From Heterotrichella gracilis (taxonomy: Eukaryota > Sar > Xanthophyceae > Tribonematales > Xanthonemataceae), in contig JAULBX010027052.1 of NCBI GenBank assembly GCA_032358255.1, forward strand, positions 155,134-219,133: a DNA stretch of 64,000 nucleotides, written 5' to 3'. The translations under genes were made by a program, and so were the position numbers. The notes beneath the pieces are model-generated. The model was not told the DNA's origin. It ran no database searches and saw nothing but the letters and a program-made list of their open reading frames with translations. Position 1 is the stretch's first letter. Every line of letters starts with the position of its first letter. Positions 1 through 64,000 of this stretch are shown here, piece by piece.

Positions 1-3000
1 GAGCATGTAGGCCCCAGCGAGCAGGCCTTCGCTGGCGTCAGGGCCTGCGGGTGGGGCGTAATGGGTGTGGGGATGGGGCGGGGGTAAAGGGGCGCATGTG
101 CAATTGCAGGGGTCCCATTGTGGGAGCCATGCATCAACCACAGGAAGCAAGGGCCACACGCTCGACAAGAAGTAGCGCATATACCTGAGAGCGTAGAGAT
201 TCAATATTTGCATGACCACATCACACACACACAGAGCTCGCAAATCCAACCCTTCTTTTCCCTTGCCTTGCCCCAGATACACGCCCCAACTCATCCCTTC
301 CCCGCCCCTCACCATTCCCACCCCCCGCCCCCTTCGCTGCCGCCGCAGCAGCAGCAGCCGCGGCATTGGCCGCCGACGCCAGCATGGCCTCATGCAGCTG
401 CACCTGCAGCTCCTCGCTGACGTCAGCATCCAGCAGCGCCACGTCAGCGCTGATGTCAGCATGCGCCAGCTCAGCAGGGGGGATGGCGTTGGCCAGGGCG
501 CGCAGGGCGAAGGCCACCACCGCGGGGACAAGGCAGGGGAAGCGTTTTATTGCGCGCTCCACCAGGGAGGCGGCGCGATCCCTGACCAACTTGTGGACAA
601 GAGAGGGGGTGTGGTGAGCAACTGTGTATTGGACATAATTCCGACTGTGGCAAGTCAACTATCAACCCTATTGCATTTCTTTTGTGATTGTGCACCATGG
701 CTTGAAGGCTGTATACGCGTGAGCCCAGAATGGCGCAACAACAACAAAGAAGCCTTAAACCTAGACAAATCCCTCCCTCAACCTTATCTAGGATACAGCA
801 CATGCACCAACCCCCCCACCCTTACCAGGTAGCTGTGCACGCTGAGCCTCAGCGCCACCCCCACCATCCGCCGAACCTCCACCGACACATCCCCCACCGC
901 CAGCGCAGGCAGCGAGGGGGACAGGAAGGGGCGGAAGGAGGCCTGGGAGGCGCGATACAGGAGGTGGAGGTAGGTGCGCTCAACAGCAAGCCAGCGGGGG
1001 CGGCGGCGGCGGAAGGGGAACGTGTTATCGGGGTCCAACCCAACCTGCAGGGGAGGTAATGGGGGGGAGTTTAGGTTTGGTTAGGGTATTCCAGCGGGGG
1101 CTGCTGCGGCGGCGGGGAACGTGTTATCAGGTTCAAACCCAACCTGCAATGGAAGGATTCTTTTCAAAGTTTGTTGAGGGGTTTCTGTGACCTCGGGATC
1201 CGCCACCGCGCTGTCACCATTTCTTTAGGGTTCAGTTGGAACCTTTTCACTCATTTCTCAATGCACCATCCCACATTGCACAAACCCATATCTCACGAAC
1301 ATCAAAACCCTCAGGCTGGAGTCATTCAACCCTAAGGAACTCCCGCGCACCTCTCTGTACAGCACCCCGCTCACTGCAGGCTCAGCAATCGCACTGTCAT
1401 CCGCATCCCATGCCGCCTTCCCCTGCGCCATCTCACTATACTCCCCCTGACCAATGCTCAGCACCGAGTCGGAAACCCTAAGCATCAGCCCTAGGGTTTC
1501 GCTGTCCAGGGCGCCGGCTGCTGCTGCTGCTGCTGTGGCCAGGGCGGTGGCGGCGGTGGCGCGGGCGGTGGGGAGGGGGATGGGGGGCCCAAGCTCGCCA
1601 ACCAGCGTGAGGGGGGTGATGGAGGGGGATACTGGAGGGGAGGAGAGGGGAGGGGGGCGGGGTGAGTGGGTTGTGGCAGAGATGGGTTTGGGAAGCAGCA
1701 TTGCATGTGCGTTTGAAAAGGTCAATAAGACAACAAATCAAATCAGACACACAAACACAGAGGCTGCAGCAACAAGATTCTATACCAAGCGCTACAGCAA
1801 GTGCGAACAATCCAGGGTTCAGGGTTTAGGGTTTAGGGTTTTAGGGTTTGGGGTTTTAAATTTTGCGCCGCACCCCCCTGCGCCACCCCGCAGTCCCCAA
1901 GCGTGCTCCTCGCCCCCCCAACCACCCCCTCCACCTCCAGCAGCAGTGCCCTGAGCTCCTCCCTCAGGGGGCGCGTGACAGCGGGGACGGTTGCAGGGGA
2001 GGTCAGCAGTGCGGCGATGCGCTCACAAGGCGCCAGCAGGTAGTGGTGCACCAGCTGGGTGGCAAACTCGATCTGCGGGTGGGTAGGTGGGTGGGTGGGA
2101 AGGGTGTGGCAGGGGAAGTGACTGGTGGAGGGGACGGAAGACATGGCAGCGGAAACACAAACGTAGAAAGCAGAATGGCAATGTACCATACGACACATGT
2201 AACTCGAACATGAACATGAACAAAGGGAGGAGCATGCGACTGTGAATATCCCCCCAATCACATCTTCCCAAAACCCCAAATTGCACGTGCATCTGTTGTG
2301 GAATCAATCCTTGGCCCTTCAAGATTCTTCCATCCCCCTCACCTCCTGGGGCGAAGGCACATGCCAGGTAGGCCTGGTGGCGCAGCCTGTCCCCTTGCGA
2401 TCCACCCAGGGCTCAATGAGGGTCCCCTCGGGGGTGGACATTGCGTCTGGGGCCCCAAATTGGTCCAAGGGGTAGTACGACACAAGGGCGCCCATGAGGG
2501 AGGTTAGCAGCTTGGAGGCGGCGTCCTGGATGGGCTGCGGTGGGGGTGGGGGGGTGCGGTTGGGTGGGGAATGATGGTATGGTGTGAAAGGTGGTGGTGG
2601 TATGGGACATTGGCTGGTAAGAGTGGATGGTGAGTGGAGGGGATGGATGGCGATGGGTGCATGTAAGGTTGGGGTGCATAGGATGGCAGTGGTTGGGGCG
2701 GTGATGCTTTGAATATTAGTGGGACGAGTGCGGAGAAAGGGAATGCATAGATCACAGCAGTATTGTGACCCTCCTGCTGCGCTGCTGCAACCGCTGATGC
2801 CACCGCTGCTCCTGAGTATGGCACACCCTCGTAATCCAGAAAAACCCTAGTAGTGTATAGTAAACCCTAAACCCTCACCTGTGACCTGCTTGCGAAGCAT
2901 GCATCCATTGCCGCCACCAGGCTTTGCCTGAAGGGCATGATAGCTGTCCCCATGTGGAATACCAGGGAGGAGATGAGGCCCAGGTGCCAGCGCAGGGTGG

Positions 3001-6000
3001 ACTCCTGGACCTGAGGAGGATGGGGGGGTGAAGGGGGGGATTTTAGGGACCAAGGCGCCGGGTGTTGGTGATGGCGGTGGTGGTGGGGAGGCATGCTCAC
3101 CAGCTACATACAAAGTCTGCGTAATCAACCCCTACCAGGCCATTATCAACCTCACAAGCCCTAGCACACACCTAAATGTGCAGCTCGAAGATGACGGAAA
3201 TCACTGGAAAAACCAAGTACATCTTTACATTGTCCTTGACTTGCAGCATTCCAGACCTATCCTTGCGCAGCCCCTCACCTTTGACGGCGCCCTCCCCTCC
3301 AGCCCAGGCAGCTCCCCCTGCAGCGCCTCCAGCAGGGGGGAGAGCATGCAGTCAGCGCAGGCGGGGGGGTCGGCCCACGCCGCGGCGTTGCACAGCACCG
3401 ACACGTCAGCCGCCACCGAGGGGAGGGTGGTGGTGGTGATGAAGCGGGCGGTGAGGCGCAGCAGGCGTGCGCGGGGGTTGGGTGGCAGGCGGCACACCAG
3501 CAGCTCCACCATGGGCCTGCGGGTGGTAGGGTGGTGGTGTGGTTGCGTGGCGGTGTTGGGTGTGGTGGTGGTGAGTGTTCTCAAGAGCTGCTGTGTGGGA
3601 TTGCTATCTGTACTGTACAATGTGGCGTTTGGAGCAGGGTTTGCCAATAGGGTATCAACATCAACCAACCAGCATGCACAAACAAACATAACAATAAATA
3701 GTGGACCATGCTTGTAAAAGGATACAAAAGGCTTAGAGGAGTTTAAAAGGAAGGCCACGTGCATGGACATCCTTGATGGAAGCACATGCAAGCTGTGCCA
3801 CCTCTGCTTAAGACGCGCGAACCCAGCAAGCCAATCATATAACGCCCCCTGCGCTGAATACCATTTCCTCCCCTCCCACCTGAACATGGAGTTACCCCCC
3901 ATCAGGAAGGACGCCCCACTTGACTCCGCCTGCCTGCCCTGGCCCGAAACGTGCTCGGGGGTGTCCAAATTTGTCAGAATTGCAAAAATTCTGGCCATGA
4001 GCTCCTCCACCCAGTCATCGCAATACAGCGGGAGCTGGCCGGGACCAAATTCGCCCACCTCCTCGCCCCCACATTCCTGCACAAGATGAAAAGAGTATTA
4101 CGACCCCTTTGGGCAACTGATAGCGGGACCTGGCCGGGCCCAAGTTGGCCCACATCCTCTCCGCCACCCTTCCTGCATAATTAATGAGATTAATGTGATA
4201 TTGATATAATTACACGCCCCTCAGCAACTCCCGTCCAACGCTGCCAATATATATATGATTGTGGAAGGCTGACTGCCAATCCTGCCTCATTTGCTGAAAC
4301 AATGAAATCCTGGCCAACAGATTGTACGGGCCATGCCCATCAATTCCCGAAAAACCACCATCATTGCAGCCGCCACAGCAACCCCAATACCACTACGCAA
4401 GTACCCTCGCACACCTTGAGCTCCCCCACGCACGACAGCACCGTGCAGTAGAAGCGAAACACCGCCAGCGTCTTGGGAGGGTCATTGGCATCAATCCCCG
4501 GGAGAACCGCCATCACCGCAGCAGCCACAGCACCCGCAGCTGACTCAGCAACCCCCCCTGCCCCCTCCCCTTCGGCTTGGTTTCCCGCCTCCCCCCCTGC
4601 CGCCCACCCCGCCAGTAGCAGTGGTCGTGTGCACATGCCCAGGGTGGTGATGGCGGTGGCAAGCTGGTGGGTGGCGGTGAGGGTGGCGAGGGCGGCCTGG
4701 GGGTGGGGGGTGGGGGTCGAGTGAGGCGGGGTTTATTCAAGGTGGGGTGTGAGGAGGAAAGGTCTTTGATTGTGGGTGTGGGGTGGTCTACCTCTCGCTG
4801 CTTAAATGCCCCCATGGGCGCCAGGTGCCGCATCCTCGCCGCACGCACTCACGATGACAGGATTCCAGTATACCAATGGATAAACCAGGTACAATTTCAG
4901 ACACCCATGGGCAACCTCTGGCCAAGATTGATGCCCACATGATTCCCACCACCACCCTACAACACTGCACCCCACGCACCATGAACCTCTTGTGCACCAG
5001 GGGCAGTACGATAGTTGGCGCCAGGTAGGACATCTCGGTCAGCGCAACGCAGGAGGTGTTCATAAGGTGGTGGTCCTGCGTGTGGGGGGAAATACTGTTA
5101 ATAAACCCTACGGAACCCTTAGGAAACCCTAGGAGCATCTGCCAGGGCCCTGGCCAATGACCACCTTTCTCCTCTTAATTGTGTCTGGTATTGCAGCATT
5201 TTGTTTAGTGTACTTGGATGATCGTGAACGTAATTGATATCGAAACCCTACCTTGGCGTACTGCCCTGCAGCCGCCAGCCGCACCACCAACCCAGCCGCC
5301 TCCCTCCACTGCTCAGGTGAAAGCGGCCTCCTCCTCACACCACCACCGGCCGCACCCGCATCCACCACCCCCTCCTCCACCTCCATTGGCTGGCTGTGGC
5401 TGGGAGTGTCCTCGCTGCGTGGCTTGTTCTCCTTGGTCACCCGCTTGGTGAGGTGCTTGGCCAGGGAAGACAGGAAGTTGGTGAGAGAGGAGGTCCACCT
5501 GGGGGAATGGGCAGGGGAAAAGGACGTTTCAGACCCTAGGGTTCGTGCTGCGGGGGGACGGGTGTGGTGGCGGTAAGGCACCAAGTAGCGTTGGGAGGCA
5601 TGCCAACATTTCCTGTATCAGTGATCTTGTCATAACCCTCATGCCAGCCCTGCCAAAACCGGCCCAAAACCCTTCACGCCTCCCATTCCAAGCCCTCATC
5701 GAAACATGCCCAAACCCTACTCAAACCCTACCTGCCCGAGTTGCTAGGGTGATAATACTGCTCCATGAGCGTGACCACCCTCCCCAGCGCCTCCCCTGCA
5801 GGGTCGATTCCATCACCCCCCCTGCCCAGCAGGTACACCGCCGCCTTCCCGGCGCGTGCTGACCGTGATGTTGCCTCCCCTAGGAAGAGGAGGTGCACAT
5901 AGGAGGGGGCGGGGCTGCCTGCAAAGACATGGGGTGTACGTTTAGGGTTTAGGGTTTGTATGTAAGGTTTTTGCCGGACCTTGACGTGGCCTCCCCTAGA

Positions 6001-8935
6001 AAGAATAGGTGCACATCAAAGGGGACGGGTTAACCTGCGCACGGAGAGATTCCCAGGTTCTCATTGGGTTTTCTATTGCAATCGTGGCGTATCCTTCACA
6101 TACTACTCAGGTCTGGAAGCGACCCGCTACACACACATACAGGTACCAATATGCACCACAGACACACTCAGAGCGTCTATGGCCCCATCACCCTCTTAAC
6201 TTCCCGTGGCAACACCCTTGGTTGAATTACCGCAACCAACACACCCAACATTGCGCTCTCCCAGGCAGACAAAAAACACCAGGGTATCTTGCTAACAAGC
6301 CCGCCAAGGGTCATCCCTTCCCTCCTCCTCACCGAATGGCACGCTCCCTGAGGCGCTCCCCACCGGCACCTGGAAGTGCCACATGAACAGCGTGAACAGC
6401 CGAGGCACCAGCGGCTGCCAGTCAATCAGGCCTGCACCACAAGGGGAGAAAGTGTGAGCGGGGGGTCAGGGACTCAAACGGGAGATTTATGTCAGGCCAA
6501 GCAATTGTATCATGGTATATTGTGCAGATCCCATATGGATCACAAATGTGGGTGTTACAACCCCGATATGTCAGAACCCCATATGGCGCAGATGTTGGTG
6601 TCAAACCCCTAGCTCAAAACCCTTACCTAGGGTGTCGTGCTTGGCCCACCTGGCCCACAGGTTCATCATGAGCGCGTCCCACACGGGGCAGTGCACCACC
6701 CGCCCCCACAGGGCCAGCATGGCGGGTGCCCAGGTGTGCCAGGGGGGGTGGGGGTGGTTGGGGGAGGGAGAGGGGAGCAGAAGCACCAGCCAGCCAAGCG
6801 CCTGCAGGGATGCGTGTGGGGGAGTCACGTTGTGCGTGGCAAGGGCGGTAATAACTAATAACTTCTTCATTAAATCTGTACTACACTGTCACAGAAGACT
6901 ACCTAAATGCATTTCAGCAGACCAGCCAGAGACATGCATAGCTAAAAACAAATCATAGCTCTTAATTATAAATTTATGTAAATTTGCCACCAGACCTGTC
7001 CTGCCTTCAAGCCAATTCGGTGAATTCACACGCAACATTTAAAATCCCTGTTCACCCCTCCTCACCTCGAATGCCCCTGGCTTGAGAATGTCCTGCGCGC
7101 GAGGCCAAAACTCGTCCCACACCTCCTCAGTGGCACCAGGGGGGAAAAAGCGGCGGCAGCGGCGCACCAAGCGGGTCAGTATGTCGCGCCGGTTCTCCAG
7201 AATGGTGGCGCCTGGGGTGCGGCACCAGAAAGTCTGATTTATATCATTTGACCCCCAAAAACATACAGAAATTGAAATTGATTAAATTAAATTATGCGAC
7301 AATTGCAGTCATAGCCCACCCCAGTGGCGGTGGGAATGCACCGGGCATGCATCGTCCTATATAGTTTGATTAGGGTAGTCGCCAATGTTGGTGCATTTGT
7401 CACTGGCGTCGTGTTTGTCAGCAAGGAAGACCAGCCTGTCCCAATGTGTGACCATCCCATGTGAGCTCCACAAATGAACCAGCAGAAAATCTTACAAAAA
7501 CCTGAAAGAAATACACATTAAAACAAGGTATTCAGGGCAAAACAATGATCGGCACCTACCCTGGTACTCTGTCATGGGCTTGAGGTGGAGGTCTACCAGC
7601 ATGGCGTGCAGGGGGCGCCAGGGTATGACCAGGGACACTTTGCGCCGGTAGTGGCGCAGGAGGGTCAGGACCACGCTGCCCCAGCGCACCTGGGAGGTGG
7701 GATGGGGGGGTACGAGGGGGGGTGAATGACAGGAGATCATTGCCCCCATCTGGGTGTGTGCGGGGGTGCAAATGTTATGACAGGGGATGAGTGTTCCACC
7801 AGGCAAGAGCAGACCTATGGCGGCCAAACCAGGTTCTCAATTTGATTACTTATAAGCAAAATAAAGGGAGCGAAACAACATGAGCAAGGCAATTGCAGTG
7901 CATTCAATTATTGATGGCCAATGCATTGCACCATTTTAGGCATGAAAAATACCCAGGCAAGCGGCTATGGCATGGCGGTGGGCTGGTGGCATTTTGTTTT
8001 GAAGTTTAGGGTTTAGGCTGTAGGGTTAATTTTGGTGCTGACCTGTGCCGGTATATCACCATGGGAGGACAGCACGATATCCAGTAGGGTGTACACCAGC
8101 TGCTCCACGTCGCCATAGTCATAATCCACCTTAGTGCTCAGCAGGCTACAGGGTGGAGAAAGGGGGGAAATTTGAGCAGGTCACCAGTGACAGGGGAGGG
8201 AAGTGTGAGGAGATGACCAGGACAGGGCCTGGGCTCAATACGCCATGACAGAGGGCGATGGGAGCATCCACATTCTTACTATCTAGCGTTGACTAACAAC
8301 AAGCGGCATTCTTTTCTGGTATTTAGCGTTCTTAGCGTTTTTTTAAATATGCCCGAACTTTGGTTGGGGAAATCCGTGGGGTGGAGTGCATGCACCGCTA
8401 GGCATGAAGGTGCTGGAATGTCGATGCCGTAACCGGTGTGGAGATGATTTGACTTCTTCCCCTTCGGTAAACAAGGAACACCTTGGACAATAAAAATTGG
8501 GTTCCAATTATCCTTGCAATGTATCGTGCCTAACTACTCAGGGCGGTGCTGCATGGTTTAGTCGTGAGTATAGTTTTGCCATATGCATGCACAAGATCCA
8601 CGAAACGCCCAGCAAAAAAATGCGCGTATTTTCAAGCGAAAAGAAACTTCGATGACATAGCATACATATAGTCAGCTTGCACCTAGATAGCACTCGCAAG
8701 GTGACGCTAGCAATATTTTCCGTGAGGGACATGATGGGCATGCTATGCATGCATTGGCCACTCACACATTGCACGGCGATATCCACTTCAGGGTCTGGTG
8801 GCTTGCACCCCGCTGTCCCTTGACGCCCTGCCATTCCTCCGACACGGCTTGCACCAGAGCCTTGAAGCGTTTTGGCTCCTCGTCCTTTGCTTTTATGGCC
8901 AGGTGCTCTGGCAACCACTCACGGAACACTGTCAT
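1..8935 (-). CDS. PSME4: Proteasome activator PA200 / PSME4 / Blm10 (partial, 19 exons, 3' end outside window)
   Basis: HEAT-repeat cap that binds the 20S proteasome in nucleus and cytosol. Exons (minus strand, 5' to 3'): 8766-8935, 8043-8145, 7560-7689, 7066-7211, 6627-6801, 6333-6431, 5732-5918, 5252-5498, 4980-5075, 4415-4696, 3880-4076, 3279-3516, 2879-3010, 2343-2525, 1874-2072, 1351-1631, 826-1044, 313-589, 1-44. All are GT-AG and every junction keeps phase, giving about 1135 codons of an expected ~1800. The start has an in-frame TAG just upstream. Blocks recognised against human PSME4 include VIPWRPLHAMLVDL (human ELPWRPLYDMVE), IDWQPLVPRLF, YYHPSNSGRW, VMAVLPGIDANDP and WHVPSPQE. The C-terminal third lies off the window. 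Divergent from NUF2. Introns hold exon echoes at 1091-1152, 4121-4183 and 5979-6040. Confidence 0.93.
1091..1152 (-). repeat. Exon echo: PSME4 exon 17 acceptor edge
   Basis: Repeats 991-1054 (CCAGCGGGGGCGGC..., AACGTGTTATC, CCAACCTGCA) about 100 bases upstream in gene sense, including the acceptor AG, with scattered changes. It lies in the intron before exon 17. Confidence 0.85.
1813..1857 (+). repeat. Interstitial telomere-like array (TTTAGGG)
   Basis: GGGTTCAGGGTTTAGGGTTT and further degenerate units lie next to the PSME4 exon 15 donor. Similar short arrays are at 2858-2876, 22314-22346, 22867-22885, 22948-22976, 23044-23074, 38758-38780 and elsewhere, almost all inside introns. Confidence 0.9.
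4121..4183 (-). repeat. Exon echo: PSME4 exon 11 acceptor edge
   Basis: Repeats 4024-4086 (GCGGGAGCTGGCCGGGACC and the CTTCCTGCA acceptor) about 97 bases upstream of the real acceptor in gene sense. Confidence 0.85.
5979..6040 (-). repeat. Exon echo: PSME4 exon 7 acceptor edge
   Basis: Shares GCCTCCCCTAGAAAGAATAGG and the TGCACAT...CCTGC acceptor with 5870-5925, about 120 bases away. A TTTAGGG pair at 5940-5957 lies between the two copies. Confidence 0.8.
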
Positions 8936-9700
8936 TCTTGCCTAGACGGTAGCCTGTGCTACATGGGTTGCAAGCTAGGCTGTGAAAAGGAACAGCGAGA
9001 GCTATATGCTTCCAGCTGAGGGTTGTTTGTGTAGATGGTGTGTGCGTTTCAAGTACAAGTTGTGGGGTGCATGCGACAATGGCATGCCAAACTTGGCTGA
9101 GCCGGTGTCTTTCGTTACTTCGGTTACCAAACAAGCCCTCGTGCTGGCAAGGTCGTATCTATCCGGCTGTGGCACATATGTGCTTATGACAACGCTTTGC
9201 TAAACTTGTTTTGCGCTTGAGGGTTGGAATGGGTGATTTTCACCAAGTTGGCATTATCAGCATCTGATCCCTGAAATTTCTGTTCTAGGGATGATGTTAC
9301 AAAAATGGAGTTTTACGAACTTCTGCCAGGTTTGACCTTTCCGCTTTTGAACTGGTTTTTATGGGAAGGCACAGCCCTACACTTGTTGTGTATGCGCAGC
9401 AAGGAGCAGTTCAACAACCTAAACTCCTCAACGCTTTCAGCGTCGCTTTCCCTGCTTGCTCAACCCCCCGCGTTCTCAGAGTACTCACTCGTACCCGGTG
9501 GTCGTCAGGCCAACTGCCATGGCTCCAGCGGGGCTACCCGTCCAACGGTGAAAGGACCCCTCCGTTGAAACCATGTCCTACGTACAGTGTGAAACCTCCT
9601 TGAAAGCGGGGTGAAGTTGCACCGCCACTGGTCCATTTCGTTGCGTTTTGGGCCTGAAATCCAGCACACCATCCAAGGGCCCCGAGACCCGTTAAACAAG
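8936..9700. promoter_or_regulatory. Divergent intergenic region PSME4 / NUF2
   Basis: This 765-base gap separates two genes that start away from each other, so both promoters and 5' UTRs should lie here. An open frame continues upstream of the chosen NUF2 start with another ATG at 9611. I see no TATA box or other named element that I can defend. Confidence 0.4.
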
Positions 9701-12700
9701 ATGGGGTCGTCCTACGTGTTCCCTATCATCGACAACCATGAGATACTTGCTTGCTTGGCGGAGATGGACCTCCTGGTGACGGAGGGCCAGCTAACAAAGC
9801 CTATGCCAGAGATCGTACGGCCCATCTACGAGAGCGTGGTGACAGCTCTCATGGGCATTTCCAGGTAAATAGTTGGCCAGTTCCGTGGTTCAGCAAGCTT
9901 TACCAACGCCTCAGACCAAGCAAGAGTTGAGGATGCCATGTTTCCTCGTTCCACCCGCAGGGAGGAGCTGCAACAACCTGTTTTTGCTGCAATTGACACC
10001 CTTGAATACCCAGAGCTGCACGACGAGTCCATCCCAACGCTGGCCTTCATGTACCACCTCAACCGGTTAATGCTGGCCTGTGGGGTCAAGGACTTCACAA
10101 TGAAGGTAACTGCCTTCTCCTCCCACACCAATCTCCCATCTGGTGACCGTTCTGCACCACACCTTACCCTTGCAAACCCTCCTTGGGTAAGCAGCTTCTG
10201 CCCCACCACACTCCCCGCCTCACCAAACGCCACCAACCAGGACCAGCCTGCACCCCACCTTCACGCCACCACACCCCTGCAATTCACCCCTCCATGGCAG
10301 CACCCTGCACCACCATCACCGCACTCCCCACCTCCAATGCCACCCACCCCTCAACACCCCAGGACCTGTACAAGCCCGACCCCGCGCGGCTGCGTCGCAA
10401 CCTGAGCGCCATCATCAACTTTGCCAAGTACCGCGAGGAGAAGCTGGTGCCCTACACCGAGATGCAGGGCGAGCTGGAGGTGCTGCTGGAGGAGCGGGTG
10501 GAGCTGGAGGCGCTCAGGCAGCAGCTGGTGGGTGCGGTGGAGGGTGTTTGGACTAGAATTTGTTGCAAAGCGAGGTGAGGTTTGAGGGTTTGTTGCAAAG
10601 CGAGGTGAGGGTTAAAGGTTTGGTGCAAAAGCGAGCTGGAGGGAGCTCAGGCAACAGCTGGTGGGTGCGGTGGTGGGGGGCGGACGGAGGGGGAAAGGAC
10701 ACAGGTTGTGTACGCGGAAAACGCACATGCGGGGACCAAGCATGGGTGTGGCACAGCGAGTGGTGTGGAGACAACGAGAACGGCGTGTTGCATGTGGGTG
10801 TGCACAAACTGAGCACGGGGATTGACATGGCTATCTTACACGACATTCTTACAGGGGGGAGTACATTGCATTGCTATCAGCTTTGCATGTGGCTAGGGTG
10901 CATAGACAGGCCGCTAAGGCTGCGGGACTTAGGGTCTAGGGTTTAGCCCCAAGCACATGCAGCACTTGCCTTCACCCACATGTGCACACTGCAAATGCTG
11001 CGCCAGTTCGGGCACCCATGCTGCGGCCCGTGGCAGAAGCGACTGCGCACCTTTGCCAAGGGTTGCATGCACCGGCACTAGTCTGCTGTTCCTTAGGGCG
11101 CATAGAATTTGGGGTTGCATGCATAGCTTGTCCTGTCGCACCAGCATTGGAGCTGATTATTTGCCTGGCTGCCCTTCTGCCAATAAAGGATCCGGGGTTT
11201 ATGCATGGCTTGCCTCTGTGGCAACAACATCGGTACTGAATTTGTGTCCTGCTACCTCTCAGGATGAGGAGCTGCACCACTTGAAATTGGAACGGGCAGC
11301 AGAGGAGCCGGTACGTTGCACAACTCTGGCCTGTCCCGTCTGATGCTGCACCACTTCTTGCAATTTGCACGGCATGCCTTGGTGGATGTGGCAAAAATAC
11401 CCTCGCGGTGTGGTAGTACCCAGGGCAGCCTGGGTGGAACCCTGTGCAGCTGGTTGCATGCGACCGCATGATGGCACAAGACCAATGAAATGGCTTGAAC
11501 TCTGCCAGTATTTGCTGGCACGCTTGTGCGAGACTGCCTGCGAATCCGGCTGCATGGCCAGAATGCACGTGGCATGTAACTAAGTACATATCATGACGTG
11601 CTCCCCTGGCTGCAGGAGGCTGCCCGCCTGGAGGCTGAGGTTGCCGAGCTGTACGCTGAGAACCAGCAGCTGAACAAGCAGCAAACAGCCATCAACAGCG
11701 AGGTGCGGGGCCTGAAGCAGCAGTCCAACCAGGCCGCTGACCAGGCCTCCAGCGCCAAGTTCAAGCTGCTGGAGGCGCAGCAGGAGGGGGAGCGGCTGCG
11801 CAGCCAGATTGTGGAGGTGGGTGGGGGAGAGGGGGGAGGCGGGAGGTGTTTCCGCATGGGTGGCTGAGTATAGGTGGGCAGGAGGGGAGTTGCTGCGGCA
11901 CGTGCATGTATGGGATGGAGGGGTTCGTTGAGCCCATGGCGCTTCTCTTGCAGCAGTAAAATCCCACCATGGGTAGTGGAGTACACCCACATCTGTAAGG
12001 GTTGTAAGGCGTGTACCTTCTCATCAGCATGCCCATTGTTGAGAAGTGCAAATTCACAGATTTTCGTGATAATCTTCGAATTTGTATTTCATTGCATATT
12101 ATGATCATATTGTGTGGAGTGACTATGGGCATGGCGGCAGCAATTGCATTGCACACGCGCGTACACACACATACACACACACACCAGCTCCTGGACCCTC
12201 ACACGCACCTTCTCCCCTGCCCAGTCGCCCGAGAAGGTCCAGCAGGCACTGGAGGAGATCCAGGCCGCTGTTGAGCGTGAGCGGGCCCTGGTGGCTGAGG
12301 CAGACAGGCGGTCGAGGGACCTGCAGACGCGGCTTGACAACATTAACAAGGTGGGGATGATACAGAACAGCTTTTAAAAAAACGATTTCTATGCATTTTC
12401 TAGCCTTTTCGTTCATATTGGTCAATGCCAATGAATCAAGTTGATCAAGTTCCCAAAATTCCTTCATGTTCATTGAAAGGTAGAATCGTACGCTGCTCTA
12501 ATCGCAATGCCATTGATCACGATTACAACATAAATCTGCACCCATTTGGTTCCCACCTCATCGCCCCCCACCTCCAGATCCCAGGTTGGCATTCCCAATG
12601 CTGTGTAGCCAATCCAGCAATCCCTTCCGTTTCCCACCCTTCCAGGTTGAGAGGGAAATCCCCAAAATCATCCTGCGCATGTCGGAGGTGGAAACCATGT

Positions 12701-13783
12701 TGCTGTTCAGCTGTGTAGCCCATGCACCAATCCCCTCCCCCTTGCCTCCCCTCCAGGTTGAGAAGGAGGTTGCCAAGATCATCCTGCTCATGTCTGAGGT
12801 TGAGACCGAAATCAGCCGCAAGAAGGGCGTGTCGCGCAAGGCCAAGGAGGTGCGGCGGGACATCGGCGCGGGCGAGCAGGAGGCGCAGCAGCTGGCGGCC
12901 AAGCAGCAGCACCTCAAGCGGCAGCAGCAGGCGCTGGCGGAGAGGCTGCAGCGGCTGGAACACCAGGTGGGTGGTTAGGTTTGCACATCTTGGCGTTGAC
13001 GTGGATTTGTGCCCGTTAGTATTTACATGGATATGAATTAGCAATGGATTTACTGTCATTGCCATTGGGGTGGCGGTGGAAATGGGGGGAGCCTGGCGGG
13101 TTGCAGAGGGTGGAGCAACAGGTGGGGGTACAGAGGGAGGGGGGGGGGTGGCGGTGTGGGGGGAGACTTTGCAGTGGAGATCCCCCACAATCATTTGCTC
13201 ACTGTCCCTCCCGGACCACGCGTAGGGCGCCCTGAAGAAGGAGGCTGCTGCGTCTGTTGTTGAGGAGCAGCTGAAGGACAAGGAGGCAATTGCGGCGGAG
13301 CATGCGGCCACAATGGCCAAGATCGCAGAGAATGAGGCGCTGGTGAGGGGCGGGGGTGTGGGGAAAGGCCATGCAGCTCCATCATTTATTCTGAGTTTTC
13401 ATGTCTGTTTTCCTTCCGGATTTTCTGCCTGGATTTCAAAGTGTGTTTATTACCGTGTAAAATACCCTAAACATGTTATTGATCAGTTAGTGTTGCAATT
13501 CGCGCCTGGTATGCTGGTTCCAACTGGACACTTTTGCTGATGGCGCGCAGCACAAAGCACTCCACGGCCACTGCCATGCCCACCTGCCTTACCCGCCTAA
13601 TCTCCTCCACCCCCCTTTCCCCAGATGCGCGCCATGCGCGACAAGGTGCGCGAGGTCCAGGCCGCGCACGCCGCCCAGGTTGCCGCTGTGCTTCAGCGCT
13701 ACGACCAGCTCAAGCGGGAGGTGGCGGACTACCACGCGGGGCTGGAGGAGGCAATGATGGGGTGCTCGCAGATGGCGTGCTGA
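9701..13783 (+). CDS. NUF2: Kinetochore protein NUF2 (9 exons)
   Basis: Subunit of the NDC80 complex, which ties kinetochores to spindle microtubules in mitosis. Exons: 9701-9864, 9961-10105, 10363-10527, 11263-11310, 11616-11816, 12225-12350, 12757-12966, 13226-13342, 13625-13783; they join in phase to 444 aa (human 464). Residues 1 to about 150 form the calponin-homology-like head (SSYVFPIIDNHEILACL near the N-terminus, then NLSAIINFAKYREEKL matching human FLSGIINFIHFREACR). The rest is continuous coiled coil rich in E, Q, K and A, including SPEKVQQALEEIQ, which lines up with human SPEKLKNYKEKM. The start at 9701 is preferred because it aligns with family N-termini; an in-frame ATG at 9611 is an alternative. 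Introns 3 and 6 hold exon echoes. Confidence 0.93.
10553..10675 (+). repeat. Exon echo: NUF2 exon 3 donor edge, with a short triplicate
   Basis: 10633-10675 repeats the end of exon 3 and its donor (GAGCTGGAG...CTCAGGCAACAGCTGGTGGG). Before it, TTGTTGCAAAGCGAGGTGAG occurs twice (from 10559 and 10588), followed by a third related start. Confidence 0.8.
12152..12184 (+). repeat. AC dinucleotide microsatellite in NUF2 intron 5
   Basis: CACGCGCGTACACACACATA followed by ACACACACACACC. Confidence 0.9.
12590..12700 (+). repeat. Exon echo: NUF2 exon 7 acceptor edge
   Basis: A unit of about 111 bases: CTGTGTAGCC, then CCCTTCCAG, then GTTGAGAGGGAAATCCCCAA copies the real intron end and exon 7 start at 12701-12810. 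The echo codes VEREIPKIILRMSEVET against the real VEKEVAKIILLMSEVET but has no good donor. Confidence 0.85.
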
Positions 13784-14836
13784 GGGGGGTTGGGGGGGGG
13801 GACGTCATCTGGTGTATTGTCACCAATCGGCCGGGGGGTGTGCATGCTCGCAGAGGGTGTGTGCAGCTGGCATTGTTCACCCATCAGCTCAGAGTGTATC
13901 AGCTGGCACGCTGAGACTGCGGTTGGAGTGTGGAACGGGGGGCATGCGGGCAGAAATTGTGTGCAAGGGGCGCAGTGAGGTTTACAGCGGCTCAGCTCAC
14001 AGTACTGGGGGGGCTTGTCTGCCCACCTGCGCTTGGCTCAGCAGGCAGTGTACGTATTCATGTACTGCAGCCAACAGGCGCGTGACAAGCAGCCACCAGC
14101 AACGCCCACCAGACCACCGCATGCGTGCTGCATGTCGGCCATGCTCTGCAGTAAATGGCCCTTGGGGCGCCATGTCCGCGGCGGGCATGCTCGTACACAG
14201 AGATTCCAGGCAGTTGGACTGTTCTCTTCACCAAATACGTGACTGTGATGGATTTTTATGTCATTGACCCACTGACCCACTGGGTGTGACACTGCCCAAC
14301 GTTGACCCGGCAGAATGTCGCATGAATATTCCAGACTGGGTCCTCATATTCAAATATGCCCATGTCTCGTTAGGTGCGCCCTGGGCCACCGGCTCATCCT
14401 GGCTTAGGCCTGTGTGCATTATTCCATCGTTTGTTGTTATGCCTGTCGGACACATTAGATTTTATCAGAACATTGTTGTGAGTCACCCAGATTGCCTTCA
14501 ATTTAAAACGGCCTTCAACTTGTAACTTGTAACTTCATATATATCCTCACGCCTGGCTGCCTGCGAGCCCCACTTTCCCAGTGGTGGTGTATGCATGCCA
14601 TGGCGGGGCGTCATAATACAACTGTTTTCCATTATGAATGAATTTAAATTAAATGTTTTGTATTAAACTTCGTGTTCCTCGAGTGCCTGGCGACTTGAAC
14701 TGGCCGATTGGTCGTCACCTCCTAAGCAACCCTGATCCAAACGAGGGCATCACTCTACTCTACCTGCAACACTGCCTATACTTCCCTGAACTGAGGAGCA
14801 TCGTTGTGTGTGCATCACCTAGTGGTGGGCACTTCC
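13784..14836. other. Intergenic, NUF2 3' region and FPS promoter
   Basis: No gene recognised. Two overlapping TGTAA words at 14521-14532 could be the NUF2 polyadenylation signal if the 3' UTR is about 740 bases long. The remainder has no convincing coding frame. Confidence 0.3.
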
Positions 14837-17800
14837 ATGGCGACCCTGGTGGCCGAGAATGGCACCAAAGTGTCGACAAGAGAGGTCAGCTGCGGTCAAT
14901 CGTGGTCCCAGACATGCCAGATCAACGCACCAGACACTGTTTTCACCAGTTCTCCACGTGCTGCAGGAATTTCTCACGGTGTACGAGGCGTTGAGGGATG
15001 AAATAGTGGAGGATGCGTTGTTACAAGGCCAGCCCGGGTTTGCAAAAGAGTACTTAATCAAGGTAGGCATGTTAAAAAAAGCATGACTTGGCATTTCCTA
15101 TCGTGGGTGGTATGTTTGCAAGCTTGCTGCAAGTGAAAGAACCCAGTCAAGCCGCATCACGGTCTGGGGTGCATGCATCTGCCTGCAAAAGTGATCTGGG
15201 CGCAGCTCTGGCACTGCTTAGGTATGGGAAGAGAAGAAATGCACGACGTAATACGAGAAGTCAACCGTAGCTGTCAGGACATGTCAAACCCACTTTAAAC
15301 TTGCTGCTATGCTAAATGGGCAACTCCATCAAGCCATGCCACACCCCTCAGTACAGTGCACTTCGCCACCCACCACCACCACCACCAACTCCCAAATGGG
15401 GCAAACAAGTCACCAGTGGGCCACATCAAATCCACAACCCCTCACACCCGAAGCGTAAGCCCCTGCACAGACAACTGCCCATCTGACAAAATGCCATCTC
15501 AAAAGGACTCGAAAGTGAGTCCCTCTCAACCACCGTGGGGACTCCGTGCGTGCAGATGCTGGACTACAACGTGCCAGGTGGCAAGCTCAACCGGGGCATG
15601 GCAGTGCTGGATGCGCTCAAGGCGATCAAGGGGGCAGAGGTGGGGCTCGCGGGGGTGGAATGTGCGTGTGAGGTGTCACATTAAATACAGTACTGCCTGA
15701 TGCAGTGTGCACTTTCATAGCTTTGCGCACATCCTGGTTCATGTAAGGCATGCGTTTATGTCCTGTATTGATGTGTTGTGCCTGCCAGTGTGGCGCGACA
15801 CATTAAACCCTAAAAATCGTTGCCGCCGTGATGCAACACGCTAGACCCTAACCCCGGACCCTAGATATAACACTTATCTCCAGCGGACGAGAGGTGTGCG
15901 TCATCTTGATACCCTGCAGCACTCCAAAACCCTACACCTAAAACCCTGGCGCATCACCGTGGCACTCCCTGCCGGCCCGGGCTAACATTCTCCCCCTGCC
16001 AACCCTTGTGTAGGGTGTGAGCGAGGCAGAAGCGTTCAAGGCCAACGCTCTGGGCTGGTGCATAGAATGGGTACGTCGTCCAACCTACACCCACCGCGCC
16101 TGCACATAACCCTGGCTAGGGTTTATTTCAGCCTGCCATTGCCGGGGGATAACGTACTTGCGTTCACAGCAAAATTTGAATTGTTTCTTCCTTGCGCTCC
16201 TGTTTATTCCCTGGTATCGTCTGCACACAACCCTTCCCTCTCCCACCCCCCAGTGCATGCACCAGATGCGATATTTTGCGTCAGGGGCACTATTTTGTGG
16301 CTGAGGCTCCGTATTGTTTCTGCCGTGTGCACCTCCAAGCTTTTTTGCCTTGTTGCCGATGACATCATCAACACCCCAGCACCTTGAAAACCCTAAATAA
16401 AGCCCTGAGCTCCCCGCCTGCAGCTTCAGGCCTTCTTCCTTGTGGCTGATGACATCATGGATAACTCCATCACGCGGCGGGGGCAGCCCTGCTGGTACAG
16501 GAACCCAGGGGTGAGTAGGGGGGGATACATTGGGGAAATGGAAGTAGGAGGAGGACAAATGGTGATGCACGTTGCAACTGCACGCTTCCCCGGGATCTAG
16601 AACCGCCTCACCAGGGAGTTCCATGCCTCTTTCGGGGTGCGGCGGGCTTTTCATCGTTGTCTTGTTCTGTTACATGGTGGTACTGCCCTAGGGGGGATGG
16701 TGCTGTCACAGTAAAAATGGAGGGGTGGGTACATCAGATGTGGGTACATACGACACCCCCTCATATGGCCACACAGGCTCCCCCATGAAAGGACTGCGGC
16801 AGGGTATTCATAACTGCTATGTTCCTGGATACCCCACCACATATGTACACGCGCAGCCACAGGGTGGCATGGGGTTGTCGGTGATGGTACCATGCAGCAT
16901 CTCACGTGCACGGGTGTCAATACAAAGGGCCGCAGAAAAATGAGGCGCTTTGGGGCAACAAGGAGCCTCACTGGTTGCCTGGTAAAATCACTGCACCTCC
17001 ACCCCCTCCCGTCATTCCCACCCCTGCCTCTCCAGGTTGGCATGGTTGCCATCAACGACAGCATCATGCTGGAGTGCTGCATCTACCGGGTGCTCAAGAG
17101 GCACTTTGGGGCCGACCCTGCCTACGTGCACCTGCTGGACCTGTTCCATGAGGTGGGGTTCCTAGGGTTCCTAGGGTTTTGGGCCGGACCTCGTGTATGT
17201 GGACGTGCCAGGGACGCGTCAGGGACCCTAAATAGGGTTTTGCAATGTGTGTTGCACTGCAAGCGCATGGATCCAACCTCGGATTACAGCTCTATATGGT
17301 TTAGGGATTAGCATCGCAGGGCTTGCATGCACCCAGATACCACAGGCCTGACACAGCAGGCGATGGTTAAATATGCCTGTCACTGTATGGCATGTTGGCG
17401 CATCCATGCCCCAACTTGCATGGTCTTCTCCTCCCCTGCATTCACCCATATTTCCTTCCCTCCCCTTGCCAACCCCTCCCCTCCCCACCCACCCCCGCAG
17501 ACCACCTTCCAGACCAGCCACGGCCAACTATTGGATCTCACCACAGCACCCATCGGCACGGTAAGGGGGTAGGAGAGGCGGGGAGATAAGAGGTACCAAC
17601 GGGGGCAGGGCAGGTGGAGGTTGAACCCTACCTCTCCACTCAAAACCCTAAAAGCCCACAGGTTGACCTTGCCGAGTACAGCCTGCCCAGCGTGGACACG
17701 TTTTCGACCCTAAACCCCAACCCAAGACCCTACACCCTAATCCTGTCCGTGTAGGTCGACCTAGTTAAGCACACCCTGCCAACCATAGACATTCTTCAAC

Positions 17801-19246
17801 CCTAATCCTAAACCTAAACCGTATCATTCTTTCAGGTTGACCTAGCCAAGTACACCTTGCCCACCTACATGCGCATCGTGACACATACTCCAACCCCAAA
17901 CCCCAACCCAAAACCCTAAACCCTACTCCTCTCTATGCAGGTTGACCTAGCCAAGTACACCCTGCCCACCTACATGCGCATCGTGACCTTCAAGACAGCT
18001 TACTACTCCTTCTACCTGCCGGTGGCATGCGGGCTGGTGATGGCCGGGCGGGGGGGGGCGGAGGCGCTGGGGGTGGCGGAGAAAATCTGCCTGCAAATGG
18101 GGCAGTACTTTCAGGTGGGTGTGTTGGGGGTGTTGGGGGACATGTGGTTGCAGAAGGGATAGCAACATGATTTTGGGGTGGAGAATGTTGGGTGGGTGGC
18201 GGGAGATGAAGGGTGTGCAAATGCGGCAGTATTTCCAGGTGGACGGCGGGTGTTGTGGGGTGTGTGGTTGCAGATGGATAGCAATTCGGGGTCGGGGTGA
18301 GGGGAATGGTGGGGTGCAGGAGTGTGCTTGCAGGTGGTGTAGGCTTTGTAGGCAGGGGTGGGTGGGGTGCAGAACGGGAGCTTGCAGACGGGTAGTACGG
18401 GAGTTTCAAGGTGTTGGGCGGGGCCGTCGATTACCCTGTCGCCTACAAAGGGAAGTCTTCACCCCTCACTTGCCCCCCAGCTTCACAACGGCTACCTATG
18501 ACTACCTCCATTACGCCAAATTACTACCTGCTTAACCCTAAAACCCTCGCTTGCCCCCCAGATCCAGGACGACTACCTGGACTGCTACGGCGACCCCTCG
18601 GTGATTGGCAAGATCGGCACCGACATCAAGGACAACAAGTGCTCGTGGCTGGTGGTGCAGGCGCTGGACAGGGCAAGCCAGGAGCAACGTGCGGTGATTC
18701 AGGTGGGTGTGTGCATGCAGTGGGGGTTTGGGGCTTAGAGCTTGGGTGCAGGCGCTGGCTAGGGCAAGCCAGGAGCAGCAAGCGGTGATTCAGGTGGGGG
18801 TGTGCATGCAGTGGGGGTTTGGGGTTTAGAGCTTGGGTGCAGGCGCTGGACAGGACGAGCCAGGAACAATGGGCGGTGATTCAGGTGGGTGTGGTAAAAT
18901 TAGGATCAATAGGCGTGCAGTAGGTGGGCCCATTCCGCACTAAACTCTGCACTACACCCTCGCCCAAGTCTTAGAGTTTCTCACATGCCACAAACCACAA
19001 ACCCACCTGCACCACGGCCACCCTTAAACCCTAACCGCTGCCTTGCAGGAGCACTACGGCAAGGAGGACCCTGCTTCCGAGGCCCTGATCAAGGGGGTGT
19101 ACCTGGATTTGGGGCTGGAGGGGGTGTTCAAGGCATATGAGCAGGAGAGCTATGGGGAGCTGCAGGCCGCCATTGAGGGACAGAACCTGGTACCTCACGA
19201 CGTGTTCAACCTGCTTCTGAAGAAGATCTACAAGCGGACAAAGTAG
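14837..19246 (+). CDS. FPS: Farnesyl diphosphate synthase (10 exons)
   Basis: Condenses DMAPP and two IPP to farnesyl diphosphate for sterols, prenylation and sesquiterpenes. Exons: 14837-14884, 14967-15062, 15556-15639, 16014-16070, 16424-16510, 17036-17152, 17501-17560, 17941-18114, 18562-18702, 19049-19246; in phase they give 353 aa, normal for plant and algal FPS. The first Asp-rich motif is DDIMD, with FF at positions -5 and -4 that set the chain length in eukaryotic enzymes; the second is DDYLD. Also seen are [44 protein letters not shown] and the C-terminus KKIYKRTK. No transit peptide is evident, so it is probably cytosolic. This gene is the richest in exon echoes (nine by eye), including three copies of the exon 8 acceptor region. 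Confidence 0.96.
16315..16385 (+). repeat. Exon echo: FPS exon 5 acceptor edge
   Basis: GCCTTGTTGCCGATGACATC mirrors GCCTTCTTCCTTGTGGCTGATGACATC at 16429. The copy covers the DDIMD-coding region in decayed form. Confidence 0.75.
17175..17215 (+). repeat. Exon echo: FPS exon 6 3' part
   Basis: TTTTGGGCCGGACCTCGTGT with TATGTGGACGTGCC parallels CTTTGGGGCCGACCCTGCCTACGTGCACC of exon 6. It follows a doubled CCTAGGGTT. Confidence 0.65.
17662..17885 (+). repeat. Three exon echoes of the FPS exon 8 acceptor
   Basis: Copies begin at 17662 (GTTGACCTTGCCGAGTACAG), 17755 (GTCGACCTAGTTAAGCACAC) and 17837 (GTTGACCTAGCCAAGTACAC), each preceded by a CAG or TAG acceptor. The real exon starts at 17941. Similarity to the real exon rises toward it; the nearest copy also matches CCCACCTACATGCGCATCGT. 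Confidence 0.92.
18211..18250 (+). repeat. Exon echo: FPS exon 8 donor edge
   Basis: GTGCAAATGCGGCAGTATTT then CCAGGTGG copies CTGCAAATGGGGCAGTACTT then TCAGGTGG at 18091-18118. Confidence 0.8.
18471..18535 (+). repeat. Exon echo: FPS exon 9 acceptor edge
   Basis: CACTTGCCCCCCAGCTTCAC and CTATGACTACCTCCATTACG parallel CGCTTGCCCCCCAGATCCAG and ACGACTACCTGGACTGCTACG. Confidence 0.75.
18746..18890 (+). repeat. Two exon echoes of the FPS exon 9 donor edge
   Basis: GCAGGCGCTGGCTAGGGCAA...GTGATTCAGGTGGG (from 18749) and GCAGGCGCTGGACAGGACGA...GTGATTCAGGTGGG (from 18839) repeat the real exon end at 18658-18710. TTTGGGGTTTAGAGCTTGGG words separate them. Confidence 0.92.
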
Positions 19247-20616
19247 GGGAGGAGATCATAGGCAGAGGCGGCGGCGGAGGGTAGGGTAGGGTAGGCATTG
19301 GTTTGGGGGGAGAGAGGAGGCCTACCATTTGATTTGCTGACTGGGGCATGGTGGTGCATGTGGATGGGAGGGGGATGTATCCAATTCAGCAGGACATGGC
19401 ATGTGTGCTCTTCCCGTGGCTCACCCACCCACTGCACGTCTAAATTAGCAATAACTAGGGTTGGGTTTAGGGTTTCCCAACACGCAGATGGTCAGCACCC
19501 AATACCCCAGTCACAGCAGTTGCAGCAAACGCAATTTTCAGCGCCGTCGGGCAGCACTCCATAGTTTTCGCATTGCAAAGATGTAGGTCAGCCGTGGAGT
19601 ACAGCTAGTCATGCATGTAGAGTAATGGTAGCCACATGCCGTCGGCTTGAAAGACCTTTCACTGTAATTGTAAATCGGAACGGTTGTGCTGGCCGCTTAA
19701 TGCGCAAGTAAATTTCAAACTGGAGTATCTTCTAAGTGGTCCACCGGGACAACTTACCGATTTTTCAATGATCAATAATCTTAAGACCTAAATTGAAGTT
19801 GGCGCACCGCACACAGATTCAGAAAATTTAATTCAAGTCGGCGTCACCGCAACTCGCTCCTTGGTCTAATATAGGATCCTGCCATCATGGCAATGGCTGC
19901 TTACAGAGTTGTAGCCTCTTGCACGGCAAGTTGCACTGCATTAAAATTTCAACATTCAAGTCACTGGCAAAGTGCACATCATTGGCAATCAAATCAAATG
20001 AAGCATTACAAATTGGAATAATTCGATTATTGCTACTGAGTCTCAGTTCAATCTAAAGAGAAATTAAGTGGCCAAGTCGTTATGACAGTTGCCACTGATC
20101 ACAGTCCTGCCACTGTACAGACTACTGCAGTATACTAGCATGGCAGCAAGAATGACTACCACAATACACAGTTCACTCCCTGGGCCACAACCAGCGCTAT
20201 TCCAGCACCTCCTCACAGGTTCCCGATTACCCCAGAACACCCCCCCACCACCACCATCCTCTCCATGCCCCGTCGCCCCAACCCTTCAGGACCCACTCCT
20301 TAACCCATGAAGGCCACGCCACATCCCCCTGGCAGCTCAAACACCCACCCACTCCCACCACAACCCGCCCCTCAGTCCTTCATACCCCTGCCAAACCCCA
20401 CGAACCCCACCAGCATGAACAGCCCCCACCCACCCCTCCAAGGCCCCCTGATGCCCCTCCCTATCCTAGGTAATTTGAAAACTGCTATAACAAAACAATT
20501 CCTGAACATCTAATTGGGTCATAGCAGGGGCGTTAACATACAAACCAGGAACGCATAAAACATTTCTGGTTTATATATCAACACCCCTGGTCACAGGCGA
20601 CCACCTCCCCTTCCTT
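19247..20616. other. Intergenic between convergent FPS and DUF2009 genes
   Basis: Only 3' regions are expected here. Two TGTAA words at 19663-19673 (+) are candidate FPS poly(A) signals. TTACA at 20006-20010 would be TGTAA on the minus strand for the DUF2009 gene. A palindromic element lies at 20525-20589. No coding frame is supported. Confidence 0.35.
20525..20589. repeat. Palindromic element copy 2 (imperfect)
   Basis: The left arm starts CAGGGGCGTTAACATA and the right arm ends TATATATCAACACCCCTG, with a roughly 12-base centre. It matches the perfect palindrome at 27118-27180 with several substitutions. It sits 28 bases past the DUF2009 stop, probably inside that gene's 3' UTR. Confidence 0.75.
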
Positions 20617-23600
20617 TTAACCCTTGAAATCCCCATCGAAGCCTGCAAAGCCCGCCAGCTTAAACACCGCGTGGTAGCGCTTCTTCTCAAGCTTGGAGCA
20701 CCAGTTCCATGCAGAGGTGAGGCGGCCATCGATGCAGGACCCCGCGTCAAAGAAGTTGTCTGCGCCGCTGCCATCGAAGGCGTGGCGGAAGAAGTCGCAC
20801 AGGATCTCCTTCCTGGGGAGGGAAGTGTGGGGGGGGGGGGGAGAGGTGAGAAAGGGGGAGGGGGGGTTATGGTGGGGCAAGCAGTGGGTGGTGGTGTTAG
20901 GCAGTGGACGGTGGTCATTTTGTATGTGGAGTGCAAGTTTGTGGCGTGGTGTGCAGCTTGAAAACAATTGCCAATTTAAAGTTGCTAATAATCCTCAGTC
21001 CTGGAATCCTGGCCCCCCTCCCCGCCTCACCCACCTGCACTCCTCCACCCCTCCGAAAGTGTCCTTCAGATACGCTTGTAGCTGTGGGTCCTTGGCCAGT
21101 GCAGGCAGCGCCTCCAGCACCAGTACCACCGGGTTGAGGATGCGGGGCACCTGAGAAGTGGGGGGTGGGGGGTCAGGGCACGAGAGGAGGGAAGGACGGT
21201 GGGATTTGGGTGCAAGCCATGACCCACACACTGCGCATGTTGTTGTTGGTGCCAGAAAGGGTACCTGGAGTGGCAGGCGCAAAGATAATAGAGGGCAGGG
21301 GTGGGATCCACCCACCACCACCACCCACATGCATGTACTGCGACTGTGAGAACAACTGGGCACTCATTGTGGTCGACCAGACAGACCACCTACCACCCCC
21401 ACCCCCACCTGCGTGTTGTACTTGTCAATGAACATAGGCGCCTTGGGCACGTTGTGGTCACTTGTGTCATTGACCCCCCCCATCCCTCGAACGAACCCCA
21501 TCTGCATCACTAACCCCACCCTCGCCCCCCTCCACACCACCACACCCCTCACCTGCGTGTATTTGTCTATGAACATGAGCGCATTCGGCACGTTGTGGTC
21601 GCCCATGTGGATGACGCTGGACCCAACCCAGGACCCCACCCTTGCCTGGCAGCGCATGAGGACAGCGTGCATGGCTCGGCTTGTGTCGGGGGATTGCTGC
21701 ACGCGATTCAGGCCCTGGCCTGCGGTGGTGGGGGGGAGGTGGTGGGTGGTGGTGGTGGTGGTGGTGGGTGAGTGTGTGCCATGACATGTGGTGTGTGGAA
21801 TGCTGGTTTTTGGTGGCGTATAAAATGTATCCTAGTTGGCAGGCTATGCTGGTTGGCACATTTAGGACGTTTATCAGACGATCGGCTTCCTAAATGTATT
21901 GTGTTTGGTAGGGTAGAGGGGAAAGGGGGTAGGTAAGCCTAGGGCCACGTGGGCTGACCTACTCCAGCAGGACCTCAAGTCGCGTGGGATCAATAGATGG
22001 TTCAAATAGTGCCAGGAAAGAGCTGCGTGGCGCCGCATATGCAAGACTGACTGATAATCTGGCTATTTTGCTGGAATGCATGTAACTTACTAACTAGTTG
22101 GCAGGTGTGCACATGCATGCACAAGACACATGAGGTGGTGCAGGTCAGCGCTCATCATCGGATGATCAACCAAACTTCCTGGGTAGCCCTAACCCCAAAG
22201 CCCCCACCTGTATTCACCGGCCTGTAGCCCTCACCCAACAACTCCACCACCCCATTCCCCTCGCACAGCACGTCCCCCTCAGTCAGGCACCACAGGCGGA
22301 ACACCCCCTACAGCCTAAACCCTAAACCCTAGACCCTAAACCCCACCTGTGTTGACCAGCCTGTAGCCGTTCCCCTCCCGCAGCAAATCCCCCTCCGCAA
22401 GGCACCACAGGCGGAACATGTCATGCGCCACCTCCCGCCACAGCGCAAGCGACTGGCGCACAAACGCGTACTGGCGGGCGTGGTTGTGGGTCAGGCGCGC
22501 GCCGCCCATGCCCCCGGAGATGGCGAGGGAGTAGCCGGGCTCGGGGGTGGTAGGGTCAAAGTGGGCCTCAAGGAAGGCAATCATCCTGTGATGGCGGGTG
22601 GGGTGTGCGTGTGAAGGTGGGGAAGAGGATGGGGGAGGGAGGGCGAAGGGCGTGTTTCCCCATTAGCCATGGCTTGACACTGGGGTTGTATTGGACCGGA
22701 GTGCATGGCATTTGGTCGCTATGGGTACATGCGTCAGCTGGTCATCCAGTCACAGGATCAACAATAAACATGTTCAAATGACCAACCAGTCGCCTGATCA
22801 TATGCCTGGCAACCCACGCACACTACCACACACCCTACCTGTCCACAGGGTCTTAAACCAACAACAGAAACCCTAAACCCTAATCCCCACCTGTCCACGA
22901 GGTCCCGGTTGAACAGCAGGAGGCTGTTGTTGTCACCGATGCATTGAAAACCCTAAACCCTAACCTAAACCCTACCCCACCTGTCCACTGGGTCCCGGTT
23001 GAGCAGCAGGAAGCTGTTGTTGTCACCAATGCATTGAAAAACAGAAACCCTAAATCCTAAACCCTAAACCCTAAGCTTACCTGTCCACTGGGTCCCGGTT
23101 GAACAGCAGGAAGCTGTTATTATCACTGATGCTGTACATGCACCGCAGCAGGTCATCAGCAGGCAGCGCGGAACTGGAGTGCGCCTTCGCCAGCACCTCG
23201 CGTGCCCTCTCCTTGGCGCGGATGGCGCGCTGCACCTCGGGGCGCGTGCGGCCGGCGGTGGGGATTTCGGCGGTGGCTGTGTGCAGCAGGGGGTCGCGCA
23301 GCAGTGCCAGGCCGCCCTTCTCCTCAAGCAGGCTGCGAGATGAGGGGGGGGGGGGGGGGTCACAATGATCAATGAAGAGAAATATTTCAACACACAGCCA
23401 CCCCACATGCACATCGTCTCTTACACCGCACCCCCCATCTATACACTCTCCCCAGCACGCACTGGAAATTTTTACCCACACCCGTCACCTGTACACCGTC
23501 CACATGGGTCGCACACACATTTGAAATCCAGCAGGTCCTGCACCCCCCCCTCGCAACTGTCCAAGAGCAGGTACACTCCACCACCCACCTTCCACATGCA

Positions 23601-26600
23601 CACCGTCTATAAATGCTCACCCCCCTCCTAGACACCCTCCCCAGCAATCACGCGCATTGGATTTTTTGTGATCCCCACTCCCCCGCAAACCCCCACCTGT
23701 ACACCGTCCTCATTGGTCGCACACACTTGAACTCCAGCAGGTCCTGCACCCCCCCCTCGCAGCTGTCCATGAGCATGTACACAAGCTTGCCGTACTCCCC
23801 GCGCATCTTCTCCGGGTTCATCACCTTGTGGCGCCTGCCCACCTCAAACACGTCCTGGAAGAAGGCCGCGTTGTCCTTGAAAGACCTGCGGGTGGTGATC
23901 TTCTCATTAAGTTGCTCATATGCAAATTATGCAGTGGAATTTGTATGCACTGGAATTTAGTGTCATGGAGACAGCCTTGCAGTAAGCACACCCACATTGC
24001 ATTGCATGCTGTGATGCGCCACCGCCGTCAGGGAGGTCTCCAAAACCCACCCCCCATCCCACCCCACCCACCCTCCACCTATCCACAATCAGCTGCTGCC
24101 CATCCTTGTAGTTCTGGGCGACCACCAGCCCGCACAGGATGGCGCAGCCCCCCGTCCCTTGACCACACCCACCTCAACACCATCAAACGCTGCCCCTTCC
24201 AGGAATGTTGCGCAACCATTCGCCTGAACCTGACCCCCACCCCGCCAGGACCCCTCACACCCACCTGTCCACAATGAGCTGCTGCCCCTTCTTGTAGTTC
24301 TGCGCCACCACCAGGCCGCACAGTATGGCGCACACGTCGCGTATCTGTGTGTGCGCGCGCTGTGTCTTGCTCTTCCAGCTCACCACATCAACCTTGTCGG
24401 TGTATTCGCTCACCTACAGGGACGAAAATGATACAATGTAAATTAAACAATAAAAAAAATATTATTACGCTTCCTGTCCTCGGATTCATTCTTTGTACTC
24501 GCTCACCTTCAGGGCATAAAAAGGAACAGTCATTAATAAATAAATTTACTCTGGTTAAAAAGCTGTGAATCATGAGTGATGCTGATGAATGGATGAATGG
24601 CGCGTACTTGTGCAAGGCTGCCTGCTGATCTGACTTTACTGGCAGAATGCACGCAATCTGCTTGCACTGCTAGAGTGCATGTAGAGTGCACAACCACCCG
24701 CTCAACACCAGCGCCCCCTCCCCTCCAGCATATATAGGCATCTTTAAGAACAAAAACATTATTATTCCATTTCTTTTGGTATATTTTGTTATTGCTCACC
24801 CCCAGCGCCCCCTCCAGCAGCCTCAGCAGCCTGCGCTCCTCCATGGTGAGGCGCAGGGGGATGAAGCGGGCGCGCTCACTGAGGTCAGAGGTGGTGGCGG
24901 TGGGGGGCGGGAGTAGGGTGGCGGCAGGGGTGGCCATGTCCGCATCCTGCACGTCATGAAAAACCGTCAGATTATGCATTTGCCTGCGCTTGCGCGTCAA
25001 ATGGGTGCCATTTTGTGAGGTCGCACGTCACAGTACCATCAATTCCATGTATCTGGGCACTGTCTACTGCTCACGCAGCCACACCCCTGTGCGACATGCG
25101 CAAGTGGTCTGGTCTATGCAATATTGTAAATCATGCTCAAATGGTGGATGACTGGTGGCCGGCGGAGTGTCAACGTATGCTTGGAGGCATAATTCCTGGT
25201 TCTGATATGAAGACAGGCCACCCCGCCCCACCGCGCTCATTCCCCCATGTCCCCTCCCCGCCCATCCCCTACCACTCACCTCCCCTAGCGCCCCTGCCTC
25301 CTCCTCCCCTTCCTCCCCCTCATCCCCTGCCTCCCTTGGTCGCTTCATCTCAACATCGTCGGGAATGGACAGGTCAGCCTGCGAGGCAACACAAAGCTTA
25401 GCTAAGCAATGTCTTTAGACTAAATGACGATGACCGGTGGAACCATCATATGCCCAGACATACAGTTGATCTTGCCACATGCCCAAGGTCTACAGCCAGC
25501 CCCTGGCAAAAGCGCATCGAAACCTTCCTCGTGACCGCTTTTGACACTAGTTACACGGGGCATAACTATGACATCTGTTGGCCTGACCCCCACTGCCCAA
25601 CCATCCAAGCCCGCCCATCCATGCGCCAAGTGGCACTCCATCACCCTCCACGCATTCCATGCCATGCACCACGTGGCACTACCCACCATCACCACCACCA
25701 CCGCCCGCTTTGCGCTACCCTTTGCCAGCTCACCACCACCACCACCACCACCACTGCCACCACACCCACCACCACCACCCACCTGCGTGGAGCTGCGCTT
25801 AGCCCGCTCCACATCCGCCCGCTGCTGCGATGCAAACGCCTTGGCCTCCCGAGCAACCTCCTCAAGGGCCTCACGCAGCTTGAACACCTGGCGCAGCCAA
25901 AGCTTTAATTCTAGGGATTATCATCCTTAAATTTAGGGTTTGGCTGTCTGCATGCTCCACGGTGCAAAATCTACTGCCGTAATCGTCGCAGTTAAAGCTG
26001 CTGTTTACAATTACACTTGCAAATTACACGGGGTGATGCTGGTTACAATACAGTACTGTCAGACAATGGTACTTGCCATACGGTGATACTTAGCAGTGAG
26101 AAATATTCTTGCAAGCACCTGAAGCACTTCACCCCTGCAAACACTTCTGCATCACACCCACATGCCCCACCCCACCCAGACCCCTCACCTGGAACGCCAG
26201 CCCCTCCGGCCCCCCTCCCCCGTTTGCCTCCACCCCCCCTTGAGCCCCGCTGAACAGCGCCTCCACTGCCTGCGCCTGGCGCAGCACCTCGAGTGCATCC
26301 GCCTCCTTCTGGGCGGCATACTCAGCCAGCTGCTCCTGCGCCACCTGCAATCACATGCGCCAATCCGACTCTTCAGTCTGTAATTTATACAAGCATATAT
26401 ATGCGCCAACCCCGTGTCTCAAGCTAAATTCCATTTTTGCGTGTCTTGTGCACGCATGCCTGCATGCAGTGTGGCGCCTCCTTCTGTGCGGCATATTCTG
26501 CCAGCTGCTCCTGAGCCACCTATGAAATCACGCTGAGAAGCTCACCTAGATGGTTTGTCGGTCTATATGCCACCCTGCACCACCTATGCGCCAAGCAATC

Positions 26601-27717
26601 ATCAACACGGCTATGCAAAGCCATGGATGCATCCCAATTGGGCATGTACGCGCCTGCATAGAAAAGCCTCACCTCCCCCCCCTGGCATGGCATCTAAGCA
26701 CCTGCAGGCTGCGTGACCTGTCCAGCGCCTCAGCTTGAAACCCTAACTTGGACCTAAAACCCTGACCTCCCCCCTTAGCATTACGCCTCCCACCTGCGAC
26801 TTGCATGTCCTGCCCAGCGCCTCAGCCTAAAACCTAAACCCTTCTTGGCATGGCGTTCCGCACCTGCAGCTTGCGTGCACTGTCAAACGCCTCAGCTTCA
26901 GCGCGTTGTCGCCCTAGCTGCTCCTCTGCAAGGGGAGGGGGAGTGTGGGCATTTACGCATGCAGGGAGTCAGGATGAAAGGGGAAATCTGTGAAGGCAAC
27001 TTCTGCCTGCATGGATGGATGTGACGGACCAAAACACGCACATGGCATGCAAACAACACGCGTTGCACTGCGTGCACCACCGCCCATGTCTGCTTCCTTG
27101 CATGCAATCGCCATGACCAGGGGTGTTAATATATAAACCAGGAATCCCAGGAATTCCTGGTTTATATATTAACACCCCTGCCATGGCAGAGCACATCAAT
27201 GCGTACTCACCATACAGGCTTATCGATGTATCTTCCTCCCCTGTGTGCCCGTTCTCCTCACCCCCCTGCTCAGTCACCATGCTGGTCCCCTCCTCGCTAT
27301 CCAGCACCTGGTGCAGAATGACATAATTATTTACTGCAGCAATTCAGACGAGGTTGCGACAGTTTAACCCAACAAGCCAACCCCAGTGTAAAAATTACAC
27401 CAGCTTGCTGAAAGGTATAAAGCCTGCCGCATTGCTTTTGTACCAAATGATACGTAAGGGGTCACAGGCAACTCCCGGGCAGAGCGCTCCCCCATCTCGG
27501 GGAGGCACGCAAGAGCAGCAAATCTTATGCAAGGGTAGATTATAATGCTGGATTCCCACAACCACTCTTACCAACCCTTAAGCAGCCCTAACCAGCCAGC
27601 ACCCACCTGGTTGAGTGCTGCGTGCTGCACGCCGCCCCCTCGCTCCCCCATGTCTGACCGAAACACGCTGCCCAGCGCGCGGCACAAGTCGCTGAGGAGG
27701 CCTGGCGAGCCTGTCAT
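20617..27717 (-). CDS. DUF2009 / UPF0652 family protein with N-terminal coiled coil (14 exons)
   Basis: Conserved eukaryotic protein of unknown role. Exons (5' to 3'): 27607-27717, 27211-27307, 26864-26925, 26189-26344, 25783-25887, 25280-25378, 24800-24946, 24265-24413, 23697-23885, 23081-23332, 22347-22585, 21553-21719, 21035-21150, 20617-20812; in phase, 694 aa. From about residue 240 the sequence follows the DUF2009 pattern: ERRLLRLLEGALG, VSEYTDKVDV, FQDVFEVGRRHKVMNPEKM, YSISDNNSF, SWVGSSVIHMGDHNVPNAL and HAFDGSGADNFFDAGSCIDG. The first ~240 residues are low in similarity, rich in E, A and Q (for example EEQLGRQRAEAEAF), acidic, and probably coiled coil; they join in phase without breaks. 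The start at 27717 is a guess, and a further upstream exon cannot be excluded. Nine exon echoes lie in its introns. Confidence 0.88.
21411..21460 (-). repeat. Exon echo: DUF2009 exon 12 donor edge
   Basis: ACCTGCGTGTTGTACTTGTC and GCACGTTGTGGTCAC repeat 21551-21603 (ACCTGCGTGTATTTGTCTAT, GCACGTTGTGGTCGC). Confidence 0.85.
22205..22310 (-). repeat. Exon echo: DUF2009 exon 11 donor edge
   Basis: CACCTGTATTCACCGGCCTG and AGGCACCACAGGCGGAACA repeat 22344-22420 of the real exon end, with a 20-base insertion. TTTAGGG-like array 22314-22346 lies between them. Confidence 0.85.
22889..23040 (-). repeat. Two exon echoes of the DUF2009 exon 10 donor edge
   Basis: Copies at 22889-22948 and 22979-23039 repeat 23079-23130 (ACCTGTCCACTGGGTCCCGG, TTGA(A/G)CAGCAGGA(A/G)GCTGTT). 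Each is separated by arrays of CCCTAAA. They are about 90 and 100 bases apart and very similar, so probably recent. Confidence 0.95.
23480..23600 (-). repeat. Exon echo: DUF2009 exon 9 donor edge
   Basis: CACCTGTACACCGTCCACAT, GGTCGCACACAC and CCAGCAGGTCCTGCACCCCC repeat 23694-23790. A weaker piece at about 23395-23430 may be another copy. Confidence 0.85.
24073..24160 (-). repeat. Exon echo: DUF2009 exon 8 donor edge
   Basis: CACCTATCCACAATCAGCTG and CTTGTAGTTCTGGGCGACCA repeat 24262-24350 (CACCTGTCCACAATGAGCTG, CTTGTAGTTCTGCGCCACCA). Confidence 0.88.
25684..25786 (+). repeat. CAC trinucleotide microsatellite at a DUF2009 donor
   Basis: Two CAC tracts (25684-25703 and 25731-25784) run up to the exon 5 donor; on the coding strand this is GTGGGTGGTGGTGG. 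Comparable GGT/CAC tracts are at 21736-21770 and 40228-40263. Confidence 0.85.
26465..26525 (-). repeat. Exon echo: DUF2009 exon 4 acceptor edge
   Basis: CTCCTTCTGTGCGGCATATT and CAGCTGCTCCTGAGCCACCT repeat 26301-26347. Confidence 0.85.
26697..26835 (-). repeat. Two exon echoes of the DUF2009 exon 3 donor edge
   Basis: Pieces at 26699-26733 and 26792-26826 (CACCTGC...CTTGC(A/G)TG...CCTG.CCAGCGCCTCAGC) repeat 26861-26896. Confidence 0.75.
27118..27180. repeat. Perfect palindrome, 28-base arms, 7-base centre
   Basis: Left arm 27118-27145 begins CAGGGGTGTTAATATATAAA. Right arm 27153-27180 is its exact reverse complement and ends TATATTAACACCCCTG. It lies in an intron of the DUF2009 gene. Related copies are at 20525-20589 and about 61866-61902. 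It looks like a small mobile (MITE-like) or hairpin-forming dispersed element; no transposase is nearby. Confidence 0.85.
27465..27530. repeat. Dispersed repeat shared with 38375-38440
   Basis: CAGGCAACTCCCGGG, CTCCC.ATC and GGAGGC..GCAA.AG.A occur in the same order in a DUF2009 intron (27465-27530) and in GET3 intron 2 (38375-38440). Two diverged copies of some interspersed element; nature unknown. Confidence 0.6.
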
Positions 27718-29690
27718 GCACGGCGCACGCCCTGGTAGGGCAGGGAGGTAAAGGATGGGGTGTTAGCAATGTGGGGAGGGGGAGGTATGTGCTGAGCGGG
27801 GGATGTGTGGCGGGTGTGGGTGCATGGTCACCAGCGCCACGTCAGCACCCAAGTAGAGCGCCACCAATACCACCACCACCACCATCACCCTAGGTGTTGT
27901 GCAATGGGCGTCTAGCAGGCAAGCAATGGTGGGTGGGTTGATGAAGTGGGCAGCACTGAAAACCACCCTGGAAACAGCCAATGCCTCACCTCACAAGTTT
28001 TCAGTACAGGTGAAGGCTGGCACAACTTGTTGCGCGTGGGTGTACTCGCAGTGCGCGGGTGTCATGCGTGCAGCGAGTGCAATGCGCGTTGCCAAACCAG
28101 CACCCCTTGTGGTGCAGTTGGCGGTTCAACTGTAGCCTCCCTTGGTCTATGCCACGTCCTCAGCCGTGGAAAGCTATGAACCTGCTGAAAATTGCAGCCT
28201 ACTCTCTTGGTGGGTTTAACTGGCTCAGGTAATGGTGCAACTTGGGAGTTCAATGTATGCTGTATTACTGCCACAATCCATGGCAGCTCGCAGTTCAGGG
28301 CACGGCATGAGAGTAAAAGTGGTAAAACCCATCAAGGAATAGTCACAACGCTGTAACCATAGGAGATACTGATGGGCACCCACCAGATGCACGCAATGAC
28401 AGGCATGGCAGGCAAATGTCAACTTGTTCACGCCACCCCATAGGCAAAAACGCTACAATGTAGGCAAGCATGCAGACAATCACACTGCCCAACCACTGGA
28501 GGAAAGCCGGACACTGTACCCACAATAGCAACTGTTCAAACTGCCGAGATCACTCCGGTTCAAAGCCGACCACTATACCCATGCTCCTGTACCCACCACA
28601 GCCCACCAGTGCCCAAAACTTCTATTAGCACGTTGCTTGAAATGTACGTTACATGGGTGACACGTTAACCCTTGAGAGCTTGAAATTGGCGTGATCTGCA
28701 AGGCACTTTTAAACAGTTGCAGCATGTCCTGGGGACCGTCTCCTCACCTCGGGCAAACGCTCTTGTCCCTGTGTCCAAGGATGGCGTCACCCTGCCAGTT
28801 TGGCTCGTAGGGTCTGCAACTTGCAGTGCAAGTGTGTTCAATCGCTGCCCTGCTCGCCCTTGTCGTTCAAGTTACAAAAGTTGACGGCGGGAATTGTAAA
28901 TTAAATGCTTTTGTTATTAAAATCACATTTGTTTACAAAGGCAGGCCAGTTTTGCTCCTGCTGCACTTAGTCTGCAAGCCAACCTGTGCACACTCACATA
29001 CTGCAACCTCATCTTGTTCACTTGGATCTATGACAATACATAGCCATTGTCTCTGTTACAGCCGCAATGCTTCTGTATAGAATCCGAATCCGAATCCACA
29101 TATACGCTCAATGCTGCACTGCAAGTGACAAGGGTCAACAATACAACCATTGGTGCATATATATATTGCACCCTGACAAGCGGTAGCCAACTGGCAATCC
29201 ACCCAGTAAATAATAAGCCAGGCAATTCATAATGCTATGCTATTGCCTAATATATACGTTAAACTGCAACTCAAGCTGAGCAGGGCAGTGAGTCACTCAA
29301 AAGAATCAAGAATGGTCCAACACAGTTCTGCAGTCTTGAGCAAAGGAGGTTCTATTTCTATGAAAAGACTCAACACCTAGACAGTACTTGTGACATATCC
29401 TATCTGATTGTTTTTGCGCAGACGCCATGCCTGAGCAAGGTTTCCACTAGCTGTGTACTAAGGAACCCTAGGCAACCTGTTGAGTCACGTCAGCGGTGCT
29501 GTTTAAGCTCTTGCACCCAGAGCAGGGTTCGTTTTGCTGTGTCAAATGCCCTATCAACAGGTGGTTTGATCCACGGTGTGTGCCTTGTGTCAAAGATATC
29601 TCTCAGTCAGCTGAATGCTCCCGGCAGCAGCAGCGATGTTTTGATCATCGCTCCTTCCTAAAACCCGAAATCCTCAAACTCTAGAGCCGC
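27718..29690. other. Intergenic: DUF2009 5' side and fasciclin gene 3' side
   Basis: I see no recognisable gene in these 2 kb. It should hold the DUF2009 promoter and 5' UTR (possibly a non-coding first exon) and the 3' UTR of the minus-strand fasciclin gene. A short frame at 27820-27880 is Val-rich because of a GGT repeat and is not credible. A GAATCC triplet repeat is at 29080-29097. Confidence 0.3.
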
Positions 29691-31324
29691 TTATTCCCCA
29701 GGTACAAGCACTTTGTCGATGATGTGGATGATGGTCTGCAACGAACATCCATTGTTAACAACTAGAAAAGGACAACCAAAGCAACATTGCTGCGCATATG
29801 ATTGCCAAACACTGGCAGGTACGCTTGGCAATCACAGGGGCTAGTGTATAATTTAAAGTAAAGATGTAGGTTATAGGCTCACCACACAGGCCCTGATGTT
29901 GCAAGTCCACCAAAGTCCACCACCGCATAGAGTAAGCATTTAGGGTTTGGTTTAGGGTGTAGGGTGAGGGCTCACCTCGCACGCCTTGATATCAGAGTCG
30001 ACCACGTCTGCCACCACGTTGCCCCCCGAGATCATGACCGACCCTCCAAAGGTGTACACCTGGAGGGGCTTGGCGTTCGCGTTGTATGTGTCCAGCGTCT
30101 TGCGGTTCATCTCAGACAGCATCTCAGCCTGCAGGGCCACAGGGTTGTGAGCAAATCAGGCTGTGATCAGGCTGCGAACAAATCAAAAGGCGCCAGAAAC
30201 ACACTTTAAAAGCCAGGACCGCTTCAAAAAACCTCCCCCATGATAAAAAGCAAGTGGCGCTTGTAGACTTGAAGGAGGTGGGCCACACCAGGCAAGGTAC
30301 AGGCACTCACTCCAGGGTTTAGGGTTTAGGGTTTTCCAGCTCAGGTCACCATGGCAACCCCATGGCACAATCCATAAAACATGGCCAGGGCTTACCGTGT
30401 ACGCCTCTGGCACCACGTGGTACATGAGCACCTCCGCCACCGTCTCTGGGGGGATCTCGGTGATGTTGGTGATGCTCAGCGCCTCCAGGAGGCCCTCAAA
30501 GGCATCGTTGTTGGGGGCGAAGATGGTGGCGGTCAGGTTGTCGGTCTCAAGCAGGGCTGTGGGAAGCAAGGGGGGGATAGTGGTGAGTCAAAGTGGACAA
30601 GAGGTGGTTTTGCATTTGCCTTGTCGATACCAGGGAAAACACCCCCACCAAACGCACCAGCAGTTCGTGGCTGATAGTTCAAACCTTCATGCTTTTATAT
30701 TTGAATTTGAGAGGAAACAACAATCCTGGTCAGTGAGTTCCACTTGGCAAGGTCACGCCCACATGGGGCCCACAGGTGCAGGGTTTTGCAGGGCACTTAC
30801 GTAGTAGTCCAGCATACTCTGCAGCCGCCACGAGGTAGGACAGGTCATCGTTGCTGGTCAGGGCCTCGGCTGGGGTTCTGCAGGGGGGTGCTGGCGGTGG
30901 CGGGGATGACAGGACGGCTGGTGGGGAGCGCCTGGCCTTTGGTGGGTGGGTGGGTGGCTTTGACTTGGGTGGGGACTGCTTCTTCACCTTGGGTGGGGAC
31001 TGCTTCCTCCCCTTGGGTGGGCTGGAGGGTTGCCTGGCAGCTGGAGGAGAGCAAGGACGTGTTTAGGGTTGAGGTTAGGGTTTTGGCAGATGGAGGCGAG
31101 AAGCAATGTGGTCTTTTAGAAAGCAGGGTTGGTGCAACAATGGCGGTAGGCAGTGCAGTGTAGGGGCCCAGCTGTTTTAAAGAGATGGGCAGACTGAGTG
31201 GACCCACGACCAGGCGAGAAACGTAGAGGGATGGCAGCAGGGTACGTGAAGAGAACTCACCAAAGGCCTCTACTGCCAACAAGGCAACCAGTAGGACCAG
31301 CAGGGTGGACTTGTGGGACACCAT
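29691..31324 (-). CDS. Secreted fasciclin (FAS1) domain protein (5 exons)
   Basis: Likely cell-wall or extracellular adhesion protein. Exons: 31261-31324, 30801-31040, 30396-30556, 29976-30128, 29691-29735; in phase, 220 aa. Residues 1-22 are a signal peptide (Lys, then the hydrophobic run LLVLLVALLAVEAF). Residues about 23-65 are a Pro/Lys/Ser stretch with repeated SPPK units, resembling hydroxyproline-rich wall linkers. One FAS1 domain follows: H1-like ATIFAPNNDAFEGL, YHVVPEAYT, GGSVMISGGNVVADV and H2-like IIHIIDKVLVP, ending at the usual C-terminal edge. No GPI or membrane anchor is seen. It is a single-domain, short member of the family. Confidence 0.9.
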
Positions 31325-32661
31325 GTCACCTACGCGTCGTGCTGGTGGGTATGCACTGCAGGCGGCACGACGGAGGGTTAGTTGTCATTTGCAGGCAGGC
31401 TTCAGCGAAGCATAGAGCAAGTTCCCTATCCGAACCCTGTCTCATCACAGATCGCAATGTCAGCCGCATCTGGTCTGTGTGTAAGTGTGACTAACATGCG
31501 GGACATGGGCTTGACTTCTCTGAGGCGAGCACGGCAACAGGTAAACGCGCAAGCCTAGGGAAATACAAAACTTTGTAGGTATATGCAGTTGGAAAACTCT
31601 GACGCCGCACTTTTAGTGGGCTCGCTGATATGCGGAGTGGGCCAGGAGTGGGCAGAGGAAACGACAGACGCAGGCAAGACACCCCCGCGAGAGGAAGAAC
31701 AACAGCAGGAAAGAAAGAAAGAAAATAACTAAACACGAAGTGACACATGGAGACCAAAAGTTGGGGCAAGGGTCGACAACGACTGCTGAGCTGCGCGCAG
31801 GTATCCCCAAAGCGTTCAAACCCGAGCCAACGACGACCAGACCAAGCCACCCACACAAAAGCTAGAGCAATGCACTAGTACGCAGGCGGACACACAACAC
31901 ACACACCCACGGAGCCCAGCGACGCGGAATGCTTCCCGCACGGCAACAATTTCACAATATTCCTCGCATAGCCGCAGGGACCACCATGAGTCATTTTTAA
32001 CTCACCTTGCCCGCGCGCTGCTGGGCAGTTCTGAGGGTATAGCAGGGAAGACAACGCAACCACAGCCTAAGTTAACGTAATGTGAAGGCTAATGATGGAT
32101 GGTGGGCGCTTGAAAGGAGCATTTGCTCATCGTTTTGACGGCTATCACTGCAGTGGGTTTCGACCGCTCGGTTCGCCTTGAAAGGGGCCACAGGGGTATT
32201 ACTTGAAAATGCAAGCGGGAGAGTTGTGGCTAGCCAATTGGGCATTGCACGCAACCTGTTTTAACAAGAGGTAACGGTCACAGGTTTCCATATATATCTG
32301 CGGTACTGTTATATGCCTTCTCAAAAGCCCCTATTGCTGGCACAGTAAGCCGACTTTTCACCGCATTGGGCACTGCATGCAAGTTGTGCACCCGCTGCCG
32401 TCAGTGATTAGACACAACCACCTCTATCTTGTTTACCCTGTTGCTTATCTCCGCTGCTGGCTGCATTTGAGACTCCTTGCTTCATAGTACCGCAGGACTG
32501 GGTTGTCTTCAGTTCCCTGTATGCCCACAGTGCCCGCACCATTCTGTGGCCTGTGTACCTTGGGCCAAGGGCCCTGTGGCCCATTTCTGCCGTCCTACTC
32601 TTTACCGTTGATTTAAAAGCTGGCAGATAAATGCAATAGCGCCTCAGGACCGCGCACGCAG
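31325..32661. promoter_or_regulatory. Divergent intergenic region fasciclin gene / bS16
   Basis: About 1.3 kb between two genes reading away from each other; both promoters should be here. Open frames within it (for example minus strand 31491-31856) look like chance and match no family known to me. I identify no specific promoter motif. Confidence 0.35.
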
Positions 32662-33583
32662 ATGCCTGTCAGGATACGCCTGGCCAGGTTTGGCCGCAAG
32701 GTATGCATGCATATGCATTCCAGCGTCTCGCTGGTAGCAGCTTCATGCATTGGCTGTGCCTCTATATGCAGCAGTGTTTTGTTGAGCAGAGCAGGACGAA
32801 CCTACCTTCTGTCCAGATATGCATGCATACATGATTGGGTACAAGTGGGTAATGCATATTCCCCGGCCATGGCCTGACCTGACCGCTCCCGTTGCAGAAC
32901 TCTCCATTCTATCGGTTGTTTGTTGCGGATTCGCGCTGCCCCAGGGATGGCAAGCACCTGGAGCAAGTAGGCCACTATGACCCATTGCCAGGTGAGCAAC
33001 CAGCGGTCATGACATGCTAGCCGCAAATGTTCGCGTGGTTTCCACTCCTCGATAGCACCACTCACAGTCATAACGGCTCTTTACACGGTGTTCTAATTTT
33101 CTGCAGGCAAGGATGGCAACAAGCACGTTGGCCTCCACATAGATCGGATAAAGTGCGTCGGAACCCTACCCAAAATCCTGACCTTCAGCGCATCCACAGC
33201 TGTGTGCTTGACAAGCTGCATCACATTCCCAACGGTTGGTGGTTTGCTGAACAAGGGTGCAGAAACAATACATTGTCATATACCCGTACGTAGCCTGTCC
33301 CTCAACAAGCGCATGGTGCAGGATTCAGGGGGTTAGCGAGGGGATACGGTAATCACCGCAAAATTTCGTGACCAACAATACTGGTGTGGGTCACCAGGAT
33401 TGCAGGGTTTTCCTATCCCTCCCCGTCCTGATGTTTGCTGTGTGCAGGTATTGGCTGTCAGTGGGTGCCCAACCCTCGTCAACAGTGGCAAGGATCTTGG
33501 GCCAGGCAGGCATCACCCCACGCCCACCGAGGAGGCCATCCACACCCAAGGGGCCAAAGAACCCTGACAAGCATAAGAAATAA
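32662..33583 (+). CDS. RPS16: Organellar small-subunit ribosomal protein bS16 (4 exons)
   Basis: Component of the bacterial-type small ribosomal subunit in mitochondria and/or plastids, encoded in the nucleus. Exons: 32662-32700, 32898-32991, 33107-33152, 33448-33583; in phase, 104 aa. Recognised motifs are [43 protein letters not shown] and [20 protein letters not shown], closest to the plant mitochondrial/dual-targeted S16. As in those proteins there is no separate presequence; the N-terminal region is thought to act in targeting. The C-terminal tail is Pro/Lys rich. Introns 1 to 3 are ordinary, with no exon echoes. Confidence 0.95.
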
Positions 33584-34048
33584 CTGGAGGGGCATCCAAG
33601 TACACGGTGCTTAAGGAGGCAATATGCAATGGCGTGGCGCCAGGAGCGAGGGTGGAGGGTGGGGGCCTGCACAATGGCAGTGGGGTACTGCAGCTCACAG
33701 CTTGGACGATGGTGGGTGTTTGAGCCTATCAAGTTGGTTACACAGCTGGCAGCCAGACTTGAACAGTGGCAGTGATATTAAGGGTATGACTTGACGTAAG
33801 CTTCAGACAAGGCGGATGTGTCTGTGGTATGTTCCACTGAAGCAATCAACGTCAGACTGAAAGCTGTAGCATGTGGGCTGTGACAATAGGTTACATATAC
33901 AGCCCAACCCGCATTGTCCTGCTAGCAGGAGAATGATGTAACCCAACTCAAACAGCACTGGATTGCGCATACTGTCCGTTGGGTGAGCACCACAAGGCTG
34001 TTGTACCGTTTGCTTGCCTGCTCCGCTGGTTGCACCAGTGACAGGCAT
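33584..34048. other. Short convergent 3' region (bS16 / HSBP1)
   Basis: The two 3' ends face each other over 465 bases. TGTAA at 33937-33941 (+) and TTACA at 33891-33895 (TGTAA on the minus strand) would let the two transcripts overlap by some tens of bases. No gene is seen. Confidence 0.4.
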
Positions 34049-34655
34049 TCAGCTACTTCTATCTGCCTCTTGGACCGACGTCCTGGTAAGGTCGGATATT
34101 TGCTTGTCAAGGTCTTCAATCCTGGTGCCCATCTCGTCAATACGAGCCAGGACAGTATCCGCCATCGTCTGAAACCTTGCTTGCTGCATATGCAAAGGAC
34201 CTGTTAATCCTGCATTCATGAACCTTGCAGGCAGAGATATTGGGTGCAGATGGTTTCAGTTCTCTGTCTGACAGTAGCAACATATGCCTGGGTGCTTGTA
34301 TTGTACCAAATAACAGCACCAGGTGGGCTGTGCCCCCTAGTAGTATGTGTACCTTACTGCCTAGTCAGGTTCATGTGCTTGCTTCACGCCAATTTGTGGA
34401 CCTACTTCAGTTCTGCTCAACGGTTCAATCCTAGACCCAGTCTATCAACCTCAACAATCAAAGTCAAACCTATAGTTACAGGCTTACCATTTGTCCCAAA
34501 AGGTTTTGCACCTGCACAAGACAAGCAGCAGCAGTCAGTCGGTACCAGTGAACCAGCGACCAAGGTCAGCAGTCACAGTAGCCACTTGAGGAACAGAAAG
34601 AACTTACAAACTGAGATGCATCCACTGGTTGCGAGCTGGCTGTTGGTTTGTCCAT
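34049..34655 (-). CDS. HSBP1: Heat shock factor binding protein 1-like (HSBP1), 3 exons with a 24-base microexon
   Basis: A small coiled-coil protein that in animals and plants binds trimeric heat shock factor and damps the heat response. Exons: 34608-34655 (16 codons), 34488-34511 (8 codons) and 34049-34183 (45 codons including stop); in phase, 68 aa (human 76). The diagnostic run VQNLLGQM, then QARFQTMADTV, then ARIDEMGTRIEDLDKQISDL matches HSBP1 (QNLLQQM, RFQTMSDQI, RIDDMGNRIDDLEKNIADL). The microexon is flanked by GTGCAG and GTAAGC, and exon 1 ends at GTAAGT. The hydrophobic heptads of the hexameric coiled coil are intact. Probably nuclear/cytosolic. Confidence 0.9.
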
Positions 34656-35698
34656 GCTGCCGGCTGTTGCGAGTCAAAGATGGTGTTTTTGGAGTTCTGT
34701 TGGGGCAAGGCTTGGTCAAACTCGGTGGCGCCAGTGATGACGGGGCGTGCACGAAATCAACAACCGCCGAATAGAAGACGATGGATACGGGGTTGCAGGT
34801 GTACTGAACTGATGGCGTGTCAAGTGATGGCTGGTGGTTGTAACCCTAAGAATTCACTGTGAGTACGGTAGTCGTGAATGCCGCAAAGTCGATGGCGTCA
34901 CGTCAGCTTTGGCACCCAATAACGTATATCTTACAAGGCCTTAGTTGAGCTTATTATTGGGGCATCTGCTGTGTTATTGGCACAAGTATTCTTCGAAGAA
35001 GATTTTGCTCTCTGGCAAATTTGATAGGGCAACCTGAAGAACCCTAAAGGGTTTTGGGCACTGACAAGTGTGAAAATTTTGGCAGCTGCCATGACTGCGT
35101 CACAGTGGTGTTGTTTATTCTAGAGGATATTGCCCTCAGCTGACCATCAATAGAGCTCTCTGTTACACTTGACAGGTGGAGTCAGTCCCCAAGGAAACCC
35201 CGCTTGACGGCCACTGATAACACCAACACTTGCATTCTCAGCATGGCCAGCATTGGAAGTCCTTCTGGAGTCACAGTACGCAACACCCCGGGGCCCCCGC
35301 GGGGGAGTTCCCAGCACGCCACGACAGGTGGACACTGATCGCTGGAAAACATGCCACGGGGGGAAGACCCTCCACGCTCCCTTCTGCAGGGTTGAACCTC
35401 CCACCACACAGGCTGTGATGTACCCAATAGCACTTGCATGCGGTCTTGCATGCATCTCAGCAGCTGACAGCCTATATCTCTATCCTCGCCCTAGTGGCTG
35501 GCACGTCAATGTCTGCTGGGACAGGCACTTCATGGTCTGCTCTCATAATCCAGCTCTATCCCTAAGAGGTCCCCAGTAGGTTTGCCTTCCTACCACTACC
35601 CACTGTGCATTCACCCCCGCTGTGCAACCACCGCCCAATCTGGTGGCTGCAAAGCGCTCCAGGCGAGTAGATGCGTCTAAAAACCCTTAGCTAGGGTG
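34656..35698. other. Intergenic, HSBP1 promoter and GET3 3' region
   Basis: About 1 kb with no supported gene. It should contain the HSBP1 promoter and the GET3 3' UTR; TTACA near 35163 would be a TGTAA signal for GET3. I see no clear heat shock element (nGAAn arrays) that I can defend. Confidence 0.3.
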
Positions 35699-38600
35699 TC
35701 AACTCGCTTGCGCTGCGGCCAGCTGTGCTTCTAGTTCGGCCACACGGGCCTCCAGCTCAGCAACCCTGCAGCAGATGTGTGGGTGTGGGTGGACGTGGGC
35801 GGGTGTGGGAAGAGGGGGGACATGATTGGCATAGGGTCGCAAGCAGACAAGGGGGGCACAGACGTAAATTCTGCTGGATTCCTAATCCCTGTATCTCAAT
35901 TTGATACGGCCCAATGCATGCGCAGGCACACAACCTGTCCTCCTTTGCCCCCATACCACCCTGTCATCGTACAAGTGCAAGGACAAGCACCACACGGGGC
36001 ATCTGAAACCTGGATCATTAACCCTAATCGTAACACCCCACGCACCTATTGGTCCGCTGCTTCTCTGTCTGCACCTGTGGCGTGTAGGGCGTGAGCAGCA
36101 TCTTGCTGAACTGCTTGAGGGCATCCGTGCCGCGCACCTGCAAGCCAAGAAACCACACACTGTTGGCCAAAGCGCCCACAAGGACCGACATGCGCCCAAG
36201 TGCACCCACATCCATGCAATTATCGCACCGTGAGCAGCGGTTTCTGAAATGAGTGCCACCACACAACCGCCTCAGTCACGCGGTGCTAATACAAACCAAC
36301 CGCCAGACCCCACACGGTGACAAAAATATACCCTAGCGACACCGGCCTCGCCATGTCGCATGAAAAATGAAAGGAAGGTGCGAACAATGGCAGTAACTCA
36401 AGAGTGTAGGGGTTAAATACGTGGCACCTTATAACCTCCTCCAGCAGGGACGGCACCGCTTATGTGGACACAGGTGAAAGCAAGGGGTTTGCTGCTAGTG
36501 GATTGTGACTACAGCAATTCTTTCAGTGCACGCCGCCCTCCCCTCTTCCTCTAGCAAGAGTACTAGCCTTATGTGAATGTGGGGCTAGAGGTTTGGGCTA
36601 GGGTTTGCGGGCATACAGCCCTCACCTCTTCCTTGCAAGGGCTGCAGCCTTGTTTACCGCACTACGGGGCTAGGGGATTGGGGCTAGGGTTTCAAGTGCA
36701 CGCAGCCCTTACCTCCTGATCTAGCAGGTGTAGCAGCGTAATGTGCAACGGGTTCTAGGGTTTTATGCGTGTGAAGGAGGCTAAGGTTTTCTGTGCATGC
36801 CGCCCTTACCTCTTCCTCCAGCAGGGGCAGCAGCGTAATGTTGAAGTCCTCGTACAGCTCGTAGAACTGCGCCAGGTACTTTTGCTGCATGCGCATGCGG
36901 GCGGCAAGCAGGCGGGAGGAGGAGACTGCGGGAAGGGGGGCGATGCGTAATTTAGACTGTGAATGGCAGGGGAGAGAGGACACAAGAAAGGGGAGAGATG
37001 GAAGCGATTAACGATAGGAGATAAGGAGAAATCACATGCCGGAGGTTGGTACCCGAGCAATAGGGGCGCATTAAGGGCAAGCCTATCATTTCATCCTCTA
37101 CTTCACCCCACCACATCACCACCACAACCCTCCGTCTTCATCTCCAATGCCCCCACCCAAGTCCCCTCCCCTCCCACCCCCTGCCTCACTTTTACTGTGA
37201 ACAGCACCTGGTTAACCCCATACGTTTTGCATGTCCATACCAGAGCGCACCACCCCCCCACCCCCACCCCACCCACCTTCGGTGTCGAACAGCACCTGGT
37301 TGACCACGATGTTGTGTGTATCCATGTTGAACCGCGCCAGCTCTTGGGGCATTCCATCACCGCCACCACCACCACCCTCCCAGAGGTATATTGACCCATG
37401 ATACTACACGTATGCTGTTACTATATTATATATCCCTGCTCACACCCTCCCTGCAACCCCACCCCACCCACCCACCTTCGGTGTCAAACAGCACCTGGTT
37501 GACCACAATGTTGTGCGTGTCCATGTCAAAGCGCGCCAGCTCCTGCACCAGGCGCTCCGTCTCGTACAGCGACAGGAACTCAGGGATGCACACGCACACA
37601 AAGGTGGTGAGGTCGGGGTCCTTGAACTGCGTGTTCACCTCCTCAACAACGGCCTGCAAGGGGGGGAAAGGAAGGGAAGGGGGGTTTAGTGGGGAACAGG
37701 GGGTAGGTTGTCTTTTTGGGGGGGATATCACTTGGCGTCCCACTGGAGAAGATTTATTGGACTGCGCATGCACATGACTTTTGCTTCCCCCTTCAACCAC
37801 TGTCTCAACAACCCAATGCGCGGTTCCCACCCACCTTGAGCTGATCCAGCTTTGTCATCAGCTGTTCCTGCATGTCCCCCAGCCCCGCGCCCCCCAGCAG
37901 GGCTGACACCTGGCCGATGACCCCTCCAAAGGCCCCCCGCAGGCTCATCACCTTGGACAGCCCCTTCTCTAGCAAGGTGGGGAACTGGAGCAGCCTGGGA
38001 GGGGGAGGGGGATGGGGGTCAAGTGTGGGGGCATGAATCTTGGCCGCTGAAGGGGAGGGGCCGGGATGGGTGATGATGGGGAGACTTACAAAAGGAGGGT
38101 GCTGTGCCATTAAATCGCTGCTGAGCCAGTCACAGTACAAATTCCATTACCACTTTACGTCACACAGGATGTACTACTTATTATTACACGCGTACCGGTA
38201 ACAAAGCCAGATCAGCAATCAGCCTTGCACAAGCATGCGCCACCCGTCCCTATCCTGGCATTGCTTTTATCATTTTTTGATGTACTACAATATAAACGTA
38301 ATCATAATGCGTATTACCACAGCAGAATACAAAACAACAGAATAAATGCTAATGTGACCGCAGCAACCTTTCCATAGGCAACTCCCGGGTGGGGTGACTC
38401 CCGATCCCCAGGAGGCGTGCAAAGAACAACTTGCCCGCTAAATGCAGAAATTCACCGCCACAGCGCCTGCGGGGGGACTAGAATAGGAATATTCTTGTCC
38501 CCCTGGTGCTGCAAGGTGTCCTCCCCCCTTTCACTCACCGTAACGTGTGCCCCGTGGGCGCGGTGTCAAACACGATGCAGCTGTAGTCCAGGCTCTGCAC

Positions 38601-39603
38601 CTGCTTCATAACCTCCGCAAAGCTCATGGCCTCGTCGATCCCCGGGATCGACCCCGCCAGGTCTGACAGAAATGAGCTTGGCCCCGCGTCGTCCATGGAC
38701 TCGATGGAGGGGTCCTCAGGGGTAGGGTCCACTTCCTAGGGTTGAGGAGGGTGCTGGGTTAGGGTTTAGGGTTTGGGAGGGTGCAGGGATTAGGGTTGAG
38801 AGCTCGGGAGGGTGTAGGGCTTAGGTTGGAGGAGATCGTCATGATGCTGGCGATGTTTTGGTTGAATTCGTTTTGTCTGTAGAGGGGGCAGCATGCTTGC
38901 GGTGACCAGGGGTTGGCGCATTGCCCAGCGAGCGGGGTTCTCAAAGCGATGCATGGCGGAGGCGGATATGTGAAACTGGTACTGGTTGTACATTTACCAC
39001 ATACTATTACTACAACAGCACGGGAGTCCTCCTCGAAACCTCCTGTTTGGTGGCTGTATCGTGGCGATGCCGTGGCTCGGTACAGCCCATGGTCGATAGT
39101 GACAATACAATGCCAAGCAACGAAGAAAACCACTGTTGCGGCATCCGATGAATGGAAGAACCCAATAAAATATTCGGCGATGGGTTGCGTTTTGAGAGCC
39201 AGTTGTACAAAACAGGCACCTCGACGAGTCTGCATGCATGGCATATGCATGCATACAGTACCATCACAACCCAGTCAACAATCCAACACCAAAGGCGCCA
39301 CCCCAATACCCATATACACGCATCAAAACTTCCCATCACACCCACCATCGCATAGAGGTTGTCGAACCCCTGCACCTGCGTGGGCTGGCGCGTGAACTTT
39401 TGCCGGAAGGCATCGCTCAGGTTGTGGGCGGGGTCGGTGGAGATGATCAGCACCGACTCCCTCACCGCCGCCAGCTGCACCGCCAGGCTGCAGGAGCAGG
39501 TGGTCTTGCCCACGCCGCCCTTCCCGCCCACGAAGATCCACTTCAGCTCGGTTTGGTCCACCACGTTTTGCAGCGTGCCGGGCAGCTGGGGGGGATCTGC
39601 CAT
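35699..39603 (-). CDS. GET3: ATPase GET3/ASNA1, tail-anchored protein targeting factor (7 exons)
   Basis: Cytosolic homodimeric ATPase that carries tail-anchored membrane proteins to the ER. Exons: 39346-39603, 38539-38735, 37835-37994, 37476-37653, 36810-36925, 36046-36137, 35699-35765; in phase, 355 aa. Seen are the deviant P-loop [24 protein letters not shown] (switch I), [75 protein letters not shown] and [10 protein letters not shown]. The zinc-binding CxxC found before the MQQKYL block in fungal and animal GET3 is not present here (the site reads [11 protein letters not shown]). The last ~25 residues form a short heptad helix ([18 protein letters not shown]). Introns 4 and 5 have six exon echoes. 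Confidence 0.95.
36425..36755 (-). repeat. Four exon echoes of the GET3 exon 5 donor edge
   Basis: Copies near 36430, 36530, 36615 and 36705 carry the ACCTC...CTCCAGCAGG...CAGCGTAATG edge of the real exon at 36808-36842. Spacing is about 85-105 bases. The nearest keeps TGTAGCAGCGTAATGTGCAAC. GGGCTAGGGTTT-like words separate them. Confidence 0.8.
37190..37370 (-). repeat. Two exon echoes of the GET3 exon 4 donor edge
   Basis: 37271-37352 is very close to the real 37470-37552 (CCACCTTCGGTGTCGAACAG, CACCTGGTTGACCACGATGT, GCGCCAGCTC). 37195-37260 is an older copy (GAACAGCACCTGGTTAACCC). Confidence 0.92.
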
Positions 39604-40429
39604 GGCTAGGCCCGGGGGCCCGGGAAGGGTTTGTTGGTGCGTGGGGCTGCTGATGGGGTCGAGTGCCGGGGGTGGAGTGGGATTTGGGAGGGGAGGAGGG
39701 AGTGGGTGTGGGTTCCAAGGCTGTTTGGCAGGGACAGGGGAACGGCTGGATCTGTTGAGAATGTGGCGATGACGGAGAGCACTAGTACTGTACGTGTGAG
39801 ATTAGCTTGTCATGTTCAATGCTATTAAGTGGCATAAGTAGCAGCAAGTACCAAGCTTGCTGCATATTGGGCGCACCACAGTTGCCCAGCGATCCAAACC
39901 CTTCAGTAGGGTAAACTTGGAGCGGGTGACCTTACGGCCCGTAAGTTACGGGTCAGGGGGTTGTGTTTTATATTGAATTGAGTGTAGGTTGAGTTACAAG
40001 CAGCATTGAATTGAGTGTAGGTTGAGTTACAAGCAGCAATGCAACACAACATTTTTAAAGTCAGCAAAACAAGGATGCTGCAGGCACACACAGTATTTTA
40101 ATGAAAGCACCCGATGGCACAGCATCACTCGATAACCCTGTGACAGGTAGATGTCTAAACACATTACAAATGAATCAAAACCTCCTTCCCTTGTTGTGTA
40201 CATAGCCCTGTGTCCACTTGATCCACCACCCGCCACCACCCACCACCACCACCACCACCACCAAACCGGCACCATCCACCACACAAGCACACCCACCCCC
40301 CACCCCCAGCCTGTACATGACGTCCCAACATTACCCAGCCAGGGTTGATGTTCGCATTGGATTCAACAGAAGCTCTGTTTGATAAGCCTCCTACCACTCA
40401 TTGGCACCAACCATGCTGCCCACCACCAA

Positions 40430-40620
40430 AAACACAACCCTCCACATCACTGCTCTCAGCCTGGCACCACCCTTGCGTAAGCGCCCCACACAGCGCCACC
40501 AGACTTGCCATGGACCTCAGGCAATATGCAGCTTCCCAAACTTGCCGTACAGCACCTTGGCCGCAGCCTCCTCCCTCAAAGAGCTGATCTCGAGCACCCA
40601 CCAACCTCCATCCCAGCATC
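40430..40620 (-). repeat. Duplicate 2 of TMEM205-like terminal exon (more decayed)
   Basis: A third, more diverged copy of the same exon part; YGKFGKLH and the AESS-like segment can still be read on the minus strand. Increasing divergence with distance suggests successive duplication. Confidence 0.7.
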
Positions 40621-40641
40621 CATGCCTCACACCACACACCC

Positions 40642-40800
40642 CGCTCAGCCTAGCACCACCCTCGCCGCCAGCCACCAGCCGTGCGCCAGCGCCCCGCACA
40701 GCACCACCAGGTTAGCCACCGAGCTCAGCCCGTGCAGCTTGCCAAACTTGCCGTACAGCGCCTTGATCTCAACCATCACCTCCCGAGCAACTGTTCCTAA
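40642..40800 (-). repeat. Duplicate 1 of TMEM205-like terminal exon (includes stop region)
   Basis: Nearly repeats 40836-40985 of the real terminal exon, including the region of the stop codon, the GKFGKLH coding segment and the AHGW segment, but diverges at its 5' end and has no intact acceptor. It is a downstream tandem copy about 190 bases away. Confidence 0.8.
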
Positions 40801-40835
40801 GCACCAGCCCCCGCGTCACCCTCCACACGCCCCGC

Positions 40836-42570
40836 TCAGCCCAGCACCATCCTCGCCGCCAGCCACCAGCCGTGCGCCAGCGCCCCGCACAGCACCACCA
40901 GGTTCGCCACCGAGCTCAGCCCGTGCAGCTTGCCAAACTTGCCGTACAGCGCCTTGATCTGCGCCTCGTCCCGGGGAGAGCTGTTCTCGAGCGCATAGCG
41001 CTCAAACATCACCCGGGTAGCTGCAGGCTCGATGAACAGCAGGTTGGCCAGGGTGCCAGCCAGGGACACGCCTGCAAGTGTGAATAGGGTTTGGAATTAG
41101 GGTTTTAATCATGAGTTCAGGGGACCCAGGGGTAATGAACAGCAGGTTGCGGCCAGGGACACACCTGCGAGGGTGAGTAGGGTTTGGAATTAGGGTTGGG
41201 ATCATGAGTTCAGGGGACCCAGGCTCGATGAGCAGCAGGTTTGGATCAGTGTTTTGGTAGAGGTGTAGGGTTGAGGTTTTGTACATTAAGGCTTTATGCG
41301 CAGCAGGTCGGTGTTGCTTCCAATAACACAGCAGGGTCCAGCATAGCATTGATTTTACTAGTATGTTTGCAATTCAAATGTGCAACTGCTGTTACAGTGC
41401 ACGTACCCAGGGTTATTGCCGGCCCATTCCCAATGCCTCCGGGCCCGAAAGCCAGTGTGGCGCCCATGATGGTGATGCATGAGGCAGTGACGCCAAAGTA
41501 CAGGGGGAAAAGCTTGGACTGCGGGCAGGGGAGGGAATCAGACGTCAGCTTGGGTTTTGATGACGGATTGCATTGACAATGAAGCTTCATGAACATCTGC
41601 CTGGGTGAATTCCTGCATACAATGACCTACACAGCACCCATTGGAGACCCTAGCCCCAACCCTAGCGTCCTCACATGCACCTTGCCAAACATATGCCTGG
41701 GAGGGTTCCTGAACATGGTGACCTAATCAAGCCCCTTGCCAAACCCTAACCCCAACCCTAGGCTCATAACCTGCACCTTGCCGAACATCTGCCTGGGCCG
41801 GTCCCTGAACATGGTGACCCTCGCCCAAACCCTAACCCAACCCTAGCGTTCTCACCTGCACCTTCCCGAACATCTGCCTGGGCCGGCCCCTGAACATGGT
41901 GACCCTCGCCAAACCCTAACCCAGCCCTAGGGTTCTCACCTGCACCTTGCCAAACATCTGCCTGGGCAGGTTTTTGAACATGGTGATGCCAGCCACAAAG
42001 GTGGTCCACACAGTGGAGCCCAGCCAGGTGGCAAAGGCAAACAGGTGGATGAATGAGGCGGCCTTGAAGGAAAGCTCGGCGCTGCCACGGCCCGCTGCCA
42101 GGCACACGGCGGCGATGGCCACGATGCGCACCTGCGTGGGTGGGATTACCTTTTAGTTAGGGTTGGGGTTGGCTACTGTAGGGTTTGTTACAGGGTTTGA
42201 AGGAGAAATGGACGCTGCCACGGCACACTGCAAATATGAAGCATGCAACAGCATCACCGACCCCATGCAACCGGCACAATCAAACCAACACGATCCCAAC
42301 CACCCCACCCCTACCCACCCCGCAAAACCCAGAACTCACGTATTTGTTGTTTGCCAGGGAGGGCTTGAGCATGTCCCCTTTCACGTCCGCGCCATTCTCC
42401 TCCCCTGAGCTTGTCACCCCCTCCGTGGCCCTGCCGATGCTCTCAGCGGCGGCAGCGGCGGCAGCAGCGGCCTCCTCCACCGCGTGCTGCGCCTCGTCGG
42501 CAAGGGACTCGGTCACATGCTGCTCTGCCTCAACCTCGCTGGCCATGGGGGTGCGGCGGCGGGGGGCCAT
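40836..42570 (-). CDS. TMEM205-like (DUF4149) multi-pass membrane protein (4 exons)
   Basis: Exons: 42340-42570, 41940-42131, 41407-41518, 40836-41071; in phase, 256 aa. Residues 1-77 are a soluble, acidic, Ala-rich region (EEAAAAAAAAAESIG). From there the TMEM205 pattern is clear: FIHLFAFATWLGSTVWTTFV, MFKNLPRQMFGKVQSKLFP, LYFGVTASC, ANLLFIEPAATRVMFERY, LYGKFGKLHGLSSVANLVV and a last helix GALAHGWWLAARMVL, that is four membrane helices with the conserved EP in helix 3. The human relative is linked to platinum resistance; the plant and algal role is not established. Introns carry four copies of the exon 2 donor edge and two of the exon 4 acceptor edge, and the terminal exon is duplicated downstream. 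Confidence 0.9.
41130..41255 (-). repeat. Two exon echoes of the TMEM205-like exon 4 acceptor edge
   Basis: GAACAGCAGGTTGCGGCCAG...ACACACCTGCGAGGGTGA at 41136 and a shorter CTCGATGAGCAGCAGGTTTG at 41222. The spacer TAGGGTTTGGAATTAGGGTT then CATGAGTTCAGGGGACCCAGG is duplicated almost exactly, so the unit is about 85 bases. Confidence 0.92.
41584..41925 (-). repeat. Four exon echoes of the TMEM205-like exon 2 donor edge
   Basis: Copies start near 41588, 41678, 41771 and 41856; the real edge is at 41940. Each has CACCTTGCC.AACATCTGCC then TGGGC.GG...TGAACATGGTGA. The nearest two are almost identical, the farthest is decayed, and CCCTAACCC words lie between them. Confidence 0.95.
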
Positions 42571-44128
42571 CCTGTGGGTGGGGGTGGGGGTGGGGCTCAT
42601 GGCTGGACTGTGGTGTGTGGTGTGGGTGCTGAGGGTGTAGGGTGTAGGGTGGGGTTTTGGGGTAGGGTATGCGGTACACCCTTAGTAAGGATTGGGTAGG
42701 TGTGCGGGTGGAGGGGCCTGAATAGGGTTCAGAGTTTGGCTAAAGTGCTCTGGTTGTTGTATCCGGGTAATGAACTAACAGCGTCGTGTAAACTTGTTGG
42801 CGTGGTGCAGCAGAAGCTTTGGCGCTTGCACACAGCAGTGCTTTAATGGGATGGTTGCCACCTGGAAATATAGCGATGCTGGAAATATAGCGATGCACAA
42901 GTGATCCTGGTGCAAGTTGTAACACAGGGATGTCCCCGCGGCCCCCCACTCGTGGTGTTGACACACCACCTGATAGGCACTCCTCCTTGGTGGAAGTGAC
43001 TAAGTGGGCTCACTATGGGAACATAGTGCGCCTGAAGGGGAGTGCTCCTGGTTCAACGAGTGCCACCAACATGAGTTGCGAGTAACACTATGCCTGGTCT
43101 AATACCGTGCCTGCTGGGTCGTGTGTGGAAAAACTATAACGCCCCAATATGCATGCATGCATGTGCAGCTGACCCAACACTTGGCACACGACACCCCTCC
43201 GCACCCTTCGGTGACTGCATCGCCCATCTCATTTCCCCAACTATCTGTTACTAGGCGGTTTGGTACGCAGCCTGGGCGGGAATGGGTCCCATCCCCGGTG
43301 ACGTAAGCATGTGGTGGGGAGCTCCTCGTACCTGGCTGAAGAAGGTGCCAGCAAGGGACCACGTGGCAGCAGGCTGAACGGGCGGCTTGCGTTCGAAGAG
43401 GCAGACACCCTCAGGGTCCTGAAGCTGCAGGCGCTGGGAGCTAGTGTGACCGAACGCATCTCGTGGTGTGGGTGGATCTTGGATGCAGAAATGCTGGGGC
43501 GATGTGACAGCGATGCTTTACTAGGTGCGACTAGAAACCGTTTGCGATGCCAAGCTTGTGGGCAGAAGTAACGCAGGGTTGTGGGTGGAAAAGGAGATGA
43601 GAACGCTATGGTGCTTGGCATGCATGCAGACGTGGCCGAAAAGCACGTTAGGGTTTCGCCACTTCTCATTATACCCTGTCGAAGGGTTTCGGTGGTTTCG
43701 GGCAACGTCACACCAGTTCCGCTGCAGCTGCGAAGCTTTGGTGAAGCTGGCAGCAAGGTGTGAGATCTTTAGAAGCAACGTCTGACAGAAGTTTGGTGCA
43801 AGCACGCCAAAACCGCCAGTCAATCAAGCACCGGTCCATTCTATTCTCACCCTTATTGCTCACAGCCTGGCCGCAGTTTTTGCTTGGCTTTGCATAGCAA
43901 ATTTGCCGTTGGGTTTGTCCTTTGTAACGTGGCTCCAAGCAGGCATCGAGGTCACTTGTCCCTGCTCAATCAGTAGTAGGGGCTGCTGCAAGTGCCTGTC
44001 AGGCTTGTCACCCTAACCACTGCTGCTCCCAAGGACAGTGCAACCCCTTACAACCCTTGTGACAACCTGCAAAGGGCCTCCTAGGTACACACTGTAGCCA
44101 CAAAGGTTCAGTGACACTGGTCTCCAGC
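42571..44128. other. Intergenic, uncertain content
   Basis: Should contain the promoter of the TMEM205-like gene and possibly 5' exons of the plus-strand gene at 44129. An 86-codon plus-strand frame (43311-43571) and a longer minus-strand frame (43241-43756) overlap each other; neither matches a family I know, so I do not call a gene. TTTAGGG-like words occur at about 42630-42730. Confidence 0.3.
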
Positions 44129-46487
44129 ATGAAGGACCTTGCGGTGTTGAGCCAAAAGTCTGCTGCTGAGATTGACCAAGCGGAGCACGACATAGATTCT
44201 AGGCTGGAGCAGGCACTGGAAAAGGTAATACAAGGCTTGCACCATGTGCCAAGGCGCAGGCTGTACTGTACTCCAGGCAACCAAAACTGCGCCTTCACTG
44301 TGGACATGAGCAGGGTGGCGGAAGTGATGCAGTTGCATGATGATGCACCACCCCAAAATGGCTATTTTGCAATGCACCAGACCCCAATATGTGCCGCACC
44401 TGGTCCCTGGGACAGGCATGGCCACTGCCGGAATGACATTTCCACACGGCTGAGCCGCACCAGGACTGGCCTTGGATTCAGCTGGCCATGCGACAAATGT
44501 CCAATAGCCCATGAATTCATGCCCTTATCCAGCGCATCCAAGGCGAACATGCATATTATTAATTAAGTGGAATACATATTGGCTACACTGCACATGGCTA
44601 CAGCACAGGGTAGCCTACACTGGCTAATTACTCTGCTAAGTACTGTAACCTTTTGTGCATCCATGTATACATCCAGGCGGCCCACATGATGTGGCGCATG
44701 GCGGCGCCCCCCCCTGCTATGGTAGTTATGGGTAATACGCACACACCCCACGTGGCTTTGCCACACCATCACAGCCACCTCATGTGGTGCATTTTCTTGA
44801 TGATGTGAGCGAGCATGTGGATGCACAGTTCATCACCATGCTGCAGCCTCAGTTTCCTGCCCGTTATCAGCCACAGGTCTCTGTTTATTTTATATCCATG
44901 TTCACTCCCTTCCCTGCAGGAGTTCCCCACGGGTACCCGCCAGCAGCCAGGGATGCGCCAGGTGGCGCTCACCAAGGTGGAGGAAGCAAAGCACGTGGTG
45001 GGGAGGTTGGCGCACTCGGTGGCGCACCCCCTGGAATCCCTACACCTCACCCACCCACATGGCAGTCCCACAGACGAATCCCTGCCACTCCCCCGCCAGC
45101 AGTACACGCATGGTGGTTCCTCCCATCAGGGAGGAAAGGAGGGAGAAGGGAGTGCGCATGAGGAAGGGGAGGTTTCACACCCCACGCTGCCCACCAAGCT
45201 TCACATGACCACAGAGTATGCACAGACCCTGGCAGATAGGAGCGTGGATGCGCCCTTTGGGATTGAGGCGGGTCACCTCCGGGATTTGGAGAAGGCAGCC
45301 AAGCAGCAGGAAGGGGATCATACCAGTGTGGTGGGGAGGGCAACGGAGGCAGCCAAGGGGTATGTGAAAAAAGTCCAAGTTGTGGTCACAGGCAGTGGAG
45401 GAGGGGAGGGAATCGAGGATGTGAACGAGATTGATCCAAATGTGGGGGGCAGCGGCGGGACTCAGTCTGGAATTGGAATCCTACAGCTTGCCTCAGCCAG
45501 TGCTGAGGCATCACATGTGGAAGATGCAGGGGTGGTACTGGGCGGGCCGCCCACATTCTTGGATGTGAGTCCGAATGATTCCAGCCCTGATGGGGCTACG
45601 GCAAGGGGGGTACAGCAGGGTTACCTGGACCAGGCGGTGGATGTGGTGGAGGGTGTGGCAGGTGAGGGCGCGCGTGTGGTGGCTGATCTCAAAAGTTGAG
45701 GGGGTCCCGAGTACCAGCTCCAGCCATATTCACGGTCCAGATGTCATCAGGCCACGTGTTTGTTGCGGTTTGCTTGCCATACCAGCACCTACATCACAGC
45801 ACAGCAGTTGCACTCCAAGTGAGTTGTCGCAATTCCCAAGTACTTGTTCATCTGTGTTGTACAAATTGGTAACAGTACAAGCAGCATAATGAGTGACATA
45901 TTACTGGTTATAATTAAGCCAACCAATAACAAAGAGCTGAATTTACCTTCCAAATTGCAGGGAGCCTCAAAGAGACTGCCGAGCAGGCGGGGATTCGCCT
46001 GGCGCGCATCGTGCGTGATCTGGCAGCCAGGCGGGGGGTGCAAGGGGAGGAGAAGAAGGAGGGGGGAGGGGAAGAGGGGCTGCTTGAGCAGGCGTCGGGT
46101 GCAGTGCAGTCTGTGGCTAGCAGGGTGCGTGAGGGGGCGGTGCAGCTGGCAGCGGTTGGGCGCAGGCGGCTGGCTTTGAATGGCATTGTGGGAGCAGGGG
46201 GGGAAGACGGCGACAGCAACCAGGGGGGAGAAGGCTCGGCTGATGTGGCAGCTGGTGGCGGGGCTGTGGACAGGCGGATTGTGAGAGGTGGCAATGGTGG
46301 TGGTGGTGGTGGTGGTGGTGGTGGTGATGGTGGTGGTGATGGCAGTGGTGGTGGTGGTGGTGGTGGTGGTGACCAGGCAGGTACTGAGCCAGGCCAGGGG
46401 GTGGGTGGTGTGTACAGCCGCATGGACCTCCCTGACCTGCCACCAGGGACGTTCAACCCCCTGCCGATGCCACGCTCACGCCTGTGA
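44129..46487 (+). CDS. Unrecognised protein with amphipathic helices and poly-glycine tail (5 exons)
   Basis: Exons: 44129-44224, 44677-44721, 44775-44876, 44920-45661, 45961-46487; in phase, about 503 aa. I do not recognise the family. The first ~80 residues are helical (MKDLAVLSQKSAAEIDQAEH; VSEHVDAQFITMLQP). The long exon 4 is mostly hydrophilic with helical segments such as TKVEEAKHVVGRLAHSVAHP and VGRATEAAKGYVKKVQVVV. The exon 4/5 junction VEGVAG/SLKETAEQAG joins two helices, followed by LLEQASGAVQSVASRVREG. The pattern recalls LEA, perilipin or other amphipathic surface-binding proteins, but this is only resemblance. A glycine run coded by GGT repeats (46291-46372) and a Pro-rich end follow. 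The frame is open upstream of the chosen ATG, so earlier exons may exist. Confidence 0.6.
46291..46372 (+). repeat. GGT trinucleotide repeat coding poly-Gly
   Basis: A near-perfect GGT tract interrupted by GAT and AGT inside the last exon of the unrecognised gene, giving a Gly-rich stretch of about 27 residues. Likely length-polymorphic. Confidence 0.85.
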
Positions 46488-47326
46488 GATATCGCTCAAC
46501 TCAGCTCCACTCAGCTCAGCTTGCAGTTGCCCGTATAGATTACTGGTAGTAATTACCAGTAATTATTGGGGGCCATGTACATGGTTAGACATCAATTGAG
46601 GAAGAAAGGGAAAAGGGAGCACACAAGCTTGTACTATCTAGGTAGAATAGTTTAGTAGTTTGTGCTGCAACAGCTGCAACAGTTGCATGCATGCAGACTT
46701 GCCTGTTGCAATGCATATTTGCCCGGAACAGGGTGTTACAAGCTTGGGAAGGTGTCACCTCACATCTCATGTAACCATTTAGGGTTTGCCCGCAGGAAAA
46801 AATCTGTTTAACAGTACATCAGCAGATTGCAACAACATAATGTGCGTTGACAATCATTTACATCAATACACGCTCAGTGTGCCCGTCCCATTGAGCTGAT
46901 ATGGCCAATTGATTCAATCCACTGCAGCCACTGTTGAGCCATTACCATGGACAGTGTAAAACAGTCTAGTTATGTGCTGTCATGTTAATCTCAGGTTCAA
47001 AATCTCTAGAGCTACAAGGGCTGACTGCAGAGGCATTTGTGGTGTCACACCACAAATGCCTCTGCCACACAGTGTTGTACCAAATAAATTGAATGAATAG
47101 ACCAGACGTGTACTGGCAATCGTCGCCAACCTTGCCTGAGTGTTGGATCGACCCTCACAGTCCAGCAAAGTACAAACCACTCACTAGCTGCAAGGAAAAC
47201 TGCCTTTTAGGGCCGTCTGATGGGTCTTGCTACCTCCCAGAACCCCACTGCCAAGGGTAAATGCAATGCAAAGTGGATGAGTGCGCTGCAGTCTGCCCTG
47301 AGCAAGTGTGCTCGAGTCTGTCCTGC
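46488..47326. other. Intergenic between convergent genes
   Basis: Holds two 3' ends. TGTAA at 46770-46774 (+) suits the unrecognised gene, 283 bases past its stop. TTACA at 46736-46740 suits the cyclophilin on the minus strand. The 39-base palindrome at 47027-47065 lies here. No coding frame is supported. Confidence 0.4.
47027..47065. repeat. Perfect 39-base palindrome
   Basis: Arms GCAGAGGCATTTGTGGTGT (47027-47045) and its exact reverse complement (47047-47065) are separated by one base. It lies 3' of both convergent genes and could form a strong RNA hairpin in either transcript or a DNA cruciform. Confidence 0.9.
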
Positions 47327-49422
47327 TCACTCCAGTATGCCTGCCTTGCCAATCAGCACTCGTGAGAATGGCCTGTTGAATGACTTCCCAGCAACCACCG
47401 CGCGCTTGTCACCAAACGTCCGCCCTGCCCTGCGGGGTGCACACACCAGGTGAGGATGCTGTGGCAATTGCTTCACCCTTGGGACGAAGCAATGCCTGGA
47501 AAGTACTTAAGCAGTCGTGGAATGGCAATTTGTGGTTCTGTGAACTGCGTATGCACAGATCGATATGCACAAGCGAGGGCACATGCAGCACCTTCACAAC
47601 CCCCTACTGCCACAGAACAGGTACACTGGCATGCATGCAGTTGGCTGTGGCGGTGCATTGTGACTACCGTGGTGCACGCAGTGTAGCCGGCACCATGGGA
47701 TGCAAGCATGGTCCACATACTGGCAGAAGAATGACCCTAAATGGGCCCGCAACTGGTGTAGGGGAAGTCTACTCCCTAAACCCTAATGTGGTTCCAGATA
47801 CCGGTAGAAGCGCCACCATGAACCCTAAATTTAACTAAGTCCACGTACTGGTAGAAGGGCGACCCTGTGTTGTCCTTCACTTTTGGGAGCTGCGCTATCC
47901 GCTCCACCACATCCATCCCCCCCACCACCCGACCCACAACCAGGTTGGTGGCATCAAGCTCGGGGCAGGGTGCCCTGGTAATGGTGAAGGCGGTGCCGTT
48001 GGGTACCTCCCCTGGCGTCTCTTGCACCGTGACAAGCTTCCCTTGGTAGGCGATCAGCTTCTCCTTCACCTCCCTGCAAGGTGGTGGGTTTAGAGTTTTG
48101 GGTTTCAGAACCAAAAGGGTTTAGGCGACCATGCCTCTCGTTTCCCAATTAGTAAGGTGGTAATGGGATGGGACCAGGCGATGTTCGCAACGAGTTGGCA
48201 GCGGCATTGGTGGTGGTGCATGTGTGGTCGTTCAGCCTCCAGCTTTGTAGCTTACTCCACCACAACAATTTGATGTAAGAAAAGTTTTGGCATACAAGCC
48301 GATTGCTTGGTTGTCGCTGCCTCCAGCGTGCATGGCAGCCAGGCACTGACAGACATGCTCTGCTGACAGGCAGCATAATAATGATAACACTGGTGGTTAC
48401 TAAGGACGTATTGTGCTATTAGGCTCCATGCACTGGCAGATGTGCGCCGCTGACAAGCCACTTGATGATTTGTAATGACAGAATTGACAAGTGTATACAG
48501 GCCTTCCCCCTACCGCCCCACCTTTCCTCGCTGGAGGTGACCACAATCGACACCACGCCTGCGCTGTCATGGCTGCGCTTCTGTTGTGCCAGCTCCTCCT
48601 CCAGCTGGTCGGTGGAGGCTCCTCCGGTGATGGGTGACTCGCCCCTGTCAGAGTATGATAGGCTCTTCACTCCGGCGTTGCGGATGTAGCCCTGCGGTAC
48701 AGAAAGAGCAAGGGTTCCTTAGGGTGTAACACAGGCAGAGGTAAGTTCCCAAGTGACAGGCAGAGAAAGGAAACTCTACGCGGCGTAGAGTGCTAATGTG
48801 GCATGGTGATGACCTCTCTGAGAGATGAGAGTGACTGAGGCTTACCTCGGTAAGGGAATCAAACTTTGACAGCTTGTAGGAAACCCCTTGCTTGCCCTTG
48901 GCCAGGTCAGCAAACCGTTGAGAGCCAACAGCAACATCACCGTACAGAGCAACAGTGATGCGCCCTATCTTTTCTTGGTCCACTTTCACATCGATGAACA
49001 CCTGCAAACAAACACGGGGTGTCCCAGTCTTAGGTGCCATGGGCATATGGGAGGTATCATGATACACACACACACACTGTGAGAGGTAATATACACGCGT
49101 TCCACGCTCGCGTCACCTGTCGGGATGCTTCCTGGTCGTTCCTCACAGCAGTCACACTGCTCGCTTCGGTGGCAACACTCTCTTCAGCAGCGCAAACGGG
49201 GGTGCAGAGCGCTGGAGAAATAGCCATCAAGCATGCCAATCCACCAGCGACAATACGATGCGCCCATTGCTCCCTAGCAGGTTCAGGATACGAGCACCCA
49301 GTTGTACAGCTTGCAAGGACTGGGGTCAAAGCCCTTCTTGAAGACTGCGAGCGGGAGGCGTTGGCACGATGGGGAGCGGCACAGATATTTAGCTGGGCCC
49401 CCAAGTGCACCTGGGCTTTCAT
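47327..49422 (-). CDS. Thylakoid-lumen cyclophilin-type peptidyl-prolyl isomerase, CYP26-2-like (5 exons)
   Basis: Peptidyl-prolyl cis-trans isomerase fold, probably in the thylakoid lumen. Exons: 49117-49422, 48846-49001, 48522-48691, 47849-48073, 47327-47429; in phase, 319 aa. The first ~80 residues look like a bipartite plastid leader: a basic Ser/Arg/Ala part, then RIVAGGLACLMAISPALC, then a cleavage-like VCAA. The domain begins VFIDVKVDQEKIGRITVALY. Diagnostic blocks include NLVVGRVVGGMDVVERIAQL, DNTGSPFY and the final exon FGDKRAVVAGKSFNRPFSRV, which fit plant CYP26-2/CYP28 rather than canonical CypA. The typical catalytic FHR.I pocket residues are not obvious, so activity may be weak or lost, as in several lumenal cyclophilins. 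The last exon was found from the conserved GDKRA block; two echoes of the exon 4 donor lie in the last intron. Confidence 0.88.
47705..47820 (-). repeat. Two exon echoes of the cyclophilin exon 4 donor edge
   Basis: CCACATACTGGCAGAAGAAT (47712) and GATACCGGTAGAAGCGCCACC (47798) copy CCACGTACTGGTAGAAGGGC at 47841. They supported placing the real donor at GTACGTGG. Confidence 0.7.
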
Positions 49423-50218
49423 GGCGTCTTGACACGGCGAGAGTGCGCGTGATTGCTGCACACAGCCTGACTTGCACGTACTAGCTCTGTTCAGAATTTT
49501 AAACACGGGTTGCAGGCGATTGGTGTAGAGTTTGCTGTGTCTTATCTGCAGATAAGTTTGCTCGTTGCTGCACCGCTGCAAAGCGGGCAATTGAGGACTA
49601 TGTTGACTTCCCCGCCAATATTGATCGGCAGAGGGTTTGGGGTTTCGGAACTAGCCATATGATATGGCAGACATAGTTTCGTGCTACCGCTGCTTGCCCA
49701 AAGTTCGTTAAACATCACAGATCACCTCTGTAGGCTCAATATCCAGGTGTTGTCACCTCAGGCTGTCGAAAAGAACGGTACTTAACGAATGCATGTTTGA
49801 CCAGCCCGTCACAAAACGGCCGTGTCTATCGTGTCGTGCAGCGATATACCCTCTTGTGAACTTTAATAAACGAAGACATCAGGTAATGGGTGTGGTGGGG
49901 GTATCGGCTGCACCCTGGGCGTGCCACATGCGTCATTGGTCTTTTGCATGCATGCATGCAAGCAGAGCAAACATGGGTTGAATGCACCAGATTTTTCTGC
50001 TGGCTGAACGTTACGTCGGGTTTATCGCGAGGATGGAAACATTATAAGCTTCAGAACTGGCGGCTCACTGTCGGAATTAGTATCCGACAAGGCTTGGACC
50101 CTTCAGCTGTGATTTTGGGTGAAGTGATACACAAACAACATTGCCAACCCGAATTCCAGCTGAGTATAAGCAGCCCACTTCCTAGTTTTAACCATAAACC
50201 CACACTTCTCACAGGGCC
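49423..50218. promoter_or_regulatory. Divergent region, cyclophilin / RING array copy A
   Basis: Holds the cyclophilin promoter and 5' UTR (the open frame extends upstream of the chosen ATG) and the upstream region of copy A. A GCATGCATGCATGC run near 49945-49962 has counterparts upstream of copies B (about 56345) and C (about 63035), so part of the upstream region belongs to the tandem repeat unit. Confidence 0.35.
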
Positions 50219-53200
50219 ATGCCTGCGCGACACAGGCAGTCCATGCCTGGCAGAGCGCCAGGCAGGGCGCAGGGCCACTGCAATGACTCATACGAGGAGG
50301 CATCCTACTCACCCCTTGCCTCCGACACATCGAGCTGGGGTTGGCCGCGGATCCTCATCCTGGCTGCCCTCGCCGCCCTGACCTGGCTTCATGTCTGGCT
50401 TCCTATCGTGGTCGAAGCCCTGGAACCACCCACCTTCCCCAGCCAAGTGCTCCATCTCCTCAGGAACCTTGACAACGACGTGAAGCTACACTGGAGGTCC
50501 TGCCAGTATGAGGTGCTTGAAAAGTACCCAAGGATGGTGGCCAACCTTCCCAAAGCAGGATGGCTGTACGTCTTCAGCACGGCTCCTCTAGCCGTCCAGA
50601 GCTACTACTACGCCAAGTGCATCCACAGTACAGTCTACAAGAGGGTTTTCACCCGGGTGTTCACCGACATAACCCTGGCATCCGCAGTGGAGGACACAAA
50701 CCCCATGCGCGCAAGAACGGAAATGCAGGCGCGCATAAAGTAGGGGTACTACCGCGTCATGGTGCCAAAGCAGGGCATCAGGGGAGATGTGTTCCCAACC
50801 ACAAAAACAAACGTGGCGCTGGGGTTCCTTGCCTACAAGTGAGCTCGGCAAGGATGTACCCTAAGCAAGGGTATAAGGTGCCTACAAGGGTGTAGTTTCA
50901 GAATTGTGGGAAGTTTGGTGCCTACAAGGGTGCATCATAGGGTTGCGGCATTGTTTTCAGCACACTTGCCTACAATAGATAGCCTGGGACAGCCACCGAG
51001 TATACCCAGTGGCCCCTCCATCTAGTGGTGGACCTGGCTTGCACTTGCGCTAGCGCACGAGCCCACCCACCTCCATGATAGTGTGCTTACACTGTAGAGT
51101 GCCCTCATGCCAGTACTGCTTCAAACCCTACTACCTTCATGCACCTCGGTCTGAAGCAGTGCGATGTTAGCTGCACTTGTGCTTGTGTTTGTGCATGTGG
51201 CGTGTCTAGAGATCATCAGGCCTAGGTATCTCATGAGGAGCCTGCTTTTGTTGCAGACCACCACCTTGCAGCCCCATGCATCAGGTGATGTATGATTACA
51301 GAGGTAGTAATCTGTGTGATTGTATGTGATTGATTACTGGTTTAGGGTTTAGGGTTGACAGTCGGCAACTTACCGCCTTTTGCCCAAAGCTTGGCTACCT
51401 GGCGTGCCCAATAATCTGCACCCATAGTGTAGTACACCCACTCCCCGCTTCTTGTGACTTTGCAGGTACCACTACATGCCCATGGCGTACACAAGAGACA
51501 TTGACCACCACGTGATGCAGCACCCAGAGGAAGTGGCGGTTGGGGTGCCTGCGCTGCTCAACCTGCTGCGCGCACACAACAAAAGCTACATACCCAAGTT
51601 TGACAACCCTGTGGAGGTTGAGCCCGCGCAGACCTATGGGGCTCTGCAGCTGAGGAGCGCCAAATACCCTGGTGGTGTGGATGGCAGTCATATGGTAGGT
51701 CCTTAGGCCGCATTCTGGTTGCCAGCGCTACGGTTTTCTCAAATTTGCAAGAGCAACTTTCGCCTTTTACAAAAGTGCCATTGCTTTACTAGTTTAGCAG
51801 CCTGGAGAATGTGGGGTTGCAGACGAAATGAAGCCAACCAGTAGAATTTAGAACCCGTCACCGTTTTCAGTCTAAAAGGCAAACAGTGATATGTCTCCTT
51901 CTAAGGCCTAGCTGGTAAACACACTCAGGTGCAGGGCTGGGCAGCAATAACTTCCAGCAGGGTCCCATGGCATTCAGTATTGGTACCTACATGTCTTAGA
52001 GATACGTTGATGGCCATGTTGCACAAAGGTGAAGTCATTGAAAACGTTTGGACGTTTTCATTTCAATTTTATTAAATTTACAGCGGTTGATCCAGATGCA
52101 GAGGTTTTCGTGTGGCAAGTCTAAACCCTGAACAGCTGAATCCTGCTACCTTCTCATTAGACACCTGCAAAATGTGTCCACAGGTGAGCGTGCCCAAGGA
52201 GTACTTCACCCAGCGCCCCTGGCTGTTCTACCGCTGGCTGGGGGGCTACTCAGAGTGGCTGGACGTCGGTGGCTGGCTGTGGTACGTAGCACTAGCCTTT
52301 GTCAAGGCAGCACATGGCATGGCAGTGGTGCATAGTATGCCTATTAGGCAGTTCCCAGCTTATGGTGGATATCACATGTTTGATGCACATATGTTTCATG
52401 ATGTGACGATCATCATGGCGCTTGGTAGTAGGGGAGTCCATTGCATTTTGTGATCAATGGCGCATTGTGTTGGCAATTGGGGGTGGTGCAACTGTCCAAT
52501 TCGTATTCAAGCCCCCATTGGCGTTTGGCTGCAGGAGGGTGACCATCACAATCGATGTGCCAGATGTGTTTGGTGACAAGGATGCAACCTTGCAAAGTGG
52601 CCGTGCGCCTGGTGCTACCAGAGGTAACTGCACCTAGTGCAGGGGTCACTGTGGAGGCCAGTGTCACTCTAGGCTGGCCAGTGGAGTACCCCGTCCCCGC
52701 CATTGAGCATGCGCTCTATTGCAGGCAGATCCTCAGAGGTGCGCGCTGTGACCTTCAAACCGATATCGGCCTCGTCACGATCGATTTTAGGCAAAGTACA
52801 TGCAAATGTCAACGACTGTTGTGCGATCTGCGTGCAAGAAGTGCACAAATTGTGTCCAAAATGTAGGAGGATTGAAGTGTATCATGACATTGTTATGATA
52901 GACTGTCTTGCCCATGCCCTGCAGCTGTGCATTTCTCCCGTCTGCACCTATTTGCAAATCCCTTTTGCATTTCATGGGGCCTAGATATTGAGGATAGATG
53001 TCAACACACACACAACAATTATTTGAACTGCGCTCTCTTGCCGGTGCGGTGCGCAGGGTCCATCACCACAAGCAAACCAACAGTGGTCTACGAGATTCCA
53101 TCTTTTAGAGTGGATGCCGAGTTGCCCAGCTGGTTTCGCCTGTGCGTGGACATCAAGGTGAACAGCACAGGGTGGCTATATAACAACCACTCCTTGACAC

Positions 53201-55717
53201 ACACACCTGCCACGAACATGAGGGCCTTGCTCAAGGACCTTGAACCCCAGATGAACTCCACCAACAACATCTATGCTTGCTGGGGCATGCGCGGCTGCCT
53301 TACCTGGCTGGTCGCGCGGTTCTCGTATGGTGCTCAAGGATTCTTTGTCGGTGTCTCCCACGAGTCAGCTGCGGTATCATATTATACAGCAGTATTCCAA
53401 CTTCAGCCATTTGGGGTCTTTGGATCCGGGCTGCGTATTGGCCCTGCTTACATCTTGCTTTTCCCCTTAGTTTGAATTCCCATCGATGATCATTACAAAT
53501 TCGAACTCCATGGGGTGAGGAAAATATCACCAAAGTCAGCCTGCAAGCTTGGTATATGTGGGATCTCAAGTGGAGCTTCATAGTTGGTTGCATCGAAACA
53601 GCCTGGCTCTTCTCCTTGTGCAGCGCTTTTTCTCACCAGCAAGTTATTGCGCAGGCATTTCCGCACATTCCACGCTACACGCGCAAGGCTTTGATGCTCA
53701 TTCTTTCCCTCCTCAATGTCGGTATTCTTACCCTCTATTTTTTCTTCAAGTGTTTCTATCTTGCCACCTTTTTCCTGATAAGCATGTGTTTCTACGTTTT
53801 CACCTTGGTGCCCTCTTGGGTTTGGTGGGTGGCAATGACAGGGCACCATGCGCTGCTCCTGCTGGTGCGTGGTGTAGCCCATGGAACGGGTCGCGCTATT
53901 GCCGGCATGGGGACCCTAGGTGAGGGTTTTGTAGCAGCTGTGAGCATCATGGCGCTGGCCTAGCACCTGCTGGACCCGTATGCTGTGCCACCTTTGCAGA
54001 CCAACACCAGCCCCAGCCCTAGCACCAGCACCAGCAGCAAGGCGGTCCAGCAGCCAGACCAGCAGCCACACCAGCAGCCACACCACCAGCCCTTGCCGGG
54101 GGGCAGTGCAGGCCCAGCGCCCCACTCAAGCAGCGACCTCATGCGCAGCTCCCCAGTCGCCAGCCAAGAGAGGCAAGCGCAATCCCAAGCCCAGGCCATG
54201 CGCCCCATCCATCATCACCCCTGAGTCGCCACCATGCCACCAACCTACTCTTGCCAAAGGGAGCCCAGCACCTCGCCACTACCCAGCCCCACATGCACCA
54301 ACGGCAGCCTCCACACCCACAGCCAATGCAGCACAATAAAGCCCACCGGCTGGTGCTGGGGCGGTGTCTCCCCAGGCACCACCTGCTCCCATCGTGTACA
54401 TTGGCGCAGCCAGTGGCGCAGCCCCAGCACCTGGACCCCACGCATTGGCTGCAGTTGGGATGACATCTCCTACATCTCCTACATCTCCACATCCACCAAC
54501 ACCAACACCGCCGCCGATGCCGATGCCGTTCTGCACTCCAATGGCGTCCACAGCATCACCACCCCCCCAGCCCACCTCCCACCCACCTCCTCCAGCGCCA
54601 CTTGCAGGGGTTTCCATGGGGGCGCTTGTGCCCCAGTCGCCCAAGCAGTCGCCACTATGCACCCCTTGCTCCAACCCCACCCGCACGCCGCCCGCAGCAG
54701 CAGCATTCTCCCCGCCGCAGCGCATCCCGGCCATCCAAGTGCATGCCTCAGGGGAAGCAGCAGCAGCAGCAATCCCAGAGGAGAAATGCTCATCCCCAGG
54801 TGTACCACCATCCCCTCAGGCGCGCGCTGCAACCCAGTTGGGCCCCAATACCAAGCCGGAGGCCCAGCACCATCCACTTGGGGATTACCGACCCAGTGGC
54901 ATCCCCATGCACACTCCCATCCCCATTCCAGTCCTGGTGAAGGGTATTGCCTCTCCCACCAAGGCGCATGGCGAGGCGCCACCTGGCGCTGAGGATCCTG
55001 AGAGCCCAGAGGATATTATCCAGATGCTGCTGCACTCGTGGCCCGAGGAGGGCAGGGCGCAACCCCATGCAGGCGATAGCAAGGGGGAGAGGCAGGTGGG
55101 CAATGTGACTGGGGGGGAAGAGGAAGGACCAAGCACAGCTGGGAGGTCCTTGGATGGATCCGATGGTCCGGATGATGCTCATGCGTGCATCCTATGCATG
55201 GAGCAGCCCAAGGGGAGTCTGCTTGCACCCTGCGGCCACCGCGCACTGTGCCTAGAGTGCACCGAGGAGCTTGTGGCCAAGGGGGAGGACACGCTCTGCC
55301 CGGTTTGCAGGCGGAAGGTGAGGAACAGGCATTTCTTGTTGCTGAAACATGCTATATGCCCTGCTTGTCACAAATTGTAAACAGGGCCCAAATGCTTCTT
55401 TCACAGAGGCATTTGGGCCCCCACATGCAAATTGCCTGTGAGGATAGACATGGCGATGACTGCAGCCTAGATGAGGACACCAGACTAGGGATTTTCCAAC
55501 CGCATGGGCCTCAGAATGAACTGCACAGATGCATCAGCAGCACTAACAGCCATTGCGGCAATGTTGCACGGGTACAGACATCAATCGGGTAGCTCGCAGT
55601 GCTCCTAGCCCCAGGCTTATGTTTTCTTCATGTTGGTCATGTTGCTAAAACGGTGTTCCCCTTCCCCTGCAGGTGGCCAGCTACATTGTGAAGGAGTATG
55701 ACATAAGCCTGGGGTAG
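50219..55717 (+). pseudogene. RING array copy A: multi-pass membrane RING protein, broken
   Basis: Exons by comparison with copy B: 50219-50838, 51466-51694, 52184-52281, 52535-52738, 53057-55317, 55673-55717. Exon 1 codes a membrane helix (ILILAALAALTWLHVWLP). Exons 2-4 code a probable non-cytosolic domain (HPEEVAVGVPALLNLLRAH; RPWLFYRWLGGYSEW). Exon 5 codes a cluster of hydrophobic helices, a long Pro/Ser/Ala linker and a C3HC4 RING (CILCMEQP then APCGHRALCLECTEE then CPVC). The last exon codes VASYIVKEYDISLG. Breaks relative to copy B: an in-frame TAG at 50741-50743 inside conserved sequence, one extra base near 52592 in exon 4, TGA at 53473-53475 where B has CAG, about 60 extra bases just after it, and a later return to the first frame. 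At least the RING part stays intact. Confidence 0.75.
55382..55424. repeat. Hairpin in last intron of copy A
   Basis: Arms GGGCCCAAATGC and GCATTTGGGCCC enclose about 13 bases. In copy B only the left arm survives (about 61769-61780), so the hairpin is specific to A or lost in B. Confidence 0.7.
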
Positions 55718-56726
55718 CAAGCCAGGCAAGAAGGGTGTTTTCTTTGACTCCACACTAGAAAGTTTGGCCACAGCATTGTGTGACAGGGAGGCAAGCCCCT
55801 CACTCAGCTGTACCCAGTCTTTTGAGACTTTATTGCTTTTCAGACACTCATATTGCTGTAGTTAGATGCAAATTTCTTCTTTGGCAACGTGGTTCTATGC
55901 GGGCTCCCCATGCTGTGCGAAGGATGACTTATCCTGTTGCGTACAGAATGAGAAAAGGAAAGAAACAAAGCGCTCATCATATGCTTGCACTGGGCAACGG
56001 CTGATTGCAATGCCAATGGCAAACCATCATCATGATGGTGTCGTGCCTCAAGCAAGATACTTGTTCCGTCGACATAGTTTCCTGCCGTCAACAACTTGTC
56101 TATTAGTGTGTGTTGCAACTACATATTGCGCATCTGCAGTGTACCAGGTTCGTATAACTGCTCGGTATTGAAGAAAGGTGGCTATGTGTATGTATGCACT
56201 GACCAGCCAGCTGGAAACTGTATTCACCGTCCCGTGGTGCTATTTGCATTGTTGGGAAGTGTGACTAACAGAATAACCGAGGTAAGGATCGTGGTTTGTG
56301 TAGCCATTGCACATTGAAGACATCAGTTGCGTCATGGGTCGTTTGCATGCATGTACACATGCGAGGTACACCACGACGGCAGGGCCTCTCCTGCTTACTG
56401 CATTTGGCATTGCGTAAGTTCAAATGGTCAGCAGGACTTTGGGTCATCAAGCGCAACTGGCGGGCCACCACCTGCCTTACTTCCAAGCAGTGTCAGGCAA
56501 GCATTCAAATTTGGGTCTTGACTGGGGTGAGGCACTTGACGTGAAAACTTTTTTCGTCAAAACCTGGAATGATTTATCGCTATCGTGCAATCGTTTTCTT
56601 GCTTCCGTAAACACATGCTCCCATGGCCACACCCAGACTGCCAACCTGCCAGCACCCATATATGGCTATAGTTTGGTTACCAGCTGTCCAACATTGTGTT
56701 GACACTCCCGTTATAACCACACGGCC
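55718..56726. other. Spacer between copies A and B
   Basis: No gene. It is itself duplicated downstream of copy B: for example CGTCGACATAGTTTCCTGCC near 56068 returns near 62767, and the following CAACAACTTGT and TGTGTTGCAAC words keep their order. The array therefore duplicated gene plus spacer. Confidence 0.6.
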
Positions 56727-59700
56727 ATGCCTGGTCAAAGCAGGCAGCCAGGCAGGGCACGGGCCAGCCATCCCTCACGTGCAGCAATTGAAAGGCAGTC
56801 AGCATGGACCTGCCTCCTCATCCTTGCTCCCTTCTTCGCCCTGCTCTGCCTTTTTGTCATCGTGCTGGAATGGCTCAATCCCGGGGATCCTACCTTCTCC
56901 AATGAGGTGTTGCAACTCATCAAGCAGCTTGACAATGACCTCGAGCTCCACTGGAGGACGTGTCAACATGGAGTGATCAACAATTTTCCCTGGGCCGCAG
57001 TCCTGCCCCAAGTGGGGTGGCTGTACGTTTTCAACACAGCTCCCGTACCAGTCCAGACCCATTACCATGCCAAGTGCATCCAACCATACAAAAGGGCGGT
57101 GCACCGGGCGTTCACCCATCACTGTGGCATCAGCAAACATGGGCAGGGCACCTGCACGGGTGATAAGCTTCTTGCATGCGCAAAGGAGGACAGGGTACTA
57201 TGACATCATGGCGCCTGGTCAGGACATTGGCAATGTCTTTCCAACCCCGCACATCAACCTGGCGCTGAGCATCGCTGCCTACGGGTACCCCACACCTTAA
57301 ACCCTAACGTTAGGCATGTAGGGTATGTGGAGTCCTCGTAGCCTAGGGGTAAACATTATATTGAACGACAATTACTCTTCCTATACGCCTTGCCTAGGAT
57401 TTAGGGTTTAGGGTTTATGCTTTAAGGTTTCTATACACCCCTTGCCTACGCATGGCACTATAACTTTTGCTCACAGGCAGCCCTTCCAGTGGAAGATCTA
57501 TGGAGATCCACACACAAGGTTCACTACTGAATTAGCTCCCATCTGGCAATGAACCCAGCCACTCACCTTGCCAAACTGACCTCCTTAATTTGAATGTATT
57601 AGTGAGCCACCTTTGCGCCTCATATTGATCCAGGACACATGTGGGCACCAATGCTGGGTTGCGAGTGTCATCTGCAATAGATGTTTGTAACTTATGTTGT
57701 TATAATGCACCATGTTGTGTTGCACCATGGCTGCAATTACAGGGGATGGTATGATTATGATTGCAACTGTGAGCATGACATGGCTAAGTGGCCCACCCTT
57801 CGGGGCCTGGCATTGCCTGCAGACCATGGTGGCCACCCTGCAGCGCATTGCCTTCAAGTTGACCTTACTCTGGTCACCCTTGCTTGTTGGATCCCCTAAT
57901 AATTGGGTTACTTTTCCTCACTGCTCAGTCTCCAGAGGTTCCCCACACCTTGTGCAGGCTACACTTCATGCCCATGAACATGAGCAACCTTACCAACCAG
58001 CTGATGCACCACCCAGAGGAAGTGGCGGTTGGGGTGCCTGCGCTGCTCAAGCTGCTGCGCGCACACCACGAAAGCTACATCGGTCAATTTCAGAACCCGC
58101 TGGAGGCTACTACTTGGACAGTGGCACAGAACCACAGAGCTGTGCAGATGAAGAGCTTGAAATGTTCTGACGACCGTCGCGTGGATGGCCATCACGTGGT
58201 AGGTCCCTCATGGGACTTCTCACTCCAGTTTGGTCACTGTTTTGCTGTTGTCACACTCGGGGCTCAGCAGTGCAATTCAGAGAGTTTAGCATTTGGTGCA
58301 CATGCAGCACCAAGAGTCACATCTCAGAGACGAAACTATAGAGATAAATGGGTATGCCACATATTGGTTTATACCGTGGCATTGTTGCCACAGGCTTTTG
58401 GATGCATTACCTGTGGTCCTGCTGGGTAATATCATGTGCTGACCCTATCAACCCTGCGCACCTGTATCCACAGGTGAGCGTGCCCTTAGAAGACTTCACT
58501 GAGCGCCCCTGGCTGTTCTACCGTTGGCTGGGGGGCTACTCAGAGTGGACTGAAGCCGGGGGCTGGCTGTGGTAAGTGGCACTTGGCACTAGTGATGAGT
58601 CACGTTAAACGTGAAACTTTCACATCCTTTGTATTATGTTATATTATTAACCCTGGATGAAGGTGTATGTGCGCCAACAATCTGTATTGGTATTTGTGGA
58701 TGGGTCAAATATTTGAGGGTGCATCCTTGAACCCTTACTATAATAAAACCATCAATGGAGGACGTACCCTCATGGTGTATTCATTATTACTTGCTGAAAT
58801 CATTTTGTTGGCATTGGTGGCTGCAGCATTGTCAAATCTGTTTGCTGTGCACTGAGCAGTCGTTGAGATATACATGCAATTATAATCCATGTTGTACAGA
58901 TGCAAATGTATTTACACGTCAAAAAGCAATTACATTCAAGCCTCCACTGCCAACCGACCTTGTCTGCCTGGGAAAGGGTTTTGGGTTCTTGTTGTGCTGC
59001 AGCAGTAGCCTATATCTGGCATCAGAGATCCTCTTGATTGCCCTGAATGAGCTTTTAGTTGCCCATTGTGGGGATAAACACGCGCTTTCTGCTGTACAAA
59101 TTAGCGTGATATTTTTGCAGGAGGGTGACCATCACTACAAAAGGTCCAAATGTGTTCCAATCCTCGGATGGCAAGGAGGCAGCCATGCATGTGGCGGTGG
59201 AGCTAGTGCCTGACCCAGATTCATCAGCCAGGGTTGAGGCCATCGTCTTGGTGGGCTGGTCAATGGCAGGCAGTGCCACATATCCTACAGCAAAACAGGG
59301 CAGGGAGGATGAGGTTAACCAATGCGCATGCAACTGGACGCACGCAGGTGTGTGCTGAGTTATTCATCATTCAAATGTGGGGCTGAAATTGTCTTTGTAT
59401 GGACCAAAGTTGGAAATACGGCATGCAATTTACAACCACCACAATGGGATTCAAATGCAACTTGCCGGGATTGTGACACTTGCATTTGCAGTATTGGGCC
59501 AAATGTAGGAGGATTGCACTTTGACCTGCCTCCCCTAACATATCCTGCATGTGCCTAAGGGCGCAGCCATCATATCATAAGATCAATACGAATCATAGTT
59601 GAGTATCCCTATTGGATTAATGCATGCTGGCAGTGCTTCATGTTTGATTCCATACAAATGCAGTTAACTTTCAAGGTGCCTCTTGCCCTCTGTTGTGCAG

Positions 59701-62158
59701 GCCTCATCAACACAGGCAATCCGACACTGACCCACGAGATTCCATCCTTTCAACTGGACAAGGACGGTCAGTTCAAGGCATCCGGGTGGTTCCGCCTGTG
59801 CGTGGACTTCAAGGTGAAGAGCACAGGCCCACTGTTTGGCACCTATAGCTACCTATTCCAACACAGCGCTCTCAAATACATGGATGCCATGCTGAAGGAT
59901 CTCCAACCTCAGATGAGCACCCCTAATGACATGAATGCTTGCTGGGGCGTGTTGGGCTGCTTGTCCTCATGGCTTCCGTACGGGGTTCAAAAATATGTGG
60001 GAGATGTTACGAGTGATTCTCAAGAGTCAGCTGTGTTTCCGATCTTTACTGCAGTTGCCTTCCTCCAGCCGTTTGGGACCTTTGGATCCAATCTGCTGAT
60101 TGGCCCAGCCTTTTTGTTGCTTTTCCCGTTGCTTCAGATTCCCCAAAAGGGCTATAGATGGGATATGGCAGATGTCACGGTGGCTGGTTGCCTTCAGAGC
60201 GTGTGGATCTACTCACTGTACAGCGCTTTTTGGTACCAGGGTGACATGATGCGGCAGCCATTTCAGCGCATTCCTCGCTACCAGCGCAATTTGATGTTTT
60301 TACTTTACCCCCTCATTTTTTGTCTCCTTACAGTCTACTTTTTCTTTAAGTTCCATTATTCTGGTCTAGTCGGTCTGCTAAGGATGTGCTACAAAGTCCT
60401 GACATTGGTGGCCTCTCTGGGGATGGGAGTGGAAGGGTACAGTCCCGTGTCCCTACTGGTGCGTAATTTGGTCCTTGGCACTGTTCGTGGTATTTTGACC
60501 CTAGCTAAGGGTGTAGCTAAGGGTGTATCAGCAGCCTTCAGCACTAACACCCGCTGGATCCGCAAGATTAGGCCCCTGGCATCTCCAGTATCAGCTCCAG
60601 CATCAGCACCATCGTCAGATACCAATCTCACCACCAGCGCTAGGCGAGGGATAGTGCAGGCCAAGCCCACCCCGCAACCAGCAGCTCCCAGTGCAGCACA
60701 CCAAAAAGCAACCAAGGGGGACAAGCGCAAACCCAAACCCAAGCAAGGCGCGCCACCCATTGCCTCGGAACCACCAATTCCCTATGAGGCTCAGCCACCA
60801 CGCCACCAATTAAGTTCTGCCCAAGAGGAGCCACCGCGCAGCCAACAGCCAGTCGAGCCCGTGCCGAGCGCATCCTCCACCCACACAGCCATTGCGGCGA
60901 ATCCACCTCCCCTTGTCCTTGATCACCAACCCGCTGCGACCCCCTTGCCACTGGGAATCCCCTCGCCCAAGGCGCGTCCACCTGCAGAAACACCAACACC
61001 TGCTCCTGGCTCCCACCCCGCCACATCAGGTGGTGGAGCGCAGCCGCCCCAGTCATCACCGGCGCCCCATGTCCTCAATGGCGCAGCCGCTGATGCAGCC
61101 CCGCCGCGGTGTGGACCACCTAGCGCAGAGGCAGCTCCAGGGATCACACCTCCACCAATACCGCCCCTTCTGTCATGGCCATCCCCCACTGGTGCCCCAA
61201 CATCCTCACAGGCGCCCACTGCCGCCCAACCTACCCCCCACACCAAGCCGAGGACTCAGCACCCACCAGTGTCGCGCCCAGCAGTCTCCCGAGGCAGCGG
61301 CATCCCCTCGCCAATCCCAATCCCCATCCCGGTCCCGGCTGATGGTTTTGCCAAAGCCACTCAGGCGCATGGCAAGGCGCCACCTGGCAGCGAGTACCCA
61401 GAGAGCCATGATGACATCATCAAGAGGCTGCTGCGCTCCCCTTGGCCTGAGCAAGATAGGCCCCGGTCCCATGCAGGCGGCAGCACTCGGGAAATGCTGG
61501 CCGGCGATGCAAGTGGCGAGGGGTGCGTCAGCAGCACAGCTGGATCAGATGCGGCAAACGATGCTCATGCGTGCATCCTGTGCATGGAGCAGCCCCAAGG
61601 GGACTGTGCTTGCGCCATGTGGCCACCGCGCACTGTGCCTGGGGTGCACGGAGGAGCTTGTGGGCAAGGGTGGGGAGGCGCTCTGCCCCGTCTGCAGGCA
61701 AAAGGTGAGAAATAGGCATTTATTGATGCTGAAACATGCTGCATCTGCATCTCACAACTCGTGAACACGGGCCCAAATGCTTCAGTGTATGTGAGGGTGG
61801 ACTCCATGCATGGCAGTGGCTGCAGCCTACATGGCGACACTAGATTAGGCCTAGGAGGGTCAAATCAAGGGTGTTTCCTGGTCTATATATTAACACCCCT
61901 GGTCCATCCACATGGGCCACTGGATCAATTGCAGCGATGCATCAGCAGCAACAACAGTAATGTTGCACAGGAAACAGCATTTAATGCTGGAATTTACAGC
62001 AATCTGGTGGCTTAAAGTGCTCGTAGCCTTCAGGCTTCTGCCATCTCCAGTTGACCTTTCATGTTCAACATCGGATAATGTTGCTGAATTGATGTATTTG
62101 GGTCTCCCTGCAGGTGGCCAGCTACATTGTGAAGGAGTATGACGTAAGTTTGATGTAG
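56727..62158 (+). CDS. RING array copy B: multi-pass membrane protein with Pro-rich linker and C-terminal RING (two frame breaks)
   Basis: Exons: 56727-57284, 57958-58198, 58474-58571, 59121-59347, 59701-61704, 62114-62158; about 1057 aa if the breaks are disregarded. Exon 1 has a helix (TCLLILAPFFALLCLFVIVL), then QLIKQLDNDLELHWRTCQ and LPQVGWLYVFNTAP. Exons 2-4 carry HPEEVAVGVPALLKLLRAH and RPWLFYRWLGGYSEW. Exon 5 holds WFRLCVDFKVKSTG, about four helices (LQPFGTFGSNLLIGPAFLLL; VAGCLQSVWIYSLYSAFWY; LMFLLYPLIFCLLTVYFFF; CYKVLTLVASLGMGV), about 300 residues of Pro/Ala/Ser linker with basic KGDKRKPKPKQG, and a RING. Breaks: two bases are missing near 57120 compared with A, and an extra C in a CCCC run near 61593 shifts the RING frame. 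The RING implies ubiquitin ligase activity on a membrane; the family is unknown to me. Confidence 0.72.
61866..61902. repeat. Partial copy of the palindromic element
   Basis: TCAAGGGTGTTTCCTGG then TCTATATATTAACACCCCTGG: the right arm is nearly complete and the left arm is shortened. It lies in the last intron of copy B and is absent from the same intron of copy A, which suggests insertion after duplication or loss in A. Confidence 0.7.
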
Positions 62159-63436
62159 CAAGCCAGGCGAGTGCTTTCGTTGGCATGTACTCTAGAAAGC
62201 CAGGGGCTCAACAATGTGTGGCGGATGGCAAGCCCTGCATGCAGCTGTACCCAGTCTTTGAACACAAGTGCTTTTCAGATCACACATATCACTCGATCTG
62301 TAAGTAGGTGCAAAGGAAATTTCTTCTTTGGATGTGCTTCAATTGCAGGGGTCCCCATGCCGTGCAAACAAATGACTCATTCTCTTGCAGACAGCACATC
62401 TTGCACTGGGTCCGGCCCAGTGTTAACACGTTGGGCCAACAGCTACCGCCCAGTGACAATGCCAATGCGTCATCATGATGCCATCGATTTGGTGCCAGGC
62501 AGGCCCTCATGTCAGCCTTCTGGCTTGCATGTTTGTACCAACTTCATCCCTGTGCATGTTCCCTTTGTTACGTTTCAGAGAAAAATGGCAAGGTTGCGCA
62601 CTGCGTGGCGCAACTGCAAACGGGCACTGCCACTGAGTTCAGTTGCAGTTTTAACCTGTAAAATTATGCTTATATCATCAAATTTGATTTATTTTTTGGT
62701 TGTTTAGGATTTAGGGTTTTGGCTCTAGCTTTTACTCGGGGCATGGCATCGGACCGATACTTGGTCCGTCGACATAGTTTCCTACCCTCAAAACTTGTTT
62801 ACCAATATGTGTTACAACCACCGCTTGCGCATCTGCAGTAATACAGGTCCGAACAACAGCCCGGTATTAAAGAAAGATGGCTATGTGTATGCATGCATTG
62901 ACCAGCCAGGTGTACACGCCGTGTCGTGGAGCTATTTGCCTTCTTGGGAAGTGAAACTAAGAAAGGCCTGAGGTAAAAAGCGTCATTCATGTATCGTTTG
63001 CTCCTTGAAAGTTCCAATTACGTCGTGGGGTCGTCTGCATGCATGTGCACATGCACGCCGTTGGTAACTGTGCCAAAATGCGATGGCAGGGCTCTCTAGC
63101 TTACTGTGTTTGACCTTACGTAGGTTTCTGTTTGCCAGCGGTGAATTGCGTCAGGAAGCACGTTTGGCGGGCGACCACCTACTTTGCAACCACTGCCAGG
63201 CAAGCCTTTGGCTCTTGACTGGGGTGAGGCATCATGACACCTGCAAACCCTGCTCAAAACCCTGCTATGCATTGTCTTTCTTCTTCATTATCATTATTCT
63301 GCAAATAGCTGCTTACTTGCGTACATAGCACTCCCACAGGCCTAGCCTCACCCAGAAATCTGCCAACACTCCCAGAGTTGCTTACTACCATACCCTATCA
63401 ACACCTTTTTGACCCTCCCACCTTTCCCATAGGGTC
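62159..63436. other. Spacer between copies B and C
   Basis: Second copy of the array spacer (compare 55718-56726), somewhat longer. TGTAA at 62656-62660 is a candidate poly(A) signal for copy B. No coding frame is supported. Confidence 0.55.
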
Positions 63437-63764
63437 ATGCCTGGTCGACCCAGACAGGTGGCGCCAGGCAGAGCACGAGGCAGCTACCCCTTAAGCGCAG
63501 GCATTGAGCGGCAGTCAGCATGGACGTGCCTCCTCATCCTTGCTGCCCTCTTTGCCCTGCCCTGGCATCTAGTCATGGTTTCACACATGCTTAATACCAT
63601 CAACCCCGGGCCCCTCACCGTATCCCATCAGGTGCTGCAGCTCATTAAGCAGCTCGACAAGGACGTGAAGCTCCACTGGAGGACCTGCCAGCGTGAGGTG
63701 CTTGACATCTTTCCCTGGGCCGCAACCCTGCCCCAAGTGGGGTGGCTGTACAATTTCAGGGTAA
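63437..63764 (+). CDS. RING array copy C, start of exon 1 (interrupted or runs out of window)
   Basis: Starts MPGRPRQVAPGRARGSYP and continues with the same helix and the conserved block QLIKQLDKDVKLHWRTCQ and ATLPQVGWLY, clearly homologous to exon 1 of A and B. After about 63764 (FR, then GTAATA) the sequence no longer resembles A or B and turns into TTTGGTATAGGG-like repeats. That is either a new intron starting at GTAATA or an insertion; the downstream exons would lie beyond the window. Confidence 0.7.
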
Positions 63765-63771
63765 TAATATA

Positions 63772-63930
63772 ATTTTGGTATGGGGTTGGTTTTATTTTAG
63801 TATAGTGGTGCCAAGTGGGTTTTGTTTGGTATAAGGGTGCAGATAGGGTCTATACTAGTATAGCCCCACCTTGAAGGATCAGTTTTGGTATAGGACCACA
63901 AACAAGGCTAATTTGGGTATGTGGTTTCAG
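63772..63930 (+). repeat. Degenerate TTTGGTATAGGG-type repeat interrupting copy C
   Basis: Words such as TTTTGGTATGGGG, TTTAGTATAGTGG, TTTGGTATAAGGG, TTTTGGTATAGG and TTTGGGTATGTGG recur every 20-35 bases. No counterpart exists at this site in copies A and B. Confidence 0.7.
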
Positions 63931-64000
63931 AACCCTAACTTTAGGGCATGGCCAACTCAACAGAAACCCTACTCAGGGCGTTGTCTGGTCAGGAATGAAC

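Follow-up and report, generated by a model that had tools for sequence, protein, structure and literature searches.

What process has filled the introns of this locus with copies of the exon edges beside them, and does it act on those edges in particular? Intron growth is usually ascribed to transposons and neutral indels. The initial annotation proposed a local process, and we examined its claims across the window, the whole 64-kb stretch of DNA analysed here, which has the look of green-algal sequence.

Gene models and catalogue of edge copies

Nine genes were modelled in the window, with 74 exons and 65 introns, every intron being GT-AG. An eight-gene set comprises NUF2 and FPS on the forward strand and PSME4 (partial), DUF2009, GET3, TMEM205-like/DUF4149, HSBP1 and fasciclin on the reverse strand; it has 69 exons, 61 GT-AG introns and no in-frame stops, and all eight models, when scanned, matched Pfam families. 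The ninth gene, cyclophilin, has 5 exons and 4 introns. None of the models uses a copy in splicing. Exon GC content is 63.7% and intron GC content 53.0%. Relatives of the DUF2009 and GET3 proteins were not found in viral_contigs, nor were relatives of DUF2009 in genome_contigs.

Each edge was represented by a 60-nt, exon-only probe, with a threshold score of at least 32 in its own adjacent intron; there are 122 edges in the eight-gene set and 130 with cyclophilin. Copies were then counted on the exon part together with the splice site. Positions were mapped for 34 copies (23 donor, 11 acceptor), and 7 further copies fall short of the splice site.

About 39 exon-boundary copies had been claimed in seven genes. 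Our count is 42, spread over 26 of the 130 edges, each copy lying in an intron next to the exon edge that it repeats and all of them in the same seven of the nine genes (Table 1). The eight-gene set accounts for 41 copies at 25 of its 122 edges (14 donor, 11 acceptor). Cyclophilin contributes one donor copy (intron 4, score 31); its reading as a 3′-end copy of a four-exon gene was dropped when a fifth exon was found, which places it on the donor side.

The exon-edge copies far exceed chance, as had been proposed, and the pattern is local. Of 122 edges, 20 (12 donor, 8 acceptor) had a probe scoring at least 32 in its own intron; neither a single shuffle nor one randomly drawn other-gene intron per edge yielded any (0 of 122 in both). 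For the eight-gene set, shuffling gave 0 copies over 20 replicates against 41 in the real sequence, and other-gene introns gave a mean of 0.55 and a maximum of 2 against 41 in own introns.

The geometry is largely as first described. Acceptor copies lie upstream and donor copies downstream of the real exon, with a single wrong-side match at DUF2009 exon 3, a 62-nt exon whose two edge probes overlap. A spacing of usually 80-110 bases holds for the nearest mapped copy at 13 of the 23 edges with a mapped copy, but nearest-copy distances range from 70 to 208 bases and outer copies reach 279. Apart from the shortest (14-nt) copies, divergence from the exon edge is 2-27%. The edge-copy search found no copies in the 2 introns of HSBP1 or the 4 of fasciclin, again in agreement with the initial annotation.

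Table 1. Copies of exon edges and related repeats in the window
Feature	Positions	Strand	Remarks
Acceptor copy, PSME4 intron 15	1091..1148	-	real edge 1044; 88% identity, 54 nt exon part
Acceptor copy, PSME4 intron 9	4122..4180	-	real edge 4076
Inner part of PSME4 exon 9, copied downstream in intron 9	4338..4386	-	score 46; short of donor; outside the 42
Acceptor copy, PSME4 intron 5	5977..6029	-	real edge 5918
Donor copy, NUF2 intron 3	10633..10672	+	real edge 10527
Acceptor copy and intronic flank, NUF2 intron 6	12631..12696	+	real edge 12757
Weak donor copy, NUF2 intron 7	13099..13126	+	real edge 12966
Acceptor copy, FPS intron 4	16328..16368	+	real edge 16424
Three acceptor copies, FPS intron 7	17659..17882 (17659-17689, 17741-17784, 17833-17882)	+	real edge 17941
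Donor copy and intronic flank, FPS intron 8	18194..18242	+	real edge 18114
Short acceptor copy, FPS intron 8	18465..18497	+	real edge 18562
Two donor copies, 91-nt units, FPS intron 9	18745..18893	+	real edge 18702
Donor copy, DUF2009 intron 12	21400..21459	-	real edge 21553
Two donor-edge copies, DUF2009 intron 11	22202..22301	-	real edge 22347
Three donor copies, DUF2009 intron 10	22836..23032	-	real edge 23081
Donor copy about 208 nt off junction, DUF2009 intron 9	23486..23560	-	real edge 23697
Two donor copies, DUF2009 intron 8	24075..24218 (24164-24218, 73%; 24075-24146, 89%)	-	real edge 24265
Short weak acceptor copy, DUF2009 intron 7	24494..24514	-	real edge 24413
Short donor copy, GT lost, DUF2009 intron 7	24700..24721	-	real edge 24800
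Acceptor copy, DUF2009 intron 3	26475..26531	-	real edge 26344
Two donor copies, DUF2009 intron 3	26698..26826	-	real edge 26864
Four donor-edge copies, ladder of about 83-97 nt, GET3 intron 5	36437..36744	-	real edge 36810
Two donor-edge copies, GET3 intron 4	37200..37346	-	real edge 37476
TMEM205-like last coding segment with stop codon, two copies 3′ of gene	40440..40835	-	not splice-linked; outside the 42
Two acceptor-edge copies, TMEM205-like intron 3	41135..41241	-	real edge 41071
Four donor-edge copies, TMEM205-like intron 2	41592..41902	-	real edge 41940
Acceptor copy, TMEM205-like intron 1	42197..42231	-	real edge 42131
Donor copy, cyclophilin intron 4	47711..47738	-	real edge 47849; score 31

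Coding edges and intron length

Repeats were also sought with an undirected, ungapped scan (steps 8-600, low-complexity pairs removed, score at least 34). It returned 56 pairs, of which 34 were at edges, 15 in introns, 6 in intergenic DNA (a class that also takes in unannotated genes) and 1 in an exon; shuffles gave 0. The 34 edge pairs represent 24 distinct coding edges, 23 of them splice edges and one a stop-codon end. Because of this last, splicing is not required for copying: the TMEM205-like stop-codon array follows the same edge rule, and copying is not strictly splice-linked. The intron and intergenic pairs proved on inspection to lie inside edge arrays, to be heptamer, microsatellite or splice-consensus matches, or to have a step below 50. 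Inspection of the ungapped-scan pairs down to a score of 30 turned up, away from edges in the window, not one independent duplication that had a step of at least 50 and was not a microsatellite. In a gapped scan an edge was touched by all 28 pairs scoring at least 50 and by 35 of the 42 scoring at least 36; the remaining 7 were either internal to arrays or matches between heptamers. Self-BLAST at a score of at least 50 gave no pair with a step below 91 despite the presence of exact 33-base repeats, and is presumed blind to short steps.

Duplication might instead be random everywhere, the edge copies alone being noticed as exon sequence stays recognisable, through survivorship and detection. 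Selection would remove exon-internal duplications, the window does hold small tandem repeats at other places, stepping by 9-33 bases, and a potato gene has an 83-bp purely intronic duplication in addition to an edge-crossing one (PMC4974935). About half of the arrays lack a recognisable spacer, so that old intron-only events could go unseen. Most such events should nevertheless have been visible: when intron-only duplications of equal age were simulated, 91-100% were detected at an echo identity of at least 0.80 and 65% at 0.77 (gapped scoring), in a simulation that presupposes visible spacer homology, and no independent, non-microsatellite one with a step of at least 50 was found off edges. 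Placed at random, 85-115-base units are expected to fall on an edge in 44-55% of cases in genic DNA and 20-26% in all DNA. With arrays treated as independent, 24 of 24 edges would then arise by chance at d = 97 with a probability of about 3e-8 (genic fraction 0.487) or about 2e-16 (all DNA, 0.223), and the 11 spacer-proven arrays alone with 4e-4 (genic) or 7e-8 (all DNA). For 190-base units the genic edge fraction is 0.75, and long units therefore carry less weight. We consider random duplication unlikely.

The copies had been said to lengthen introns, and the 22 introns with copies do have a median of 394 bases against 282 for the 39 without (p = 1e-4). The difference of 112 bases makes copy-bearing introns longer by about one unit. 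A self-similarity peak at lags 80-90 appears in copy-bearing introns only. Intron lengths are not multiples of one unit (Rayleigh-type test, p = 0.55).

Spacer homology, decay and splice sites

The process first put forward was tandem duplication across splice junctions. In 11 of 25 arrays the intronic spacer is common to the units (at least one comparison with p ≤ 0.01); here the exon edge recurs together with its splice site and the intron next to it, in the same order and on the same strand, and the shared intron indicates such a duplication. Elsewhere the adjoining intron is unrecognisable: no spacer comparison reached p ≤ 0.01 in the other 14 arrays, including PSME4 intron 15 (88% exon identity) and GET3 intron 4 (90%). 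Homology continues beyond the outermost copy (p ≤ 0.01) in NUF2 introns 6 and 7, at the donor side of FPS intron 8 and of DUF2009 intron 3, and in DUF2009 intron 9; spacer comparison found none past it in, for example, FPS intron 9, TMEM205 intron 3 and PSME4 intron 15. The copy at FPS 17833-17882 matches its exon edge at 98% identity but has a different flank. The proposed process fits the 11 arrays; given this flank and the arrays in which homology stops at the outermost copy, simple tandem duplication does not account for every copy.

Decay was supposed to rise with distance from the exon, which is not the general rule. Among the 10 multi-copy edges, similarity drops clearly with distance only in GET3 intron 4 and roughly in GET3 intron 5, and DUF2009 introns 3, 8 and 11 and TMEM205 intron 3 show the opposite, the copy farther out resembling the edge more closely. 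At first, second and third codon positions 10.3, 7.6 and 21.7% of bases mismatch, a ratio of third to first and second positions of about 2.4. For a freely decaying copy we estimate 1.6-1.8, and the excess makes some constraint or homogenisation possible. All 9 gaps in the exon parts of copies break the frame.

The copies had further been described as competing splice sites. GT or AG is indeed kept in 31 of the 34 mapped copies, but the sites are weaker on average than the real ones, both for donors (8.97 versus 11.06, p = 0.02) and for acceptors (6.09 versus 11.08, p = 0.01). A score at least equal to that of the real site is reached by 10 of 23 donor and 3 of 11 acceptor mapped copies. Use of the copy site is predicted to cause a frameshift or stop in 32 of the 34. 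Only 2 would keep the frame without a stop, and the copies were rejected as productive alternative sites; judged by reading frame, the spare splice sites would be mostly unusable.

That nearly every use would be disruptive, as with poison sites, could also mean that selection keeps the copies as decoy or regulatory sites, for example tuning intron retention or nonsense-mediated decay. The retained GT/AG, the copies that equal their real sites and the third-position excess all suit this reading. It sits poorly with the lower average scores, with the frame-breaking gaps and with a stop-codon array that has no splice site, and the 31 of 34 may simply follow from about 85% identity plus alignment bias. 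We think selected decoys improbable.

The DNA near splice sites could itself provoke duplication, if it breaks or stalls at G/C-rich tracts or at telomere-like heptamers. Introns pass from strongly G-rich on their 5′ side to strongly C-rich on their 3′ side (skew +0.48 to -0.49), AAACCCT/AGGGTTT occurs at 3.2 per kb in introns against 0.19 in exons and is present in many spacers, and G runs are somewhat more numerous at donor edges with copies (2.8 versus 1.8, p = 0.04). Acceptor C runs do not differ, however (p = 0.70), donor G fraction does not separate the groups (p = 0.15), and heptamer density is 3.85 per kb with copies and 2.93 without (p = 0.18). The association of either feature with arrays is weak or absent, and we doubt this cause somewhat more than the preceding one.

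Mobile introns (introners), reported mainly from fast-evolving lineages such as green algae (PMC9860276), and transposable elements of other kinds are a highly improbable source, as copies match their own neighbouring exon and exon probes (not spacers) gave 0.55 copies on average in other-gene introns against 41. Tandem repeats are difficult to assemble, yet an assembly artefact is just as improbable given copies that differ from their edge by the divergence stated above and carry frame-breaking gaps beside gene models that stay open.

Proposed origin and known systems

We regard recurrent short tandem duplication at coding edges, with a selection filter and some later homogenisation, as the probable origin of the copies. 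Duplications, mostly of about 80-145 bp per step, would repeatedly span the edge of a coding segment. Within an exon such an event would break the protein and be purged; at an edge the spare copy would land on the non-coding side, with the original junction still used. Each event would add one unit to the intron or 3′ region, and repeated events, at times of two units together (about 190 bp), would build ladders. The copies would decay afterwards, the real exon occasionally homogenising their exon part. Which site is actually spliced is inferred; the enzymology might be fill-in at staggered breaks or template switching, and duplication may be biased toward GC-rich coding DNA. The tandem model predicts visible spacer homology at PSME4 intron 15 and GET3 intron 4, where it is absent. 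The lack of purely intronic duplications is unexplained by selection, and the evidence comes from one window. More tentatively, small tandem duplications in this lineage could arise preferentially at coding-segment ends and not in introns or intergenic DNA, with edge copying as a main source of intron length and the exon perhaps refreshing its copies by conversion.

Related events are described in several reports. In a potato RdRp gene, one tandem duplication over an intron-exon boundary produced a new spliced intron (Ma et al. 2016, PMC4974935). Its unit runs from the end of an intron through the 3′ splice site into the start of an exon, as the acceptor copies here do; that was a single event yielding a new intron, whereas the 42 copies at 26 edges are mostly unusable and accompany longer existing introns. 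An intron-gain model (Hellsten 2011; Gao and Lynch 2009; as summarised in the review PMC3443670) likewise has local tandem duplication with splice signals altering intron structure, but there duplication of exon interior creates a new intron, while our unit straddles an existing junction and implies none. In Drosophila, 5 of 31 novel intron positions probably came from tandem duplication within the reading frame (PMC2891723), a partial exon duplication with one copy then intronised; serial copies at the edges of old introns are not described in the part available. Lipomyces stwintrons also involve a functional donor duplicated inside an existing intron, over 4-7 nt and attributed to fill-in repair of staggered breaks (PMC7138796), unlike the units seen here, which measure roughly 80-200 nt and include about 13-70 nt of exon. 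CST/Pol alpha-primase makes small tandem duplications in mouse cells at staggered breaks engineered to leave overhangs of 43-50 nt (PMC8355091), a general route to such duplications that, as excerpted, does not involve coding edges.

Junction-spanning tandem duplication is known from single cases; what looks new here is how dense it is and how closely it keeps to edges. In the titles, abstracts and passages searched, from a collection with few subscription journals, widespread copying of exon edges into introns was not described. Were the pattern genome-wide, this lineage would reveal how spliceosomes cope with numerous decoys that are nearly perfect, and it would provide intermediates from ordinary introns to intron or exon gain by tandem duplication. 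Within this one 64-kb window, a fifth of exon edges are duplicated and copy-bearing introns are about one unit longer.

Gene models and intronic copies

The window is eukaryotic DNA, and its gene content is suggestive of a green alga. Eight genes were modelled from open-frame continuity and splice consensus, giving 69 exons and 61 introns, the latter all GT-AG, with no in-frame stops. All eight models have Pfam matches (Nuf2, polyprenyl synthetase, PSME4 middle region, DUF2009 over its full 455 positions, ArsA/GET3, DUF4149, HSBP1 and fasciclin). A ninth gene of five exons, outside this Pfam scan, is presumably a cyclophilin, a name taken from the initial annotation.

That annotation held that introns carry copies of adjacent exon edges (ends of exons or coding segments) beyond chance, and the excess is borne out. 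We counted 41 individual copies at 25 of the 122 edges of the eight genes. Twenty shuffled replicates contain none, and the other-gene introns used as control average 0.55 (maximum 2); cyclophilin contributes one further copy, making 42. Pure-exon 60-nt probes match their own intron at 20/122 edges (score at least 32), compared with 0/122 for shuffled introns and 0/122 for other-gene introns. Self-BLAST yields 28 local direct-repeat pairs at scores of at least 50 and 37 at 40 or more, with none at either threshold in five shuffles. The claimed direction also holds: donor copies lie downstream and acceptor copies upstream, the single wrong-side match falling on a 62-nt exon, where the probes for the two edges overlap.

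Location of the duplications

A result beyond the initial annotation concerns the placement of the duplications within the window. An ungapped scan (steps between repeat units of 8-600 bases, low-complexity pairs removed) gave 56 pairs scoring at least 34 and none in shuffles: 34 at edges, 15 in introns, 6 intergenic (a class that includes unannotated genes in our scans) and 1 in an exon. The edge pairs map to 24 distinct coding edges, 23 splice and one stop-codon end. The intron and intergenic pairs, inspected at this threshold and in the 30-34 band, are internal to arrays (an edge with its copies), reflect matches of heptamer, CCA-type or splice-consensus sequence, or repeat at steps shorter than 50; no independent non-microsatellite duplication with a step of at least 50 was seen away from a coding edge in these score ranges. 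In a gapped scan, 28/28 pairs at scores of at least 50 and 35/42 at 36 or more contact an edge, the remaining seven being array-internal or heptamer matches. Simulated intron-only duplications of the same ages, under gapped scoring, were detected at 91-100% down to 0.80 identity and at 65% at 0.77.

Random placement would put units of 85-115 bases on an edge in 44-55% of cases in genic DNA and 20-26% in all DNA. For the 24 undirected edges the chance, using the fractions for d=97, is about 3e-8 (genic) or 2e-16 (all DNA), values that presuppose independence between arrays and serve only as a guide; separate P values use 27 edges, some of which come from an edge-directed search. Units of 190 bases would reach edges in 75% (genic) and 38% (all DNA), so long units weigh less.

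The proposed link to splice junctions stands for 23 of the 24 undirected edges and fails at the stop-codon end of the TMEM205-like gene. Because that segment is also copied, in one such array, the common factor would be the coding edge and not the splice site. PSME4 intron 9 also holds a copied internal stretch of exon 9 that stops short of the donor and lies outside the 42.

Build and decay of the arrays

Tandem duplication across junctions, as originally proposed, accounts for part of the evidence. At least one comparison of spacers (the intronic stretches between copy and junction) is significant (p<=0.01) in 11/25 arrays, which argues that intron was duplicated there together with exon; in 14/25 none is, and the outer flank frequently lacks a match to the spacer, which counts against simple duplication. 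Serial copies lie 97, 184 and 267 from the junction in GET3 intron 5 and 84, 169 and 265 in TMEM205 intron 2, each with one farther out. In DUF2009 intron 8 the inner copy, at 92, is the more decayed (73%), and the outer one, at 186, is better preserved (89%). The nearer of two FPS copies (Table) also counts against simple duplication. The flank mismatches and this FPS pair suggest exon-limited homogenisation or block copying.

Table. Coordinates of copies and other repeats in the window
Position	Location	Feature
17741-17784	FPS	Farther-out copy; has the real acceptor's flank
17833-17882	FPS	Exon match 98%, yet upstream flank poorly resembles the real acceptor's
40440-40835	TMEM205-like	Last coding segment including stop codon, two further downstream copies; outside the 42
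27130-27190	DUF2009 intron 2	Palindromic MITE-like stretch, by eye; inverted CAGGGGTGTT...ATATATAAACCAG
20450-20610	Just downstream of DUF2009	Similar to the preceding, likewise by eye; same inverted sequences
39972-40038	Between TMEM205-like and GET3	33-bp exact tandem duplication
10559-10643	NUF2 intron 3, between the exon 3 donor and the donor copy	30-bp repeat array

Mismatches at codon positions 1, 2 and 3 of the copies are 10.3, 7.6 and 21.7%, and 9/9 gaps break the frame; hence the real exon is constrained and the copy mostly not. The third-position excess exceeds a neutral estimate that is itself rough. GT/AG is kept in 31/34 mapped copies, and seven more stop short of the site. The copies may offer competing splice sites, as had been suggested, some equalling or exceeding the real one in strength (donors 10/23, acceptors 3/11), but they are weaker on average and their use is predicted to cause a frameshift or stop in 32/34. 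Introns with copies are longer, as claimed (median 394 in 22 introns versus 282 in 39 without; p=1e-4), and self-similarity at lags of 80-90 is prominent only in them.

Published cases and intron composition

Junction-crossing tandem duplication is already known from published accounts. One such event in a potato RdRp gene made a new intron (PMC4974935); a review tabulates 188 intron gains by tandem duplication (PMC3443670), and neighbouring cases come from Drosophila (PMC2891723), yeast (PMC7138796) and mechanism work (PMC8355091). The relevant passages on Introners (PMC9860276) and a green alga genome (PMC5966456) do not describe exon-edge copying. For dense serial exon-edge copies in introns we recognised no precedent in literature judged mostly by titles and the openings of abstracts.

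The telomere-like heptamer AAACCCT/AGGGTTT (plant/green-algal type) occurs 47 times per orientation in the window versus about 3-4 expected. Introns carry 3.2 of these heptamers per kb, exons 0.19 and the remaining DNA 0.5-0.9. The introns of the eight genes show strong strand asymmetry, passing from a G-rich 5' end (skew +0.48 over the first tenth) to a C-rich 3' end (-0.49 over the final tenth). Sense AGGGTTT falls within the first half of the intron in 29/32 cases; sense AAACCCT is positioned later (19/35 in the second half, median 0.66).
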